Both the position numbers and the translations under genes were made by a program. Positions 1 to 64,000 of a stretch of 64,000 nucleotides of DNA are shown one piece after another. The notes under the pieces are model-generated. The model made no database searches. It saw nothing but the letters and a program-made list of their open reading frames with translations, and was not told the origin of the DNA. Positions within the stretch are counted from its first letter, which is position 1; each line of letters starts with the position of its first letter. Origin of the DNA: Amycolatopsis suaedae (GTDB taxonomy: Bacteria; Actinomycetota; Actinomycetes; Mycobacteriales; Pseudonocardiaceae); contig NZ_SFCC01000002.1 in assembly GCF_004214935.1 (NCBI RefSeq), forward strand, positions 496,001 through 560,000. The letters run 5' to 3'.

Positions 1-819
1 CTTGACGTCGACGCCCTGCTCGTCCGGGTCGGTCCAGGTGGACACGAAGATCTGGTCGGCGTCGACCTTCCCGATGTCCTCCTGGCTGAGGTTCACCGAG
101 ATCTTGTCGGGCAGGTCGGGCTGGCCCTGCGGGCGGGTCAGGCCGGCGTCGGCGAGCACGATTCCGGGGAACGAGTTGCTGGTGTACAGCCGCAGCGTCG
201 GCTCGCCCTCGACGAACCGCACCAGCGACGCCGTCGCCGGCCTGCCCAGCTTCGCCTTGACCGCCTCGCCGACGGCCCGCGCCCGCTCCGCGTAGGCGGC
301 CAGCCTCCGCTCGGCCAGCTCCTCCTTGCCAAGGGCCCTGCCCAGCAGCCGGAGGTTGTCCTTCCAGGTCGCGCCGGTCGTCTCGCTGAAGACCGTCGGC
401 GCGACGCCGGTCAGCTCGTTGTACAGCTTCTCGTGCCGCACCTTGGCCGAGATGATCAGATCCGGCGCGATGTCGTGCAGCTGCTCGACGTTCGGCGTCT
501 CCAGCGCGCCGATGGGCTTGGCGGCGGCGCCGAACCGCTTGGCGTCCTCGCCGAGGTAGGGCGGCAGCGCGTCGCCGTAGGCGGAGAACTTCGTGAACGC
601 CACGACCTCGGTCTCCAGCGCCATCGCGGCGCCGACGTAGGTCGCGTCGAGCGCGGCGACCTTCTTCGGCTGCGCCTCGATGGTCGTCCTGCCCATGGCG
701 TGATCGACGGTCCTCGGGAACCCCGCACCACCCGCGGCAGGCTCGGCAGGCGCTGGTTCACCGCCACCGCACCCCGCGAGCAGCAGAGCCGCGGCCACGA
801 CACACGCCTGGTACCTCAT
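1..819 (-). CDS. Iron-siderophore ABC transporter substrate-binding lipoprotein (3' end outside window)
   Basis: Extracytoplasmic receptor that would capture a ferric siderophore and deliver it to the FecCD-type permeases encoded divergently at 887-2943. Reading the minus strand from the ATG at 819 gives an open frame of 273 codons that runs off the window, so the C-terminus is missing. The N-terminus is a lipoprotein signal ending LLLAGC (Cys17), followed by a Gly/Pro/Ala-rich linker. The body carries phrases typical of the FepB/FhuD helical-backbone fold, such as KKVAALD near the start and APDLIISAK in the middle. The iron box at 837-855 lies just upstream, so repression by an IdeR/DmdR regulator is likely. 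The family call is good; the siderophore type is unknown. Confidence 0.88.
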   Translation of the reverse strand, partial: MRYQACVVAAALLLAGCGGGEPAPAEPAAGGAGFPRTVDHAMGRTTIEAQPKKVAALDATYVGAAMALETEVVAFTKFSAYGDALPPYLGEDAKRFGAAAKPIGALETPNVEQLHDIAPDLIISAKVRHEKLYNELTGVAPTVFSETTGATWKDNLRLLGRALGKEELAERRLAAYAERARAVGEAVKAKLGRPATASLVRFVEGEPTLRLYTSNSFPGIVLADAGLTRPQGQPDLPDKISVNLSQEDIGKVDADQIFVSTWTDPDEQGVDVK

Positions 820-836
820 GCGGGTCTCCCGAGTTC

Positions 837-855
837 TTAGGCTTGGCTAGGCTAA
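837..855. promoter_or_regulatory. Iron box (IdeR/DmdR-type operator)
   Basis: The 19 bases TTAGGCTTGGCTAGGCTAA agree with the actinobacterial iron-box consensus TTAGGTTAGGCTAACCTAA at 15 positions. The site lies in the short gap between the divergent binding-protein gene (start 819) and permease gene (start 887), so one repressor dimer pair could control both sides when iron is plentiful. The match is seen directly; binding is inferred. Confidence 0.75.
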
Positions 856-886
856 CGCAGCTTAACCGTGGGACAGGGGACGAGTC

Positions 887-1876
887 GTGGAGCATCGGGG
901 ACGCTGGCTGGGCCTGTCCTGCGTGGCACTGCTGGCCGTCCTCGTCGCGAGCGTCGCGCTCGGCGCGCGGGCCATCCCGCTCGACGTCGTGTGGCAGGCG
1001 ATCACGGCGCCCACCGGCAGCGAGACCGACATCGTGATCCGCTCGCTACGCGTGCCCCGCACGGTCCTGGGGCTGCTGGTCGGCCTCGCCCTCGGCGCGG
1101 CGGGCGCGCTCATGCAGGGACACACCCGCAACCCGCTCGCCGACCCCGGCCTGCTCGGCGTCAACCAGGGCGCGGCCTTCGCCGTCGTCCTCGCGGTCGT
1201 GACGCTGGACGTGCACAACCTGTACGCCTACGTCTGGTTCGGTTTCGCCGGGGCACTCGTCGCCAGCGTCGTCGTGTTCACGCTCGGCTCGGTGGGTGGC
1301 CGCGGCTCGACGCCCGTCACGCTCGCGCTGGCCGGTGCGGCGGTGTCGGCGCTGCTGCACGGGCTGGTGGCGACGATGGTGCTCGCCGACCGGCAGGGCA
1401 TGGAGACCTACCGCTTCTGGCATGTCGGGTCCATCGCCGGGCGCGACTACACCACCGCGACGCAGATCCTGCCGTTCCTGCTGGTGGGCCTGGTCCTCGC
1501 GGTGGCGAACGCGCCGGGCATGAACACGCTCGCGCTCGGCACCGACGTCGCCACCGCACTGGGCCAGCGGGTGCGCTGGACCCGCGCGGTCGGCGTTCTG
1601 GCGATCACGCTGCTGACCGGCGCGGCTGTCGCCGCGTGCGGGCCGATCGCGTTCCTCGGCCTGGTCGTTCCGCACGTCGCCAGGGCCGTCACCGGCCCGG
1701 ACTACCGCTGGCTGGTGCCGTTCTCCGCGGTGCTCGGCGCGGTCCTGCTGCTGTCCGCCGACGTGCTGGGCCGGGTGGTGAGCGGTGACACCTTCGAGGT
1801 CGGCATCCTGCTGGCCCTGATCGGCGCGCCCGCGTTCATCGTCCTGGTCCGGCGGAAGGGCATGGTGCGCCTGTGA
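887..1876 (+). CDS. FecCD-family iron-siderophore ABC permease, first subunit
   Basis: A 329-residue polytopic inner-membrane protein of the BtuC/FecCD fold, one half of the siderophore import channel. It shows the family landmarks: an opening hydrophobic segment, the sequence SLRVPRTVLGLLVG near residue 50, the HTRNPLADPGLLGVNQGA region near residue 80 that follows a conserved GALMQG, and a final GPIAFLGLVVPHVAR segment used in coupling to the ATPase. GTG at 887 is chosen because AGGGGA lies just upstream. It overlaps the second permease by 4 bases, so the two are translationally coupled. Confidence 0.93.
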   Translation: MEHRGRWLGLSCVALLAVLVASVALGARAIPLDVVWQAITAPTGSETDIVIRSLRVPRTVLGLLVGLALGAAGALMQGHTRNPLADPGLLGVNQGAAFAVVLAVVTLDVHNLYAYVWFGFAGALVASVVVFTLGSVGGRGSTPVTLALAGAAVSALLHGLVATMVLADRQGMETYRFWHVGSIAGRDYTTATQILPFLLVGLVLAVANAPGMNTLALGTDVATALGQRVRWTRAVGVLAITLLTGAAVAACGPIAFLGLVVPHVARAVTGPDYRWLVPFSAVLGAVLLLSADVLGRVVSGDTFEVGILLALIGAPAFIVLVRRKGMVRL

Positions 1877-2943
1877 AGACGTCGCTGCCGGGCCGCAGGG
1901 TCCTCGCCGCCGGACCGTTCGCGTGGACGTTCCGCCCGAGAGTCATCGTCGTGGTGGTCGTCGCGCTGGCGCTGCTGGTACTCGTCGCGTCGCTCAACAT
2001 CACGCTCGGGACGTCCCGCATCGGGCTCGGCGACGTACTGCGCACGCTGGTGGGCGGCGGTACCCGGCGCGAGGCGGCGATCGTGTTCGACCTGCGCATG
2101 CCCCGCACCCTGACCGGCATCCTGGTCGGTGCGGCGTTCGGCCTGTCCGGCGCGTTGTTCCAGACCATCGCCCGTAACCCGCTGGCCAGCCCAGACGTCC
2201 TCGGCATCACCTGGGGCGCGGGTGTCGGCGCGGTCGCGGTGATCACGCTGTCCGGCAACTACGGCCAGATCAGCGGCCTGGCCGGGGCGCTCGGCGTGCC
2301 GCTGGCCGGGCTGATCGGCGGGCTGCTCGCCGGGATCGCGCTGTACGTCCTGTCCTGGCGCCGCGGTCTCGACGGCTACCGCATGGTGCTGATCGGCATC
2401 GGCATCTCGGCGGTCGGCTACAACGTCACCTACTGGCTGCTGACCGTCGGCGATGTCGACGACGCCGCCCGCGCGACGACCTGGCTCGTCGGCAACCTCG
2501 GTGACGTCGGCTGGGAGGCCGTCGGGCCGGTGCTGCTGGCACTGGCCGTGCTCGTGCCGATCACGCTGGTGTGCGGACGGACCGTCGGCGGACTCCAGTT
2601 CGGCGACGAGACCTCTCGCGGCCTCGGCATCCGGGTGGACGCCGCCCGTGGTGGCTTGCTGCTGCTGGCCGCCGGGCTGGCCGCCGTCGCCACCGCCGCG
2701 TCCGGTCCGATCGCGTTCGTCGCGCTGGCGACGCCACAGATCGCCTTGCGGCTGACCAGGTCCGCCCAGCCGCCGCTGTTTGGCTCGCTGGTGCTGGGCG
2801 CCCTGCTCACCGTGACGGCCGACCTGCTGGTCCGCGTCCTGCCCGGCGCGGCCGATCTGCCGGTCGGCGTACTGACCGCCGTGCTCGGCGCGCCGTACCT
2901 GATCTTCCTGTTCGTCCGCACGCGCCGGGAGGCCACCGCATGA
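1873..2943 (+). CDS. FecCD-family iron-siderophore ABC permease, second subunit
   Basis: A 356-residue FecCD permease, partner of the preceding one. It has a longer cytoplasmic N-terminus of about 25 residues, then the same signposts: [17 protein letters not shown], the [18 protein letters not shown] loop, and [17 protein letters not shown] near residue 280. It starts at a GTG inside the stop region of the first permease (GTGA overlap) and its own stop overlaps the ATPase start (ATGA), which marks a tight operon. Gene pairs of this kind encode heterodimeric channels. Confidence 0.93.
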
Positions 2944-3734
2944 GACTCGAAGCCAGGGCGCTGCGCCTCGGCTACGGCGACCGGACCGTGGTCGACGGCC
3001 TCGATCTGGAGGTCCTGACCGGGCAGGTCACCGCCATCATCGGCCCGAACGGTTGCGGCAAATCGACCCTGCTGCGTGGGCTGGGCAGGCTGCTCGCGCC
3101 GAAGGACGGCGCGGTGCTGCTGGACGGCAAGCGCATCGACCGGATGCCGACGCGGGAGGTGGCGAAGAGCGTCGGCCTGCTGCCGCAGGCACCGGTCGCG
3201 CCGGAGGGACTGACCGTCGCCGACCTGGTCAGCCGCGGCAGGCACCCGCACCAGGCGTGGTACCGGCAGTGGACCTCGTCCGACGAGGACGCCGTCACCG
3301 CCGCACTGCGGATGACCGGCATGGAGCCGTTCGCCGAACGGGCCGTCGATCAGCTCTCTGGCGGCCAGCGGCAACGGGCGTGGATCTCGATGACGCTCGC
3401 CCAGGACACCGGCCTGCTGCTGCTCGACGAGCCGATCACCTACCTCGACCTGGCTCACCAGATCGACGTGCTCGACCTGGTCTACCGGCTGCACGCCGAA
3501 CGCGGCACCACGGTGGTGATGGTGCTGCACGACCTCAACCTCGCCGCCCGCTACGCGCAGGTGCTGGTCGCCATGCGGGACGGGAAGGTCGTCGCCGAGG
3601 GGGCGCCCGCCGACGTGCTCACCGAGAGCCTGCTCGACGAGGTGTTCGGGCTGAACGCGAGGGTGCTCGACGATCCCGTCTCCGGTACGCCCCTTGTGGT
3701 TCCGGTGAGTGCGCACCTGGCGCCGGGCGAGTAG
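2940..3734 (+). CDS. Iron-siderophore ABC transporter ATP-binding protein
   Basis: A 264-residue cytoplasmic ATPase of the FepC/FhuC family that powers the two preceding permeases. Walker A GPNGCGKS lies at residues 35-42, the signature LSGGQ at 139-143 and Walker B LLLLDEP around 159-165, followed by an H-loop in MVLHDLN. The ATG at 2940 overlaps the permease stop by 4 bases and is preferred to far-upstream starts, which would run through the permease coding sequence in another frame. It is the last gene of the operon and is followed at once by a strong terminator. Confidence 0.95.
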
Positions 3735-3750
3735 GCCCGGCGCCAGGTTT
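3716..3750. terminator. Bidirectional terminator between siderophore and DrrAB operons
   Basis: A perfect 12-bp stem, CCTGGCGCCGGG at 3716-3727 paired with CCCGGCGCCAGG at 3736-3747, with an 8-base loop and a short T run. The stem includes the last codons and stop of the ATPase gene, and the minus-strand permease gene ends at 3754, so the hairpin can serve both converging transcripts. Confidence 0.8.
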
Positions 3751-3753
3751 CGC

Positions 3754-4593
3754 TCACTGCTTGCGGCGGTACAGGAACGCCGTCAGCGAACCGAACACGA
3801 CGGTCAGCACCGCGCACCACAGCAGGACCAGCCCGATCTGGCCGGCCGTGGCCGTCCCGTGGACCAGGCCGCGTACGGCCGTCGCGGCGTGGCTGACCGG
3901 GTTGACCTCCACGATGGCCCGCATCCAGCCGGGCATGGTGGCAGGCGGGGCGAAGATGTTGCTGATGAACGTCATCGGGAACAGCACCATCATGCTCGTG
4001 CCGCTCACCGACTCCGGCGTGCGGACCACCAGCGCGACCGCGGTGAAGATCCAGCCGACGCTGAACGCGAACAGCAGCAGCACCAGCCCGGCCAGCAGGA
4101 TCCCGGTCAGCCCGGCACCGGCCCGGAACCCGAGCACCATGCCGAACCCGACGAGGATCGCCATCGTGATCACGAACCGGGTGACGTCCCCGGCGAGCGC
4201 GCCGACCAGTGCCGACGGCTGCCAGATCGGCAGCGTCCGGAACCGGTCGAAGATGCCCTTGGTGACGTCGTGGTTGAGCGACGCTCCGGTGTAGACACTC
4301 ATCAGGATGATGTTCTGCACCAGGATTCCCGGCAGCAGGAACTGCAGGTAGTCGCCGGTCGATCCGGCGATGGCCCCGCCGAACAGGAAGTTGAACATGA
4401 TCAGGCCGATGATCGGCATGAACAGCACGTCCAGCAGCTGCTCGGGAGCGTGCCTGAAAGAGATCATCGCCCGCCAGGCGAACGTCCCGACCGAGGACAG
4501 CACGCTGGGCCGCGGCGGGCGTTCCCGCTCGGTGAGCACCCGCTGCAGTGCCGCTTTCGAGGTGGTGGCTGGGGTTTCGATCACGGTGGTCAT
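3754..4593 (-). CDS. DrrB-type ABC-2 exporter permease
   Basis: A 279-residue membrane protein of the ABC-2 (daunorubicin-resistance DrrB-like) family, expected to form a homodimeric export channel. After a Pro-rich cytoplasmic start it has about six hydrophobic segments, the first in LDVLFMPIIGLIMFNFLFGG near residue 60, with the typical ABC-2 phrase KGIFDRFRTLPIW near residue 115. Its ATG overlaps the stop of the ATPase gene by one base (TGATG). The substrate cannot be read from sequence; drug, lipid or polyketide export are all possible. Confidence 0.9.
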   Translation of the reverse strand: MTTVIETPATTSKAALQRVLTERERPPRPSVLSSVGTFAWRAMISFRHAPEQLLDVLFMPIIGLIMFNFLFGGAIAGSTGDYLQFLLPGILVQNIILMSVYTGASLNHDVTKGIFDRFRTLPIWQPSALVGALAGDVTRFVITMAILVGFGMVLGFRAGAGLTGILLAGLVLLLFAFSVGWIFTAVALVVRTPESVSGTSMMVLFPMTFISNIFAPPATMPGWMRAIVEVNPVSHAATAVRGLVHGTATAGQIGLVLLWCAVLTVVFGSLTAFLYRRKQ

Positions 4594-5570
4594 CAGGCGG
4601 CTTCCTCCGATTCGGTCGCGGTGTGTCCGGTCAGGGCGAGGAAAACCTCGTCGAGGCTGGGCTGTGCGAGGGAGAAGGCGGCGACGGAGATGCCGGCGCC
4701 GGTGAGGACGGCCAGTGCGTTCGCGGCCCGCTCGTCGTCGTGGGCCGACGCCGAGAGGGCCACCGGGTCGGACTCGGGGCGGACGGTCGTGTCGAGTGCC
4801 CGGGACAGCACGGTGATCGCCTCGTCCCTGCGCCCGGCGTCCCGTAGCCGGACGTGCAGGACGCTGGCGCCGACCGAGGACTTCAGCTCGCCGACCGTGC
4901 CCTCGGCGATGACCTTGCCGGTCTCGATCACGGCGATCCGGTCGGCCAGCTGGTCGGCCTCCTCCAGGTACTGGGTGGTGAGCAGGACCGTCGTCCCGGT
5001 GCCGATCACCGCCCGCACGATCTCCCAGACCTGGTTGCGGCTGCGGGGATCCAGGCCGGTGGTCGGTTCGTCGAGGAACAGCAGGTCCGGTGTCACCACG
5101 ATGCTCGCCGCGGTGTCCAGCCGCCGGTACATCCCGCCGGAGTAGGTCTTGGCCTGCCTGTGGGCGGCCTCGGTGAGCTCGAACGCCTCGAGCAGGTCGT
5201 CGGCCCGCCGTTTGGCGGCCGCGCGGGAGTAACCGAGCAGCCTGCCCAGCATGACCAGGTTCTCGAACCCGGTCATGCCCTGGTCGACGGCCGCGAACTG
5301 GCCGGTCAGCCCGATGCGGCTGCGGACCGCGTCCGCCTCGGTGCGGATGTCGTGGCCGAACACCGTCGCCGTGCCGGCGTCCGGCTTGAGCAGGGTGGCG
5401 AGCATGCGGATGGTGGTCGTCTTGCCGGCCCCGTTCGGGCCGAGGACGCCGTAGACGACGCCCTGCGGGACGGTCAGGTCGACGCCGTCGACCGCTCGTT
5501 TCTTGCCGAAGTTCTTCACCAGTCCCGAAGCTGAGATGGCATGGGTGTACTGCTTGTCCAATGTGGACAC
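4593..5570 (-). CDS. DrrA-type ABC exporter ATP-binding protein
   Basis: A 325-residue ATPase that pairs with the downstream ABC-2 permease. Walker A GPNGAGKT is at 44-51, the signature YSGGM at 143-147 and Walker B LFLDEP at 164-169. The roughly 100-residue C-terminal extension after the ATPase core, ending [13 protein letters not shown], is characteristic of DrrA proteins. The GTG at 5570 is chosen because GGGAG lies about 6 bases upstream; an ATG 21 bases earlier lacks a ribosome site. The first codons are encoded over a GTCCA-N3-TGGAC palindrome (5556-5568). Confidence 0.9.
5556..5568. repeat. Dispersed palindrome GTCCA-N3-TGGAC (copy 1)
   Basis: Exact 13-mer with centre ATG, inside codons 2-5 of the DrrA-type gene. 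One of seven copies of TCCA-N3-TGGA found by eye in the window. Confidence 0.7.
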
Positions 5571-5799
5571 ATTCGCTCCCGGAGAAGGCATGGGTCTAGC
5601 GCGGAAGGCACTCGGTTTGAGGCCGGGATTTCCGGCCGGATTCGAAGATACCCCCCGATTCCGGAATCGCAAAATATGCGAATCACGATTCGCGTTTCGC
5701 TGACCTGCGGTTATGTGGCCATGTATCCGTACGGTGACGGCAAGGCGGCGAATCGTGCCATGCCATAACAACCCGCCTGATCGAAGCGAGTTGTGTGGC

Positions 5800-6174
5800 A
5801 TGAGAAGAGTGCTGATCGCCCTTGCCGCCGGCGTGCTGTTGTCCGCGTGTGGAATGTCGGGCCAGGACCCCGGGGCACCGGCAACGAGAACGGTGATCTC
5901 GCAGGTCACTGTCACCCAGTCGCCGACGTCGGTGACGACTTCACCGACGACCACCACGTCGGCGCCGGTCGTGACGGAGTTGCTGGATCCGCCTGATCCG
6001 CCGCCTGCTCCGACTCCGAAGAAGAAGGCCACGACGCCCAAGGAGGAACCGGCGAGCGTCTACTACAAGAACTGCACCGAGGCGCGGAAGGCCGGTGCGG
6101 CACCGGTGTACCGGGGCGACCCCGGCTACGCCCCGCACCTGGACCGCGACGACGACGGCGTCGGCTGCGAGTGA
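5800..6174 (+). CDS. Secreted lipoprotein with C-terminal excalibur domain
   Basis: A 124-residue exported protein. The signal peptide ends in the lipobox LLSACG, then comes a Thr/Ser/Pro-rich spacer (about residues 25-75) with a short Lys patch, and a C-terminal excalibur motif: [12 protein letters not shown] followed by [10 protein letters not shown]. Excalibur domains are small calcium-binding modules on cell-surface proteins of Gram-positive bacteria. The ATG at 5800 is chosen because it puts the signal peptide at the N-terminus; earlier in-frame starts add sequence unlike an export signal. It stands alone, with a 229-bp upstream gap in which I see nothing clear. Confidence 0.82.
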
Positions 6175-6183
6175 CGGATCGCC

Positions 6184-7338
6184 TCAGAACTCGACGGACA
6201 CTGTGTCAACGTCGCGGAAGGGCGCCATCGACGCGGCCTCCCGCTCGAGCGCCTCCCGGGTGCGGCGGGGCAGATCGGCCGCCGTCTCGACGCGGACGGT
6301 CAGCCGCCTGCCCTGCTTGCGTGGCCGCCACACACCGGCGAACTCGCCCCGGTCCAGCACTACGCCGGGGTTGCCGGAGAACCGCCACACCCGCTGGTGC
6401 CACGCCTTGTCCGGCACTACCGTCGCCTTGTCCTTCGTGGCCAGGTACGGGTCGTAGGGCGGGAGCAGCCGGACGCCGTCCGGCTCCGGTGGATCACGCA
6501 GCAGGTCGGCGTCGACGGCCCAGCAGCGGCGGCCCGCGTAGTCGACCTCGGTCAACTCGCCGGCCACCAGGGCCCACGACCGTTCGGCGAACGCGGGTGA
6601 CGCACCGGTCCACCACGCGAACGCGCCCGGGCCCGCCGGACCGTGACAGCGCAGGAACCGCCTGACCAGCTCGGCGCGGGCGTCGTCGTTGTGCGGCAAC
6701 GGTTTTCCCAGCCACTCCCGGGTGGAGGTGAACCGGGCCGGTGAGGTCTCCGGGACGAAACACACGGTCGCGGACAGACCGGCGACGTAGAGCGCGAAGC
6801 GCACGAGGCTCTCGCCGTGGGTGTTGGACCGCAGGCCGTCCGGGGAGTCCCACACCTTCTTCGGCGAGATCTCCGGGCGGACCAGCTTCGCCAGCCGTTG
6901 CCCCAGCTCGTCCTTGGTCGGCGTGCCGTCGAGTGCGTCCGGCAACGCGTCGAGGGTGAGCCGGACGGCGGTGCTCGCGTCGAGCCCGAACTTCGTCAGG
7001 TGGTCACGCGCGCCCTGGATGAACCGCGCACACGACTCCTCGTCGTCGGGCCGCAGGCCCGCGGTGAACACGGCGGCGTCGGTGGTCGGCACCACGTGCG
7101 GCGCGCCACGCAGGCTCCACACCTGGATCAGGTCCTTGCTGTCGAGCAGCGCGGCCGAGACGTCCCCGGGCGTGAGCCCGTCCAGTCGCGTGTGGAGGGT
7201 CAGTGCCGCCGAGCCCGGCGGCGTGTGCTGCACGCCCGCCCGGCCTGCCGCGGCGAGCAACTCCCCGGCGGGTGCCCGGCGGTGCAGTCCGTGCGCCGCC
7301 AGCCGAGCTCGTACGACCTGTCTCCGATCGACCCGCAC
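6184..7338 (-). CDS. Winged-helix DNA-binding domain protein (HTH_42 / AlkZ-like)
   Basis: A 384-residue cytoplasmic protein of the winged-helix family found in AlkZ/YcaQ-type proteins. Family features are the N-terminal RARLAAHGL, the central SKDLIQVWSLRGAPHVV, and the late DLLRDPPEPDGVRLLPPYDPYL and WRPRKQGRRL segments. AlkZ relatives are glycosylases that unhook DNA crosslinks or alkylated bases, and some protect antibiotic producers, but most members have no tested activity. The start is a GTG with TAACGT exactly 6 bases upstream and no ribosome site, which suggests a leaderless transcript. That promoter overlaps the stop of the flavin reductase gene upstream. Confidence 0.85.
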   Translation of the reverse strand: MRVDRRQVVRARLAAHGLHRRAPAGELLAAAGRAGVQHTPPGSAALTLHTRLDGLTPGDVSAALLDSKDLIQVWSLRGAPHVVPTTDAAVFTAGLRPDDEESCARFIQGARDHLTKFGLDASTAVRLTLDALPDALDGTPTKDELGQRLAKLVRPEISPKKVWDSPDGLRSNTHGESLVRFALYVAGLSATVCFVPETSPARFTSTREWLGKPLPHNDDARAELVRRFLRCHGPAGPGAFAWWTGASPAFAERSWALVAGELTEVDYAGRRCWAVDADLLRDPPEPDGVRLLPPYDPYLATKDKATVVPDKAWHQRVWRFSGNPGVVLDRGEFAGVWRPRKQGRRLTVRVETAADLPRRTREALEREAASMAPFRDVDTVSVEF

Positions 7339-7347
7339 CCCCTCACG

Positions 7348-7896
7348 TTAGGCGGCGAAGAACGTCTTCGCCTGGGTCATCACCTCGGTGTCGGCCTCGA
7401 CGCGGCCCGGCCTGCTGCCGATGCCGACCAGCATGCCACCCCAGCGCATGTGCAGGTAGGAGGCCGTCTGCCGGAGCACGCCGACCAGCGGGTCGGCCAT
7501 CTTCCTCGGCTCGGCGAGCACCGAGACGCCCCACAACGTCTTGCCTGCCATGTGGCGCTTGAAGTCGATGTCGTCGCGCTCCATCCAGGCGGTCCAGTGA
7601 TCCAGGTACAGCTTGGTCGTCGCGGACACGCTGTACCAGTAGACCGGCGACGCGATCACCAGGTCGGTCGCCGACAGTGTCGCGTCCAGCAGGACCTTCG
7701 CGTTGCCCTCGGGTTCGGGGTAGTCGAGGCCGGCGTGCCGGATGTCGGCGAACGGCGGCAGCGGCAGGTCGTCGAGGTGCAGCCATTCCTGGCGCACGTC
7801 GTTCGGTAGCTGCAGTGCGGCCTCCCTGGCCAGTTTCTCGGTGTTGCCGTCCCGCCGGGCGCTGCCCAGTACGAACAGGAACTTCCGCTCGCTCAT
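7348..7896 (-). CDS. NAD(P)H-dependent FMN reductase / flavodoxin-fold protein
   Basis: A 182-residue protein of the NADPH-dependent FMN reductase family. The phosphate-binding loop is visible at the N-terminus (LGSARRDGNTEKLA), followed by the flavin contact DLVIASPVYWYSVSA near residue 80. Such enzymes reduce flavin or quinone-like compounds. It is divergent from a MarR regulator across 76 bp containing a 14-bp palindrome, which suggests control of a stress- or electrophile-responsive reductase by that regulator. Substrate unknown. Confidence 0.85.
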   Translation of the reverse strand: MSERKFLFVLGSARRDGNTEKLAREAALQLPNDVRQEWLHLDDLPLPPFADIRHAGLDYPEPEGNAKVLLDATLSATDLVIASPVYWYSVSATTKLYLDHWTAWMERDDIDFKRHMAGKTLWGVSVLAEPRKMADPLVGVLRQTASYLHMRWGGMLVGIGSRPGRVEADTEVMTQAKTFFAA

Positions 7897-7928
7897 CGTG
7901 TGCTCCTCTCGTTCAGGCGACGATTAAG

Positions 7929-7942
7929 TGCATGTACATGCA
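7929..7942. promoter_or_regulatory. Palindromic operator, probable MarR site
   Basis: TGCATGTACATGCA is a perfect 14-bp palindrome in the gap between the divergent flavin reductase (start 7896) and MarR-family gene (start 7973). The position and symmetry fit a dimeric MarR operator acting on both genes. Confidence 0.65.
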
Positions 7943-7972
7943 GATAATGCGTGTGCAGGTATGCTGTGTCAA

Positions 7973-8383
7973 GTGAGCACCGAGACGGTGGCCTGGAAGC
8001 GCCTGCTGGCGTTGCACAACCGGGTCGAACACGAGCTGGCCAGGGTCGTGCGCCGGCATGGTCTCGGGCTGACCGAGTTCAGGGCGCTCGACGCACTGGT
8101 CAACTCCGCGAGCGGCAGCTTGCGCATCCAGGAACTCGCCGGGGCGATCGGGCTCGACCAGAGTTCGGTCAGCAGGCTGGTAGCGCGGCTGGAGCGCGAC
8201 GAGTTGAGCGAGCGGGACATCTGCGAGGACGACCGGCGCGGCGTCTACACCGCGATCACCGAGCACGGCCGGTCTCGCCACGCCGAAGCCGAGCCGGACT
8301 ACGCCGCGGCGCTGAAGCGCGCGCTGGACGAGGTCCACGGCGACCCGGAGCTGACCCCGATAGTCACCGCGCTGCGTGGCTGA
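7973..8383 (+). CDS. MarR-family transcriptional regulator
   Basis: A 136-residue winged-helix regulator. It has the MarR layout: a dimerisation helix at the N-terminus, LTEFRALDALV, the recognition region ELAGAIGLDQSSVSRLVARLE, and the wing with EDDRRGVYTAITEHGR. The GTG at 7973 is preferred because starts from 7928 would place the 14-bp operator inside the coding region. It probably represses itself and the divergent flavin reductase until a small ligand binds. Confidence 0.88.
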   Translation: MSTETVAWKRLLALHNRVEHELARVVRRHGLGLTEFRALDALVNSASGSLRIQELAGAIGLDQSSVSRLVARLERDELSERDICEDDRRGVYTAITEHGRSRHAEAEPDYAAALKRALDEVHGDPELTPIVTALRG

Positions 8384-8394
8384 CCCGCGGACGT

Positions 8395-8449
8395 TGCCGT
8401 GAAGGGGGCCCTCACGGCATCAGACGCTGTGAGGGCCCCCTTCACGGCA
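8395..8449. repeat. Intergenic nested palindrome, GTGAAGG family (copy 1)
   Basis: Perfect 21-bp arms (8395-8415 and 8429-8449) around a 13-base loop, between the MarR gene and the converging exporter gene. Each arm contains its own near-palindrome (GTGAAGGGGGCCCTCAC), so the element can fold as one long or two short hairpins. It may act as a bidirectional terminator, but it has no T run and shares architecture with the elements at 20463 and 34971. Confidence 0.8.
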
Positions 8450-8455
8450 TGGGCC

Positions 8456-10096
8456 CTAGCCGACGTCGCGCCTGCGGAACGCCGCGAGTCCTGCGACCAG
8501 CGCGACGGCGGCGATCGCCGACAGCCACAGCAGCGGCGGCGCGGTGACGTCACCGCCGGGCACCTTGGGGATGTGCGAGAACGGCGAGATGTTCAGGAAC
8601 GCCTCGCTCAGCCCCAGGATCGGGCCGAACAACGTGAGCAGCACGCACCCGATCGCCACCGCCCAGGCGAGGATCGTGTACTTCGGCAGCACGCCGAACA
8701 GCACCATGGCGACCCCGATGACCACCCAGATCGCAGGCAGCTGGACCAGCGTGCCGCCGAAGACGTCGGCGACGGTGCCCCAGAGGTCCCCCACGCGCAA
8801 GCCGTGCCCGGCACCCATGGCGAACCCGGCGACCGCCGTCACGAACACCGGGCCGAGCAACGCGAACGTCAGGTGGCTGAGCGTCCAGCGCAGCCTGCTC
8901 ACCCGGGTGGCCAGCAGCGGCTCGGCACGCACCGCGGTCTCCTCGGACCGCATGCGCAGCACGGCCTGCACGCCGTAGATCGCGGTCACCATGCCGAACA
9001 TGCCGGTCATCGTGGCCAGGAACGCGTCGATGATGCCGCTGGAGCCGCCGAGCTTCTCGAACATCTGCCTGGTCTGCTCGCTGGCGCCGACGATCCCGCC
9101 GATTCCGTTGGCGATCGACCCGAACGTCGCGCCGACGACCGCCATGCCGACCGTCCAGCCGATCAGCGCCCCGCGGTGCAGGCGCCAGGCGAGTGCGAGC
9201 GGGCTGCTCAGGCTGCTGGCGGCCGCCGAAGGGCCCGGTCGCGGCGGCAGGATGCCGGTGCCGAGATCACGGCGGGGCAGCAGGGAGTACGCGACGGCGG
9301 CGAGCACGAGCGTCAGCACGACCGGCAGTGCCAGTACCCACCAGCGTTCACCGGCGTACGGCCGGATCTGCTGGGCCCAGCCGACCGGCGAGAGCCAGGA
9401 CAGCCAGGTCACGTCGGTCGTCGAGTCGCCGACCGCCCGCAGCAGGAACGCCGCGCCCAGCACGGTCGCGCCGATTCCGTTGGCGGTACGCGAGTACTCG
9501 GCGACCTGGACGGCGACGGCGGCGACCGCGGTGAACACCAGGCCCGCTGCCGCTGTCGACAGGCCGAACGCCCACGAACCCGCCGCGGGCAGGCCCGTGC
9601 CGACGAGCGAACCCGCCTGCGCGAAGCCGACGATCAGGCTGGTCCCGCCGCTGACGACGATCGCGGCGGTCAGTGCCGCGTACCGGCCGAGCACGCCCGC
9701 GCTGAGCAGTTCCAGCCGTCCGGTGTCCTCCTCGGCCCTGGTATGCCTGGTGACGGTGAACACCGCCATCAGCCCGATGAACACGGCCAGGAAGCTGCCC
9801 ATGCGCCAGGCGGTGAAGCCGCCGGCCGTGGACAGGTCGAACGCCGGGCCGTAGACGACGGCGACCGACGGGTTCGCCCCGAGCGTCGCCGACAGCATCT
9901 CCCGCTCGGCGGGGTTGGGGTAGAGCTGGTCGTAGGCGCCCGCGCTGCCCGCCGGCGTGAAGCTGAGCAGCAGGATCCACAACGGCAGGATGACGCGGTC
10001 CCTGCGCAGGGCGAGCCGGACCAGCTGCCAGGTGCCGGTCAGGTTGCCCGTCCGCTGCGCGGCGTGGTGCGCGGGGCGGTCGAGCGTCGCGGTCAT
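8456..10096 (-). CDS. ABC exporter permease of the polyketide-antibiotic type
   Basis: A 546-residue polytopic membrane protein of the ABC-2 type 'exporter of polyketide antibiotics' family, about twice the length of DrrB proteins and with about twelve hydrophobic segments. The N-terminus reads [16 protein letters not shown] and the loop near residue 110 [15 protein letters not shown]; this phrase recurs in degenerate form ([18 protein letters not shown]) in the second half, showing the internal duplication typical of the family. The ATG overlaps the ATPase stop by 4 bases. The substrate is unknown. Confidence 0.9.
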
Positions 10097-10986
10097 TTCG
10101 CCGCCGCCTCGGTGTAGTGGCGGAGGAACAGCTCCTCCAGCGTCGGCGGCTGGCTGGTCAGGCTGCGCACGCCGACCTGGGTCAGCTGCCGCAGCGCCTC
10201 GTCCAGCGAGTGGGTCTCGACGTCGAACCGGACCCGGTTGCCGTCGATGCGCAGGTCGTGGATGTCCCGCAGGCCGGACAGGCCGTTGGGTGCCCCGGCC
10301 AGCTCCGCGGTGATCGACGTGCGGGTGAGGTGCCGCAGGTCGGCCAGCGTCCCGGTCTCGACCGTGCGCCCGTTGCGGATGATGCTCACCCGGTCGCACA
10401 GCGCCTCGACCTCGGCGAGGATGTGACTGGACAGCAGCACGGTGCGGCCCTGCTCGCGTTCTTCCTGGATGGCGTACTGGAACGTGGCCTCCATGAGCGG
10501 GTCGAGGCCGGAGGTCGGCTCGTCCAGGATCAGCAGGTCCACATTGGACGCGAGTGCCGCGACGATGGCGACCTTCTGCCGGTTGCCCTTGGAGTAGGTG
10601 CGCCCCTTCTTCTTGGGGTCCAGCTCGAAGCGCTCGATGAGTTCCTTGCGGCGGCGCTGGTCCAGCCCGCCACGCAGCCGGCCGAGCAGGTCGATGACCT
10701 CGCCGCCGGAGAGATTCGGCCACAGGTTGACGTCGCCGGGTACGTAGGCCAGCCGCCGGTGCAGGCTCGCCGCGTCCTTCCACGGGTCGCCGCCGAGCAG
10801 GCGGACGGCGCCGGAGTCGGCACGCAGGAGTCCGAGCAGAACGCGGACGGTGGTCGACTTGCCCGCGCCGTTGGGCCCCAGAAACCCGTGTACTTCGCCG
10901 GTGGCGACGTTGAGGTCAAGGCCGTCGAGGGCCTTGGTCCGGCCGAACGATTTGTGCAGGCCGGAGATGGCGATGGCGTTGTCCAT
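10093..10986 (-). CDS. ABC exporter ATP-binding protein
   Basis: A 297-residue ATPase serving the 546-residue permease downstream. Walker A GPNGAGKS is at 37-44, the signature is the YSKGNRQK form usual for this subfamily, Walker B gives [12 protein letters not shown], and the C-terminal domain ends [11 protein letters not shown]. Its start at 10986 faces a GbsR/MarR-type regulator at 11081, which is the natural candidate to control the exporter. A GTCCA-N3-TGGAC palindrome (10537-10549) lies just before Walker B. Confidence 0.92.
10537..10549. repeat. Dispersed palindrome GTCCA-N3-TGGAC (copy 2)
   Basis: Exact 13-mer with centre CAT, inside the exporter ATPase gene where it encodes Ser-Asn-Val-Asp using the AT-rich codon AAT. 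Confidence 0.7.
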
Positions 10987-11080
10987 GGCCTCAAGCTACG
11001 CTCAATTTACAAAGTTGTGAAGTTAAGAAAATGTATGGATGGGGTGACCCTCGCCGCCCCGCCCGGAGAGGATGATCGTC

Positions 11081-11569
11081 ATGTCGAGCAGGCCACAGTC
11101 CCAGCGTGATCCAGCCGCCGCGCGGAAGTTCGTGGAGGACTTCGCGCTGATCCTCCACCAGGCCGGTATGCAGCGCATGCCGTCCCGTGTGCTCAGCGCG
11201 TTGCTGGTCAGCGAGACCGGCAGCATGACGGCGGGTGACATCGCCGAGTCCCTTCAGATCAGCCCGGCAGCCGTGTCCGGCGCCGTGCGCTACCTCGCCC
11301 AGGTTGGTCTCGTGCGGCGCACCCGTGAGCCGGGTGAGCGCCGGGACCACTACGTGATCGGTGACGATTCCTGGTACGAGGTGCTCAGCCACAAGGACCG
11401 CGTGTACCGGCACCTCGCGGAGGTGCTGGAGCGGGGCGCGGCCTCGGTCGGCGAGGACAGCGAGGCGGGCAGGCGGCTGGCCGAGACCCGCGAGTTCTTC
11501 GCCTATCTCGGCAAGGAGATCCCCATGCTCATCGACCGCTGGCGCGAGATGCGCGCGCAGGAGCGATGA
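11081..11569 (+). CDS. GbsR/MarR-family transcriptional regulator
   Basis: A 162-residue winged-helix protein of the GbsR type that often sits beside antibiotic-type ABC exporters. Recognition helix region DIAESLQISPAAVSGAVRYLAQVGLV, then a wing with REPGERRDHYVI and a helical C-terminus. The ATG at 11081 is favoured over 11072 because GGAGAGG ends 9 bases before it. It is divergent from the exporter ATPase (10986) across a comparatively AT-rich stretch and probably represses it. Its last 41 bases overlap the end of the converging TetR gene. Confidence 0.87.
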   Translation: MSSRPQSQRDPAAARKFVEDFALILHQAGMQRMPSRVLSALLVSETGSMTAGDIAESLQISPAAVSGAVRYLAQVGLVRRTREPGERRDHYVIGDDSWYEVLSHKDRVYRHLAEVLERGAASVGEDSEAGRRLAETREFFAYLGKEIPMLIDRWREMRAQER

Positions 11570-12140
11570 CCAGCGGCGCGACGAGCGTTCCCGCCAGCGT
11601 CTCCAGTTCCGCCCTGCGCGGCGTCGTTCCCCCGAAGGCGATGAGGAAGCCCTGCTGGAAGCAGGCACCGAGCAGCAGCGACGCGATCGCCCTCGGCTCG
11701 TCGCCCGCCCGCAGCCTGCCCAGCCGCTGTTCGGTGCTCAGGTAACGCGCCAGTACGTCGATCACGTGGCTGGGATCGCGGCCCAGTTCGCCGAGCCTGG
11801 TCCGGTGCGCGTCGAGTAGTTCCCGGGAGGAGAACACCGACGCGGCCATCGGGAAGGTGTCGGCGTAGAACTCCATGGCGGCCACCGCGACCCTGGTCAG
11901 GTTGGCCCGCAACGTCGCCCCGGTGGGGTTGTCGACGAGTTCGACCAGCGTCGTGAGCAGGCCGGGCGACTGCTCGGCCAGCACGGTGGTGAAGATCTCC
12001 GTCTTGTCGCGGAAGTGCTTGTACAGCGCCGCTTCGGAGTAGCCGGCCGCGCGGGCGATCTCCTTGGTGGTCGCGCGGGCGAAACCCTGCTCGCGCAGGA
12101 CCCGCGCGGCGGCCTCGACGATCTTCGCCCTGGTGTCCAT
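11529..12140 (-). CDS. TetR-family transcriptional regulator
   Basis: A 203-residue TetR regulator with the helix-turn-helix at residues 25-47 (TTKEIARAAGYSEAALYKHF) and an all-helical ligand-binding domain. The ATG at 12140 is chosen because the family begins a few residues before the first helix; upstream in-frame starts add a Pro/Arg-rich leader that covers the operators. It is divergent from an NAD(P)-binding oxidoreductase, with two related palindromes between them, so it likely represses both genes. Its 3' end overlaps the GbsR gene by 41 bases. Confidence 0.9.
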   Translation of the reverse strand: MDTRAKIVEAAARVLREQGFARATTKEIARAAGYSEAALYKHFRDKTEIFTTVLAEQSPGLLTTLVELVDNPTGATLRANLTRVAVAAMEFYADTFPMAASVFSSRELLDAHRTRLGELGRDPSHVIDVLARYLSTEQRLGRLRAGDEPRAIASLLLGACFQQGFLIAFGGTTPRRAELETLAGTLVAPLVIAPARASRASGR

Positions 12141-12160
12141 CGGCTCTCCCGCTTGACGGG

Positions 12161-12202
12161 TGGGTGAGTGCTTACCCACTATAGTTGGTGAGTGTTCACT
12201 AA
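12161..12202. promoter_or_regulatory. Tandem TetR operators
   Basis: Two related imperfect palindromes, TGGGTGAGTGCTTACCCA at 12161-12178 and TTGGTGAGTGTTCACTAA at 12185-12202, share the core GGTGAGTG. Their starts are 24 bp apart, and they sit between the TetR gene (start 12140) and the divergent oxidoreductase (start 12218). The second copy ends just before the oxidoreductase ribosome site. Confidence 0.7.
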
Positions 12203-12217
12203 CCGAGGAGGCGGACG

Positions 12218-12853
12218 ATGCGGGTGACGGTCTTCGGCGCGACCGGTGGGGTCGGCGTCCAGGTCGTGCGGCAGGCACTCGACGCGGGGCACGACGTCAC
12301 GGCCGTCGTCCGCGACCCGGCGCGGCTGGACGCCGGCCCGCACGACCGCCTCGAGGTGCTGACCGCCGACGTCATGGACCCGGCCGCGATCGAACCGGCG
12401 GTGGCCGGCCGGGACGCCGTGTTCTGCTCGCTGGGGCCACGGGGGAGCGGGCCGACGACGGTGGTCACCGACGGCGTGCGGTCCATCGTCACCGCCATGC
12501 GGGCGGCAGGCACCCGGCGGCTGCTGGTGGTGACCGCGAGCGGGTTCCACACCGAGGGCGACGGGGTGCTGGTCCGGGGCGTGCTCAAGCCGCTCGTCGG
12601 CAGGATGCTGCGGCACCAGTTCGCTGACATGGCGCGGGCCGAGCGGGTCGTGGAGGACAGCGGGCTGGACTGGACCATCGTCTGCCCGCCGCGGCTGCGG
12701 GACAAGCCGTACACCGGCCGCGTGCGCAGCCGGGTCGGCGCCAACGTCCGCGGCGGGTTCAGCATCCGCCGCCCCGACGTCGCCGCCTACCTCCTGCGCG
12801 CGGCCGCGGACACGTCCCTGGTCGGCAAGCCCGTCTTCATCGCCGCCGCCTGA
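12218..12853 (+). CDS. NAD(P)-binding oxidoreductase (NmrA/atypical SDR)
   Basis: A 211-residue Rossmann-fold protein starting MRVTVFGATGGVG, the dinucleotide-binding Gly motif of NmrA-like and atypical short-chain dehydrogenase proteins. Residues RRLLVVTASGF and DWTIVCPPRL are typical later blocks of this group. Members act as NAD(P)-dependent reductases or redox sensors and the substrate is rarely known. Ribosome site GAGGAGG lies ahead of the ATG. Expression is probably set by the divergent TetR protein. Confidence 0.85.
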   Translation: MRVTVFGATGGVGVQVVRQALDAGHDVTAVVRDPARLDAGPHDRLEVLTADVMDPAAIEPAVAGRDAVFCSLGPRGSGPTTVVTDGVRSIVTAMRAAGTRRLLVVTASGFHTEGDGVLVRGVLKPLVGRMLRHQFADMARAERVVEDSGLDWTIVCPPRLRDKPYTGRVRSRVGANVRGGFSIRRPDVAAYLLRAAADTSLVGKPVFIAAA

Positions 12854-12859
12854 CGGCCG

Positions 12860-13291
12860 TCACGAGGTCCGGAGGGCCTCCAGTGCGGCGCGCAACGGGC
12901 CGTCGGGGGGCACCGGACGGCGGGTCGAGCGGTTGACGAAGACGTGCACGAAGTGCCCCTCCGCCACCGGGTCCCCCTCGGGCGCGGAGTCCGCCGACCG
13001 GTAGATGCCGATCTCGTACCGCACGCTGGACCGGCCGAGATGGCCCACCCGCAGCCCCACGGCGAGCACGTCCGGGAACGCGACCGACCCGTGGTAGTTG
13101 CAGTGTGACTCCACACACAACCCGATGACCTCGCCGTGCTCGATGTCCAGCTCGCCACGCTCGATCAGCCAGCGGTTGATCACCGTGTCCATCAGCGAGT
13201 AGTGGACGACGTTGTTGACGTGCCCGTACACGTCGTTGTCCTTCCACCGGGTCGGCATCAGCTCCCAGTGCGGGTAAAGCGAAGCGGTCAC
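12860..13291 (-). CDS. Acyl-CoA thioesterase, 4HBT hotdog fold
   Basis: A 143-residue hotdog-fold thioesterase of the YbgC/4-hydroxybenzoyl-CoA type. The family signature is WKDNDVYGHVNNVVHYSLMDT, with the Asp/His-Asn cluster near the active site, followed by ESHCNYHGSVAFPDVL. It would hydrolyse an acyl-CoA of unknown chain. The GTG at 13291 gives the usual length for the family; longer in-frame starts add over 20 residues of unrelated sequence. Ribosome site is weak, so the start is uncertain. Confidence 0.82.
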   Translation of the reverse strand: MTASLYPHWELMPTRWKDNDVYGHVNNVVHYSLMDTVINRWLIERGELDIEHGEVIGLCVESHCNYHGSVAFPDVLAVGLRVGHLGRSSVRYEIGIYRSADSAPEGDPVAEGHFVHVFVNRSTRRPVPPDGPLRAALEALRTS

Positions 13292-13427
13292 GGAGAACAC
13301 CGTAGGCCCGGACAGGGCCGAAAGCCCTATGCCGCACGTGCCCGGAGCTGTCATGCTGCTACGGCGGGAAATGACCGTACACGTGTACGATATTTCGCGC
13401 GATGGGGGACGGGAAGGGTGACGCCAC

Positions 13428-15065
13428 ATGGGCTCGACCGTCGCGCGGCAGGTCGTACGGATCTTGGCCGATGCGAGGGTCAGGCGCGCCTACGCCGTCC
13501 CCGGTGAGTCCTTTCTCGACCTCTTCGACGCCCTGCACACCGAACCCCGGATGACCGTGGTGTCCACTCGGCACGAGGCCGGCGCGGCGTTCATGGCCGA
13601 GGCGGACGCGAAACTACGCGGAACGCCCGCGCTCGCACTCGCCGGGCGTGGCCCGGGGGCGTCGAACCTGGCCATCGGTGTCCACACGGCACACCAGGAC
13701 GAGACGCCGATGATCGTGCTGCTCGGGCAGGTCGCGTCCGCCAACCTCGGATCGGACGCGCTGCAGGAGGTCGACCTCGCGGCGATGTACCAGCCGCTGG
13801 CGAAGTGGACCCGGCAGGCGAGTTCGGCCGACGAGGTGCCCGGGCTGGTCCTGGAGGCCCTGCGGGTGGCGACGACCGGCCGCAAGGGACCCGCCGTCCT
13901 CGCCGTGCCGAGTGACTTCTGGACGGCCAGGGTGGACAGTCCCAAGCCGGAGCCGGAACGCGAGGTGCGCCCCGGCGGGGTCCGCAGGCTGGCCGCGGAG
14001 ATCGGCAAGCTGGTCGACGACTCCCGCTATCCGGCCGTGATCGCGGGTGGCGGCGTGCGCGAAGCGCGTTCGGCGCTGATCGAGGTCGCCGAGCATCTCG
14101 GATTCGCGGTGTACAACGCCTTCAGCCGCCAGGACGCTTTTCCCGAAGATCATTCGCATTACGCCGGGCATCTCGGGCCCGGCGTCTCCGACGATCAGCT
14201 GATCGCGTTGCAGCAGGCGGATCTCGTGCTGGCGCTGGGTACCCGCCTCGACGAGGTGACCACCCGCAACTACCGGTTCCCCGCCGCCACCCAGCCGCTG
14301 GTCATGGTCGGCGGTGTCCGGCCGGGACCACGCAGGCGCGGCCTGACCTTCCACGTGGACGCCGACATCGGCGAGTTCCTCACCGAGCTGCGGGTTGCCG
14401 CCTCCCCGCGCAAGCGCAACCTGGTCGTGGCCAGCCAGGCCGTCCGCGACTTCATGACCCCGCCGCCCCGAGGGCGCTCCGGTCCCGTTCACCCCGCCGA
14501 CGTCGTACGGACGCTGCGGGAACTGGCGCCGGACGACACCATCGTCGCCAACGACGCGGGCAACTTCGCCGCGTTCGTGCACCGCTACTGGTGCTTCACC
14601 CGGCCCCGCACGCAACTCGGGCCGTGCAACGGCGCGATGGGCTACGCCGTTCCCGCCGCGCTGGCGGCGAAACTCGCCGAACCGCAGCGGACGGTCGTCG
14701 CCATGGTCGGCGACGGCGGCGCGCTGATGACCGGCCAGGAAGTGGAAACCGCGGTCCGCCACCGCGCGCCGATCGTCGTGGTCGTGTTCCAGAACGGCCT
14801 GTACGGCGCCATCGCCATGCATCAGGCCCGGGTGCACGGCAGGCTGTCGTCGGTGGCGGTCGGCACGATCGACTTCGCCTCGTGGGCCCGCGGGCTCGGC
14901 GCCGCCGGCTACACCGTCAACGACCTGGAGGAGCTGGAACCGGCCCTGGCCAGCGCGCTGGTCCGGCAGCGGCCGTGCGTGATCGACGTCCGCACCGACC
15001 CGGACGTCCTCAGCCCGGACACCCGGCTGAGCCAGATGCTGCGGCCGGCCGACCCCGACGGGTGA
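13428..15065 (+). CDS. Thiamine-diphosphate enzyme, acetolactate synthase-like
   Basis: A 545-residue ThDP-dependent enzyme with the three-domain layout of acetohydroxyacid synthase, benzoylformate decarboxylase and relatives. The catalytic Glu is Glu50 in STRHEAGAAFMAEA, and the ThDP-Mg site is MVGDGGALMTGQE with the later Asn in FQNGLYG. No small regulatory subunit follows, so a role in branched-chain synthesis is doubtful; a degradative or specialised carboligase is as likely. It is divergent from a thioesterase and is followed by a cold-shock gene. Confidence 0.85.
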   Translation: MGSTVARQVVRILADARVRRAYAVPGESFLDLFDALHTEPRMTVVSTRHEAGAAFMAEADAKLRGTPALALAGRGPGASNLAIGVHTAHQDETPMIVLLGQVASANLGSDALQEVDLAAMYQPLAKWTRQASSADEVPGLVLEALRVATTGRKGPAVLAVPSDFWTARVDSPKPEPEREVRPGGVRRLAAEIGKLVDDSRYPAVIAGGGVREARSALIEVAEHLGFAVYNAFSRQDAFPEDHSHYAGHLGPGVSDDQLIALQQADLVLALGTRLDEVTTRNYRFPAATQPLVMVGGVRPGPRRRGLTFHVDADIGEFLTELRVAASPRKRNLVVASQAVRDFMTPPPRGRSGPVHPADVVRTLRELAPDDTIVANDAGNFAAFVHRYWCFTRPRTQLGPCNGAMGYAVPAALAAKLAEPQRTVVAMVGDGGALMTGQEVETAVRHRAPIVVVVFQNGLYGAIAMHQARVHGRLSSVAVGTIDFASWARGLGAAGYTVNDLEELEPALASALVRQRPCVIDVRTDPDVLSPDTRLSQMLRPADPDG

Positions 15066-15176
15066 CGGGCGACATTTTCGCTGGCTTCCACCCGTGATCG
15101 GTGATTCACTGTGCGCGGTCCCTTCGGACCCGGGGCGCCGGACGGCGTCCCGTTGTTTTGCGTATGGAGATAGTTG

Positions 15177-15380
15177 ATGACCCAGGGAACAGTGAAGTGG
15201 TTCAACTCCGAGAAGGGGTTCGGCTTCATCACTCCTGACAACGGAGGCGGCGACGTCTTCGTGCACTATTCGGAGATCAAGGGCGCCGGCTTCAAGAGCC
15301 TTGAGGAGAACGCCCGCGTGGAGTTCGAGATCGCACAGGGACAGAAGGGGCCGCAGGCCACCGCCGTTTCCGTGATCTAG
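15177..15380 (+). CDS. Cold-shock protein, CspA family
   Basis: A 67-residue single-domain RNA chaperone. RNP1 is KGFGFI at residues 13-18 and RNP2 VFVHY at about 27-31, with the invariant opening GTVKWFN. ATG at 15177 is chosen over the overlapping TTG at 15174, with GGAGA about 7 bases upstream. The 111-bp leader contains GC-rich self-complementary stretches, as is common in front of csp genes whose mRNA folding responds to temperature. A strong terminator follows. Confidence 0.96.
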
Positions 15381-15403
15381 CGGGCACGCAGACTTTTTCC
15401 CTG

Positions 15404-15432
15404 AACGGGGCCGCCACCGGCGGCCCCGTTTT
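15404..15432 (+). terminator. Rho-independent terminator of the cold-shock gene
   Basis: Perfect 12-bp stem AACGGGGCCGCC / GGCGGCCCCGTT with a 3-base loop and a following TT, 23 bases after the csp stop codon. Confidence 0.9.
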
Positions 15433-15495
15433 CAGTTTCCGGGGCGCGCCGACACAGGCTGCTTCTCTGACGGCGGGTATCTCCGATACGTTCTC

Positions 15496-15513
15496 CCCCG
15501 TGTTGTTACGGGG
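15496..15513 (+). promoter_or_regulatory. Small hairpin abutting the glnX ribosome site
   Basis: CCCCGT and ACGGGG pair around the loop GTTGTT, ending 1 base before the GGGAGG ribosome site (15515-15520) of the glnX gene. It could modulate initiation of the operon; no effect is shown by sequence alone. Confidence 0.4.
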
Positions 15514-15528
15514 TGGGAGGATCGATCG

Positions 15529-16920
15529 ATGACGAGCACCGTGCAGCGGCCACCGGCTCCGGCCGCGCCCGCTCCGGCGCCGCCGGAGGAGCGCACCGGT
15601 CTCGCCGGGCTGCTCGGCCTGCCGGCCGCGGCCGTGCGCGCGATCGTGCGATCGGCCGCGACCACGCCGGGCAGGCTGTCCGTCATCGCCGTCGGGCTGG
15701 TGCTGTTGTCGCTGCTCACCGGCATCGTCGGGGCGTTCGCCTTCCAGGACCGCAAGGACATCATCGGTGGGCTGACCGACCACCGGGAACCGCTGGCGGC
15801 GGCCGCGCAGCAGGTCTACCGGTCGCTGTCCGACGCCGACGCGACGGCCGCGAGCGCGTTCCTCTCCACCGGCACCGAGCCTCCCGCGCTGCGGGAACGC
15901 TACGAGGTCGACATCGCGCAGGCGGGTGCCGCGCTGGCCAAGGCGGCAGCCGACTCCGGCGGTGTCGCCGAGGCGGCGGCGCAGGTCGACATGCTCAACC
16001 AGCAGGTTCCGGTCTACACCGGCCTGGTCGAGACCGCCCGGGCCAACAACCGGCTCGGCTACCCCGCGGGTGCCTCCTACCTGCGCGAGGCGTCGGAACT
16101 GATGCGGGCGAAAATCCTGCCCGCCGCGCACGAGCTGTACCGCATCGACACCGAGCGGCTGCTGGCCGAGCAGGACGAGGCCACCGACATCCCGTGGCTG
16201 ACCGGGGTGCTCGTGCTCGCCCTGATCGCCGCGCTCGTCGCCACCCAGCTCTACCTGAAGCGCCGCACGAACCGGGTGCTCAACATCGGCCTGGTCGTGG
16301 CGACCGCGGCCGTCGTACTGGCGTTGCTGTGGGGAGCGGTGGCGGTCGTCGTGCAGAGCATCGGGGTCAGCGCCGGTGGCGACTCCGGGACCAGGCGGGT
16401 CGACCTCGCCGTCAAGGCCAGGATCGCCGCGCTGCAGGCCCGCGCCGACGAGACGCTGACCCTGGTCGCCCGCGGCGACGGCGGCAAGTACGAGGCCGAG
16501 TTCAAGGAGCTGGCCGTCCAGCTGAGCGGGCAGGACGGCAACGGCGGCTACCTCGGCGAGCTGCGCAGCGTCGCCGCCGAGTACGGCGCTACCACCGAGG
16601 TGGACTCGGCCATCGCCAACGCCAAGGCCTGGCTGGCCGCCCACGCCAAGCTGCGGGAGAACGACGACAACGGCGCCTACGACGAGGCGGTCACGCTGGC
16701 CATCGACGAGAAGGCCGAGGGCAGCGCGGCAGCCGCGTTCTTCCGGCTGGACAACGACCTGGTGACGGCCATCAACGGGGGGCGGCAGGCGTTCCTCGAC
16801 GAGACGTCGGCCGCTGACGGCGCGCTGACCGCGCTGGCCCCCGGCTTCGCGGTGCTCTGTGTGATCGCCGCGGCCGGTGCGACGATGGGGATCAGGGAAC
16901 GCCTGATGGAGTACCGGTGA
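15529..16920 (+). CDS. glnX: GlnX-like membrane sensor of the PknG pathway
   Basis: A 463-residue membrane protein with four predicted transmembrane segments (about 50-72, 224-244, 255-278 and 438-456) and two large helical domains between them, the first a likely extracytoplasmic four-helix sensor. It is identified mainly from its place: glnX-glnH-pknG is the conserved order in mycobacteria and corynebacteria, where GlnX is thought to relay the state of the binding protein GlnH to the kinase PknG in response to Asp/Glu supply. A GGGAGG ribosome site precedes the ATG. The stop overlaps the glnH start by one base. Confidence 0.85.
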   Translation: MTSTVQRPPAPAAPAPAPPEERTGLAGLLGLPAAAVRAIVRSAATTPGRLSVIAVGLVLLSLLTGIVGAFAFQDRKDIIGGLTDHREPLAAAAQQVYRSLSDADATAASAFLSTGTEPPALRERYEVDIAQAGAALAKAAADSGGVAEAAAQVDMLNQQVPVYTGLVETARANNRLGYPAGASYLREASELMRAKILPAAHELYRIDTERLLAEQDEATDIPWLTGVLVLALIAALVATQLYLKRRTNRVLNIGLVVATAAVVLALLWGAVAVVVQSIGVSAGGDSGTRRVDLAVKARIAALQARADETLTLVARGDGGKYEAEFKELAVQLSGQDGNGGYLGELRSVAAEYGATTEVDSAIANAKAWLAAHAKLRENDDNGAYDEAVTLAIDEKAEGSAAAAFFRLDNDLVTAINGGRQAFLDETSAADGALTALAPGFAVLCVIAAAGATMGIRERLMEYR

Positions 16921-17882
16921 TGACTGTGCGGTGGAAACGAGTTGCCGTGCTCGGCCTGGTCGCCGGGCTGCTGACGGCATGCGGCAGCGCGGGCAAGCCG
17001 GTGGACCCGGCACCGGTGGAGCGGGTCGAACGGCCGCTGCCAGCCGGGGTGGTCGTCGGCGACCGGCCGCCGCCCGCCGCCGCCGGCACCGACTGCAACG
17101 CCACGGCCAGCCTCGCGCCGCAGGGCACCGGGGTCACCCCGGGGTCGACGATGAACGCCATCCGCCAGCGCGGAAAGCTGATCGTCGGCGTGGACCAGAC
17201 CACCTACCTGTTCGGCTTCCGCAACCCGACGTCGGGCCAGCTGGAGGGCTTCGACATCGACATCGCCAACGAGATCGCCAAGGCGATCTTCGGGACGGCC
17301 GACGGCAAGGTGCAGTACATGGCCATCCCGTCGTCGCGGCGGGAGCAGGTGCTGGAGAACAAGCTCGCGGACGTCGTCGTGCGGACCTACAGCATCACCT
17401 GCGAACGGCTGAAGAAGGTCGCGTTCTCCACCGAGTACTACACCGCGGGGCAGCGGGTCCTCGCGCCGAAGGTCGCCGGGGTGAAGTCGCTGGCCGACCT
17501 GAAGGACAAGAAGGTCTGCGCCACCAAGACGTCGACCTCGCTGCGCAAGCTCGCGTCCGACCCCGCCGGGGTGGTGCCGGTGTCGGTGGAGAACTGGTCG
17601 GACTGCCTGCTGTTGTTGCAGCAGGGGCAGGTGGACGCCGTGTCGACCGACGACACCATCCTGGCCGGCATGGCGGCGCAGGACCCGACGACGGAGGTCG
17701 TCGGCGAGCGGTTCACCGTCGAGTCCTACGGCGTGGGTGTGCCGAAGGAGAACGAGGACATGGTGCGGTTCGTCAACGCCGTCCTCGAACAGGTCCGCGG
17801 CTCGGCCTGGCAGACCAGCTACAACAAGTGGATCGCGCCGCACCTCGGTCCCGGCACGCCACCGGCGCCGAAGTACAAGTAG
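16920..17882 (+). CDS. glnH: GlnH-like amino-acid-binding lipoprotein
   Basis: A 320-residue periplasmic-type binding protein anchored by the lipobox LLTAC (Cys21). The mature part is a family 3 solute-binding fold: KLIVGVDQTTYLFGF at the ligand pocket, GFDIDIANEIAKAIFG, and the hinge region DGKVQYMAIPSSRREQVLENKLADVVV. In actinobacteria this protein is not paired with a dedicated transporter but senses Asp/Glu for the PknG pathway. Here too no permease lies next to it, and glnX and pknG flank it directly. Confidence 0.92.
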   Translation: MTVRWKRVAVLGLVAGLLTACGSAGKPVDPAPVERVERPLPAGVVVGDRPPPAAAGTDCNATASLAPQGTGVTPGSTMNAIRQRGKLIVGVDQTTYLFGFRNPTSGQLEGFDIDIANEIAKAIFGTADGKVQYMAIPSSRREQVLENKLADVVVRTYSITCERLKKVAFSTEYYTAGQRVLAPKVAGVKSLADLKDKKVCATKTSTSLRKLASDPAGVVPVSVENWSDCLLLLQQGQVDAVSTDDTILAGMAAQDPTTEVVGERFTVESYGVGVPKENEDMVRFVNAVLEQVRGSAWQTSYNKWIAPHLGPGTPPAPKYK

Positions 17883-17895
17883 GGGGCTTTCGCAA

Positions 17896-20442
17896 GTGAC
17901 GGATCAGCCACGGCGTCCTCGGCACGCCGCGCCCGACCCCGACGACGAGCCGCAGGCGGGTTCGCTCGCGGAGGACCCAGGCACAGGGTGGCGGCAGTCG
18001 CTCGACCGGCTCACCGGGTCGCAGGCGTCCCCGCCCCCGCCGTCCGCGCCGCGCCGGGCCGGGCAGCGCCAGCCTGCCACGGAGCAGCCGACCGTGCAGA
18101 ACCTGCAGCCGGTCCAGCGTCCGTCCGCCGAGCCGCAGCTGACCAGCGTCCTGGCGGCACCCGCGCCGGCCACCCAGAGCATCACGCCACCGCCGCCCCG
18201 GCCGGAACCGAGCAGCCCGATGGCGCTGCCCGATCCGGGTACGGAGAGCGTGCTGCCGCCCAGCACCAGCTCCGGAACCGGCCCCGGCACCGGGCGGGGA
18301 ACCGGGACCGGAACGGGGTCGCAGACCGGTTCCGGCGCGTTCCCCGGTACCTCGCGGCGGACGTCGTCGCGGACCTCGCGGCGGGGCAGGCTCGGTGCGG
18401 GCCTGGTCGAGGTGCCGCCGGTGCCCTACCGCGACCCGGCGTCGGCGGTGCTGACCGACCCGGTGGTGTCGGAGGAGAAGCGGTTCTGCGGCAACTGCAG
18501 TGCGAAGGTGGGCCGCGGCAGCAACGGGCAGCCGGGGTCGCCGGAGGGCGTGTGCCCCAAGTGCGGGCAGCGGTTCTCGTTCAAGCCCAAGCTGCGTCCG
18601 CACGAGATCGTCGGCGGGCAGTACGAGGTGCTCGGTGCGCTCGCCTACGGCGGGCTGGGCTGGATCTACCTGGCGCAGGACCACAACGTCAGCGACCGCT
18701 GGGTCGTCCTCAAAGGACTGATCGACACCGGGGACACCACCGCGCTGGCCGCGGCGGTCAACGAGACGCGGTTCCTCGCCGAGGTCGAGCACCCGAACAT
18801 CGTCAAGATCTACAACTTCGTGCAGCACCCGGACTCGGCGACCGGGACGTCCATCGGCTACATCGTGATGGAGTACGTCGGCGGGCAGTCGCTGCGTCAG
18901 CTGGCGCTGGCCCACCACCGGGAGAGCGGGCGGCCGGAGCCGCTGCCGATCGGTCAGGTCATCGCCTACGGGTTGGAGATCCTGCCCGCGCTGGGGTACC
19001 TGCACAACCAGGGCATGCTCTACTGCGACCTCAAGCCGGACAACGTCATCCAGACCCACGAGCAGCTCAAGCTGATCGACCTGGGTGCCGTGCGGCGGAT
19101 GGACGACTACGAGAGCCCGCTGTTCTTCACCACCGGCTACAGCGCGCCGGAGCTGGCCACGCACGGTGCGACGGTCGCGTCGGACCTGTACACGGTCGGG
19201 CGCACGCTGGCCGTGCTGAGCTTCGAGTTCACCGGCTACACGACCACGTACAAGACGTCGCTGCCCGGTGCCGACCAGGTGCCGCTGTTCGCGCTCTTCG
19301 GGTCGTATCACCGGTTCCTCAAGCGGGCCACGCACACCGACCCGGACCGCCGGTTCCTGTCCGCGGAGGACATGGCCGACCAGCTCACCGGTGTGCTCCG
19401 CGAGATCATGGCGATGGGCACCGGCAAGCCGCGGCCCGGTGCGTCCACTGTGTACGGACCGGAGATGCGGACCTTCGGTGTCGACATGGTGGTGCCCGAG
19501 CCGGGTGCCAGCGTGCCGCTGCCGCCGCCGGACGAGGTCGTGACCGGCCTGCCGATCCCGCAGGTCGACACCGACGACCCGGCGGCGGGTGTGCTGGCGT
19601 CGATCACGGCGGCGGAGCCGAGGGAGGCCATCGAGGCCCTGACCAACGCGCCGCACAACTCGATCGAGGTCCGGCTGCGGATCGTCCGGGCCAGGATCGA
19701 ACTCGGCGAGCTGGCCGAGGCGAACCGGCAGCTGCAGGCCGCCCAGTACCTGGCGGTGAAGAACGGCTTCCCGCACGACTGGCGGATCGACTGGTACCGA
19801 GGGCTGATCGAGCTGGCTGGCGGGCGGCCGAAGGTCGCGCAGGTGGCGTTCGAGGCCGTCTACGACGACCTGCCCGGTGAGATCGCGCCGAAGCTGGCGC
19901 TGGCGGTGAGTGCCGAGTGGGTCGGCGACTACTTCGCGGCGTCACGCATGTACGAGCTGGTCTGGCGAACGGACCACTCGTACGTCAGTGCGGCGTTCGG
20001 GCTGGCCCGCGTCTACCTCGCCCAGGGCGCCAGGGGCGGTGCGATCGAGGTACTGGAGTCGGTGTCGCCGTCGTCGACGCACTTCGTCGCGGCCCAGGTG
20101 GCGGCCATCAAGATCAAGACCCGGGTGAGCGGGCCGAAGGAGGGCGTCTCCGAGCGGGACCTGGTCGAGGCCGGGGCACGGCTGGAGCGGCTGAACCTGG
20201 ACGCCGAGCGGCGAACGGCGCTGTCGGCGGAGGTGCTGGAGGCCGCGCACCAGTGGGTCCGCTCCGGGCGGAACCAGCCGACGCAGGGGCTGAGCGTGCT
20301 GGGCTGCGCCCTGCACGAGCGGGATCTGCGCTTCGGGCTGGAGCGGTGCTACCGCTCCCTGGCCCGCCTGGCCTCCACCGCGGCCGACCGCATTTCCCTG
20401 GTCGACAAGGCGAACGCCATCCGCCCCCGGACCCTCACCTAG
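17896..20442 (+). CDS. pknG: Serine/threonine protein kinase PknG
   Basis: An 848-residue soluble kinase with PknG architecture. The rubredoxin-like metal site has Cys198, 201, 220 and 223. The kinase domain starts near 243 with a Gly loop (AYGGLGWIYLA), Lys273, the catalytic loop YCDLKPDN (Asp378) and DLG at 395-397 in place of DFG. A TPR domain follows to the C-terminus. PknG controls 2-oxoglutarate metabolism in response to amino acids through GarA/OdhI phosphorylation. The N-terminal region before the first Cys is about 90 residues longer than in the Mycobacterium tuberculosis protein and rich in Pro, Thr and Gly. GTG at 17896 has a GGGGG stretch about 9 bases upstream. Confidence 0.96.
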   Translation: MTDQPRRPRHAAPDPDDEPQAGSLAEDPGTGWRQSLDRLTGSQASPPPPSAPRRAGQRQPATEQPTVQNLQPVQRPSAEPQLTSVLAAPAPATQSITPPPPRPEPSSPMALPDPGTESVLPPSTSSGTGPGTGRGTGTGTGSQTGSGAFPGTSRRTSSRTSRRGRLGAGLVEVPPVPYRDPASAVLTDPVVSEEKRFCGNCSAKVGRGSNGQPGSPEGVCPKCGQRFSFKPKLRPHEIVGGQYEVLGALAYGGLGWIYLAQDHNVSDRWVVLKGLIDTGDTTALAAAVNETRFLAEVEHPNIVKIYNFVQHPDSATGTSIGYIVMEYVGGQSLRQLALAHHRESGRPEPLPIGQVIAYGLEILPALGYLHNQGMLYCDLKPDNVIQTHEQLKLIDLGAVRRMDDYESPLFFTTGYSAPELATHGATVASDLYTVGRTLAVLSFEFTGYTTTYKTSLPGADQVPLFALFGSYHRFLKRATHTDPDRRFLSAEDMADQLTGVLREIMAMGTGKPRPGASTVYGPEMRTFGVDMVVPEPGASVPLPPPDEVVTGLPIPQVDTDDPAAGVLASITAAEPREAIEALTNAPHNSIEVRLRIVRARIELGELAEANRQLQAAQYLAVKNGFPHDWRIDWYRGLIELAGGRPKVAQVAFEAVYDDLPGEIAPKLALAVSAEWVGDYFAASRMYELVWRTDHSYVSAAFGLARVYLAQGARGGAIEVLESVSPSSTHFVAAQVAAIKIKTRVSGPKEGVSERDLVEAGARLERLNLDAERRTALSAEVLEAAHQWVRSGRNQPTQGLSVLGCALHERDLRFGLERCYRSLARLASTAADRISLVDKANAIRPRTLT

Positions 20443-20462
20443 CGGCGGGGCTCGGCGACGGC

Positions 20463-20676
20463 CAAAGCACGTGAAGGCCACCTCCGGCGCGGCAGCCTCA
20501 CCAGTCACATCCGGCCCAGCAGACGCAGCCGTCACCACGAAAGAGACCCAGCAACGTCCCCCAATGTGGCATTGGGGAACTTGAACTCCCCCAATGCCAC
20601 ATTGGGGGCACACAACACCCGGACTTTGCCGGGACCTTGACATCTCACGTGGTGAAGGTGGCCTTCACGTGCTTTG
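20463..20676. repeat. Split nested palindrome, GTGAAGG family (copy 2), containing a second element
   Basis: Arms of 21 bp (20463-20483 and 20656-20676, CAAAGCACGTGAAGGCCACCT and its complement) are separated by 172 bases instead of the 13-base loop of the other copies. The interior holds a different palindrome family (20558-20608). It fills most of the gap between pknG and the converging thioesterase gene; no gene is seen in this 250-bp stretch. The arrangement looks like one repeat interrupted by another. Confidence 0.75.
20558..20608. repeat. Nested palindrome, CCCCAATG family
   Basis: Perfect 20-bp arms (20558-20577 and 20589-20608) with an 11-base loop. Each arm is itself a hairpin: CCCCAATG and CATTGGGG around TGG in the left arm and CCA in the right. 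The element can therefore form one long stem or two short ones. It lies in the middle of the split repeat 20463-20676. Confidence 0.85.
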
Positions 20677-20692
20677 CGGCACCGGCATCGCC

Positions 20693-21265
20693 TCAGGGGT
20701 TGATGTCCCACTTGCGGTTGTTCGCGATCGCGGTGGCGGTGAGCTTCTCGATGGCGTCCGGGTCGCCGTGGGTGCTGAAGTGCTCGAAGGCGACCTTCAC
20801 GAACAGCGCCCGCGCGCTCACGGCGACCGGGCCGTCCTCCGCGTCGAGGTGACCGTCGGCGCTCGCGTAGATCTTCCGGCCCGCGATGCCGTCCAGCCGC
20901 GCCACGATGTACAGCGTCGAGCCGACCGGCACCGGCCTGCGGAAGTCGGTCTCCAGCTTCCCGGTGACGGCCGGTACCCGCAGCAGGTTGCCGACGACCA
21001 TGCCAAGCGCCTCGTCGAACGCGCAGGCCAGCAGACCGCCGTGGGCGAGCCCCGGCGCGCCCTGGTGTGCCTCGCTGACGTGGAACCGCGACCGCACGGT
21101 CGGACCCTCGTCGACCGACGTGCGCATCCGCAGCCCGGACTCGGCCTGGTCACCGCAGGCGAAGCAATGGTCGTAGTGCGTCGGGAGGTCGGTCCCCGCA
21201 CCCGGCGCGTCCGGGTGCGGGGTCGCGGGCTCGGTCGGCACGGGCGGCCACACGGGCTTCGTCAT
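20693..21265 (-). CDS. PaaI-type hotdog thioesterase
   Basis: A 190-residue thioesterase-superfamily protein. The conserved hotdog helix reads GLAHGGLLACAFDEALG, followed by TGKLETDFRRPVPVGSTL. The N-terminal third includes a CFACG motif typical of this subgroup. Acyl-CoA substrate unknown. ATG at 21265 is preferred because TAGCGT stands 7 bases upstream with no ribosome site, suggesting a leaderless transcript; a GTG three codons earlier is the alternative. It follows the MHS transporter on the same strand with 15 bp between. Confidence 0.85.
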   Translation of the reverse strand: MTKPVWPPVPTEPATPHPDAPGAGTDLPTHYDHCFACGDQAESGLRMRTSVDEGPTVRSRFHVSEAHQGAPGLAHGGLLACAFDEALGMVVGNLLRVPAVTGKLETDFRRPVPVGSTLYIVARLDGIAGRKIYASADGHLDAEDGPVAVSARALFVKVAFEHFSTHGDPDAIEKLTATAIANNRKWDINP

Positions 21266-21280
21266 GCCCGACACGCTAGA

Positions 21281-22666
21281 TCACACAGCTTCGGTCTTTC
21301 CATTGCCGTGCGGGTCGGTCGAGCTGGCGACCCCACGCATCGACAGCCCACGCGTCTCCGGCAGGACCAGGATCGGCACCAGCGCGATCGCCGCCGCGCC
21401 CATCAGGTAGAACGCGGGCCAGAGCGTGTTGCCGGTGGCGTCCACCAGCGAGCCGACGATGTACGGCGCGGTGCCGGCGAACGCCGCGGTGGAGAAGTTG
21501 TAGCCGATGGAGAACGCGCCGTAGCGCACCTGGGTCGGGAACATCGCGGGCAGCGTCGACGCCACGACCGCCAGGAACAGCACCAGGCAGCCGCCGATCA
21601 GCAGCAGCCCGCCGCCGAGCATCACCGCGTCGACACCGGTTTCGGTCTTGCTGTTCTCCATCAGCGTGAACGCCGGGATGGCCAGCACCAGGTACCCGAT
21701 ACAGCAGCCGAGCAACATCGGTTTTCGCCCGATCTTGTCCGACAGCGCACCGATCGGCACGATCACCGCCAGCATCGCCAGGATCACGCCCATGACGATG
21801 AGCAGCGGCGTGTGCCCCTTCAGGCCGAGGACGTCCTTGAGGTAGGTCTCGATGTAGCCGAACATCATCCAGTCGCCCACGTTGAGCAGGATGACCAGGC
21901 CCACCAGGTGCAGGATCGACTTCCAGTGCTGGGTCAGCAGCAGCTTCAGCGGCGACTTCGCCACCTGCTTCTGCTTCTCGATCTCCCGGAACACCGGGGT
22001 GTCCTCAAGCTTGTTCCGCAGGTAGAGACCGACGAGGCCGAGCGGGCCGGCGATCAGGAACGGCAGCCGCCAGCCCCACTCCCGCATGTTCTCGTCGCCG
22101 AGCAGGATGGTGAACAGGGTGACGAACCCGGCGCCCATGAAGAAGCCGACGAGCGTGCCGAACTCCAGCCAGCTGCCCAGGAAACCGCGTTTGCGGTCCG
22201 GCGCGTACTCGGCGATGAACGTCGCCGCGCCACCGTACTCGCCGCCTGCCGAGAAGCCCTGCAACGCGCGGAGCAACACCACCAGCACCGCGGCCGCCGG
22301 GCCGATCGTCTCCCAGGACGGCAGCAGGCCGATCACGAACGTCGACCCGGACATCAGGATGACCGTCAGCGCGAGCACCCGCTGCCTGCCGAGCTTGTCA
22401 CCGAGCGGACCGAGGATGACGCTGCCGAACGGGCGGATGACGAACGTGACCGCCAGCAACGCGAACGTCGCCAGCGCGCCCTCGGACGTGCTCGACGCGT
22501 TGAAGAAGACCTGCCCGAGGATCGCCGGCATGAAGCCGAAGACACCGAAGTCGTACCACTCGATGCAGTTACCCATCGCCGAGCCGGCGACGGCCTTGCG
22601 CACGTCTCTGGGGCTCGCCTCGACCGGTTCGCTGCTTCCCCCGGATTGAACCGCCTGATCGGTCAT
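21281..22666 (-). CDS. MHS-family MFS transporter (ProP-like)
   Basis: A 461-residue proton symporter of the metabolite:H+ symporter branch of the major facilitator superfamily. The opening SAMGNCIEWYDFGVFGF is diagnostic, as are RPFGSVILGPLGDKLGRQRVL in loop 2-3 and RALQGFSAGGEYGGAATF in helix 4. Twelve transmembrane segments are expected. Members carry osmolytes, citrate, alpha-ketoglutarate or shikimate; the substrate here is not evident. ATG at 22666 has GGAGG about 11 bases upstream. Confidence 0.93.
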   Translation of the reverse strand: MTDQAVQSGGSSEPVEASPRDVRKAVAGSAMGNCIEWYDFGVFGFMPAILGQVFFNASSTSEGALATFALLAVTFVIRPFGSVILGPLGDKLGRQRVLALTVILMSGSTFVIGLLPSWETIGPAAAVLVVLLRALQGFSAGGEYGGAATFIAEYAPDRKRGFLGSWLEFGTLVGFFMGAGFVTLFTILLGDENMREWGWRLPFLIAGPLGLVGLYLRNKLEDTPVFREIEKQKQVAKSPLKLLLTQHWKSILHLVGLVILLNVGDWMMFGYIETYLKDVLGLKGHTPLLIVMGVILAMLAVIVPIGALSDKIGRKPMLLGCCIGYLVLAIPAFTLMENSKTETGVDAVMLGGGLLLIGGCLVLFLAVVASTLPAMFPTQVRYGAFSIGYNFSTAAFAGTAPYIVGSLVDATGNTLWPAFYLMGAAAIALVPILVLPETRGLSMRGVASSTDPHGNGKTEAV

Positions 22667-22902
22667 GACGTTGTCGACCTCCGCTTGCCCCACAAACCAA
22701 ACGCCCTCGAAGACCCCTCGACCGTAGGGGTTTCTTGACGGTTGTCCAGTCGGGTGATCCACATCGGAGTGTTCTGGGAGGCCGTTTGCGCAGGTGACGA
22801 GCCGTGTCGGAAATTTTCCGGAAAGATGCCGCCGATGTCGTCCTGTGACCGTTCCGTTTCTCTTCGTGCATCGTTCACCCGGATGGGGTTCGGTATCACC
22901 CC

Positions 22903-24441
22903 ATGGGACTGAACCGGAGAGATCTTCTGCGAGGCGCCGCCGCGGCGGGCGCGCTCGGCGTGGCGTGGCCGTTGAGCAGCAGGCTGACCGTGGCGCAGGC
23001 CGAGGAGGCCGCGCATCAGCTCGGGGTGCGCTGGGACGACGGCCCGTTCACCCTCGGTGTCGCCTCGGGTGACCCGGTCGCCGACGGCGTCGTGCTGTGG
23101 ACGCGGCTGGCGCCCCAGCCGCTCGCGGAGGAGCAGCCGCTGCCGGACACCGTCCAGGTCGACTGGACCGTCGCGGCCGACCGGGACTTCCGCCGAGTCG
23201 TCAGCAGCGGCAGCGTTGCCGCCACGGCGGCCCGCGGGCACAGTGTCCACGTGCCACTGCGCGGCCTGGAGCCGGGCCTGCGGTACTACTACCGGTTCAC
23301 CGCCCTCGGCCGGACCAGCCGTACCGGCCGGACCCGCACCGCGCCGGACGGCCGGGTCACCAGGGTCAGGTTCGCCTCGGCCAACTGCCAGGCGTTCCAC
23401 GACGGGTTCTACGCGGCACACCGCGGCATCGCCCGGGAGGACCTCGACTTCGTCGTCCACCTCGGCGACTACGTCTACGAGCACGGCAAGGTCGGCGGCA
23501 ACCCGGTGCGCGACCACGAGGGTCCCGAGGTGACGACGCTGCCCGCCTACCGCAGGCGGCACGCGTTGTACAAGGGCGACCCGTCGCTGCGGGAGGCGCA
23601 CGCCGCGCACCCGTGGTTCCTGACCTGGGACGACCACGAGGTGGTCAACGACTACAGCGGCACCTCGCCGTCGCTGCGGGCCCGGCGCGACGCCGCGTAC
23701 CAGGCGTGGGTGGAGCACATGCCGGTCGACGCCCCGAACCCGCTCACCCCGCCGGTCTACAAGCAGCGGCGGTGGGGCAACCTGCTCGATCTATCCATTT
23801 TGGACCTCCGGCAGTTCCGTTCGGCGCAGAACCTGCCGGACGGCACCATTCTCGGCGCGGAGCAGAAGGCGTGGCTCAAGCAGCGGGTCGACCAGGCAGG
23901 CGACGCCTGGCACTGCTGGGTCAACTCGATCATGCTCAGCCAGCTGGCCAGGAAAGGCGGCGGCTACTACTTCACCGACCAGTGGGACGGTTTCCTCGCC
24001 GAGCGCAAGGAGGTGCTGTCCCACGTGCACGAGGCGGGCATGCGGGACCTCGTGGTGATCACCGGTGACTGGCACTCGGCCTTCGTCGACGACATCCGGC
24101 CCGACTTCGACAACCCGGACAGCCCGGTCATCGGCACCGAGTTCACCGCCCACTCGGTGGCCTCGGGGGCGTACTCGCCGGAGTGGAACGCCACGAACGG
24201 GCCGGTCATGGGCGCGGCCAACCCGCACCTCAAGTACTTCGAGGGCAACCGCTATGGCTACGACGTCTACGAGGTCAACCCCCGCAGGTGGAGCACGCAC
24301 ATGCGGGTGATCGGCGACCGCAGGGACCCACGGTCGCCGGTGAGCACCCTGACCACCTTCCACGTGGACCGGGGCAGGGCCGGGTCGTGGGAGGACAGGG
24401 CCACCGCGGACTCCCCTGCCCAGTACCGCAGGAGGACGTGA
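22903..24441 (+). CDS. phoD: PhoD-family alkaline phosphatase, Tat-exported
   Basis: A 512-residue secreted phosphatase or phosphodiesterase. It begins with a twin-arginine signal (NRRDLLRGAAAAG). An N-terminal PhoD domain with fibronectin-like repeats carries GVASGDPVADGVVLWTRL. The metallophosphatase core has ASANCQ, HLGDYVYEHG, WDDHEVVNDYSG, and VITGDWHSAF, supplying ligands for calcium and iron. It would release phosphate from phosphodiesters such as teichoic acids in the cell wall. Its stop lies 14 bases before the SRP RNA gene. Confidence 0.95.
   Translation: MGLNRRDLLRGAAAAGALGVAWPLSSRLTVAQAEEAAHQLGVRWDDGPFTLGVASGDPVADGVVLWTRLAPQPLAEEQPLPDTVQVDWTVAADRDFRRVVSSGSVAATAARGHSVHVPLRGLEPGLRYYYRFTALGRTSRTGRTRTAPDGRVTRVRFASANCQAFHDGFYAAHRGIAREDLDFVVHLGDYVYEHGKVGGNPVRDHEGPEVTTLPAYRRRHALYKGDPSLREAHAAHPWFLTWDDHEVVNDYSGTSPSLRARRDAAYQAWVEHMPVDAPNPLTPPVYKQRRWGNLLDLSILDLRQFRSAQNLPDGTILGAEQKAWLKQRVDQAGDAWHCWVNSIMLSQLARKGGGYYFTDQWDGFLAERKEVLSHVHEAGMRDLVVITGDWHSAFVDDIRPDFDNPDSPVIGTEFTAHSVASGAYSPEWNATNGPVMGAANPHLKYFEGNRYGYDVYEVNPRRWSTHMRVIGDRRDPRSPVSTLTTFHVDRGRAGSWEDRATADSPAQYRRRT
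23793..23805. repeat. Dispersed palindrome TCCA-N3-TGGAC (copy 3)
   Basis: Core TCCATTTTGGA with 5' A in place of G, inside phoD. The codons used (CTA TCC ATT TTG GAC) include several that are rare in this genome. Confidence 0.7.
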
Positions 24442-24455
24442 GTACACTGGGCGAC

Positions 24456-24539
24456 GGACCCCCGCGGCGTCCATCCTGTGAACCTCCCCAGGGCCGGAAG
24501 GCAGCAAGGATAAGCAGGCTCTGACGGGTGCGGGGGTCC
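24456..24539 (+). ncRNA. ffs: Signal recognition particle RNA, small bacterial (4.5S) type
   Basis: The 84-base stretch closes with GGACCCCC and GGGGGTCC ends and contains the universally conserved SRP loop sequences: the TGTGAACC... side, the apical GGAAG tetraloop region and the AGCAAGGATAAGCA side that binds Ffh. Position in front of dnaX is the usual one in actinobacteria. It scaffolds Ffh for co-translational targeting. True transcript ends could extend several bases beyond the stem. Confidence 0.95.
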
Positions 24540-24588
24540 CCTCATGTGTGGGTGCTCGCGTGTCGGGGCGTGCCGGTACGCTCGCCGC

Positions 24589-26556
24589 GTGGCATTAGCG
24601 CTGTACCGCAAGTACCGTCCGGCGACGTTCGCCGAAGTGGTCGGGCAGGAGCACGTCACCGAACCGCTGCGCACCGCGCTGGCGGCCGGCCGGATCAACC
24701 ACGCCTACCTGTTCTCCGGGCCGCGTGGCTGCGGGAAGACGTCCAGCGCACGCATCATGGCCCGCTCGCTCAACTGCGCGCAGGGGCCGACGCCCGACCC
24801 GTGCGGCACCTGTGACTCGTGTCGCGCGCTGGCGCCGGAGGGGCCGGGCAGCGTCGACGTCACCGAGCTCGACGCGGCCAGCCACGGCGGTGTCGACGAC
24901 GCCCGTGAGCTGCGCGACCGCGCGTTCTACGCGCCTGCCGAGTCGCGCTACCGGGTGTTCATCATCGACGAGGCGCACATGGTCACCACGCAGGGTTTCA
25001 ACGCCCTGCTGAAGATCGTCGAGGAACCGCCAGAGCACCTGATCTTCATCTTCGCCACGACCGAGCCGGACAAGGTGCTGCCCACCATCCGCTCGCGTAC
25101 GCACCACTACCCGTTCCGGCTGATCCCGCCGAGCGCGATGCGTGAGCTGCTGGAGCGCAACGTCGCCGCGGAGGGGGTGCCGGTCGAGCCCGCGGTGTAT
25201 CCGCTGGTCATCCGCGCGGGTGGCGGGTCGGCGCGGGACACCCAGTCGGTGCTGGACCAGCTGCTGGCCGGTGCCGGTCCGCAGGGTGTCACCTACGACC
25301 GGGCCGTCGCGCTGCTCGGCGTCACCGACGTCGCCCTGATCGACGACATGGTCGACGGGCTGTCCGCCGACGACGCCACGGCCGTCTTCGGCACCGTCGA
25401 CAAGCTCGCCGAGGCCGGGCACGACCCGCGCCGGTTCGCCACCGACCTGCTGGACCGCCTGCGGGACCTGGTGCTGCTGCGGTCGGTTCCCGACGCGGCG
25501 ACCCGCGGGCTGGTGTCGGCTCCGGAGGAGGAGCTGAGCCGCATGGTCGCCCAGGCCGAGCGGATCGGCGCCGCCACCCTGTCCCGGTACGCCGAGATCG
25601 TCCACAATGGACTGCTGGAGATGCGGGGGGCCACGGCCCCCCGGCTGCTGCTCGAACTGCTGTGTGCCCGGATGCTGCTGCCGTCGGTCGCCGACGACGA
25701 GGCGTCGGTGCTGCAGCGGATGGAACGGCTGGAACGACGGCTGACCGCCGGTGGGCCCGCTCCCGCGGCTCCGGCCGAGCAGGCCGCGGCTCCGGAGCGC
25801 ACCTTCCAGCGGCCGTCCCAGCGGCAGGCGGACGCCCCGGCTCCGGCCGCGCCGCCGGAGCCGAAGCCCGCGGCAGCGCCGCCGCCCAAGGCACCCCAGC
25901 CGGAGCCGAAGCCCGAGCCTGAGCCCGAGCCGGTCGAGCCGGCCCCCGAGCCCGCACCGAGCGGCGCGCTGGACGCCGCCGCCATCCGGCGGGTGTGGCC
26001 CGAGCTGCTGGCCGCGATCCGCAAGCAGCCGGGTGGGCGCAGCACCGAGGCCATGCTCACCCAGGCGACGGTGCAGTCGGTCGACGGTTCCGAGGTCGTG
26101 CTCGCCCACACCGCCGAGCCGCTGGCCAGGCGCCTTTCCGACAAACACAACACCGACAAGATCGCCAGCGCACTGCACGAGGTGCTCGGCGGTCAGTGGC
26201 GAGTCAGCTGTGTGCACGGCAACGCCGCGGTGAAGGCCCAGCCGGCGCCGCGGCAGCAGCAGGCCAGCCAGCAGGCGCCGGAGCGCCGGTCGTTCCAGCG
26301 CCCGTCCGGTGGGCAGCAGCAGGCGCCGCCGAAGCCGCCCGAGCGCCCGGCACTGCCGGAGCCGGATATTCCGCTGCCGCCCGAGCCGGAGCCCGAGGAG
26401 GACGAGGCCGAGTACGTCGCCGCCGCGGCGCAGCCGGCCACCGCCCCGCCCCCGGACCTGCCACCGCCGCCTCCGGCGGCCCCCGTCGTCGACGACGAGG
26501 AGGCCAGGGCACACAAGCTGCTCTCCGACCAGCTCGGCGCCCGCCCGCTCGACTGA
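24589..26556 (+). CDS. dnaX: DNA polymerase III subunits gamma and tau
   Basis: A 655-residue clamp-loader ATPase. The opening YRKYRPATFAEVVGQEHV is universal, Walker A is GPRGCGKT at 44-51, the zinc ligands are Cys63, 72, 75 and 78, Walker B gives IDEAHMVT, and the sensor loop reads IFATTEPDK. After about residue 390 comes a long Pro/Ala/Glu-rich linker with a conserved tau-type segment in between. GTG at 24589 has TACGCT 6 bases upstream and no ribosome site, so the mRNA may be leaderless. I see no slippery frameshift signal. Confidence 0.96.
   Translation: MALALYRKYRPATFAEVVGQEHVTEPLRTALAAGRINHAYLFSGPRGCGKTSSARIMARSLNCAQGPTPDPCGTCDSCRALAPEGPGSVDVTELDAASHGGVDDARELRDRAFYAPAESRYRVFIIDEAHMVTTQGFNALLKIVEEPPEHLIFIFATTEPDKVLPTIRSRTHHYPFRLIPPSAMRELLERNVAAEGVPVEPAVYPLVIRAGGGSARDTQSVLDQLLAGAGPQGVTYDRAVALLGVTDVALIDDMVDGLSADDATAVFGTVDKLAEAGHDPRRFATDLLDRLRDLVLLRSVPDAATRGLVSAPEEELSRMVAQAERIGAATLSRYAEIVHNGLLEMRGATAPRLLLELLCARMLLPSVADDEASVLQRMERLERRLTAGGPAPAAPAEQAAAPERTFQRPSQRQADAPAPAAPPEPKPAAAPPPKAPQPEPKPEPEPEPVEPAPEPAPSGALDAAAIRRVWPELLAAIRKQPGGRSTEAMLTQATVQSVDGSEVVLAHTAEPLARRLSDKHNTDKIASALHEVLGGQWRVSCVHGNAAVKAQPAPRQQQASQQAPERRSFQRPSGGQQQAPPKPPERPALPEPDIPLPPEPEPEEDEAEYVAAAAQPATAPPPDLPPPPPAAPVVDDEEARAHKLLSDQLGARPLD
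25610..25622. repeat. Dispersed palindrome GTCCA-N3-TGGAC (copy 4)
   Basis: Exact 13-mer with centre CAA inside dnaX, encoding Val-His-Asn-Gly-Leu with the AT-rich codons AAT and GGA. Confidence 0.7.
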
Positions 26557-26563
26557 CCCGAGG

Positions 26564-27373
26564 TCAGCCCAGGTAACGCAGGATGCCCGCGGAGATGGCC
26601 TCGGCGTAGGCACGCTGGCCCTGCTCACTGGCCATCCGCGCGGCCTCGGTGGCGTTACGCATGTTGCCGCACTCCACCAGCGCCGCCGGCCGCTCGGACA
26701 GGTTCAGCCCGGCCAGGTCGTCGCGGGGTGCCAGACCGTCCTGGCCCAGGTAGTCCGACACCGCGAACCCGTGCCCGCGCAGGTCGTCGCGCAGCGCCGT
26801 GGCCAGCCGGGTCGACGGCTCGCCCTGGGCGGCGTTCAGCGGCGGTGCCGAGTAGGCGACGTGGAACCCGTGCGCGCCGGGCTTGGTGGATCCGTCGGCG
26901 TGGATGGACACCACCGCCGCGGCCCCGGCACGGTTGCCCGCGGCGGCGCGCTCGTCGACACACGGGCCGACGCCGTCGTCGTCCTGCCTGGTCATGAGCA
27001 CCTTCACGCCCTTCTCGGCGAGGATGCGCGCGGTCCGGTTGGCCACCGCCCAGGTGAAGGCGTGCTCGGGAAAGCCCGCGTCGGTGGCGGTCCCGGTGGT
27101 GTTGCAGGGCTTGGTCCGGCCCCGGCCGGCGGGCACCTTGCGGTTGATGACGGCCGGGTTGGCGCTGTTGCCGCCGTTGTGACCGGGATCGAGCACGACG
27201 ACCGGCGCGGGCTTGGGCGCGGGGGTGCTCGGAGACGTGGAAGGAGCAGACGGAGCGGGCGGCGGCGGCGGAGGCGGCGGTGCGGGAGCGGGCGGCGGGG
27301 CCGTCCCGCACGCGGTGAGCAACAGGGCCAGCAACACGGACACACACGTACGCACGGGCCTACGTTGCCACAC
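26564..27373 (-). CDS. N-acetylmuramoyl-L-alanine amidase, lipoprotein (Ami1/Rv3717-like)
   Basis: A 269-residue zinc amidase that would cleave the bond between MurNAc and the stem peptide in peptidoglycan. The signal ends LLTACG (Cys22), then a Pro-rich spacer to about residue 55. The Amidase_3 domain has [11 protein letters not shown] with the first zinc His, the Glu region near [14 protein letters not shown] with the second His, and the catalytic Glu in AALVECGNM. In mycobacteria the orthologue also sits next to ybaB-recR, which supports the match. The start region overlaps no gene; GTG at 27373 gives a complete signal peptide. Confidence 0.93.
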
Positions 27374-27425
27374 GGCTACGCTGGAGCCAGGCAGTTACGC
27401 GAGTCAACGGATCGGACTTCGAATC

Positions 27426-27782
27426 ATGGTGCAACCCGGCGGCGGCTTCGACATGCAGCAGATCCTGCAGCAGGCGCAGAAGATGCAGGAACAGCTGGTC
27501 AACGCCCAGGACGAGCTGGCCAAGGCCGAGGTGACCGGCACGGCGGGCGGTGGCCTGGTGACCGCGACCGTCACCGGCGGCATGGAGCTGAAGGGCCTGC
27601 AGATCGACCCGAAGGTGGTCGACCCCGAGGACACCGAGACGCTCGCCGACCTGATCGTCGCCGCCGTGCGCGACGCCACGGCCAGCGCGCAGAAGCTCAC
27701 CGAGGAGAAGCTGGGCCCGCTGGCCGGCGGCGGCATGCCGGACCTCGGTGGCCTGGGCCTCCCCGGTCTCCCGGGGCAGTGA
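27426..27782 (+). CDS. ybaB: YbaB/EbfC nucleoid-associated protein
   Basis: A 118-residue small DNA-binding protein usually encoded just before recR. The helical N-terminus reads [15 protein letters not shown], followed by the beta strands with [16 protein letters not shown] Gly/Leu/Pro-rich tail of about 20 residues ends the protein. It is thought to act as a dimer that coats DNA and may assist the RecR repair pathway. Confidence 0.95.
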
Positions 27783-27800
27783 AGGCACTGAGGCACTGAG

Positions 27801-28397
27801 TTGTACGAAGGCGTAGTCCAGGACCTCATCGACGAGCTGGGCAGGCTGCCCGGCGTCGGCCCCAAGAGCGCCCAGCGCATCGCCTTCCACCTTCTCGCGG
27901 CCGATCCCGCCGACGTGGGACGGCTGCAGGAGGTGCTGGGCAAGGTCAAGGAGGGCGTGCAGTTCTGCGAGGTCTGCGGGAACGTGTCCGAGCAGGTCAA
28001 CTGCCGCATCTGCCGGGACGAACGGCGTGACAAGGCGCAGATCTGCGTGGTCGAGGAGCCCAAGGACGTACTGGCGGTCGAGCGCACCCGGGAGTTCAAG
28101 GGCCGCTACCACGTGCTCGGCGGCGCGCTGGACCCGTTGTCCGGCATCGGTCCCGACCAGCTTCGCATCCGCGAGCTGCTGGGCCGGATCGGCGGCGAGG
28201 AGGTCACCGAGGTCATCATCGCCACCGACCCGAACACCGAGGGCGAGGCGACAGCGACCTACCTGGTGCGCATGCTGCGGGACTTCCCCGGCCTCACGGT
28301 GACGCGGCTGGCGTCCGGGCTGCCGATGGGCGGTGACCTGGAGTTCGCCGACGAACTCACCCTGGGCCGTGCGCTGTCCGGTCGCCGTGCGCTCTGA
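27801..28397 (+). CDS. recR: Recombination mediator RecR
   Basis: A 198-residue RecFOR-pathway protein that forms a ring around DNA and helps load RecA. It has an N-terminal helix-hairpin-helix ([20 protein letters not shown]), a four-Cys zinc finger (Cys56, 59, 68, 71), and a Toprim domain with [12 protein letters not shown] and [15 protein letters not shown]. Translation begins at TTG at 27801, 18 bases after ybaB; no better start is available because this is the conserved N-terminus. Confidence 0.97.
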
Positions 28398-28935
28398 GCA
28401 CCTGGCCGACGCCGTGCTCGCCGGGCCGCCACGGCTGGGGGACGTCCGGGTGCTGGCCATCGACGGGCCGTCCGGCGCGGGCAAGTCCTGCCTCGCGGCC
28501 GAGGTGACCGAGGTGCTGCGGGCCCGTGGCGTGCGCACCGCGCTGGTCAGCACGGACGACTTCGCCACCTGGGACGACCCGGTGGCCTGGTGGCCACGGC
28601 TGGCCGACGGCGTCCTCACCCCGCTGGCGAAAGGGCTACCCGGTCGCTACCGCCGTACCGAGTGGGCCGGTGGCACGCCGCGTCCTGGTCTGTTCGTGGA
28701 CGTCGACGTGCCCGAGGTGCTGGTCCTGGAGGGCGTGTCGGCCGGCCGGACGTCGGTCCGCCCGGTGCTGACCTACCTGCACTGGATCGCCGGGCCGGAC
28801 GCACCGCAGCGGCTGGAACGCGCCGTCGCGCGGGACGGCGAGGACTCCCGCGCGCACCTGTCCGCATGGCAGGAATTCGAACGCGGGTGGTTCGCCGTGG
28901 ACGGCACCGCGGCGGCAGCCGACAACGCAGGGTGA
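28387..28935 (+). CDS. Uridine-kinase-like P-loop protein
   Basis: A 182-residue nucleoside/uridine kinase-like protein. The P-loop is GPSGAGKS near residues 24-31, followed by [13 protein letters not shown], a substrate-Asp block seen in phosphoribulokinase/uridine kinases. The GTG at 28387 overlaps the recR stop by 11 bases, so it is probably translationally coupled. Length fits small actinobacterial homologues; the true substrate is unproven. Confidence 0.78.
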
Positions 28936-28945
28936 TCGCGCGAAA

Positions 28946-28997
28946 GGACCAGTGGTACTGGTCCGAGAGCAGCAAAGTGGGCTGAAATCGCCACTTT
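28946..28997 (+). terminator. Two small hairpins after the recR operon
   Basis: GGACCAG and CTGGTCC pair around TGGTA (28946-28964), then AAAGTGG and CCACTTT pair across 10 bases (28974-28997). They follow the kinase stop at 28935 directly and could end transcription, although neither has a clear T run. Confidence 0.45.
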
Positions 28998-29110
28998 CCG
29001 TCGTTGTTCGCGGACTGTACGAGGTCAGGTCCCCATGCACGTAGCGCGATCGTAACCTCGCGTGCTTAAGTGAGCGCCCGATAACCGACTAGTGTCGGCC
29101 ACCACAACGC

Positions 29111-29140
29111 ACCGCCCGGCCGGGTGAGGCTCCGGGCGGT
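29111..29140 (+). promoter_or_regulatory. Leader hairpin before the oligopeptide-transport operon
   Basis: ACCGCCCGG (29111-29119) pairs with CCGGGCGGT (29132-29140). It lies 30 bases ahead of the binding-protein start in a 235-bp gap that otherwise shows no gene. It may affect mRNA stability or be an attenuator; the function is not determined. Confidence 0.4.
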
Positions 29141-29170
29141 CCTGTCGAACATGTCCCAAGGGGTGCCAAC

Positions 29171-30835
29171 ATGCTCCACACACGGGTGGCTCGAACGCGC
29201 CGCGTGGCCCTGATCGGGCTCGCCGGCGCGCTCGCGCTCTCAGTGACCGCCTGCGCCGAGTCCCAGCGCGACGCGGGCAGCGGCAACACGGGCACGTTCA
29301 TCTTCGGAGCCGCGGGCAACCCGAAGATGTTCGACCCGATCTTCAACGACGAAGGCGAGACGTTCCGGATCGTACGGCAGATGTACGACACCCTGATCCA
29401 GAACAAGCCTGGCACCGCCGAGCTGGAGCCGTCCCTCGCCGAGAAGTGGGAGCCCAGCAACGAGGGCAAGACCTGGACGTTCAGCCTGCGTAAGGGCGTC
29501 ACGTTCCACGACGGCACCCCGTTCAACGCCGCGGCCGTCTGCTTCAACTTCGATCGCTGGTTCAACATGAAGGGCAAGGCCGCCCAGAGCCAGATGATCT
29601 ACTACGGCGACGTCTTCGAGGGCTTCGCCAAGAACGAGGGCGACGCCACCGGCGAGCCGGTGTACAAGGACTGCCAGGCCAAGGACGAGCACACCGCCGT
29701 GCTGAACCTGAACAAGGCCAAGGGCGCCTTCCCCGCCGCGTTCACGCTGCCGTCGCTTTCGATGTCCAGCCCCGAGGCGCTGAAGAAGTACAACGCCGAC
29801 CAGGTCACGCAGACCGGTGACTCGTTCGCCTACAACGACTACGCGAACCTGCACCCGACCGGCACCGGCCCGTTCAAGTTCGAGGGCTGGGACCAGGGCA
29901 AGGGCGAGGTCACGCTGGTCCGCAACGAGGGCCACTGGACCAAGCCGAAGCTCGAGAAGATCATCTTCAAGGTCATCAAGGACGAGAACGGCCGCAAGCA
30001 GGCGCTGGCGTCCGGTGACATCCAGGGCTTCGACTACCCGGCACCCGCCGACTACCAGCTGCTGCGCGGCCAGGGTCAGAACGTGCTGATCCGGCCGTCG
30101 TTCAACATCCTCTACCTGGGCATCAACCAGAAGGGGAACCCGAAGCTGCAGGACGTGAAGGTCCGCCAGGCGCTGGCCTACGGCATCAACCGTGAGCAGT
30201 TCGTCCGCAGCAAGCTGGCCGAGGGCTCCGAGGTGGCGACCCAGTTCGTGCCGAAGGCGATCTCCGGCTACAACGACCAGCTCCAGGCGATCCCGTACGA
30301 CCCGGAGCGCGCCAAGCAGCTGCTGCGTGAGGCCGGCGCCGAGGGCCTGACGCTGAAGTTCTACTACCCGACCGAGATCACCCGGCCGTACATGCCCAAC
30401 CCGGCCGACACGTTCACCGCGATCTCCGAGGACCTGAAGGCCATCGGCATCAAGATCGAGCCGATCGCCAAGCCGTGGAACGGTGGCTACAAGGACGACG
30501 TCCAGAAGCACGGCAAGCAGGACCTGCACCTGCTCGGCTGGACCGGTGACTACAACGACGCCGGCAACTTCGTGGGCACGTTCTTCGGCAGGGAGAAGCC
30601 GGAGTTCGGCTTCAACAACCCCGAGCTGTTCAACGCGCTGTCCCAGGCCGACGGCACCGTCGACAAGGCGGCGCAGAAGACGGCTTACCAGCAGGTCAAC
30701 AAGCAGATCATGGACTACCTGCCCGCCATTCCGATCGCCTACCCGACCCCGGCACTGGTCGTGGGTCCGAAGGTGCAGGGCATGGTCGCCAGTCCGCTGA
30801 CCGACGAGCGGTTCTTCTCGGTGAGCATGGGATAA
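29171..30835 (+). CDS. Oligopeptide/dipeptide ABC transporter binding lipoprotein
   Basis: A 554-residue family 5 solute-binding protein, first gene of a complete five-gene importer. Lipobox SVTAC with Cys28. Family landmarks are PKMFDPIFNDEGETFRIVRQMYDTL near the mature N-terminus, TFSLRKGVTFHDGTPF, and VRQALAYGINRE in the second lobe. Such proteins bind peptides or, less often, nickel, sugars or other cations; no further call is safe. It is followed by 88 bp and the permease genes. Codons are strongly GC-biased, as expected for an abundant protein. Confidence 0.94.
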   Translation: MLHTRVARTRRVALIGLAGALALSVTACAESQRDAGSGNTGTFIFGAAGNPKMFDPIFNDEGETFRIVRQMYDTLIQNKPGTAELEPSLAEKWEPSNEGKTWTFSLRKGVTFHDGTPFNAAAVCFNFDRWFNMKGKAAQSQMIYYGDVFEGFAKNEGDATGEPVYKDCQAKDEHTAVLNLNKAKGAFPAAFTLPSLSMSSPEALKKYNADQVTQTGDSFAYNDYANLHPTGTGPFKFEGWDQGKGEVTLVRNEGHWTKPKLEKIIFKVIKDENGRKQALASGDIQGFDYPAPADYQLLRGQGQNVLIRPSFNILYLGINQKGNPKLQDVKVRQALAYGINREQFVRSKLAEGSEVATQFVPKAISGYNDQLQAIPYDPERAKQLLREAGAEGLTLKFYYPTEITRPYMPNPADTFTAISEDLKAIGIKIEPIAKPWNGGYKDDVQKHGKQDLHLLGWTGDYNDAGNFVGTFFGREKPEFGFNNPELFNALSQADGTVDKAAQKTAYQQVNKQIMDYLPAIPIAYPTPALVVGPKVQGMVASPLTDERFFSVSMG

Positions 30836-30923
30836 CTCTGGAACGGATAGCCGACCGAGGGCGGGACGCCACGAGCGTCCCGCCCTTCGGCCCGCCACCC
30901 AGGGCTACTGAAGAGAAAGTCAC

Positions 30924-31928
30924 ATGCTCCGATTCATAGTGCGTCGGCTGCTGCAGGCGATTCCGACGCTGATAATCCTGTCCATCCTCGTGTTCGCCTG
31001 GCTGCGTTCGCTTCCCGGCGGTCCCGCCGGGGCCATGCTGGGCGACAAGGCCACTCCGGAGAGGGTCGCCGAGCTCAACGCGCTGATGGGGCTCGACCAG
31101 CCGATCTTCATCCAGTACTTCAAGTTCCTCGGCCGGGTTCTCACCGGCGACTTCGGCAACTCGCTGATCTCCACGCAGCCGGTGCTGTCCGAGATCGGCT
31201 ACGCGTTGCCGGCCACCATCGAGCTGTCGGTGGCGGCACTGATCCTCGCCGTCGGGTTCGGTATCCCGCTCGGCTACGTCGCGGCCCGGTTCCGCGGCGG
31301 CTTCCTCGACAACGCGACGATCATGACCACCCTGGTCGGCGTCGCGGTTCCGGTGTTCTTCCTCGGTTACCTGCTCCAGTTCGTGTTCTCGCAGAAGCTG
31401 GGCATCTTCCCGGTCGGCGGTCGCCAGGACACGCTGATCGGCGCCACCGACGTCACCGGGTTCGCCGTGCTCGACGGCATCCTCACGCAGGAATGGGACG
31501 CGTCCTGGGACGCGCTGGTCCACCTCGCGCTGCCCGCGGCGGCGCTGGCGACCATCCCGTTCGCGGTGATCGTCCGCATCACCAGGGCCTCCGTGCTCGA
31601 CGTGATGAACGAGGACTTCATCCGCACCGCCCAGTCGAAGGGTCTCGGTGCACCGGTCATCCGCAGGCGGCACGTGCTGCGTAACGCGTTGCTGCCGGTG
31701 GCCACCACCGTCGGCCTGCAGACCGGTCTGCTGCTCGGCGGTGCCGTGCTGACCGAGCGGGTGTTCAACATCAACGGCCTGGGTTCGCTGCTGGCCGAGG
31801 GCATCGAGCGCAGGGACTACCCGCGGCTGCAGGCGCTGATCCTGCTCGGCGCGGTCGTCTACGTGCTGGTGAACATGCTGGTGGACATCTCCTACGGCAT
31901 CATCGACCCGAGGGTGCGTGCGCGATGA
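30924..31928 (+). CDS. Oligopeptide ABC transporter permease, DppB type
   Basis: A 334-residue inner-membrane subunit with six expected transmembrane segments. The DppB opening FIVRRLLQAIPTLIILSILVF and the coupling loop ITRASVLDVMNEDFIRTAQSKGL before RNALLPV identify it. Together with the next protein it forms the translocation channel. Ends with a 4-base overlap with the next gene. Confidence 0.95.
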   Translation: MLRFIVRRLLQAIPTLIILSILVFAWLRSLPGGPAGAMLGDKATPERVAELNALMGLDQPIFIQYFKFLGRVLTGDFGNSLISTQPVLSEIGYALPATIELSVAALILAVGFGIPLGYVAARFRGGFLDNATIMTTLVGVAVPVFFLGYLLQFVFSQKLGIFPVGGRQDTLIGATDVTGFAVLDGILTQEWDASWDALVHLALPAAALATIPFAVIVRITRASVLDVMNEDFIRTAQSKGLGAPVIRRRHVLRNALLPVATTVGLQTGLLLGGAVLTERVFNINGLGSLLAEGIERRDYPRLQALILLGAVVYVLVNMLVDISYGIIDPRVRAR

Positions 31929-32854
31929 CCAACCTGCTCACCCGCAAGAAGGACAAGGTCGACGAGCTCGCTGCCTCGGCCGGGCACAGCCTCGCCCAGC
32001 AGGCGATCCGCCGGATGGCCCGCAGCCCGGTGGCGATCGTCGGCGCGGTGATCACCGGCCTGTTCCTGCTGCTGGCGATCTTCGCGCCGCTGCTGGCGCC
32101 GAAGGACCCGTACGAGCGTTACCTGCAGGGCGAGGTCGTGCTGGGCAGCGGGATCATCCCCGGCCCGCGGGACGGTTTCCCGCTCGGCGTCGACGACTTC
32201 GGCAGGGACCTGCTGTCCCGGCTGCTCGTCGGTGCCCAGCAGACGCTGCTGGTCGGTGTCATGGCGACGCTGATCGGCCTGGCCATCGGCATGGTGATCG
32301 GCGGTCTGGCCGGTGCGTTCGGCGGCTGGGTCGACACGGTGCTGATGCGCCTGGTCGACGTCATGCTGTCGATCCCCAGCCTGCTGCTGGCGATCTCGGT
32401 CGCGGCGCTGGCCGCCAAGCCGAACCAGTGGACGGTCATCATCGCGGTCGCGATGGTCAGCGTCCCGATCTTCGCCCGGCTGCTGCGTGGAACCATGCTC
32501 GCGCAACGGGGCAGCGACCACGTGCTCGCGGCGACATCGCTCGGCGTCAAGCGGCACACGATCGTGCTGCGGCACATGCTGCCCAACTCGCTCGGCCCGG
32601 TGATCGTGCAGGCGACGCTGACCCTGGCGACGTCGATCATCGAGGCGGCCGCGCTGTCGTTCCTCGGCCTCGGCGACCCGGACCCCAGCCGCGCGGAATG
32701 GGGTCTGATGCTGGGCAAGGCCGCCAAGCAGTTCCTGGACATCCGTCCGGAGCTGGCGTTCTACCCGGCCATCGCGATCATCATCGTCGCGCTGGGCTTC
32801 ACCCTGCTCGGTGAGTCCATGCGGGAAGCTCTCGACCCCAAGAACCGGAGGTGA
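31925..32854 (+). CDS. Oligopeptide ABC transporter permease, DppC type
   Basis: A 309-residue permease, partner of DppB. The N-terminal cytoplasmic region leads into SPVAIVGAVITGLFLLLAIFAPLL, followed by the family phrase GVDDFGRDLLSRLLVGAQ and the coupling motif HVLAATSLGVKRHTIVLRHMLPN. Start overlaps the DppB stop by 4 bases. Confidence 0.95.
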   Translation: MTNLLTRKKDKVDELAASAGHSLAQQAIRRMARSPVAIVGAVITGLFLLLAIFAPLLAPKDPYERYLQGEVVLGSGIIPGPRDGFPLGVDDFGRDLLSRLLVGAQQTLLVGVMATLIGLAIGMVIGGLAGAFGGWVDTVLMRLVDVMLSIPSLLLAISVAALAAKPNQWTVIIAVAMVSVPIFARLLRGTMLAQRGSDHVLAATSLGVKRHTIVLRHMLPNSLGPVIVQATLTLATSIIEAAALSFLGLGDPDPSRAEWGLMLGKAAKQFLDIRPELAFYPAIAIIIVALGFTLLGESMREALDPKNRR

Positions 32855-32860
32855 ACTGAC

Positions 32861-33855
<995 letters not shown>

Positions 33856-33859
<4 letters not shown>

Positions 33860-34965
33860 GCGACGAGGTTCTGGTCGAGATCTCCGATCTCAAGGTCCAC
33901 TTCCCGATCAAGCACGGTGTCGTGTTCGACCGCACGATCGGGCATGTGTACGCGGTCGACGGCGTCGACCTGACCATTCACAAGGGCGAGACCTACGGCC
34001 TGGTCGGCGAGTCCGGCTGCGGCAAGTCGACGCTGGGCCGGGCCATGCTGCGGCTGACCGAGCCCACGTCCGGCTCGGTCGTCTTCGACGGCACCGACGT
34101 CGCCAAGCTCAAGGGCGAGACCCTGCGCAAGGCACGCCGCCGCATGCAGATGATCTTCCAGGATCCACTGTCCAGTTTGGACCCGCGGCAGTCGGTGGAG
34201 TCCATCCTGGTCGAGGGCATGCGGGCACACGGCCTGGACAAGGACAAGGAGTCGACCGCCAAGCGGCTGCGTGAGCTGCTCGCGGCCGTCGGTCTCCCGG
34301 AGAGTTCGCTGCGCAAGTACCCGCACGAGTTCTCCGGCGGGCAGCGGCAGCGCATCGGCATCGCGCGGGCGCTGGCCGTCGAGCCGGACCTGATCGTGGC
34401 CGACGAGCCGGTGTCGGCGCTGGACGTGTCGGTGCAGGCGCAGGTGGTCAACCTGCTGGAGGAACTGCAGGACAACCTGGGCCTGACCTACCTGGTGATC
34501 GCGCACGACCTCGCGGTGGTGCGGCACATCTCCGACCGCATCGGCGTGATGTACCTGGGTTCGCTGGTGGAGGAGGCCGACTCGGACGCGCTGTACGAGC
34601 AGCCGCTGCACCCGTACACCAAGGCGCTGCTGTCGGCGATCCCGGTACCGGACCCGGTCGTCGAGGACAGCCGGGAGCAGATCCTGCTCGCCGGCGACCT
34701 GCCGTCGCCAGCCAACCCGCCGAACGGTTGCCGGTTCCACACCCGGTGCCCGTGGAAGCAGGAGACCCGCTGCGACACCGAACGTCCGGCGTTGCGGGAG
34801 GTCGAGGGCGCCGCGCCGGGGCAGCGCGTCGCCTGCCACTGGGCGGAGGACATCCGCGACGGCAAGATCAAGCCGCACGAGGTGAAGCCGGAGCTGGTCG
34901 AGACCGGTGCGCTGAACCCGGACGTCCCGCACGTCGCCTCGGTCGTGGAGGCCATGGAGAGTTAG
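33856..34965 (+). CDS. Oligopeptide ABC transporter ATPase, DppF type
   Basis: A 369-residue ATPase that pairs with DppD. Walker [10 protein letters not shown]-loop [11 protein letters not shown], signature FSGGQ, Walker [13 protein letters not shown], and the C-terminal [15 protein letters not shown] cysteine cluster. Ser-Ser-Leu in the Q-loop is encoded TCC AGT TTG, inside a GTCCA-N3-TGGAC palindrome, whereas DppD uses TCG TCG CTG for the same residues. Last gene of the operon; a nested palindrome follows 5 bases later. Confidence 0.95.
34170..34182. repeat. Dispersed palindrome GTCCA-N3-TGGAC (copy 5)
   Basis: Exact 13-mer with centre GTT inside the DppF-type gene. The paralogous gene 1 kb upstream encodes the same three residues with GC-rich codons (33161-33169), so the palindrome is not required by the protein. 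Confidence 0.75.
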
Positions 34966-34970
34966 CTCCG

Positions 34971-35029
34971 AAGCGCATGAAGGCCACCTTCATCCCGTCT
35001 CGCGGTATGAAGGTGGCCTTCATGCGCTT
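34971..35029. repeat. Nested palindrome, ATGAAGG variant (copy 3)
   Basis: Perfect 23-bp arms (34971-34993, 35007-35029) with a 13-base loop. Each arm contains ATGAAGG-CCA-CCTTCAT, itself an inverted repeat. It sits right after the oligopeptide operon and before the next gene on the same strand, and may act as its terminator. Confidence 0.85.
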
Positions 35030-35071
35030 TCGGCGAGAAGTACGGCGGGAAAGCTGGCAAACTAGCTAGTC

Positions 35072-35713
35072 ATGCAGGTCACGGTGTTGGGGTCCAGCGG
35101 TCGTACCGGCATCCACCTCGTCCGGCTGCTGTGCCGGCACGGCCACCGCGTGCGGGCCGGTGTCCGCAGCCGCGGCCGCGGCACCGAGGTCGTCCGTCTC
35201 GGCGCCGAACCCGTCGTCGCCGACCTCGCGTCGGACCCGGCCGTGCTGGTCGACACGTTCCTCGGCTCGGACGTGGTCATCAACGTCGCCGGGGCTGCCG
35301 ACCCCGACCCGGCCGCGGTGAACATGGTCGATCGCGACGGCGCGATCGCCGCCGTCCACGCTGCCGAGCGGGCCGGCGTGGCCCGCTACCTCCAGCTGTC
35401 GGCGCAGTTCGCCGACTCACCGGACCAGGGCGACCGGCTGGTCCGGTCGATCCTGCTGGCCAAGCAGGTCTCCGACGACGCGCTGCGCAAGTCGAGCCTG
35501 ATCTGGACCATCATCCGGCCCGGCACCCTCACCGACGAGCACCCGACCGGACGCGTGAAGCTGTCCGGTCACCTCGAGCCGGGGCGGGTCTCCCGCAGCG
35601 ACGTCGCCGCCGTGCTGGTGGCGGCACTGGACGAGCCGTTGACCGAGAACCGCGGCTTCGACGTGATCTCCGGCGACGTGCCCATCCCCACCGCGCTGGC
35701 GACGGCGGGCTGA
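35072..35713 (+). CDS. NAD(P)H-binding protein, NmrA/YwnB-like
   Basis: A 213-residue Rossmann-fold protein. It opens MQVTVLGSSGRTGIHLVRLL, a dinucleotide-binding Gly motif, and later shows DVVINVAGAAD and LIWTIIRPGTLTDEHPTGRV, both typical of atypical short-chain dehydrogenases of the YwnB/NmrA group. No adjacent metabolic genes hint at a substrate. Its last 145 bases overlap, on the opposite strand, the end of the EamA transporter gene. Confidence 0.82.
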   Translation: MQVTVLGSSGRTGIHLVRLLCRHGHRVRAGVRSRGRGTEVVRLGAEPVVADLASDPAVLVDTFLGSDVVINVAGAADPDPAAVNMVDRDGAIAAVHAAERAGVARYLQLSAQFADSPDQGDRLVRSILLAKQVSDDALRKSSLIWTIIRPGTLTDEHPTGRVKLSGHLEPGRVSRSDVAAVLVAALDEPLTENRGFDVISGDVPIPTALATAG

Positions 35714-36600
35714 CGGCGGGCGTACGACCCCAGCAGCACGCCGGCGACCACGACGACACCGGCGCCGATCTCGATCCAGGTCGGCCGCTCACCCAGCACG
35801 ACGAACGCCGTCGACATGCCGACGACCGGCACCAGCAGCGAGAACGGCGCCACCACCCCGGCCGGGTAGCGCCGCATGAGCGCCGTCCACAGCCCGGTGC
35901 CGAGCAGGGTGGCGGCCAGCGCGATGTAGGCGAGCCCGCCGAGCGCGATCAGGCCCTCCGTGCTGCCGACGGTCGCCAGCGACCGGCCGATCTCGCCGGT
36001 GTCCTCCACCGCGAGCGACAGCGCGAACGACGGCACCGGCGGCACGACCGACATCCACAGCATGAGGTGGATCGGGTTGACGTCGCCGCCGTGCGGGTTG
36101 TCCGGCCCGAGTGCCTTGCGGGAAGCGAGGTTGCCGAAGGCCCAGCTCAGCGCACCGAGCAGGACCAGGACGGCGGGCAGCAGCGCGGCGTTCTCCGCCC
36201 GCTGCCAGGCGATCACCGCCATCCCGGCGACGGCCACCACGATGCCGGCGAGCTGCCGCCTGCTGACCCGCTCACGCAGCAGCGCCGCGCCGAGCAGGAC
36301 CGTGAACGGTGCCGAGGCCTGCAGCATCAGCGAAGCGAGCCCGGTCGGCATGCCCACGTCCATGCCGATGAACAGGAACACGAACTGCAGCGTGCCGAAG
36401 CCGAGGCCGTAGCCGAGGAGCCAGATCGGGCGGGCCTTCGGCCACGGCACGAACAGCAACGTCGGGACGGCCAGCACCAGCCAGCGCAGGCCGGTGGCCA
36501 GCAGCGGCGGGAAGTGGCTGATCGTCGCGTGGATCGCCAGGAAGTTGCAGCCCCAGAGGACGGCGACGAACACGGCGATGAGGCGATCACGGGGGGACAT
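35569..36600 (-). CDS. EamA/DMT-family transporter with antisense-encoded tail
   Basis: A 343-residue drug/metabolite transporter with ten expected transmembrane helices in two EamA repeats. The opening is LIAVFVAVLWGCNFLAIHA and the second repeat starts around LLPAVLVLLGALSWAFGNL. The fold ends near residue 297 (GVLLGSYARRQ); the remaining 46 residues are hydrophilic, Ser/Thr-rich and encoded on the strand opposite the end of the NmrA-like gene. Such a tail is not usual for the family and suggests loss of the original stop codon. Start ATG at 36600. Confidence 0.88.
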   Translation of the reverse strand: MSPRDRLIAVFVAVLWGCNFLAIHATISHFPPLLATGLRWLVLAVPTLLFVPWPKARPIWLLGYGLGFGTLQFVFLFIGMDVGMPTGLASLMLQASAPFTVLLGAALLRERVSRRQLAGIVVAVAGMAVIAWQRAENAALLPAVLVLLGALSWAFGNLASRKALGPDNPHGGDVNPIHLMLWMSVVPPVPSFALSLAVEDTGEIGRSLATVGSTEGLIALGGLAYIALAATLLGTGLWTALMRRYPAGVVAPFSLLVPVVGMSTAFVVLGERPTWIEIGAGVVVVAGVLLGSYARRQPAVASAVGMGTSPEITSKPRFSVNGSSSAATSTAATSLRETRPGSR

Positions 36601-36670
36601 ACCCCCACGGTGCCTCTGGACAACTGTGAAGGTCCAGCGAGAAAATCTGCAACGATCGTGAAGCAGTGCT

Positions 36671-37147
36671 TCAGAATTGTTTGAGCAGGCTCCGGGCGCG
36701 GAAGTACGCGATGCCGGTCAGGACGTACACGGTGACCAGCATCAACGTGTACAGCACCGTCCCGAGGTGGGGATAGTCGACCATGAGCACGAAGCAGGCG
36801 AACCCGCTGAAGGCGATGCTCGCCAGCCACCAGCCCAGCAGCATCCGCCGCAACTGCCCGGTCTGCGTCGTCTCGACCCAGTCCGCCTTCGCCGTCGACC
36901 GCAGCCCGAGCAGGCACACGCCGGACAGCAGCAGGACCAGCACGGAGCCGCCCGCCGGCACCATCCACAGCACGGCGCTGATTTCCTGGCCCGCCGGCAG
37001 GCGCAGGCCCCAGACCGGAACGGCCACGCCGATCAGGAACGCGGCGGTCAGCAGGCCCCAGCCCCAGGTGGCAGCCATCGCGCGGATCCGCGCGACCAGG
37101 CGCGGATCGACCCGGACGTAGTGCGGGCGGTGCACGACGATGACCAC
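36671..37147 (-). CDS. Hypothetical membrane protein, four transmembrane segments
   Basis: A 158-residue protein I do not recognise. Four hydrophobic segments are seen at about residues 29-50, 57-85, 101-122 and 126-146, with a basic N-terminus and the tail RARSLLKQF. GTG at 37147 is chosen because it begins just upstream of the basic start; the ribosome site is weak. It is divergent from a LysR regulator across 33 bp, so that regulator may act on it. Confidence 0.65.
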   Translation of the reverse strand: MVIVVHRPHYVRVDPRLVARIRAMAATWGWGLLTAAFLIGVAVPVWGLRLPAGQEISAVLWMVPAGGSVLVLLLSGVCLLGLRSTAKADWVETTQTGQLRRMLLGWWLASIAFSGFACFVLMVDYPHLGTVLYTLMLVTVYVLTGIAYFRARSLLKQF

Positions 37148-37180
37148 GGGTGGATTGTCGCAGATCAGGAGGCACGCGGA

Positions 37181-38104
37181 GTGGATATCGGCAGGTTGCG
37201 CACCCTTCGGGAGTTCGCCGACCGGGGCAGCGTGACGGCGGCCGCCCAGGCGCTGCACTGCTCGCCGTCGGCGGTGTCCCAGCAGATCCGGGCGTTGCAG
37301 GCGGAGGTCGGGCTGCCGCTCACCGAGCCCGCCGGCCGCGGCCTGCGCCTCACCGACGCCGGCAGGGCACTGGTGGCCAGGGCCGACGAGGTGCTGGCCG
37401 CGCTGGACCGCGCCGAGTCCGAACTGGACACCTACCGCAGCACGCCCCGCGGCGTGGTGCGGCTGGCCGTCTTCCCCTCGGCGGGGCTGCTGCTCCTGCC
37501 CGGCCTGCTGCACCGGGTCGCCGCGTTCGACGACCTGCGGATCGAGGTGCGGGACGTCGACATGGTCCCGGACGACACCTCGCGCCTGGTCGCCGACTTC
37601 GACATCGTGGTCACCCACCGCGACGAGCACGCCGAACCGTTCGACACCGCCCGGCTGGACGTGGTGCCGCTGCTGCGCGAGCCCATCGACGTCGTGCTCC
37701 CGCAGGGCCACCGGCTGGCGCGGTCGCGCAGTGTCGGACTCGCGGAACTGGCCGGGGAACGCTGGATCGGCGTCGACGTCGGCTTCCCCGTCGACGACGT
37801 GCTGCGCTCGGCCGCCGTCCGCAGCGGGGTGCGGCCGGAGGTGGTGCAGCGGATCAACGACTTCCGCATCATCGAGGCGCTGGTCGCCGCCGGGCACGGC
37901 GTCGCGTTGCTGCCGCGCTACGCCACCGACACGCGGCGGGGCCGCAAGCTGTCACTGCGCCCGCTGGCCGGGATCCGGGCGGCGCGGCTGGTCGAGGTCG
38001 TCCTGCGCAAGGGGGCGCGGCAGCGGCCCGCGGTCGCGGCCGTACTCGGCGCGCTCCAGGACGAGGTGGCGGAGATCACCGGCGCGAACCATGCCATGAA
38101 CTGA
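37181..38104 (+). CDS. LysR-family transcriptional regulator
   Basis: A 307-residue LysR protein. The N-terminal winged helix reads GRLRTLREFADRGSVTAAAQALHCSPSAVSQQIRALQ, followed by a linker helix and a two-lobe ligand-binding domain from about residue 90. GTG at 37181 has AGGAGG ending 8 bases upstream. It is divergent from the small membrane protein and precedes an SDR gene on the same strand; either could be a target. Confidence 0.92.
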   Translation: MDIGRLRTLREFADRGSVTAAAQALHCSPSAVSQQIRALQAEVGLPLTEPAGRGLRLTDAGRALVARADEVLAALDRAESELDTYRSTPRGVVRLAVFPSAGLLLLPGLLHRVAAFDDLRIEVRDVDMVPDDTSRLVADFDIVVTHRDEHAEPFDTARLDVVPLLREPIDVVLPQGHRLARSRSVGLAELAGERWIGVDVGFPVDDVLRSAAVRSGVRPEVVQRINDFRIIEALVAAGHGVALLPRYATDTRRGRKLSLRPLAGIRAARLVEVVLRKGARQRPAVAAVLGALQDEVAEITGANHAMN

Positions 38105-38157
38105 CAGGGTTCGCGCCGATCGTGGACGTCGATACCGACGACACGAACGGAGTACGG

Positions 38158-39075
38158 ATGAGCGGGAAACTGCGGGGCAGGGTGGCACTCGTCGCGGGCG
38201 GCACACGGGGAGCGAGCCGGGCGATCGCGGTGGAGCTTGGCCGCGCGGGGGCGACCGTCTACGTCACCGGCCGGACCACGCGGGAGCACCGGTCCGAGGT
38301 GAACCGGCCGGAGACCATCGAGGAGACCGTCGAGCTGATCGAGGCCGCGGGCGGCACCGGCACGGCGATCCGCGTCGACCACCTGGACAGCGACCAGGTG
38401 GCGGCGCTGGCGAAGCGGATCGACGCGGAGCAGGGCAGGCTGGACATCCTGGTCAACGGCCTGTGGGGCGGCGACTACCAGCTCGAGTGGGGCAAGCCGC
38501 TGTGGGAGCACGACCTGGGCAAGACCCTGCGGCTACTCGAACTGGGCGTCAACTCGCACCTGATCACCAGCCACCACATGCTGGCGCTGATGATCCGCGA
38601 GAAGGGCGGGCTCGTGGTGGACCTGACCGACGGGACGACGGAGTTCAACCTGAAGTTCCGCAAGCAGACGTCGCTGCCGTACTACCTGGCGAAGGCGTCG
38701 GGACACCTGCTGGCGATCGGGCAGGCCTCGGAGCTGGAGCCGTACGGCTGCACGGCGGTGGCGTTCACGCCGGGCTGGCTGCGGTCGGAGGCGATGCTGG
38801 ACCACTACGGCGTCACCGAGGCGACCTGGCGGGACGCGCTGAAGGAGGTGCCGCACTTCTGCATCTCGGAGACGCCGACGTTCAGCGGCAGGGCGATCGC
38901 GGCACTGGCGGCCGACCCGGACCGGGCGCGCTGGACGGGGCAGACACTGAGCAGCGGACAGCTGGCGAAGGTGTACGAGTTCGACGACCTCGACGGCAGC
39001 AGGCCGGACGCGTGGCGTTACATCGAGGAGGTCGAGCAGGCGGGCAAGCCCGCCGACGCCACCGGTTACCGGTGA
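38158..39075 (+). CDS. Short-chain dehydrogenase/reductase
   Basis: A 305-residue SDR. The cofactor loop GGTRGASRAIAVELG replaces the common TGxxxGIG. TGRTT next to it suggests an NADP preference. The catalytic pair is in LPYYLAKASGH (Tyr and Lys four apart), and PGWLRSEAM marks the usual PG motif. The region after residue 90 differs from classical members (LVNGLWGGDYQLEWGKP). Substrate unknown. Confidence 0.88.
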   Translation: MSGKLRGRVALVAGGTRGASRAIAVELGRAGATVYVTGRTTREHRSEVNRPETIEETVELIEAAGGTGTAIRVDHLDSDQVAALAKRIDAEQGRLDILVNGLWGGDYQLEWGKPLWEHDLGKTLRLLELGVNSHLITSHHMLALMIREKGGLVVDLTDGTTEFNLKFRKQTSLPYYLAKASGHLLAIGQASELEPYGCTAVAFTPGWLRSEAMLDHYGVTEATWRDALKEVPHFCISETPTFSGRAIAALAADPDRARWTGQTLSSGQLAKVYEFDDLDGSRPDAWRYIEEVEQAGKPADATGYR

Positions 39076-39128
39076 CAGGTTCCTGCCGGGCGGGCTCCGG
39101 CCTGTCCGGCAGCGGCCACACTGCTTGC

Positions 39129-39569
39129 GTGGACACGAAACCGAGCCGCGTCACCGTGGTGCTGGCATCGCTGGCGTCGATGTTGGTCGGCGCCTACTTC
39201 CTGCTGTTCGGCGTTCTTCGCGAGATCGGCATGCTGGAGCGGGCCGCCGACGTGACGATCGTGGTCGTCGTGTTGATCGCCCACAGCCTCTGTGTGGTGT
39301 TCTCGATCGCCGGTGGGATCACGTTGGCGCGGGGCAGGCCGACGGGAATCGGCAACGTGACCACCGGCGGTGCCATCGCGGTGCTGTCGCTGGTCGTGTC
39401 GGCCCTGTACTGGCCGAACTGGAGCGTGGGCTCGGTGCTGGGCATGGCCCTGGTGATCGGCCTGCCGGCGGCGGCGGTCGTGCTGGCCTGGGCGCCGTCA
39501 ACCCGTCGCTATGTCGACTGGGCAGAGTCATCTGCCCTCTCTTCGTTCGGGCGTGGTCGGGCCCCCTGA
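39129..39569 (+). CDS. Hypothetical membrane protein
   Basis: A 146-residue protein with four hydrophobic segments (about 9-32, 42-66, 80-95 and 100-121). No family recognised. GTG at 39129 has CACACT 6 bases upstream and no ribosome site. The C-terminal tail is basic. Confidence 0.6.
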   Translation: MDTKPSRVTVVLASLASMLVGAYFLLFGVLREIGMLERAADVTIVVVVLIAHSLCVVFSIAGGITLARGRPTGIGNVTTGGAIAVLSLVVSALYWPNWSVGSVLGMALVIGLPAAAVVLAWAPSTRRYVDWAESSALSSFGRGRAP

Positions 39570-39619
39570 GTCGGCGTCTTCCCTCCTCGCCGTCGCTTGC
39601 TGCGCAAGCTTTGGGCTCG

Positions 39620-40606
39620 TCAGTCCAGACGCCGACGGGCCCGACCGTTCCGGCTGGCCATTCGTTCGCCGACCTCGGCGAGGGCGGCCCGCAGGTGCTC
39701 CGGTTCGAGCACCTCGACGCCGTCGCCGAGGGAGGTCAGCTGGGCCAGCGCGATGTCCTCGCGTTCCAGCGCCAGGTCCGCTTCGGCCCACCCGTCGGCG
39801 TCCGGCTCGCCCAGCCGCAGCAGCGAGTCGGCGATGTCCTCCGGGCCGATGATCCGGCGTAGGTGCCGCACCGCGGCCGCGCTCAACCTGGCGGTGACCC
39901 GGGTGGGCAGCGGCAGCCGTTCGAAGTCGGCCGACGAGGCCCGCCACCAGCCGGCGAGGTTGAAACCGGGTGGCCGCTCGAACCGTTCGTCGGTCGCGGT
40001 CGCCGACACGATCCGGGACACCCGGTAGGTGCGCGGGCTGCCGTCGACCCCGGCGACGAGGTACCAGACACCGGCCTTGAGGACGAGCCCGAGCGGCTCC
40101 AGCAGGCGTCGCGCGACGCCGTCGCGGCGCTGGTAGCCGATCTCCAGCCGGCGCGACTCCCACACGGCCTGGGCTACCGTCGCCAGCTCGGCGGGTTCGT
40201 CCTCGCCCCGGAACCAGCCCGAGGCGTCCAGGTGGAACCGGCCCGCGACGTGTTCGGCCTGCTCGCGCAGGCCCTCGGGCATGCTGGCCGACACCTTGGC
40301 GTGCGCGGCCGACACGGCGGTGCCCAGGCCCAGCGCGGCCAGCGCGTCGGGTACGCCGAGCGCGAAGATGGCGACGGCCTCCCGCGAGGTGAGGCCGCCA
40401 AGCCGCGCCTTCCAGCCGTCGACCAGCCGCACCCCACCGTGCCGGCCGGGCTCCGTCCACAGTGGAACGCCAGCCTCCCGCAGGGCGGCGAGGTCGCGGT
40501 GCATCGTCCGTTCCGAGACGCCCAGCGCCTCGGCCAGCTCGGGCACCGTCGCCGCTCGCCTGCCCTGCAGGGTGAACAGCAGCGCTACCAGCCTCTCCGC
40601 TCGCAC
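39620..40606 (-). CDS. WYL-domain transcriptional regulator (YafY type)
   Basis: A 328-residue regulator with an N-terminal DeoR-like helix-turn-helix (TVPELAEALGVSERTMHRDLAALREAGVPL) and a WYL sensor domain in which the signature reads GVWYLVAGVDGSPRTYRVSRI near residue 185. WYL domains bind small ligands or nucleic acids. GTG at 40606 has TAGTTT 7 bases upstream, inside the end of leuA, so it can be transcribed apart from leuA although only 10 bp separate the genes. Confidence 0.9.
   Translation of the reverse strand: MRAERLVALLFTLQGRRAATVPELAEALGVSERTMHRDLAALREAGVPLWTEPGRHGGVRLVDGWKARLGGLTSREAVAIFALGVPDALAALGLGTAVSAAHAKVSASMPEGLREQAEHVAGRFHLDASGWFRGEDEPAELATVAQAVWESRRLEIGYQRRDGVARRLLEPLGLVLKAGVWYLVAGVDGSPRTYRVSRIVSATATDERFERPPGFNLAGWWRASSADFERLPLPTRVTARLSAAAVRHLRRIIGPEDIADSLLRLGEPDADGWAEADLALEREDIALAQLTSLGDGVEVLEPEHLRAALAEVGERMASRNGRARRRLD
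40455..40467. repeat. Dispersed palindrome GTCCA-N3-TGGA (copy 6)
   Basis: Core TCCACAGTGGA with 5' G but 3' A, inside the WYL regulator gene. Confidence 0.6.
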
Positions 40607-40616
40607 ACCGGCGAAA

Positions 40617-42473
<1,857 letters not shown>

Positions 42474-42489
<16 letters not shown>

Positions 42490-42515
42490 CAGCGAAGCAG
42501 GAGAGCGCGTGCCAC
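42474..42515 (-). CDS. leuA leader peptide
   Basis: A 13-codon frame reading V/M-A-R-A-L-L-L-R-C-R-D-G-A, with GTG at 42515 and TGA at 42474. Three consecutive Leu codons (CTC CTG CTT), a stop inside the hairpin region, and a position about 75 bases before leuA are the hallmarks of a leucine attenuation leader. Leader peptides before leuA are known in other actinobacteria. Confidence 0.65.
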
Positions 42516-42609
42516 GTCGTCAGCTTAACCACGGACCGCCGCCGGGCACAAAACCCGGCGGAGTTACTCGGGCGTAGCCTCGGCGTGGCGGGCGTGTCAG
42601 ACTGCGTGT

Positions 42610-43008
42610 ATGGGCAACCACTCCGAGGAACGGGACGCCGAGGACCCGGCCCAGACCCAGGCGTTGCCGCGGGACGAGGCCCGCCCGCGCCGGGACTGGC
42701 GTGCGACCCGCCTGCGGGTGGCCGGTGTCGTCGCCAACGTCGTGCGCTGGATCGGCCTGGTGTTCGCGGCGGTCCTCGTGTTGCACGTCATCTTCGTGGT
42801 CGGCGGCGCGAACTCCGCCAACAGCATCGTGCGGTTCATCCGGAGCTGGGCGGAGACGCTGTCGCTCGGCTTCACCGACCTGTTCGTCATCCAGGACGAC
42901 GCGAAGCTGCAGGTGCTGGTCAACTACGGCATCGCGGCCCTGTTCTGGCTGATCGTCTCGGCCATCGTGGCGAAGGTGATCCGCCGCCTCGGCGGCAGTT
43001 CCTACTGA
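42610..43008 (+). CDS. Small membrane protein of unknown function
   Basis: A 132-residue protein with an acidic then basic N-terminal 35 residues and hydrophobic segments at about 38-65 and 104-123, with a possible re-entrant stretch between. It ends AKVIRRLGGSSY. Not recognised. CAGACT lies 6 bases upstream of the ATG and no ribosome site is seen, which suggests leaderless expression. Confidence 0.65.
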   Translation: MGNHSEERDAEDPAQTQALPRDEARPRRDWRATRLRVAGVVANVVRWIGLVFAAVLVLHVIFVVGGANSANSIVRFIRSWAETLSLGFTDLFVIQDDAKLQVLVNYGIAALFWLIVSAIVAKVIRRLGGSSY

Positions 43009-43051
43009 CTTTCAGCCCGCCGTGTCGCTGCCGCATAGTGAGGTCTGTCAC

Positions 43052-43654
43052 TTACGGGATGAGAAGCTCCGGGCCGAGGACCGTGCGAAAGACCGCCTCG
43101 AGTCGTTTGGCGCCGAGGGGATTGCGACGGGTTAGCCGCAGCTCATGCCCGTCGTGAGTCCTGAGCACGACCTCCATTGTCCAGGCACGCCGGATGATCT
43201 GAGCTTGTGCGACCGAGGTCGCCTTCAACACCGGCTCGGTAAAACCGCGAATCGCCAGATTCCGGCGCAAGTCGGCGACAGTGCGGTGACGCAAACGCGG
43301 GCCGGTGAGGCCGAAGATCATTGGTCTCATCTCGTGGTGTGTCCACGGCCAGGAGTCCTGCCCCTGACGTCCCGCCAACCAGGAGATTCTCAGCAGTACA
43401 CCCTGTACGGCTACTCCGACAACCACGACGCCCAGTCCAGTCGTAGGTGCTTCAGGCAGGCCGAGTTCCGTCCATAGAACGCTGAGCGCGATCATTGTCC
43501 CGAGAATTAGCAGACTCCCACCCAGCAACTGCTGCCGATACCACACGTAGGGATCGGGCAGCAGGCCGAAGCCGTCCGCGAGTTCATGTACAACGATATA
43601 CCGGTGTTCGCGCGTGCGAACCCACGCAACTTTTCGCAGCGTCCGTCTACTCAC
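43052..43654 (-). CDS. Membrane protein of the minus-strand type VII-linked operon
   Basis: A 200-residue protein with two hydrophobic segments near residues 45-62 and 72-92, then a basic cytoplasmic C-terminal half (RRAWTMEVVLRTHDGHELRLTRRNP) that looks like a small beta-rich domain. No family recognised. GTG at 43654 overlaps the lipoprotein stop by 4 bases, so it is the last gene of a four-gene operon (43052-45667). Its GC content is lower than that of its right and left genomic neighbours. Confidence 0.65.
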   Translation of the reverse strand: MSRRTLRKVAWVRTREHRYIVVHELADGFGLLPDPYVWYRQQLLGGSLLILGTMIALSVLWTELGLPEAPTTGLGVVVVGVAVQGVLLRISWLAGRQGQDSWPWTHHEMRPMIFGLTGPRLRHRTVADLRRNLAIRGFTEPVLKATSVAQAQIIRRAWTMEVVLRTHDGHELRLTRRNPLGAKRLEAVFRTVLGPELLIP

Positions 43655-44166
43655 CCCGTCGTCAACACCTCTTCGACCAGTGCCATGACATGCTTACATG
43701 CGGAGTCATCTATTCCGGTGAAGTCGGCACTCAGTGTGGTGCCGTCCACGTCGAAGAGCGCAGTGCAGGTTGTGGGGAGCTTCGCCAGAGTCACCGATCG
43801 GCCTGCCAATATCCGATCCTCGGCTGTCCCGCCATTGATCTTGCGCCAATCATCGACCGTTCCCTGCCGATTGGCGACTATAAGAGCTCTGGCTTCTGCG
43901 CTATGCCCTTCGGTATGCCACACACAATTGGGGCCGCCGGGAGCATCATCGCGTTGCTTCGCCTGGGCTCTCGGGAATACTCTGCGTACCGCTTCAGGCA
44001 CAGGGGCTGCGCACGATTTATGTATCAAGTCCACTGCACGAGGTGCGGCCGAGTGTCCGGTTGAGTCCGACAGTGGCTTATCGCCGGGCGTTTCGTTCCC
44101 GCCGCATGCGCCCAAGCCAATAAATGTGACGCAGATCAGGATCGATGAAAATACATGGGTCTTCAT
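43651..44166 (-). CDS. Lipoprotein, DUF3558-like
   Basis: A 171-residue lipoprotein. Signal peptide ends with GLGACGG; the mature part has paired Cys residues and the CVWHTEG segment that resembles DUF3558 proteins (compare CVWVFEQ in the gene at 47268). DUF3558 lipoproteins are typical companions of ESX accessory genes in Pseudonocardiaceae; their role is not known. The ATG at 44166 is chosen over a TTG at 44187 because it overlaps the upstream stop by one base (TAATG). Confidence 0.72.
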   Translation of the reverse strand: MKTHVFSSILICVTFIGLGACGGNETPGDKPLSDSTGHSAAPRAVDLIHKSCAAPVPEAVRRVFPRAQAKQRDDAPGGPNCVWHTEGHSAEARALIVANRQGTVDDWRKINGGTAEDRILAGRSVTLAKLPTTCTALFDVDGTTLSADFTGIDDSACKHVMALVEEVLTTG

Positions 44167-44567
44167 TATGGCCCGTCTTGTGTCCAATTGATTTCGTCGA
44201 AGTCCTCTATGTCTTCATCGCCGCGCCTTGTTCGCGAGGTCTTGGCCGGGTTCGGCGTGTCGGCTGACATCTGATTCAACTCACGCGCGACTCTTTCGAT
44301 TTCGCTCTGTGCGGCTTTGATCAAATCAGAGCGCTGCTCTTCTGTCATCGCGTCGTAGCGGCGAGTGAATTCCGTAACTGCCGACATTGCTGCGGGTGCG
44401 TCGTCCAGCACCTTGCCCGCTTCGCGGGTCGATATTTGACCCTTGGCGTACTGTTCCAGAGTACTCCTGATCTGGGGATCGTCGATCTTGGAAGCAGCTG
44501 AAAGGAGTGTTCGGCGCTCGTGCTCTGTGCGCGCGAGCTTCATTTGGTCGGCTTCGGCGTCATCCAC
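44166..44567 (-). CDS. Small helical protein of the type VII-linked operon
   Basis: A 133-residue, charged, predominantly helical protein with no signal peptide, ending in an acidic Asp/Glu tract (DEDIEDFDEI). Not recognised. GTG at 44567 has GGGAG about 6 bases upstream. It lies 11 bp after the WXG-like gene, so it could be a chaperone or partner of that protein. Confidence 0.6.
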   Translation of the reverse strand: MDDAEADQMKLARTEHERRTLLSAASKIDDPQIRSTLEQYAKGQISTREAGKVLDDAPAAMSAVTEFTRRYDAMTEEQRSDLIKAAQSEIERVARELNQMSADTPNPAKTSRTRRGDEDIEDFDEINWTQDGP

Positions 44568-44578
44568 TTGAACTCCCT

Positions 44579-45667
44579 TCAGTTTCCGACTGGTGATTTG
44601 TACGGCGCGGCGGGTATCTCCCGCCCGCCGTTCTTGATTTCGAAAGAGTTGTTACCGTTCACGTCCAGCATTCCTTGAAACCCGTTCAGAAGGTCTTTCA
44701 GGCGCATTGTTGCTGACAAGATCTCATAACCACTCTTGGCGGCTTCGACCAAGCGATATGCGGCATTCGCTGCAGTGACAATATTTAGTCCTGGGACTGT
44801 CGAGGTTCCGCCGGCAGCCATGGCGGCCAAGGCTGCCTGGATAAGCTTGTCGGCCCAGGCTCCTACCTCGCCAGACAAGAAAATGAAGATGTTGTAGGAG
44901 CCTTCTGCTAGTTCTTTGAATTGGTCTGAAAGGTGTCGGTTGACGTCGCATTCTCCGCTTAGGCCTGTCGTCAAGCTGCCGAGGTATTCGTAGGCTAAGG
45001 CTGCAGCGTTGCCTCGCCAATCTTCTTGGCCGCGACGTATGTAATCCTCGATGTTCAATTTGACATCGAGGTACGCCCATGCTGCATTGTTAAATATGTC
45101 CGCACTCCGTCGGATTTCCCGCCAGTCGCCGAGTAATCCGTTGAACATTGTCTCGAATGGGTCCTCACCCAACGCCCACTTGACAAACTCTCGCAGGCCG
45201 GCGGTCACGCTGAGAAGATCGGCTTCAAGAGCTGGTTTCCAAGACATCTCCTCGTCGTAGGAGGGAGGTTCGACAAGGCGTCCACGTGCATCCGATAGAT
45301 CGGTGTATGGGGCGTTGGGAGGCGGGACAGCTCCCCCGCCGATGGGTAATGGAACCGTGTACTTCCCCGCTGGCAAGGTGGAGTCAACGTGCTCAGCGTG
45401 CGCGGATTCTGTTTCAGAGTAATAGTTCTGCGCGGTTGTTAGATTGTCGCCAGTCTGACTGCAACATGTCTGTGCGGCAACCGCACGATTCATGTTTCGA
45501 AATTTGACGTTCTCGACGTGGGGTTTAATGTTTCCGAGCAATCCTGTGAAAGCGCCCGAATTTATCTTATAGAAGTGATTCGACAAAGCGTACATGGATT
45601 CTGCTTGACGTTCCATTCCGCTTGCCATGCTGCGTAACGCTTCAATATTGACATGGAAACCTGACAC
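44579..45667 (-). CDS. Candidate type VII secretion substrate with two WXG100-like units
   Basis: A 362-residue helical protein without a signal peptide. Residues 1-95 form an Esx-like helical hairpin that ends with Y83-x3-E87 (YSETE), the general ESX export signal. A Pro-rich linker follows to about 140. Residues 180-310 form a second unit with W217-R-G219 followed by AAALAYEYL, the usual WXG100 turn. The C-terminal 50 residues are Gly/Asn-rich. It may be exported through an ESX system or act as a surface partner. First gene of the operon; GC content in the low to mid 50s by a hand count of one line, against about 70% elsewhere. Confidence 0.68.
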   Translation of the reverse strand: MSGFHVNIEALRSMASGMERQAESMYALSNHFYKINSGAFTGLLGNIKPHVENVKFRNMNRAVAAQTCCSQTGDNLTTAQNYYSETESAHAEHVDSTLPAGKYTVPLPIGGGAVPPPNAPYTDLSDARGRLVEPPSYDEEMSWKPALEADLLSVTAGLREFVKWALGEDPFETMFNGLLGDWREIRRSADIFNNAAWAYLDVKLNIEDYIRRGQEDWRGNAAALAYEYLGSLTTGLSGECDVNRHLSDQFKELAEGSYNIFIFLSGEVGAWADKLIQAALAAMAAGGTSTVPGLNIVTAANAAYRLVEAAKSGYEILSATMRLKDLLNGFQGMLDVNGNNSFEIKNGGREIPAAPYKSPVGN

Positions 45668-46804
45668 TGACGCCCTCCCCGATTACACGTGGTCACGACC
45701 TGTGTCAGAACGTAGCTGGCGCTGCGATAACTAGCAAGCTTCGACACCGGCAGTTGACGGGCAATCGGTCCGCGGGGGTCCTCTTGCAGGTCCTCGCTTG
45801 GCCAGAATGCAGTCAGCGTGAACCGAAGCAAGCGGGCCCCATTGCCGTGAGGCGATGAGTCGATGGGCCCGGGTGTTCGCTACGCGACTGTCGTTCAGTG
45901 CTATCGCATGGTGGACACGATCGGTGACTGTTGGTTACAACGTGGACACGCCTGGTTGGCAGGCTTGACATGTGGGAGGCATGTGATGAGTGCATCAGGG
46001 GCGAACGTGGAGGGTCCGGTGGTGCGGGTTTTCGCAACCAGCGCGGGCCGTCCGTCCCTGGAATGAACTACCAGGTGGATCGGGATCTCAAGAAGCTAGG
46101 TGCGGAGCAGGCGAAGGCAGATTTCGCGTCGGCTGGCGCGGCCTAACAGTTCGGCCCGGAGGCGATCGACGGCCTGATCCGAACGCTGGATGACATCCGG
46201 CAGAGCCCGTTGCGTGAGACGCAACTTCTCGCGCCGTCCTTTGGGCTGGATGACTCCATCGGGGGATGAAGTAGCGAGCCAAACTACGTCAATGACGCGA
46301 ATCGGCCGGGTGTATGGTGCGGCCGGCAACTACAGGCGATAACCGCGATATTGCAACCACCGGAGGCATCTCGAACCTGGTTGAACTGCGCCGCCGGATA
46401 ACCACCAATCGGAGCCAAAGGCCGGAAAACTCAAGCTACCCCCCCCGGAGAATGGGACTCGTAGACAGTGCTGAGCCCCTTGATCACGTTGTTAGCGTTC
46501 TGGGGTCAGCGACGCGCGGCAATAATTTGTTGGGGCCAGTCTGAGTCCCCGGAATTCGCATTAGGGTGATCCCTGCGGGCTGGCAGTGAGGCCGCCGAAT
46601 TTATCGTTGGGTAATTGAAAGGGGGACAATGGCGGCCGGGTGCGGCGGACTGGGGATCTGCGGGCAGATTACCTGCCATTCCGGCCGTCATCCGGTGCCG
46701 TGGGCGTTGTTCATGCGCCTATCACATGGTAGAACAAGTGCGACTGTCTGTGTTGGCATGAACACACATTGTTGGCGGTCGGACAACGTGCGGGGAGGCA
46801 TGTG
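45668..46804. other. Gene-poor spacer of lower GC between the two type VII modules
   Basis: About 1.1 kb. The left part (45668-45980) holds the putative promoter region of the minus-strand operon and a copy of the upstream region of the gene at 46805. 45986-46336 is a decayed copy of that gene. From 46340 to 46720 I see no gene or clear signal. Short frames here lack coding bias. The right end contains the ribosome site GGGGAGG for 46805. Confidence 0.6.
45986..46336 (+). pseudogene. Decayed partial copy of the gene at 46805
   Basis: About 350 bases align with the first two thirds of the gene at 46805, including the shared GGGAGG(C)ATGTG start region just upstream, so the promoter was duplicated as well. 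A one-base deletion between the GTGCGGGTT and GAACTACCAG matches shifts the frame. In the shifted frame the codon for the Trp of SGWQF has become TAA at 46144-46146. The copy breaks off after the CCGGCAACT...CAGGCGA match. Not functional as a protein gene. Confidence 0.85.
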
Positions 46805-47275
46805 ATGAGTGCGCCGGGGGTCGAGCGCCCGGAGGGGCCGGTGGTGCGGGTTCCGCACAACCAGCATGGGCCGTTCGTGCCTGGGGTGAACTACCAGGTG
46901 GATCAGGATTTCAAGAAGCTGGGTGCGGAGCAGGCGAAGGCGGATTTCGCGTCGGCGGGCTCGGGTTGGCAGTTCGACCCGGAGGCGATCGACGGCCTGA
47001 TCCGCAAGCTGGAGGACATCCGGCAGGGCCCACTGCGCGAGGGGGAGAGACGGGCGCCCCGGCTGATTGGGATTACACCGCCGGGTGACGAGATCGCGAG
47101 TCAGAACTACGTAGCGGACGCGAATCGTTCGGGTGCGTCGTATGCCCGGCAACTCCAGGCGAATGTCGAGTTCCTGGAGGCGTACGTCGAGACGTTGGTT
47201 GCGATCAAGAACGCCTACCAGGCACAGGACGAAGCCGCGCTGGCGGCACTCAGAGGAAAGGCTGCCGATGCGTAG
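46805..47275 (+). CDS. PE/Esx-like type VII secretion partner protein
   Basis: A 156-residue helical protein without signal peptide. It has a conserved-looking N-terminal strand (GPVVRVPHNQHGPFVPG), a helical hairpin, and near the C-terminus Y138-x3-D142 in AYQAQDEAAL, matching the YxxxD/E export signal carried by PE and Esx proteins. It precedes a DUF3558 lipoprotein, a PPE-like protein and EspG, the setting expected for a PE-like partner of the PPE. ATG at 46805 has GGGGAGG 6 bases upstream. Overlaps the next gene by 8 bases. Confidence 0.7.
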   Translation: MSAPGVERPEGPVVRVPHNQHGPFVPGVNYQVDQDFKKLGAEQAKADFASAGSGWQFDPEAIDGLIRKLEDIRQGPLREGERRAPRLIGITPPGDEIASQNYVADANRSGASYARQLQANVEFLEAYVETLVAIKNAYQAQDEAALAALRGKAADA

Positions 47276-47870
47276 AGGCGCCGTGGCCGCGGTGGGTGGT
47301 GTGCTGTTAGTGGTGACGGCGTGTGGTGGTGGGCAGCCGAAGGCGGCGCCGCTTCCACCTCAGCCGCCTGCGGAGACGCTGCCTGCGTATGGCGCTCCGA
47401 AAGTGGAGCATCCACTCGATGTCGGACCTGTAGAGAAGGTGCCATGCGAGGTGCTTACTCCGGAGCAGGTGGAGTCGCTGAGTGGCTCCTTGCGAAAACC
47501 GCCGTCCACCGAGGAACACGGGGCGGCTGGCCTGGCTTGTGTGTGGGTCTTCGAGCAATCGGGCTCTATCACAGTGGGTCCGAACATGAATAACGTCGTT
47601 AAGGGATTGAGCACCATATATGAGGCACGTGAACGGGGGCAATTGGAGGTGTTCCGGCCGCTGGAGCCGATCCGCGGTTACCCGGCCGTGCATTTTGCTC
47701 AGGTGAAGCCGGCTGAGGGTAGCTGCGATATCGCCATCGGGATCAGTGATGATCGCCAGTATCTCGTCGGGACCAGCCTGAGCGCGCGGAATCCGCACCG
47801 GAGTGATCCGTGTGGATTGGCTGTCAGAGCCGGAGAAATGATCGTGGAACACCTGAAGGGGAGACAGTGA
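47268..47870 (+). CDS. DUF3558 lipoprotein
   Basis: A 200-residue lipoprotein with signal ending VVTACGGG. The mature domain has VEKVPCEVLTPEQVESL and GLACVWVF, the Cys-bearing blocks of DUF3558, and a late Cys pair (GSCDIAIG, SDPCGLAV). Found with ESX accessory genes; possibly a surface-exposed component. ATG at 47268 overlaps the PE-like stop, and its own stop overlaps the PPE-like start by one base. Confidence 0.83.
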   Translation: MRRGAVAAVGGVLLVVTACGGGQPKAAPLPPQPPAETLPAYGAPKVEHPLDVGPVEKVPCEVLTPEQVESLSGSLRKPPSTEEHGAAGLACVWVFEQSGSITVGPNMNNVVKGLSTIYEARERGQLEVFRPLEPIRGYPAVHFAQVKPAEGSCDIAIGISDDRQYLVGTSLSARNPHRSDPCGLAVRAGEMIVEHLKGRQ

Positions 47871-49096
47871 TGTCCGGGTACAGCGGGGCTGAGATCTACA
47901 GACGCATGAACGCCATGCCGACGACAACGGAGAAGTTGGACGCAGCCCAGGTGGCATCTCATGAACTCGAGGTCATGCACCAGAACGTCGCCACCGCACT
48001 CGGGGAGGGGCAGCGGGCACTGAGCGAGTTCTGGAAGGGCGGCGGCGCACAGAGTGCCTCGGCCGGGCTGAACCCGCTGGTGCAGGCCAACCACACCGCC
48101 GCCCAGAACATGCAGCAGGCCCGCCAGTCCATGTTCGAGCAGAACCAGGTGTTCCACGAGCGCCGCGGCAGCCTGTCCGCCATCTCCTCCGAGCGCCCCG
48201 ATGACAGCGGCCTCGACGACATGATCTCCATCGGCGCCAGCGACGACGAGGTCGCCGCCGCGCAGTGGGACACCGACAACCGCAACAACATGGCCCAGTA
48301 CGAGGCGTACTTCAACGCCACCGAGGCCAACCGTCCCAAGCTCGCCCCGGACTACGGCCCGGTAGCCGCGACGCCGACCGCGGCACCGCCGGACGCCCAT
48401 GGGCCCGGCTCGAAGGTGGACGGCGGACGCCTTGACGGGTTCGACGCACCCTCCGGCCGCGGCGGCAACGACGACACCCACGCGGCCGGGTTCACCGACC
48501 CCGGCGGCGGCCGCCCGCAGACCCCGCCACCAGCGGCGCCTCCCCCACCGCAGGCTCCACCGCCGCCCGTTGCCGGCCCGCCGCAAGGGCCGTTGCCAGG
48601 CACCGGCCCGTCGAACGCCCAGCCGAAGCCAGGACCGCGCCCGCAGACGCCCCGGCCAGGGCCGATGCCACCCGGCGGCGGGCTCGCCCAAGGCCCCAGG
48701 CCGGGCGGCTTCGGACCGCGTCCGGGCGGGACCGCCGGGTTCGGCCCGGGCGGGTCCCGGGGGCCCGGATTCGGCCCCGGAGGAGGTGCTCCCCGCGGAC
48801 CCGGCGGCTTCGGCCCGACCGGCAGCGTCCCCAGCCAGCCGGGCGCCGGCCGGCTGACCGGCGGCGGCCTGCCGGGCGAGGCCGTCCGCGGGGGACCTGC
48901 CGCCGCCCAGGCTGGCGGCCGCGGCACACCCGGCATGTCCGGCATGGCACCCGGTGCGGCGGGTGCGGGCCGGGGACAAGGCGCGGAGGACGAGGAACAC
49001 CAGCGCAAGACCGTCTTCGTGCCCGACGATCCGGAGGGCCTGTTCGGCGGCCTCCCCGACGGCGAACGCCCGACACCCCCGACGATCGGCGCCTAG
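47870..49096 (+). CDS. PPE-like type VII secretion substrate with Pro/Gly-rich tail
   Basis: A 408-residue protein. Residues 1-160 are helical with FWKGGGAQSA near residue 60, equivalent to the WXG turn of PPE/WXG100 proteins. Residues 165-375 are low-complexity Pro/Gly/Ala with many PGP and GPG repeats. The last 30 residues are folded-looking and acidic (KTVFVPDDPEGLFGGL). This layout recurs in PPE-domain proteins of Pseudonocardiaceae next to EspG. ATG at 47870 has GGGGAG upstream. The repeat-rich stretch is very GC-rich, unlike the upstream genes. Confidence 0.78.
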   Translation: MSGYSGAEIYRRMNAMPTTTEKLDAAQVASHELEVMHQNVATALGEGQRALSEFWKGGGAQSASAGLNPLVQANHTAAQNMQQARQSMFEQNQVFHERRGSLSAISSERPDDSGLDDMISIGASDDEVAAAQWDTDNRNNMAQYEAYFNATEANRPKLAPDYGPVAATPTAAPPDAHGPGSKVDGGRLDGFDAPSGRGGNDDTHAAGFTDPGGGRPQTPPPAAPPPPQAPPPPVAGPPQGPLPGTGPSNAQPKPGPRPQTPRPGPMPPGGGLAQGPRPGGFGPRPGGTAGFGPGGSRGPGFGPGGGAPRGPGGFGPTGSVPSQPGAGRLTGGGLPGEAVRGGPAAAQAGGRGTPGMSGMAPGAAGAGRGQGAEDEEHQRKTVFVPDDPEGLFGGLPDGERPTPPTIGA

Positions 49097-49098
49097 TG

Positions 49099-49839
49099 AT
49101 GCGCGACGAGATCACACTCAGCCTGACCACGTACAAGCACCTGCTGGACCGGCTCAACCTCGGCGAGCCGCATCCGACGCTGGTCGGCGGCGAGCGCTGG
49201 TATCCGCCGGACGAGCGGGCCGGGCTGCGCGCGGCCGCCGACGCCGAGCTGGACCGGCTCGGCCTGCTGCGTGGTGGACGGCTGGACGACGGGTTCCTGG
49301 AGACCCTGCACCTGCTCCAGCGTCCGTCCGTCGAGTACTACACCTGGGCGAAGTTTGCCGACGGCCACACCGCGACGGTGCGCACGGCAGGCAACGGGTG
49401 CACGGCCGTCGTCGCCGTCGCCAACCAGCACACCCTGCACCTGAGCCCGTCGCAGCCGGACACGCTGGCAGCCGACCTGGTCGAGCGGCTCCCCGAAGCG
49501 CCGCCCGCGGCCGGGCTCAGCTCGACGTCGTGCTCCGAGGCCGACTACGAGGCGCTGCTCGCCGGCGCCTCGGTTCCACCGGGGAGCAGCGCGACCAGCG
49601 CCAAGTACATCCTGCGCTGGATGCGACTGCCCCGGCAGCACGGCGGCAGGCTGTACGCGGCCGTCCGCGGTGCGGCAGGACGCAGGCGCACGATGAAACC
49701 GCCGTTCTGGATCGACGTCGAGGCCGGGCGCTTCCTGCTCAGCCTCGACGCCACCGGCTGGCTGAGCATCGCCGCGGCAGGCACGCGGGAAGTCGCCGCG
49801 CGCCTTGAGGCGCTGGCGGCGGGCCTACACGGCCGGTGA
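49099..49839 (+). CDS. espG: ESX secretion-associated chaperone EspG
   Basis: A 246-residue EspG-family protein. In mycobacteria EspG is a cytosolic chaperone that binds the tip of the PPE partner in a PE-PPE pair and keeps it soluble until export. Visible features: the N-terminal LTTYKHLLDRLNLGEPHPTL, WYPPDERAGL, and the late beta-sheet core FWIDVEAGRFLLSLDATGWLSI. ATG at 49099 is used; a GTG at 49096 overlapping the upstream stop is an alternative. Position after the PPE-like gene supports the role. Confidence 0.86.
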   Translation: MRDEITLSLTTYKHLLDRLNLGEPHPTLVGGERWYPPDERAGLRAAADAELDRLGLLRGGRLDDGFLETLHLLQRPSVEYYTWAKFADGHTATVRTAGNGCTAVVAVANQHTLHLSPSQPDTLAADLVERLPEAPPAAGLSSTSCSEADYEALLAGASVPPGSSATSAKYILRWMRLPRQHGGRLYAAVRGAAGRRRTMKPPFWIDVEAGRFLLSLDATGWLSIAAAGTREVAARLEALAAGLHGR

Positions 49840-50415
49840 ACCCCAGCGGTCGGTGAACGCGAACTCCGCCAGCGGGATACGGCTGCGCGGCGCCCGCTCC
49901 CGCTCGATCCGCCAGTCCTCGCCGAGCACCTCGGGGTCGGCCAGCGTGCCGACGGCGATCGCCACCAGGGGTTCGGCGTCGTCGGGCAGTTCGAACTCGC
50001 GGCGCACCGCGAGCGGGTCGAACCCGGCCATCTGGTGGACGACCAGCCCTTCCGCGACGGCCTGCAGGGCCAGGTTCTGGCTGGCCAGCCCCAGCCCGTA
50101 CTCGGCGTAGGGCACGTCGCCCTTCTCGTTGCGGGTCACCGCGACGCCGATGAGCAACGCCCCGGCCCGGTGCGCCCACGCCTTGTTGCCGTCGTTGAGC
50201 GTGCCGAGGATGCGGTCGAAGCTGGCCTCGCCACGGCGGCCGACGAGGTAGCGGGCCGGCTGGGTGTTGCCGTACGAGGCCGCCCACCTGGCCGCTTCCA
50301 GTAGCGCGACCAGCTGCTCGGGCCGCACCTCGGCGGTCTCGTCCAGGGCTCGCGGACTCCACCGCTGCGCCATCAGTGGGTGGATCGGTGTCTGGGTCTC
50401 GGCACGCTTGCTCAC
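49825..50415 (-). CDS. Nitroreductase-family flavoprotein
   Basis: A 196-residue FMN-dependent oxidoreductase. Signature blocks are QRWSPRALDETAEV, AARWAASYGNTQPARYLV near residue 45 (flavin contact), GLASQNLALQAVAEGLVVHQM, and the C-terminal region with PLVAIAVGTLADPE. Substrate unknown. GTG at 50415 has TAGCGT 6 bases upstream and no ribosome site. Its end overlaps espG by 15 bases. Confidence 0.87.
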   Translation of the reverse strand: MSKRAETQTPIHPLMAQRWSPRALDETAEVRPEQLVALLEAARWAASYGNTQPARYLVGRRGEASFDRILGTLNDGNKAWAHRAGALLIGVAVTRNEKGDVPYAEYGLGLASQNLALQAVAEGLVVHQMAGFDPLAVRREFELPDDAEPLVAIAVGTLADPEVLGEDWRIERERAPRSRIPLAEFAFTDRWGSPAV

Positions 50416-50560
50416 CCCCCGACGCTAACTCCTGGGAAGTGGCCGGGGCCACACAGGACGGACGACGCGAAACGCCCGCCCGGTAGAGTCCTGGTCAAGT
50501 GGGACGCGGAGGCTCCCCGAACGGGGCGAGCCGGCCCGCTGTCGGCGAGGAGGTTCGGGC

Positions 50561-51826
50561 GTGGCGCTCGTGGTCCAGAAATACGGTGGTTCCTCACTGG
50601 AGAGCGCTGACCGGATCAAGCGCGTGGCCGAGCGGATCGTCGCCACCAAGAAGGCCGGCAACGACGTCGTGGTGGTCTGCTCGGCCATGGGAGACACCAC
50701 CGACGAGCTGCTCGACCTCGCTCAGCAGGTCAACCCGGTGCCCCCGGAACGCGAGATGGACATGCTGCTCACCGCGGGCGAGCGCATCTCGAACGCGCTG
50801 GTGGCGATGGCGATCTCCGCGCAGGGTGCGCAGGCCTGGTCGTTCACCGGCTCGCAGGCCGGTGTCGTGACGACGTCGGTGCATGGCAACGCGCGCATCA
50901 TCGACGTCACGCCGAGCCGGGTCACCGAAGCACTCGAGCAGGGTTACGTGGCGCTGGTCGCCGGCTTCCAGGGTGTCTCGCAGGACACCAAGGACATCAC
51001 CACCCTCGGCCGCGGCGGGTCGGACACCACGGCCGTCGCCCTGGCGGCGGCACTCGGCGCCGACGCCTGCGAGATCTATTCCGATGTGGACGGTGTCTAC
51101 ACGGCGGACCCGCGCATCGTCCCGGACGCGCGCAAGCTCGACACCGTCCCGTACGAGGAGATGCTGGAGCTGGCCGCGAGCGGGTCGAAGATCTTGCACC
51201 TGCGGTCGGTCGAGTACGCCCGCCGCTACGGCGTGCCCATCCGGGTCCGTTCTTCCTACAGCGACAAGCCGGGCACGACGGTGGCCGGATCTATCGAGGA
51301 GATCCCCGTGGAACAAGCGTTGATCACCGGTGTGGCCCACGACCGCTCCGAGGCCAAGATCACCGTCACCGGCGTGCCGGACCACGCCGGCGCCGCCGCC
51401 CGCATCTTCCGGGTGGTCGCCGACGCGGAGATCGACATCGACATGGTGCTGCAGAACATCTCCAGCACCACCTCCGGCCGCACCGACATCACGTTCACGC
51501 TGTCGAAGGCCAACGGCCCGAAGGCCGTCAGCGAGCTGGAGAAGATCAAGGCCGAGCTGGACTTCGCCGCCGTGCTCTACGACGACCACGTCGGCAAGGT
51601 CTCGCTGGTCGGCGCCGGCATGCGCTCGCACCCGGGCGTCACGGCGACGTTCTGCGAGGCGCTGGCCAAGGTGGGCGTGAACATCGAGATCATCAACACC
51701 TCGGAGATCCGGATCTCCGTTCTCATCCGGGACGCGCAGCTCGACGACGCGGTGCGCGCGATTCACGATGCATTCGAACTCGGCGGTGACGAAGAAGCCG
51801 TCGTCTACGCGGGAAGTGGTCGGTAG
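50561..51826 (+). CDS. lysC: Aspartate kinase, alpha subunit
   Basis: A 421-residue enzyme that phosphorylates aspartate at the head of the Lys/Thr/Met/diaminopimelate pathway. The catalytic motif [20 protein letters not shown] is at the start, [16 protein letters not shown] binds substrate, and two ACT domains from about residue 265 bind Lys and Thr. The length equals that of Corynebacterium aspartokinase. GTG at 50561 has GAGGAGG 7 bases upstream. The asd gene follows immediately. Confidence 0.97.
51308..51826 (+). CDS. Aspartate kinase beta subunit, internal start within lysC
   Basis: An in-frame GTG at codon 250 of lysC is preceded by GAGGAG 6 bases upstream. Initiation there gives a 172-residue protein consisting of the two ACT regulatory domains, exactly the size of the beta subunit made from an internal start in Corynebacterium glutamicum lysC. 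Alpha-2 beta-2 enzymes depend on this second product for feedback control. Confidence 0.7.
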
Positions 51827-51828
51827 CA

Positions 51829-52893
51829 GTGGCTCCTGTACTTGCGCTCGTTGGTGCGACCGGCGCGGTCGGCACCGTCATGATCGACATCATCAACGCG
51901 CGGGAATCCGTGCCGTGGGGTGAGATCCGGCTGATCGCGTCGGCTCGCTCGGCCGGCAAGAAGATCACCGTGCGCGGCGAGGAGCTCACCGTCGTGGCCC
52001 TGTCGCCGGAGGCGTTCGACGGCGTCGACATCGCCATGTTCGACGTCCCCGACGAGATCTCCGCCGAGTGGGCGCCGATCGCAGCCGAGCGTGGCGCGGT
52101 CGCCGTCGACAACTCCGGCGCGTTCCGGATGGACGACGACGTGCCGCTGGTCGTGCCCGAGGTCAACGCGGACAAGGTCGCCGAACGTCCGCGCGGGATC
52201 ATCTCGAACCCGAACTGCACGACGCTGTCGATGATGGCGGCGCTCGGCGCGCTGCACCACGAGTTCGGCCTGCGTGAGCTGGTCGTCGCGTCGTACCAGG
52301 CCGTTTCCGGCGCCGGCAAGGAAGGCGTCGACCAGCTCTACGCCGAGCTGTCCGCGGTGGCCGGCAAGGAGGTCGGCGTCCGGGCCGGTGACGTCCGCGA
52401 CGCCATCACCGCGGCCGGAGTGTCCATCGAGGACTCTCCGTTCCCCGCCCCGCTCGCGCTGAACGTGGTGCCCTCGGCCGGTTCGTACAAGGGCGACGGC
52501 TGGTACTCCGAGGAGCTGAAGGTCCGCAACGAGTCCCGCAAGATCCTCGGCATCCCGGACCTGAAGGTGTCCGCCACCTGTGTGCGTGTCCCGGTGGTCA
52601 CCACGCACTCGCTGGCCGTGCACGCCACGTTCGAGCGGGAGGTCACCGTCGAAGAGGCGCACAAGGTGTTCGCCGCGCAGCCGTCGCTGGTGCTGCAGGA
52701 CGACCCGGCCAACGGCGTGTTCCCGACGCCGGCCGACGTCGTCGGCGAGGAGCCGACCTACGTGGGCAGGGTCCGCCAGGCGCTGGACTTCCCGAACACG
52801 CTGGACTTCTTCGTCTGCGGCGACAACCTGCGCAAGGGCGCGGCACTCAACACCTACGAGATCGCCGAGAAACTCGCCCCGGAGTTCTCCTAA
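51829..52893 (+). CDS. asd: Aspartate-semialdehyde dehydrogenase
   Basis: A 354-residue enzyme that reduces aspartyl phosphate with NADPH. The dinucleotide loop is LVGATGAVG at 8-16, the catalytic Cys130 lies in SNPNCTT, and [15 protein letters not shown] and CVRVPVV follow as expected. GTG at 51829 is 2 bases after the lysC stop, so the two genes are co-transcribed. The stop overlaps the converging gene by 4 bases. Confidence 0.97.
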
Positions 52894-53975
52894 CGGGAAG
52901 GGCGGCGCGCCTTCTTGCACGCGTCCCACCGCGTGGTGAGGAACTTCAGCCGGGCGTCCGTGGAGTAGCTCCACGCCCAGCTGTCGGCGCGCCGCCCGAG
53001 CAGGCGGAACTGCTCGACGGCCTCGTCGTGCCTGCCCGCTCCGGTCAGACCGAGGGCGGCGATGCTGCGGTCGTGGTGCTCGTGGATGCTGCCCGCGCCG
53101 GCACCGGCCAGCCAGTCAAGCAGGTTGTCCAGTGCGAGACGTGCCCTGCGGGACCGCCAGATCGGCTTCTCCTCGCGGATGACGTACTCGTAGCAGGCCT
53201 GCACGGGCAGGCTCGACAGCGACGGGTCCTTGGCGGCGGACGCCTCGGCGAAGTCGAACATCCGCTCGTGGGTGCCCGCCCACTTGTCACACCAGTACTG
53301 CAGCGCCTGGTCGTGGCCGTACCGGTGCAGCGGCGCCCTGGCGAGCAACCCGGCCCAGATGCGGCGGAACCGGTCGTGGCTCATCTGCTGGCCGCGGGCG
53401 AGGGTGACCATGGTCCACCACGGCGTCGGGTCGTCCGGTGCGGCGTCGATCGCCTGGGTGGTCGCCTCCTCCGCGGCGTCCAGCGTGCGGAAGAACCCCG
53501 CGAACTGCTCGGCCGACGTCTGGCGGGCCAGCCGCGCGCCACGCAGCTTCCAGGCCAGGGTCACCAGCATCCTGGCGTGGACGGTCGCCGCGTGCGGATC
53601 GCCGGGCCGGGCGGCGCGCCAGGTCTCCAGCCAGTCGACGTCGACCGCCACGTCCGCCAGCGTCTCGACGTCGACGGCCCGGCGTTCCCAGTCGGCGCCG
53701 TGCCCGGCGAGCAGGGCGGCGGCAGGTTCCCACTGGCTCTTTCGCGCGGCGGCGACGACTTCGGCCAGCCGGGGATCGCGCGGCGGCACGTCGGCGGTGA
53801 TGTCGTCGTCCGGCGGAAGGCCCCAGCGGGCCGGGTCGACCGGCTTCATCGCCAGGCGCAGCGCGTCCTCGTCGGTCATGGTGTCGCTGAACTCGGCCGC
53901 GGAGATCCCGCGTCTGCGGGCCTCACGCGACATGCGGTACAGGATCCGGATGTCACGAGGAGTGAACACGACCAT
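52890..53975 (-). CDS. Hypothetical protein, helical TPR-like
   Basis: A 361-residue soluble protein not assigned to a family. It starts [20 protein letters not shown] and the C-terminal 270 residues are Ala/Trp-rich helices of a TPR-like solenoid, with phrases such as [18 protein letters not shown] and the ending WDACKKARR. Divergent from rtcB across 102 bp, but no regulatory site is clear there. Role unknown. Confidence 0.65.
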
Positions 53976-54077
53976 GATTCGTCGCGGGAGGCGAAAGCGT
54001 TACGGGAGGAAAATCGGTGGTGTGAGCGCCGGTCGTCACGCGATCGTGTGAGTCCGACAACGAGATGGGGAGGAATC

Positions 54078-55268
54078 ATGCACACCGCGGTGGACGGCGC
54101 CCGGGTACCGATCCGGATGTGGGCAGACCCGCAGTCCGTCGAGGACCAGGCGATGCGTCAGCTGCACAACGTGGCCAACCTGCCCTGGGTGCACGGCGTC
54201 GCCGTGATGCCCGACGTCCACTACGGAAAGGGCGCGACGGTCGGCAGCGTCATCGCCATGCGCGACGCGGTGTCGCCCGCCGCGGTCGGTGTCGACATCG
54301 GCTGCGGGATGAGCGCGGTGCGGACGTCGCTGACCGCGTCGGACCTGCCCGACGACCTCGGCAAGCTGCGCAAGCGGATCGAGTCGGCCGTGCCGGTCGG
54401 CTTCGGCCTGCACCGCACGCCGGTGAACCCGGCGAAGGTGCACGGGGTCGGCGGCTGGGACGCGTTCTGGAAGGCGTTCGGCGATCTGCACGAGGGTGTC
54501 CAGGACCTGCACGACCGGGCGGCCCGGCAGATCGGCAGCCTCGGCGGTGGCAACCACTTCATCGAGGTGTGCCTCGAACAGGGCGGGCCGGACGAGGGCC
54601 GGGTGTGGCTGATGCTGCACTCCGGGTCGCGCAACATCGGCAAGGAGCTGGCCGAGCGGCACATGGCCGTCGCCCGCAAGCTGCCGCACAACGCCGACCT
54701 GCCCGACCGCGACCTCGCCGTGTTCGTGGCCGGCACGCCGGAAATGCAGGCGTACCGCCGGGATCTGTTCTGGGCGCAGGACTACGCGGCCCGCAACCGG
54801 GCGACCATGGTCGCGCTGGTCAAGCAGGCCGTGAAGGACACGGTGCCCGGCGTGACCTTCGACGACGTGATCAGCTGCCACCATAACTACGTTGCCGAGG
54901 AGACCTACGACGGCGTGGACCTGCTGGTGACCCGCAAGGGCGCGATCCGGGCGGGTTCGGGCGATCTGGGGATCATCCCGGGCAGCATGGGCACCGGCTC
55001 GTACATCGTGCGGGGGCTGGGTAACGACGCGTCGTTCCAGTCCGCATCGCACGGTGCGGGACGGCGGATGTCGCGGAACAGGGCCAAGAAGATGTTCACC
55101 GCGGACGACCTCGCCGCGCAGACCGCGGGCGTCGAGTGCCGGAAGGACTCGGGCGTGGTCGACGAGATCCCGGCCGCGTACAAGGACATCGACTCGGTCA
55201 TCGCCGCGCAGACCGACCTGGTCGAGGTGGTCGCGCACCTCAAGCAGGTCATCTGCGTGAAGGGCTGA
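54078..55268 (+). CDS. rtcB: RtcB-family RNA ligase
   Basis: A 396-residue Mn/GTP-dependent ligase that joins 2',3'-cyclic phosphate or 3'-phosphate to 5'-OH RNA ends. Metal ligands and active-site residues are all visible: PDVHYGKG, Cys76 in DIGCGM, NHFIE at 159-163, His181 in HSGSRN, His269 in CHHNY, and the guanylylated His325 in SASHGAGR. ATG at 54078 has GGGGAGG upstream. It stands without an archease or RtcA gene in this window. In bacteria it serves RNA repair. Confidence 0.95.
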   Translation: MHTAVDGARVPIRMWADPQSVEDQAMRQLHNVANLPWVHGVAVMPDVHYGKGATVGSVIAMRDAVSPAAVGVDIGCGMSAVRTSLTASDLPDDLGKLRKRIESAVPVGFGLHRTPVNPAKVHGVGGWDAFWKAFGDLHEGVQDLHDRAARQIGSLGGGNHFIEVCLEQGGPDEGRVWLMLHSGSRNIGKELAERHMAVARKLPHNADLPDRDLAVFVAGTPEMQAYRRDLFWAQDYAARNRATMVALVKQAVKDTVPGVTFDDVISCHHNYVAEETYDGVDLLVTRKGAIRAGSGDLGIIPGSMGTGSYIVRGLGNDASFQSASHGAGRRMSRNRAKKMFTADDLAAQTAGVECRKDSGVVDEIPAAYKDIDSVIAAQTDLVEVVAHLKQVICVKG

Positions 55269-55349
55269 GCTGAACGGGGGAATCGGCTTCCTCCCCGGTG
55301 CTCCGGGCCTCGATCATCGAGGTTCGGTCAGCATCGGGGAGGTTGCTGA

Positions 55350-55991
55350 ATGACGGATGACCAGCCCAGGAATCCTGACGGCACATACGCCTCGAAGGGA
55401 AAGCTCTTCGTCGCCGCTGCCGCGGTGGGTGGCGTCGTGGCGGCAGGCGGTGGCGGCGTCGCGGTCACCTCGGGCACGGCGGGCAGTTCCGCCGGGTCGT
55501 CGATCGGGCAGAGCGTGCGCGCCAAGGCCAACACCAGCAAGAAGCACGCCCGCAAGGGCAATGCCGAGGCGGCCTGGCGTCAGCTCGGCATGCGGTCGCT
55601 GCGGCGGCAGGTCAGGCAGGCCGCGAACTGCGCACTCAACTCCTACGGCGAGGTGCGGCAGTTCTTCCTCCGGACGCCGTGCCGGTCGCTGAAGCGGCAG
55701 TTGCTGGTGGTCGGCGACGGTGCGGGCAACAGCATCACCGTTGCGGTCGCGTGGGTCCGGATGCGCGACGCCGCCGCGGCGGGTCGGCTCCGGTCACTGG
55801 CCGACCGGGACGGCACCGGCAATGTCGCCGCTCTCGGTCAGGTGGACGCCGGGCCGTTCACCGGCGAGTACTACGACTCCGACCGCCGCGGCACGACCAC
55901 CGTCATCGCCGAAGCGGCACCCGCCGGCGGCCGCCCGGACGGTGACGCGATGCAGGTGGCCGCCGAAGTCGCGGTGAACCTGCCGCCGTGA
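55350..55991 (+). CDS. Hypothetical membrane-anchored or exported protein
   Basis: A 213-residue protein. A basic N-terminus (NPDGTYASKGK) precedes a Gly/Ala/Val-rich hydrophobic stretch at about 19-40, followed by a basic linker and a mixed domain with CALNSYGEVRQFFLRTPCRSL and LLVVGDGAGNSITVAVAWV. Not recognised. A palindrome CCTCGA-TCA-TCGAGG (55308-55322) lies just upstream. Confidence 0.6.
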   Translation: MTDDQPRNPDGTYASKGKLFVAAAAVGGVVAAGGGGVAVTSGTAGSSAGSSIGQSVRAKANTSKKHARKGNAEAAWRQLGMRSLRRQVRQAANCALNSYGEVRQFFLRTPCRSLKRQLLVVGDGAGNSITVAVAWVRMRDAAAAGRLRSLADRDGTGNVAALGQVDAGPFTGEYYDSDRRGTTTVIAEAAPAGGRPDGDAMQVAAEVAVNLPP

Positions 55992-56044
55992 CGGCGGTTT
56001 TCGCTAGGCTGGTGCCGGAAATGTCTGGGATCAGGTTGGGGACC

Positions 56045-56422
56045 ATGAAGAAACTCGGTGTTGCGCTCGGCGTTGTCCTGTTCGGTGTGGTTCTCGCCGG
56101 CTGTGACCAGGTCAACGAGGCGGTGAACACGGCGAACAAGGTGTCGGACAAGGTGACGGCCTGCTCCGAGGCGGTGGGGCTGGCGAGCTTCGACCCCAAC
56201 CAGGAGGCGGAACAGCTCCAGGCCGACGCCAAGCAGAAGGCGCAGCGCCTGTCCGAGCTGGGCACCCAGGTCAACGACCAGGGTCTGCAGCAGACGCTGA
56301 ACGACATGGCAGCCAGCTACACGCAACTGGCGGAGCAGAAGCTGGACCAGGTCACCAACGTCAGCGAATGGGTCAACAAGGCGACGGAGAACCTGAACAG
56401 GCTGCGTCAGGCCTGCCTCTAG
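56045..56422 (+). CDS. Small helical lipoprotein
   Basis: A 125-residue lipoprotein with lipobox VLAGC. The mature part is charged and helical, with heptad-like stretches (NQEAEQLQADAKQKAQRLSE) suggesting a coiled coil, and one Cys pair. Not recognised. ATG at 56045 is preferred to a GTG at 55988 that would overlap the preceding gene. The stop overlaps the converging transporter by 4 bases. Confidence 0.7.
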   Translation: MKKLGVALGVVLFGVVLAGCDQVNEAVNTANKVSDKVTACSEAVGLASFDPNQEAEQLQADAKQKAQRLSELGTQVNDQGLQQTLNDMAASYTQLAEQKLDQVTNVSEWVNKATENLNRLRQACL

Positions 56423-57627
56423 ACGGTCGTCGGCTGCCGGGCGCCCTGCCGCGTGAGCAGCAGGGCGACGGCGGCGACCGCGACGCCGACGCCACCGGAG
56501 GCGACGAAGCCCCAGCCCGCCGCGCTGTGGTCGATCACGAACCCCGCCGCGGGGCTGCCCAGCGCCAGCCCCAGCCGCACGGCGGAGTCCTGCATGCCCA
56601 TCGCCTCGCCGCGAACCCGCACCGGCGTCATCGCCACGACCGACTCCGACGTCGCGGCCAGCGTCGGCGCGCAGAGCAGGTTCATCGGGATCAACGCGAG
56701 CGCCAGCACCCACCACGGGTCGGTGAACAGCCCGACCGGCACCAGCAGCGCCGCCATCAGGGCCATCAGCCACAGCTGTGGAAGCGACCGCCGGACCGCG
56801 CCGTGCACCAGCCCGCCGAGAGCCGAGGCCGCGCAGATGACCACGAACAGGATCCCGGCCCAGTCGACGGCGCCCGTCTCGCGCAGCGCGGCGAGCATGG
56901 ACAGTTCCATCCCCATGAGCGTGAAGCCGGCACCGGCCGCGATCAGCAGGGTCGCCACGATCTTGCCGGTCAGCCAGGTCCTGGTGGCCGGCCGCGGCCC
57001 GGTGACCACCTCGTGCTCGGTCCGGATCGGCGGGTTGACCCAGCACAGCAGCCCGGCCGACACGAGGAAGCACACCCCGATCCCGGTCAACGCCACGGTG
57101 CCGGAAATCTGCGTGCTGACCAGGATGCCGACGGCGGGCCCGACCATGAACGACGTCTCGACGACGATGGTGTCCAGCGAGTACGCCGTGCGCCGCAGGT
57201 CGGTGGGCACCAGCGCGGCCAGCACCTGACGGGCGATTGAGCCGATCGGGATGGCGAGGGCACCGGCAGGCAGGGCGACGACGAGCAGCACCAGATACGG
57301 CAGGTGCGGCGTGCTCATCCAGAACAGTCCGGACGCCAGCCCGCAGCCCGCGACCACCGGCCGCAGCCCGTGCCGGTCGATGAGCCTGCCGAGCACCGGC
57401 GCGCCCACCGCGCTGCCGATCGTGGTCGCGGTGCCGACCAGGCCTGCGGCGCCGTAGCCGCGGCCGAGGTCGGTGACGATGTGCAGGGTCAGCGTGATGC
57501 CCATGGCCGTCACCGGCAGCCGGGTGAGGAAGTTCAGCAACATCGACGTCGGAACACCGGAGATACCGAGTAGTCGACCGTACGCCCGCACGCCGCGATG
57601 AGACCGCAGAGTGGCACGGCCGTGCAA
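56419..57627 (-). CDS. Major facilitator superfamily transporter
   Basis: A 402-residue MFS protein with 12 expected transmembrane helices. It has the loop 2-3 motif GRLIDRHGLRPVVAG and ETSFMVGPAVG in the fifth helix. The group resembles sugar-efflux/antibiotic exporters; no substrate can be given. Start ATG/GTG at 57627 precedes a basic N-terminus; a Met about 28 residues in is a second option. Confidence 0.87.
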   Translation of the reverse strand: MHGRATLRSHRGVRAYGRLLGISGVPTSMLLNFLTRLPVTAMGITLTLHIVTDLGRGYGAAGLVGTATTIGSAVGAPVLGRLIDRHGLRPVVAGCGLASGLFWMSTPHLPYLVLLVVALPAGALAIPIGSIARQVLAALVPTDLRRTAYSLDTIVVETSFMVGPAVGILVSTQISGTVALTGIGVCFLVSAGLLCWVNPPIRTEHEVVTGPRPATRTWLTGKIVATLLIAAGAGFTLMGMELSMLAALRETGAVDWAGILFVVICAASALGGLVHGAVRRSLPQLWLMALMAALLVPVGLFTDPWWVLALALIPMNLLCAPTLAATSESVVAMTPVRVRGEAMGMQDSAVRLGLALGSPAAGFVIDHSAAGWGFVASGGVGVAVAAVALLLTRQGARQPTTV

Positions 57628-57992
57628 CCCGTTTTCGGGCCCGTCATCCCCGTGGTGATTGCGACATACGTGGGGGACACCTGCTCGTACGGTCTAGCCG
57701 ACACGCTTGCACCACGGGGTGATGGGGGAAACTGATCACCGAATGCGCCCGATCGGGTTGCCGCTTTGCACGACCGAGTGTCCCTGTCACGGATCGTGAA
57801 ATCGCCTCTCGGTGTTCATGATCGGCTGAGCGAGACGCAATAGTCCGGGGTTAATCAATTGCGGGGATGTTTTTAAGGAATGAACTCAGCTCGTAAGGGT
57901 TGAAAAGAACCCCGTCCCGGTGGCCGGGTGGTGGTTCCCCCACACGGCGAGTACTCATAACGCCGACAGGTCTTTGAGGCCGGGAGGTAGAA
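57628..57992. other. Long leader/intergenic region before the secreted protein gene
   Basis: 365 bp between a divergent pair. Contains a ribosome site GGGAGG for 57993 and a small frame at 57722-57799 whose end is Cys-rich (LPLCTTECPCHGS). I see several AT-rich patches that could be promoters (for example around 57850-57880), but no conserved riboswitch could be assigned by eye. Confidence 0.5.
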
Positions 57993-58514
57993 ATGAAACG
58001 CAAGTTCGTGCGAACGATTGCCATGCTGGCCATCGGAAGCCTGCTGACGGTCGGTGGATCCGGCATGGCGGCGGCGAGCGTGCTCGACAACGGCAAGGGC
58101 GCCACCAGCTCCCAGGCCGCGGGAGCGCGGCTGCTGGAGCTGCGTGACGAGCTCACCAAGGTCGCCTACGCGGGCGACGCGGTGGCGGCCCGCAGCGTGC
58201 TGGAACGGCTCGATCCCGAACTGGCCACGGCCGCGGCGGGCGAGAAGTACACCATTCAGGCCGCTGAGCAGGAGAAAGCCGGCGTGGCCAGGGAGTACAA
58301 CTCGGAGATCTCCCGAGTACTGGACGACCCGTCGGTCGTCCCGACGCAGCTGCCCCCGCTGCCGCTGCCGCCCATCCCGGACCTTCCGGGGCCGCTGAAG
58401 ATCGTCAGCGACCTGCTGAAGGCGTTGCTGGGCGCGGTCACCGGAATTCTGGCGGGGCTGCTCGGTGCGGTCCCGGTGCCGCCACTGCCGGTGCCGCCAC
58501 TGCCCGCACCGTAG
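57993..58514 (+). CDS. Secreted protein with Pro/Leu-rich C-terminus
   Basis: A 173-residue exported protein. The signal peptide (KRKFVRTIAMLAIGSLLTV) ends near residue 29 at AAAS. The mature part has a helical 75-residue domain followed by a tail of Pro-Leu-Pro repeats and a hydrophobic stretch at about 135-158 (KALLGAVTGILAGLLGAV), which could sit in a membrane. Not recognised. A good terminator follows. Confidence 0.68.
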   Translation: MKRKFVRTIAMLAIGSLLTVGGSGMAAASVLDNGKGATSSQAAGARLLELRDELTKVAYAGDAVAARSVLERLDPELATAAAGEKYTIQAAEQEKAGVAREYNSEISRVLDDPSVVPTQLPPLPLPPIPDLPGPLKIVSDLLKALLGAVTGILAGLLGAVPVPPLPVPPLPAP

Positions 58515-58541
58515 AAGTCCATCGGTAAATAACAGGGGGGA

Positions 58542-58580
58542 CCGGAATCCGGCGCGACTACCGCGCCGGGTTCCGGTTTT
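58542..58580 (+). terminator. Terminator after the secreted protein gene
   Basis: A 15-bp stem (58542-58556 with 58562-58576) containing one mismatch, a 5-base loop and TTTT. It separates this gene from the converging esterase (stop 58597) and may serve both. Confidence 0.88.
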
Positions 58581-58596
58581 CGCTATTCGCGGGAAA

Positions 58597-59634
58597 TCAG
58601 CTCAATCCCACCCGCAACGCACCGGCGGCCTCGGCGGTGGCCTCGCGGAAACGCCTGCCGACGCCGAGGAAGTTGATATAGCCGTGAATGAGGTCCTCCT
58701 GCCGGCTCAGCGCGACCGGCACGCCGGCCTCGGTGAGCTTCGCCGCGTACGCCTCACCCTCGTCCCGCAGCGGGTCGAAACCGGCGGTGGCGATGTAGGC
58801 GGGCGGCAGACCGGTGTGATCGTCGGCCAGCAGCGGTGACATGCGGACGTCGGTGCGGTCCACGCCCGGCGGCGCATAGTGGTTGGCGAACCAGTCCATG
58901 TGCTCGTCGGTGAGGAAGAACCCGTCGCCGAAGATCTCCCGGGACCGGCGGCGCGCGCTGAGGTCGACCGCCGGGTAGAACAGCAGCTGGAACGCGGGCG
59001 CCGGGCCGTCCCCCCGGCTGGTGAGCAACGCCGTGACGGCGGCGAGATTGCCGCCGGCACTGTCGCCGCCGACGGCGATGCGATCCGGGTCGGCACCGAG
59101 GTCGGCCGCCTTGGCGTGCGCGTAGTTGAAGGCGTCGACGGCGTCGTCGGCCGCCGAGGGGAACGGATGCTCGGGTGCCAGCCGGTACTCCACCGACAGC
59201 ACCCGCACGCCCGCGTGCTGCGCCAGGAAGCGGGCCGCGCCGTCGTGGCTGGCCCTGGTGCCGATGACCCAGCCGCCGCCGTGGAAGAAGACCAGCAGCC
59301 CGGACGGCGCGGGCAGGCCGGCCGGCGTGTAGAGGGTGGCGTCCAGGTTGCCGCCGGTGCCGGGAATGACCACCTCGCGGGTCTGCATCGGCAGCGGCGG
59401 GCCGCTGACCAGGTGCCGGGCGCCGTCCAGCCGGATCCGTGACTTCTCGACGGATTCGTGCACGAGGCTCGAACCGGTCAGTTGCTGCAGGCGCAGCAGG
59501 AGCTGGGCGTCGAGCGCGAGGTCCTGGCCGTCGAGCCGGATCTGGCGCCCCGCGACGGCTCGTCGCAACGGCCTGGGCAGGGCGTAGACCAGCTGCGCCG
59601 CCGCGGCCTGTGCGCGGATGAGTGGAGCCGGCAT
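58597..59634 (-). CDS. Alpha/beta-hydrolase esterase, HSL family
   Basis: A 345-residue carboxylesterase of the hormone-sensitive-lipase group. The oxyanion motif HGGGW is at 118-122 and the nucleophile elbow GDSAGG at 190-195 (Ser192). The Asp and His are in FDPLRDEG and the late LIHGYINF. N-terminal cap helices make up the first 85 residues. Two related operator-like palindromes lie within 50 bases upstream of the ATG (59654-59684). Confidence 0.93.
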   Translation of the reverse strand: MPAPLIRAQAAAAQLVYALPRPLRRAVAGRQIRLDGQDLALDAQLLLRLQQLTGSSLVHESVEKSRIRLDGARHLVSGPPLPMQTREVVIPGTGGNLDATLYTPAGLPAPSGLLVFFHGGGWVIGTRASHDGAARFLAQHAGVRVLSVEYRLAPEHPFPSAADDAVDAFNYAHAKAADLGADPDRIAVGGDSAGGNLAAVTALLTSRGDGPAPAFQLLFYPAVDLSARRRSREIFGDGFFLTDEHMDWFANHYAPPGVDRTDVRMSPLLADDHTGLPPAYIATAGFDPLRDEGEAYAAKLTEAGVPVALSRQEDLIHGYINFLGVGRRFREATAEAAGALRVGLS

Positions 59635-59653
59635 CGTTGCCTCCTTAGCGACG

Positions 59654-59684
59654 TACTCCTGAGTAGGAGGCTACTCGCCAGTAG
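59654..59684. promoter_or_regulatory. Tandem TACT-N4-AGTA operator sites
   Basis: TACTCCTGAGTA at 59654-59665 and CTACTCGCCAGTAG at 59671-59684 share TACT-N4-AGTA with a spacing of 18 bp, start to start. They lie between the esterase (start 59634) and the divergent flavin reductase (start 59751), and resemble a two-site dimeric repressor operator. No TetR or similar regulator gene adjoins them. Confidence 0.6.
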
Positions 59685-59750
59685 CTTGTGGCGCACCTCT
59701 CGCGTCCAAACCGTGGCCCTCTACTTAACTGGAGGGGATAGCCTCGGGGC

Positions 59751-60332
59751 GTGAGTTCACAGGTGCGTGCGGTCAAGGTCCTCGGTATCGGCGGCTCCCT
59801 GCGGAGCGGCTCGCAGTCCGAACGGGCACTTCGCATCGCGCTGGCCGGCGCGGAAGAGGCCGGCGCCACCACGTCGGTCATCACCGCGGAGGGGCTGGAA
59901 CTGCCGTTCTACGACGTCATGACACCCGAACGGTCCGATCGCGCACTGGCCCTCATCGAGGCCATCCGCACGGCGGACGGGCTGATCGTGGTGTCCCCCG
60001 GCTACCATGGCGCGCTGTCCGGGCTGGTCAAGAACGCCCTCGACTACGTCGAGGACCTGCGTGGCGACGTCCGTCCCTACCTGGACGGACGCGCGGTCGG
60101 CCTGGTGTCGGTCGCGTTCGGCTGGCAGGCGGCGGTGAGCACGCTCGGCCAGCTGCGCACGATCGCGCACGCTCTGCGGGGCTGGCCGACGCCGCTGGGT
60201 GGCGCGGTCAATTCCGCGGAGGTCAAGTTCGACGAGGACGGCAGCATTTCCGGCGACGAGTCCGGCAAGGTCGACCGCACGCTGCGCCTGGTCGGCGCCC
60301 AGGTGACGCAGTTCGCACTCGCCCGCCGCTGA
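59751..60332 (+). CDS. NAD(P)H-dependent FMN reductase (SsuE-like)
   Basis: A 193-residue flavin reductase. The flavin loop GGSLRSGSQSERAL and VVSPGYHGALSGLVKNALDYVEDL are typical. It would provide reduced flavin to a partner monooxygenase, or act on quinones. GTG at 59751 has TAGCCT 6 bases upstream and a ribosome-like GGAGGGG too far away at 59731, so leaderless initiation is plausible. Confidence 0.9.
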   Translation: MSSQVRAVKVLGIGGSLRSGSQSERALRIALAGAEEAGATTSVITAEGLELPFYDVMTPERSDRALALIEAIRTADGLIVVSPGYHGALSGLVKNALDYVEDLRGDVRPYLDGRAVGLVSVAFGWQAAVSTLGQLRTIAHALRGWPTPLGGAVNSAEVKFDEDGSISGDESGKVDRTLRLVGAQVTQFALARR

Positions 60333-60470
60333 TCAAGGGATTCACCGGAGCCTTCCCCGGGTATTCCTTCGGGTGACACCCGCCATTCGGCGGCACGGTT
60401 GTCGTGCCCTGCGACGTTGTGCGGAATGGGTGGCGAGACGGCCCCCGAACATCGACAGGAAGGCGAACAC

Positions 60471-60896
60471 ATGGTGCAGCCGGTGTACACCGCGGTGGCT
60501 ACGGCTCGTGGCGACGGGCGCAACGGCGAGGTCACCTCGTCCGACGGCGTCATCGACGAGAGCCTGACCGTTCCCAAGGAGATGGGTGGGCCCGGCGGCG
60601 AGCACACCAACCCCGAGCAGCTGTTCGCGGCCGGGTACGCCGCGTGTTTCCACGGCGCGCTCCGGCTGGTCGCCAAGCAGGCCAATGCCGACGTCGACAA
60701 GTCGACCGTCGAGGCCCAGGTCGGTATCGGCAAGAACGACAGGGGCGGCTTCGAGCTGGTCGTCACCCTGACCGCCAACCTGCCGGGCCTGGAGCAGGGC
60801 AAGGCGGACGAACTGGTCGCGCAGGCGCACCAGGTGTGCCCGTACTCCAACGCCACCCGCGGCAACATCGAGGTGACGGTCCGCGCCACCACGTGA
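60471..60896 (+). CDS. ohr: Organic hydroperoxide resistance protein (Ohr)
   Basis: A 141-residue OsmC/Ohr-family peroxidase. It reduces organic hydroperoxides through the redox pair Cys59 (AACFHGAL) and Cys123 (HQVCPYSNA), both present. The opening VYTAVATARGDGRNG matches the family. No ohrR regulator adjoins it. It shares the direction of the next gene, dps, which begins 22 bp later, so the pair forms a small oxidative-stress operon. Confidence 0.96.
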   Translation: MVQPVYTAVATARGDGRNGEVTSSDGVIDESLTVPKEMGGPGGEHTNPEQLFAAGYAACFHGALRLVAKQANADVDKSTVEAQVGIGKNDRGGFELVVTLTANLPGLEQGKADELVAQAHQVCPYSNATRGNIEVTVRATT

Positions 60897-60918
60897 GAAG
60901 CGAAGAGAGGATCGAAGA

Positions 60919-61395
60919 ATGGCCAACTCGCCGATCACCAGTCCACTGAGTGAGAGCGACAAGGAGGTCACCGGCAACGTTCTGCAGGCCACCCTGGTCG
61001 ACCTCGTCGACCTCTCGCTCATCGCGAAGCAGGCCCACTGGAACGTCGTCGGCAAGAACTTCCGCAGCGTCCACCTCCAGCTCGACGAGCTGGTGGACGT
61101 GGCGAGGACCTACACCGACAGCGTCGCCGAACGGGCCAACGCCATCGGGGTCTCGCCGAACGGCAAGGCGAAGACCGTCGTCGAGAGCTCCGGTCTGCCC
61201 GACTACCCCGACAACTGGCAGTCCGACGAGGCGACCATCAGCGCGATCGTCGACATCCTCGCCGAGCTGATCCAGCGGCTGCGGGCCCGGATCGACGAAA
61301 CCGACAAGAGCGACCTGGTCACCCAGGATCTGCTGATCGAGATCACGAACAAGCTGGAAGAGGCCCACTGGATGTGGCAGGCGCAGCGCGCCTGA
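60919..61395 (+). CDS. dps: Dps-family ferritin-like DNA-binding protein
   Basis: A 158-residue protein of the Dps group. Ferroxidase ligands His40, His52 and Asp56 sit in HWNVVGKNFRSVHLQLDEL, and the rest is a four-helix bundle. It would oxidise Fe(II) with peroxide, store iron and protect DNA. GAGAGG precedes the start. Placed after ohr, it points to a joint response to peroxides. Confidence 0.94.
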   Translation: MANSPITSPLSESDKEVTGNVLQATLVDLVDLSLIAKQAHWNVVGKNFRSVHLQLDELVDVARTYTDSVAERANAIGVSPNGKAKTVVESSGLPDYPDNWQSDEATISAIVDILAELIQRLRARIDETDKSDLVTQDLLIEITNKLEEAHWMWQAQRA

Positions 61396-61401
61396 CGCCT
61401 T

Positions 61402-61433
61402 CGAAGGGCCCGGCCGCCCGGCCGGGCCCTTCG
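61402..61433. terminator. Bidirectional terminator between dps and the S9 peptidase
   Basis: Perfect 14-bp stem CGAAGGGCCCGGCC / GGCCGGGCCCTTCG with a 4-base loop, in the 39 bp between the converging stop codons. Confidence 0.85.
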
Positions 61434-61434
61434 G

Positions 61435-63273
61435 TCACTCCATCCCGAGCGCGCGGCGGGCGAAACCGACCTCGATGGCCGTCTGCTTGATGGTCTCGGC
61501 GATCACCAGAGAGCCGTGGCCCGCGTCGTAGCGATAGAACTCGTACGGCGCGTCCCGGCGGCGCAGCCGGTCCAGGTAGTTCTCGATCTGCCGGATCGGG
61601 CAGCGCGGGTCGTTGTCGCCTGCCAGCACGAGCACGGGGGCGGCGACCGCCTCGACGTAGGTGATCGGCGAGCACTCGTCGTACACGGCGGGCACGTCCT
61701 CCGGCGAGCCACCGAACAGCGCCCTGTCGAACGAGCGCAGCTGCTCCATTTCGTCCTCGTACGCGGCGACGTAGTCGGCCACCGGCACGGCCGCGACCCC
61801 GGCCGCCCAGCGGGTCGGCTGTGTGCCGAGCGCGAGCAGCGTCAGGTAGCCGCCCCAGGAGCCGCCGTTGACGACACACCGCTTCGGGTCAGCCAGCCCG
61901 CTGCCGACGGCCCAGTCGTGCACCGCGGCGACGTCCTCCAGCTCGGTCAGGCCGGGCCTGCCCTCGATGGCGTCCCGCCAGGCCGAGCCGTATCCCGTCG
62001 ATCCGCGGTAGTTGACCTCAACGACGGCGAAACCGGCGTCCAGCCAGGTGGCGCGGTAGGCCGAGAACCGGTCCTCGTCGGCTGAATGCGGGCCACCGTG
62101 GAGGTTGAACACGGTCGGCAGCGGCCCGTCCGGTGCGTCGACGGGCCGGGAGATCAGGGCGTGGATGCGTCCGCCTGCTCCCTCGACGAACGCGTCACCG
62201 ATCGCCGCGGAGCCCGGTGCCCGGTCGCCCGGCGGGGACAGCAGGATGCGGTCGTCGCCGTCGGGGGTCCGCGCGCGGATCGACGACGGCTCGGCGCCGC
62301 TGGACCACGAGTACTCGACCGTCCCGTCCGGCCGGACGGAGGCGTTGCCGATGCTGCCTGCCGGGTTGTCCAGCGCGGTCAGCTCGCCGGTGGCGAGGTC
62401 GTAGCGGTGCAGCGAGCTGCGGCCCTGGTGGAAGTGGACGACCAGCAGCGCGTCTGCGGCCGGGTACCAGTCGGCGACGACCTCACCGGGCAGGTCGAGC
62501 GGCAACTCGGTCTCGGTGTCGGTCGCGGTGTCCCAGACGAGCAGCTCCTCGCGGCCACGGCGTTCGTGCAGCACGAGCAGCCGCTGGTCGCCCGCGACCG
62601 GCGAGAACGACAGCGGTGTGAGGCCCTTGCCCTGCCCGTCCCACTTGTCGGCGACGGTCCCGAATCCCGCCGTGGTGAGCACGCGGACGGCGGGGTGGCG
62701 GGAGTCACCGTGTTCGGAGTGCGAGATCGCCAGCAGCGTCTCGTCCCTGGACAGTGCGGCGACGGACGCGTCGTCGGCGTTCTCGTAGAAGCACTCGGTG
62801 CCCTCGGCGGTGACGGCGTAGAGCCTGCTGCCCTCGTCGGTGGAGACGCCGGCCGCGGTGAGCCGCTCGCCGATCTCCAGCCCGGCCGGGTAGCCGTCGG
62901 GCACCTCATTGAGCGCGGGAACGGCGTCGGTGTGGTCGCCGGTGAACGGCTGGCGCCGCCACGAGCCGAACTCGTCGCCGTCGGTGTCGTTGAACCACCA
63001 GACCCACTTGCCGTCGGGCGAGAGCGTGGCGTGCAGTGTGCCGTTGGGCCGGTCGGTCACGCGGCGGTGCTCGCCGGTGCGGCGGTCCCAGGTGTAGACC
63101 TCCCAGACGCCACTGGCGTTGGAGACGTACACGCAGGCGTCGGGTGCGTCCAGTGGCCAGCCGGGCAGGCTCATGCGTGCCGCGTGGAAGCGGGCTTGCC
63201 ACCGGTTCTCCGCCTCGGCGTCGGCGAAGAGGCGTTCGGGCACCTGCGCGGGGGTGTACGGCTCAGTGGTCAC
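61435..63273 (-). CDS. S9-family (prolyl oligopeptidase) serine peptidase
   Basis: A 612-residue intracellular peptidase. An N-terminal beta-propeller of about 350 residues contains repeats such as ATLSPDGKWVWWF. The catalytic alpha/beta-hydrolase domain follows with PTVFNLHGGPHS, YRGSTGYG, the nucleophile in GGSWGGY, the Asp in AGDNDPR and the His in DAGHGS. Such enzymes trim acylated or short peptides. GTG at 63273 is chosen; the ORF upstream would add a stretch of Arg/Pro-rich sequence. Confidence 0.92.
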   Translation of the reverse strand: MTTEPYTPAQVPERLFADAEAENRWQARFHAARMSLPGWPLDAPDACVYVSNASGVWEVYTWDRRTGEHRRVTDRPNGTLHATLSPDGKWVWWFNDTDGDEFGSWRRQPFTGDHTDAVPALNEVPDGYPAGLEIGERLTAAGVSTDEGSRLYAVTAEGTECFYENADDASVAALSRDETLLAISHSEHGDSRHPAVRVLTTAGFGTVADKWDGQGKGLTPLSFSPVAGDQRLLVLHERRGREELLVWDTATDTETELPLDLPGEVVADWYPAADALLVVHFHQGRSSLHRYDLATGELTALDNPAGSIGNASVRPDGTVEYSWSSGAEPSSIRARTPDGDDRILLSPPGDRAPGSAAIGDAFVEGAGGRIHALISRPVDAPDGPLPTVFNLHGGPHSADEDRFSAYRATWLDAGFAVVEVNYRGSTGYGSAWRDAIEGRPGLTELEDVAAVHDWAVGSGLADPKRCVVNGGSWGGYLTLLALGTQPTRWAAGVAAVPVADYVAAYEDEMEQLRSFDRALFGGSPEDVPAVYDECSPITYVEAVAAPVLVLAGDNDPRCPIRQIENYLDRLRRRDAPYEFYRYDAGHGSLVIAETIKQTAIEVGFARRALGME

Positions 63274-63323
63274 CCCCCGATCCTGCCAGCGGAGGGGTAC
63301 CGATCGGGGGACGGGGCCGTACT

Positions 63324-64000
63324 GTGTGCGGAGTGCGGGACGGTTTGGGGTCGACGGCGGCGGCGCGCGCCGAGTTCGCGGCACGGTTGCTGCGCCCGGG
63401 GATGCGGGTGCTGGACGTCGGTTGTGGCGCCGGGGTCATCAGCCGCATGCTCGCCACCTCGGTTCCGGACGTCCGTGTCGTCGGCGTGGACGAGGTGAAC
63501 CGGCTCGGGTCCGCACGGTCCATTGTGGACTTCGTCGGCGGTTCGGTGTACGCCCTGCCGCTGGCGGACGGGGCCGTGGACCTCGCGTTCGCGCACGGTC
63601 TGTTCGATCACCTGCGGGACCCGGCGGCGGCGCTGGCCGAACTGCACAGGGTTGTCCGGCCCGGCGGCAGGCTTGCTCTGTCCACTTCGGACTGGAGCCG
63701 GGCGAAGCTGCGGCCGAGGACGGCCAACGTCGACGCTGCCCTGCGGGGCTACTACCTGCTGCGCCGCAGACAGGGAGCGGACCCGTTCGCCGGAAAGCGG
63801 CTGGCTGATCTGGTGACCGCGGCGGGCTTCGCCGAGGTGCGTTCCCATGCCCGCTTCCGCGGTGACGTGGCCTACCGCGACCTGGCCAGGCAGGTGGAGG
63901 CAGCCCTCGCGGCCGCATTGGACACCCCGAGCCGCGACCACCAGCAGCTCACCAGCGCGGCCAGAAGCGCCTGGGTCTGGTCCCGAGCAGGCGACGGCGA
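63324..64000 (+). CDS. SAM-dependent class I methyltransferase (3' end outside window)
   Basis: An open frame of 225 codons from GTG at 63324 that runs off the window. SAM-binding motif I is VLDVGCGAGVISRM near residue 35, motif II VVGVDEVNRL, and the post-motif DGAVDLAFAHGLFDHLRDP and LHRVVRPGGRLALST fit the Methyltransf_11/UbiE-like type. The substrate is unknown. A GTG three codons downstream (63333) is an alternative start. Confidence 0.85.
   Translation, partial: MCGVRDGLGSTAAARAEFAARLLRPGMRVLDVGCGAGVISRMLATSVPDVRVVGVDEVNRLGSARSIVDFVGGSVYALPLADGAVDLAFAHGLFDHLRDPAAALAELHRVVRPGGRLALSTSDWSRAKLRPRTANVDAALRGYYLLRRRQGADPFAGKRLADLVTAAGFAEVRSHARFRGDVAYRDLARQVEAALAAALDTPSRDHQQLTSAARSAWVWSRAGDG
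63518..63530. repeat. Dispersed palindrome GTCCA-N3-TGGAC (copy 7)
   Basis: Exact 13-mer with centre TTG inside the methyltransferase gene, encoding Arg-Ser-Ile-Val-Asp with ATT for Ile. Confidence 0.7.

Follow-up and report, generated by a model that had tools for sequence, protein, structure and literature searches.

Short palindromes that are dispersed over a bacterial chromosome and bound by a dedicated protein are already known as a kind. The sites of SlmA and Noc, nucleoid occlusion proteins that inhibit division, are short dispersed palindromes with a dimeric reader that does not act mainly at promoters, and they are depleted round the terminus. Copies of matS are concentrated in the terminus region. 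According to the part of the source available, matS was found as an over-represented motif of Ter (PMC4786541). For HIP1 of cyanobacteria, a clade-restricted, dispersed and over-represented palindrome whose function is left unsettled in the available sections of the source, a methylation-dependent repair model has been proposed (PMC4390886). In actinobacteria, the available text on Gbn of Streptomyces describes a protein that reads GATCWT in more than 2,800 bound regions, also regulatory ones, and reports orthologues in Amycolatopsis (PMC9239103).

The palindrome described here, with the full form GTCCACWGTGGAC, comes from Amycolatopsis, a genus known for antibiotics, and bears some likeness to each of these systems. 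With the SlmA and Noc sites it shares its shortness, its dispersal over the chromosome and a dimeric reader (putative here) mainly off promoters, but it has another sequence, belongs to another phylum, occurs in hundreds of copies and displays no consistent exclusion from the terminus. Like matS, the site of MatP, it is a gapped palindrome of 13 bases in which 5-base arms flank a 3-base centre; its sequence is nevertheless different, and it is spread chromosome-wide and is thinner near the terminus in one relative (G004). HIP1, as covered in the sections available, is an 8-mer without a gap and is linked to orphan methyltransferases (PMC4390886), whereas the present motif spans 13 bases, is gapped and graded, and is rarer. 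Gbn is comparable in its sequence-specific, chromosome-wide binding (binding being putative here), but the motif given in the available part of that source is unrelated to the 13-mer (PMC9239103). No description of the motif, its intragenic confinement or its clade was found in the open-access papers searched, in which exact-string matches were unrelated by title.

Over-Representation in the Window and in the Genome

The window is the whole 64-kb stretch of DNA that was analysed (G000:C22:496001-560000), from a host genome of 7.54 Mb in 32 contigs with a completeness of 99.4%. Named relatives of its dnaX place this genome in Amycolatopsis (Pseudonocardiaceae), as does G004, a genome from the same genus with a second contig that matches a record of Amycolatopsis sp. 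YIM 10 at 100% over 20 kb. TCCA-N3-TGGA (TCCANNNTGGA) occurs seven times in it (starts 5557, 10538, 23794, 25601, 34171, 40456 and 63519). The first-pass annotation, made on the sequence by itself, had expected about 0.5 copies, a figure that is borne out by dinucleotide shuffles of the window (mean 0.50, maximum 3, none of 100 reaching seven). Six of its starts were right; the remaining one, 25611, marks where the copy beginning at 25601 ends. The seven sites are, at their full 13 bases:

5556..5568, gene on the minus strand: GTCCAATGTGGAC, likely start of a DrrA-type ABC ATPase gene; 0 relatives aligned there
10537..10549, gene on the minus strand: GTCCACATTGGAC, ABC ATPase gene, codons TCC AAT GTG GAC
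23793..23805: ATCCATTTTGGAC, one arm base off, phoD, codons TCC ATT TTG GAC
25600..25612: GTCCACAATGGAC, dnaX, read GTC CAC AAT GGA C
34170..34182: GTCCAGTTTGGAC, dppF/oppF-type ABC ATPase gene, codons TCC AGT TTG GAC
40455..40467, gene on the minus strand: GTCCACAGTGGAA, one arm base off, WYL-domain regulator gene, CCA CTG TGG
63518..63530: GTCCATTGTGGAC, methyltransferase-domain gene, codons TCC ATT GTG GAC

Five of the seven extend to GTCCA-N3-TGGAC and all seven 3-base centres are as they had been annotated. The host genes were described as members of unrelated families, with which we agree. The accompanying claim that every copy lies inside a gene applies to six, each within a predicted gene; the one at 5556 overlaps the likely start of its gene. 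With one mismatch allowed, GTCCANNNTGGAC has 13 matches in the window versus 2.85 expected. Near matches previously proposed at 19446 (listed as 19443) and 63680 were recovered, and a third one, at 51083, is absent from the one-mismatch list.

Genome-wide, GTCCA-N3-TGGAC (GTCCANNNTGGAC) is present in 395 copies in the own genome of 7.5 Mb and TCCANNNTGGA in 627, compared to 3 and 17, respectively, for the reversed control, which is lenient (protein-preserving shuffles are stricter). Only an arm spacing of 3 is enriched: in 464 kb of the own genome, 27 copies have this spacing versus 0-4 at each of the other spacings from 0 to 15, with 1.15 expected per spacing. Among 113 sites from the genus, tallied with G013 left out, the preferred centres are CAG/CTG (n = 42), CAA/TTG (n = 19) and AAG/CTT (n = 12), and outside the 13 bases there is little conservation beyond a weak T/C adjoining the arms. 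These preferences define the full motif as GTCCACWGTGGAC, of which the own genome holds 174 copies.

Selection on DNA Rather Than on Protein

Genes were called with our own codon-score script. Of the 27 sites in 464 kb of the own genome, 26 are wholly genic (415 kb) and the 27th, at 5556, spans a predicted start. The 50 kb of intergenic DNA contain no wholly intergenic copy, versus about 3 expected at the coding density, and in the set of relatives 2 of 68 copies are wholly intergenic. When synonymous codons are shuffled so that every protein is preserved, a mean of 3.94 copies remains (maximum 9 in 100 shuffles) versus the 26 observed, and for the full motif 0.06 (maximum 1) versus 8. The codon-shuffled control proposed in the first-pass annotation therefore does not reproduce the count. 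Shuffling the order of the codons lowers the mean to 0.96, from which it follows that peptides capable of carrying the motif are also in excess, roughly four-fold.

Of the 26 genic copies, 25 are read as g TCC ANN NTG GAC and the last one in a different frame. The protein sequence around these 25 copies differs. At the 23 ST[VLM]D peptides, Thr is encoded 13 times by ACT or ACA, codons that account for 4.5% of Thr. Rare codons are required least often in the preferred frame, and a frame bias is thus to be expected from selection at the DNA level; taken alone, the bias is no argument for a protein motif. It is nonetheless, together with the peptide-level part of the raw excess (3.94 versus 0.96), what speaks for a coding artefact of favoured peptides and codons. 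The chance of such an artefact is practically negligible, as the excess persists in protein-preserving shuffles and sites are conserved by position, the frame 1 and frame 2 copies at 25600 and 40455 included; we consider it refuted. A hairpin in the mRNA was likewise rejected: further palindromes of the 5-N3-5 type in these genes are barely enriched (1102 versus 983 expected), and GTCCA ranks first (26 versus 4.05).

Enrichment is graded. In 806 kb of coding sequence from two genomes, sites with zero to four mismatches number 15, 39, 85, 228 and 1259, versus 0.07, 2.1, 22.7, 198 and 1326 in synonymous shuffles, which amounts to 225x, 19x, 3.8x and 1.2x for zero to three mismatches, fold values that rest on small expected numbers. 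One-mismatch sites without the central A/T show no excess (1 versus 1.37), and the changes that are tolerated affect the outer G (7 versus 0.07) and the inner C (18 versus 0.13). A curve of this shape is expected for selection on binding affinity. Extrapolated, the excess of about 114 sites with zero to two mismatches in 806 kb would mean some 1000 sites in a genome of 7.5 Mb. The suggestion in the first-pass annotation that selection acts on DNA rather than on protein thus has strong support, from the synonymous shuffles and the rare codons as well as from the conserved positions and the graded excess, and the motif copies are almost certainly DNA sites under selection.

Positional Conservation across Relatives

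For the neighbourhood of dnaX, 80 kb segments of 10 relatives were compared with the window. Loss of the motif from related orthologues had been named beforehand as evidence to the contrary; the motif is mostly kept, with all ten arm positions retained in 19 of 29 aligned site-genome pairs versus 4.77 expected from windows of the same gene and phase, and is lost in some relatives. The arms of the dppF/oppF-type site at 34170 are kept in six of nine aligned relatives and the WYL-gene site at 40455 in four of seven, at 70-75% DNA identity. For two sites, G004 is the sole relative aligned: the arms at 10537 are kept there and the phoD site at 23793 is not. The arms at 63518 are kept in G019, and also in G004 once an alignment gap is allowed for. 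The dnaX site is kept in eight of the 10 relatives, another genus included, and is lost in G004 and in G013, a genome with a low motif count. In two of the eight, AGT (Ser) replaces AAT (Asn), which gives the preferred CAG centre. Sites hence turn over between relatives.

Among 80 named loci of the order, seven carry the motif at the dnaX offset, namely five of the seven Amycolatopsis records (decaplanina, coloradensis, xylanica, rifamycinica and circi), Kibdelosporangium and one Actinophytocola MAG; for two of them the codons were read, and the others were placed by offset. Among these loci, the site deviates by one base in A. anabasis and Prauserella, and is missing in A. arida, Thermocrispum and the remaining named records of Actinophytocola. 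Ordered pairs of 11 sequences, which share phylogeny and therefore yield effect sizes rather than independent tests, were 187 out of 262 kept within the genus versus 63.3 expected, 15 out of 27 with another genus versus 4.4, and 6 out of 17 with G013 as target versus 2.8. In this set G013 serves as target only and alignments had to span at least half a gene. When the comparison with G004 was widened, 7 of the 26 sites tried could be aligned, of which three are kept versus 1.3 expected; an alignment gap hid a fourth.

Distribution over Taxa, Chromosomes and Plasmids

GTCCA-N3-TGGAC occurs in all 40 genomes of the genus that were sampled, with 106-567 copies each (control 0-10). The lowest counts are those of G011 (n = 106) and G013 (n = 155), and such far lower numbers indicate that the motif system is not indispensable. 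In a survey of 200 genomes from the order, members of the home family have between 23 and 605 copies. Another family (f5) is high as well (529, 397 and 103), two are intermediate (f9 with 205 and 30, f12 with 100 and 67), and the remaining genomes have at most 51 copies each. Counts of the full 13-mer in 296 genomes from the class are 174 here, 26 in one relative from the family and at most two in each of the other 294 (control 0-1); as this sample includes two home-family genomes and none of f5, the result concerns the rest of the class.

Chromosomes were mapped with the sub-patterns GTCCACAGTGGACR and GTCCACAGTGGACG. On the complete chromosome of G004, with dnaA at its start, the 83 copies thin out toward the terminus (19, 20, 22, 14 and 8 per quintile; p about 0.008), as would be expected of an occlusion-type system, although accessory genes there could also be the cause. 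A 200 kb sample of its emptiest stretch holds six GTCCA-N3-TGGAC (30/Mb) and no full motif, compared to 50/Mb over the 436 kb closest to the start; note that the terminus stretches were chosen within a gap already observed. The complete chromosome of G145, from another genus, carries 98 copies without a significant trend (Rayleigh p 0.26, distance p 0.054), with its origin assigned on the model of G004, from the distance to dnaX. Terminus marking in the manner of matS was rejected on the opposite trend in G004 and the spread in G145. Regular spacing, which the first-pass annotation proposed to look for, was not seen on either chromosome: the gaps between sub-pattern copies look random (CV 1.10 in G004 and 1.02 in G145).

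Two of three plasmid-size replicons are near background, pAmyja1 with one copy in 92.5 kb and the second contig of G003 with one in 120 kb of its 186 kb. The third, an apparent phage-plasmid of 40 kb from Amycolatopsis sp. YIM 10 (second contig of G004), has three copies. Phage structural genes are present at L268-L269 on the latter and at L300-L301 on pAmyja1, and both replicons resemble phage-plasmids.

Putative Reader and Alternative Explanations

We infer a dimeric reader and, more weakly, a role in chromosome architecture or division. A dimeric protein probably binds the sites. A role in chromosome architecture, segregation or division rather than in transcription is our favoured reading, at even odds, based on the intragenic location, the number, the spread and the kept positions of the sites. 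GTCCACWGTGGAC would then be the recognition site of a putative sequence-specific, two-fold symmetric DNA-binding protein, acting chromosome-wide in nucleoid organisation, segregation or division control and not at promoters. Selection would maintain some 1000 sites of graded affinity per genome (extrapolated), nearly all of them genic where the protein sequence permits and often at conserved places. Against this reading count the turnover of sites between relatives, the far lower copy numbers of some genus members, a terminus thinning that is significant in G004 but not in G145, the apparent regulatory use of the 13-mer in other genomes, and the failure to find a binder among PadR proteins. 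The complete picture is tentative, at slightly below an even chance: a hitherto undescribed chromosome-wide positioning system that Amycolatopsis would share with several other genera of the family and with one or more additional families of the order, comprising about 1000 graded GTCCACWGTGGAC sites in open reading frames that are kept out of intergenic DNA and that selection holds across genera, to the point of imposing rare codons and tolerating amino-acid differences, with a putative dimer that organises the nucleoid or restrains division. To our knowledge, no nucleoid occlusion factor has been found in mycelial bacteria of this kind.

The foremost alternative, though an unlikely one, is that a global transcription regulator uses the sites as operators, with most of its binding inside genes (as for RutR of E. 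coli), and tunes many genes or roadblocks transcription. The graded mismatch curve is compatible with this too. Moreover, in two distant actinobacteria (L036 and L051), with two copies or fewer per genome, the 13-mer, exact or one-off, stands twice upstream of a PadR-family regulator, which makes a winged-helix dimer a plausible reader of the 13-mer. The paired TCCACTGTGGA-type palindromes at L036 3025-3070 and L051 ~2475-2528, upstream of PadR/Vir_act_alpha_C regulators, are candidate operators. They consist of the same 13-mer beside PadR genes but differ from the sites in Amycolatopsis by their position upstream of the gene and their number of at most two per genome. At the other 18 single-copy loci fetched outside the clade, the copies are partly genic and partly intergenic. 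Against such a regulator stand the unrelated families of the host genes in the window and the 27 copies in 464 kb, none of which is wholly intergenic. PadR itself was rejected as the reader in Amycolatopsis: a PF10400-type PadR has no match in the own genome, and no GTCCA-N3-TGGAC lies near the own PadR genes at the 14 of 19 loci fetched. The number of PadR genes has no clear relation with the site count over 16 genomes either, and the name of the home family is absent among the best 120 of 2011 homologues of the L051 PadR, most of which are unnamed. A dimer of the TetR, XRE, GntR or ribbon-helix-helix type would suit the geometry of the site.

Of the functions listed in the first-pass annotation, a DNA-binding or nucleoid-organisation site fits best, while uptake and methylation fit less well because of the long gapped palindrome, the graded tolerance, the obligatory central A/T and the near absence from intergenic DNA. 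It is quite doubtful, more so than the regulator, that a methyltransferase and biased mismatch repair make and keep the word as an iterated palindrome like HIP1, with a function or with none. Clade restriction, dispersal, palindromy, variable copy number and a genome-wide excess far above the codon-level expectation would agree with it; a gapped 13-base motif with graded enrichment and many conserved one-mismatch forms is, however, not a short all-or-none word, and the intergenic shortage and the near-background counts on two of three plasmid-size replicons are also at odds with it. Overlapping inverted DnaA boxes that titrate DnaA are improbable. The actinobacterial box has the consensus TTGTCCACA, with which the motif has GTCCACA and a weak T outside the arm (0.34) in common. 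Yet there is no TT flank (T at 0.34 and 0.22 in the two flanking positions), the full TTGTCCACA consensus is not matched, two boxes would overlap each other, and the GTCCAG-centred dppF site breaks the box but is kept in the six of nine relatives mentioned above. A recognition sequence for DNA uptake or conjugation is, if anything, marginally less probable still: genic dispersal and clade restriction would suit it, but the motif is palindromic and gapped, its positions are fixed, and pAmyja1 and the second contig of G003 are near background (the YIM 10 phage-plasmid with its three copies differs).

Under the preferred reading, a word selected at hundreds of genic places and overriding codon usage implies a major chromosome-binding protein, putative for now and apparently overlooked. 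The 13-mer (e.g., GTCCACTGTGGAC) provides a direct handle on this putative binder via pull-down, and the low-count genomes G011 and G013 are natural comparisons for locating its gene. The motif also illustrates that DNA signals shape proteins: DnaX has Asn or Ser where one palindrome is kept, and motif-compatible words are in roughly four-fold excess at the peptide level.

Other Repeats

CTCG-N-CGAG is in approximately four-fold excess in the window and L016-L035, but was dismissed as a codon or peptide effect, 161 of its 165 copies being in one frame. CCAATG-N3-CATTGG has five copies in 464 kb, two of them in the window at 20561 and 20591 (30 bases apart) and three in L016-L035. TGAAGG-N3-CCTTCA, often as GTGAAGGCCACCTTCAC, occurs 24 times in 464 kb versus 0.03 expected and is always intergenic. 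In the window, its GAAGG starts are at 20654, 34979 and 35009, and further copies are found in L016-L035. The copies often lie about 14 bases past a stop codon and in facing pairs between convergent genes, and look like a shared transcript-end element or a REP-like repeat.
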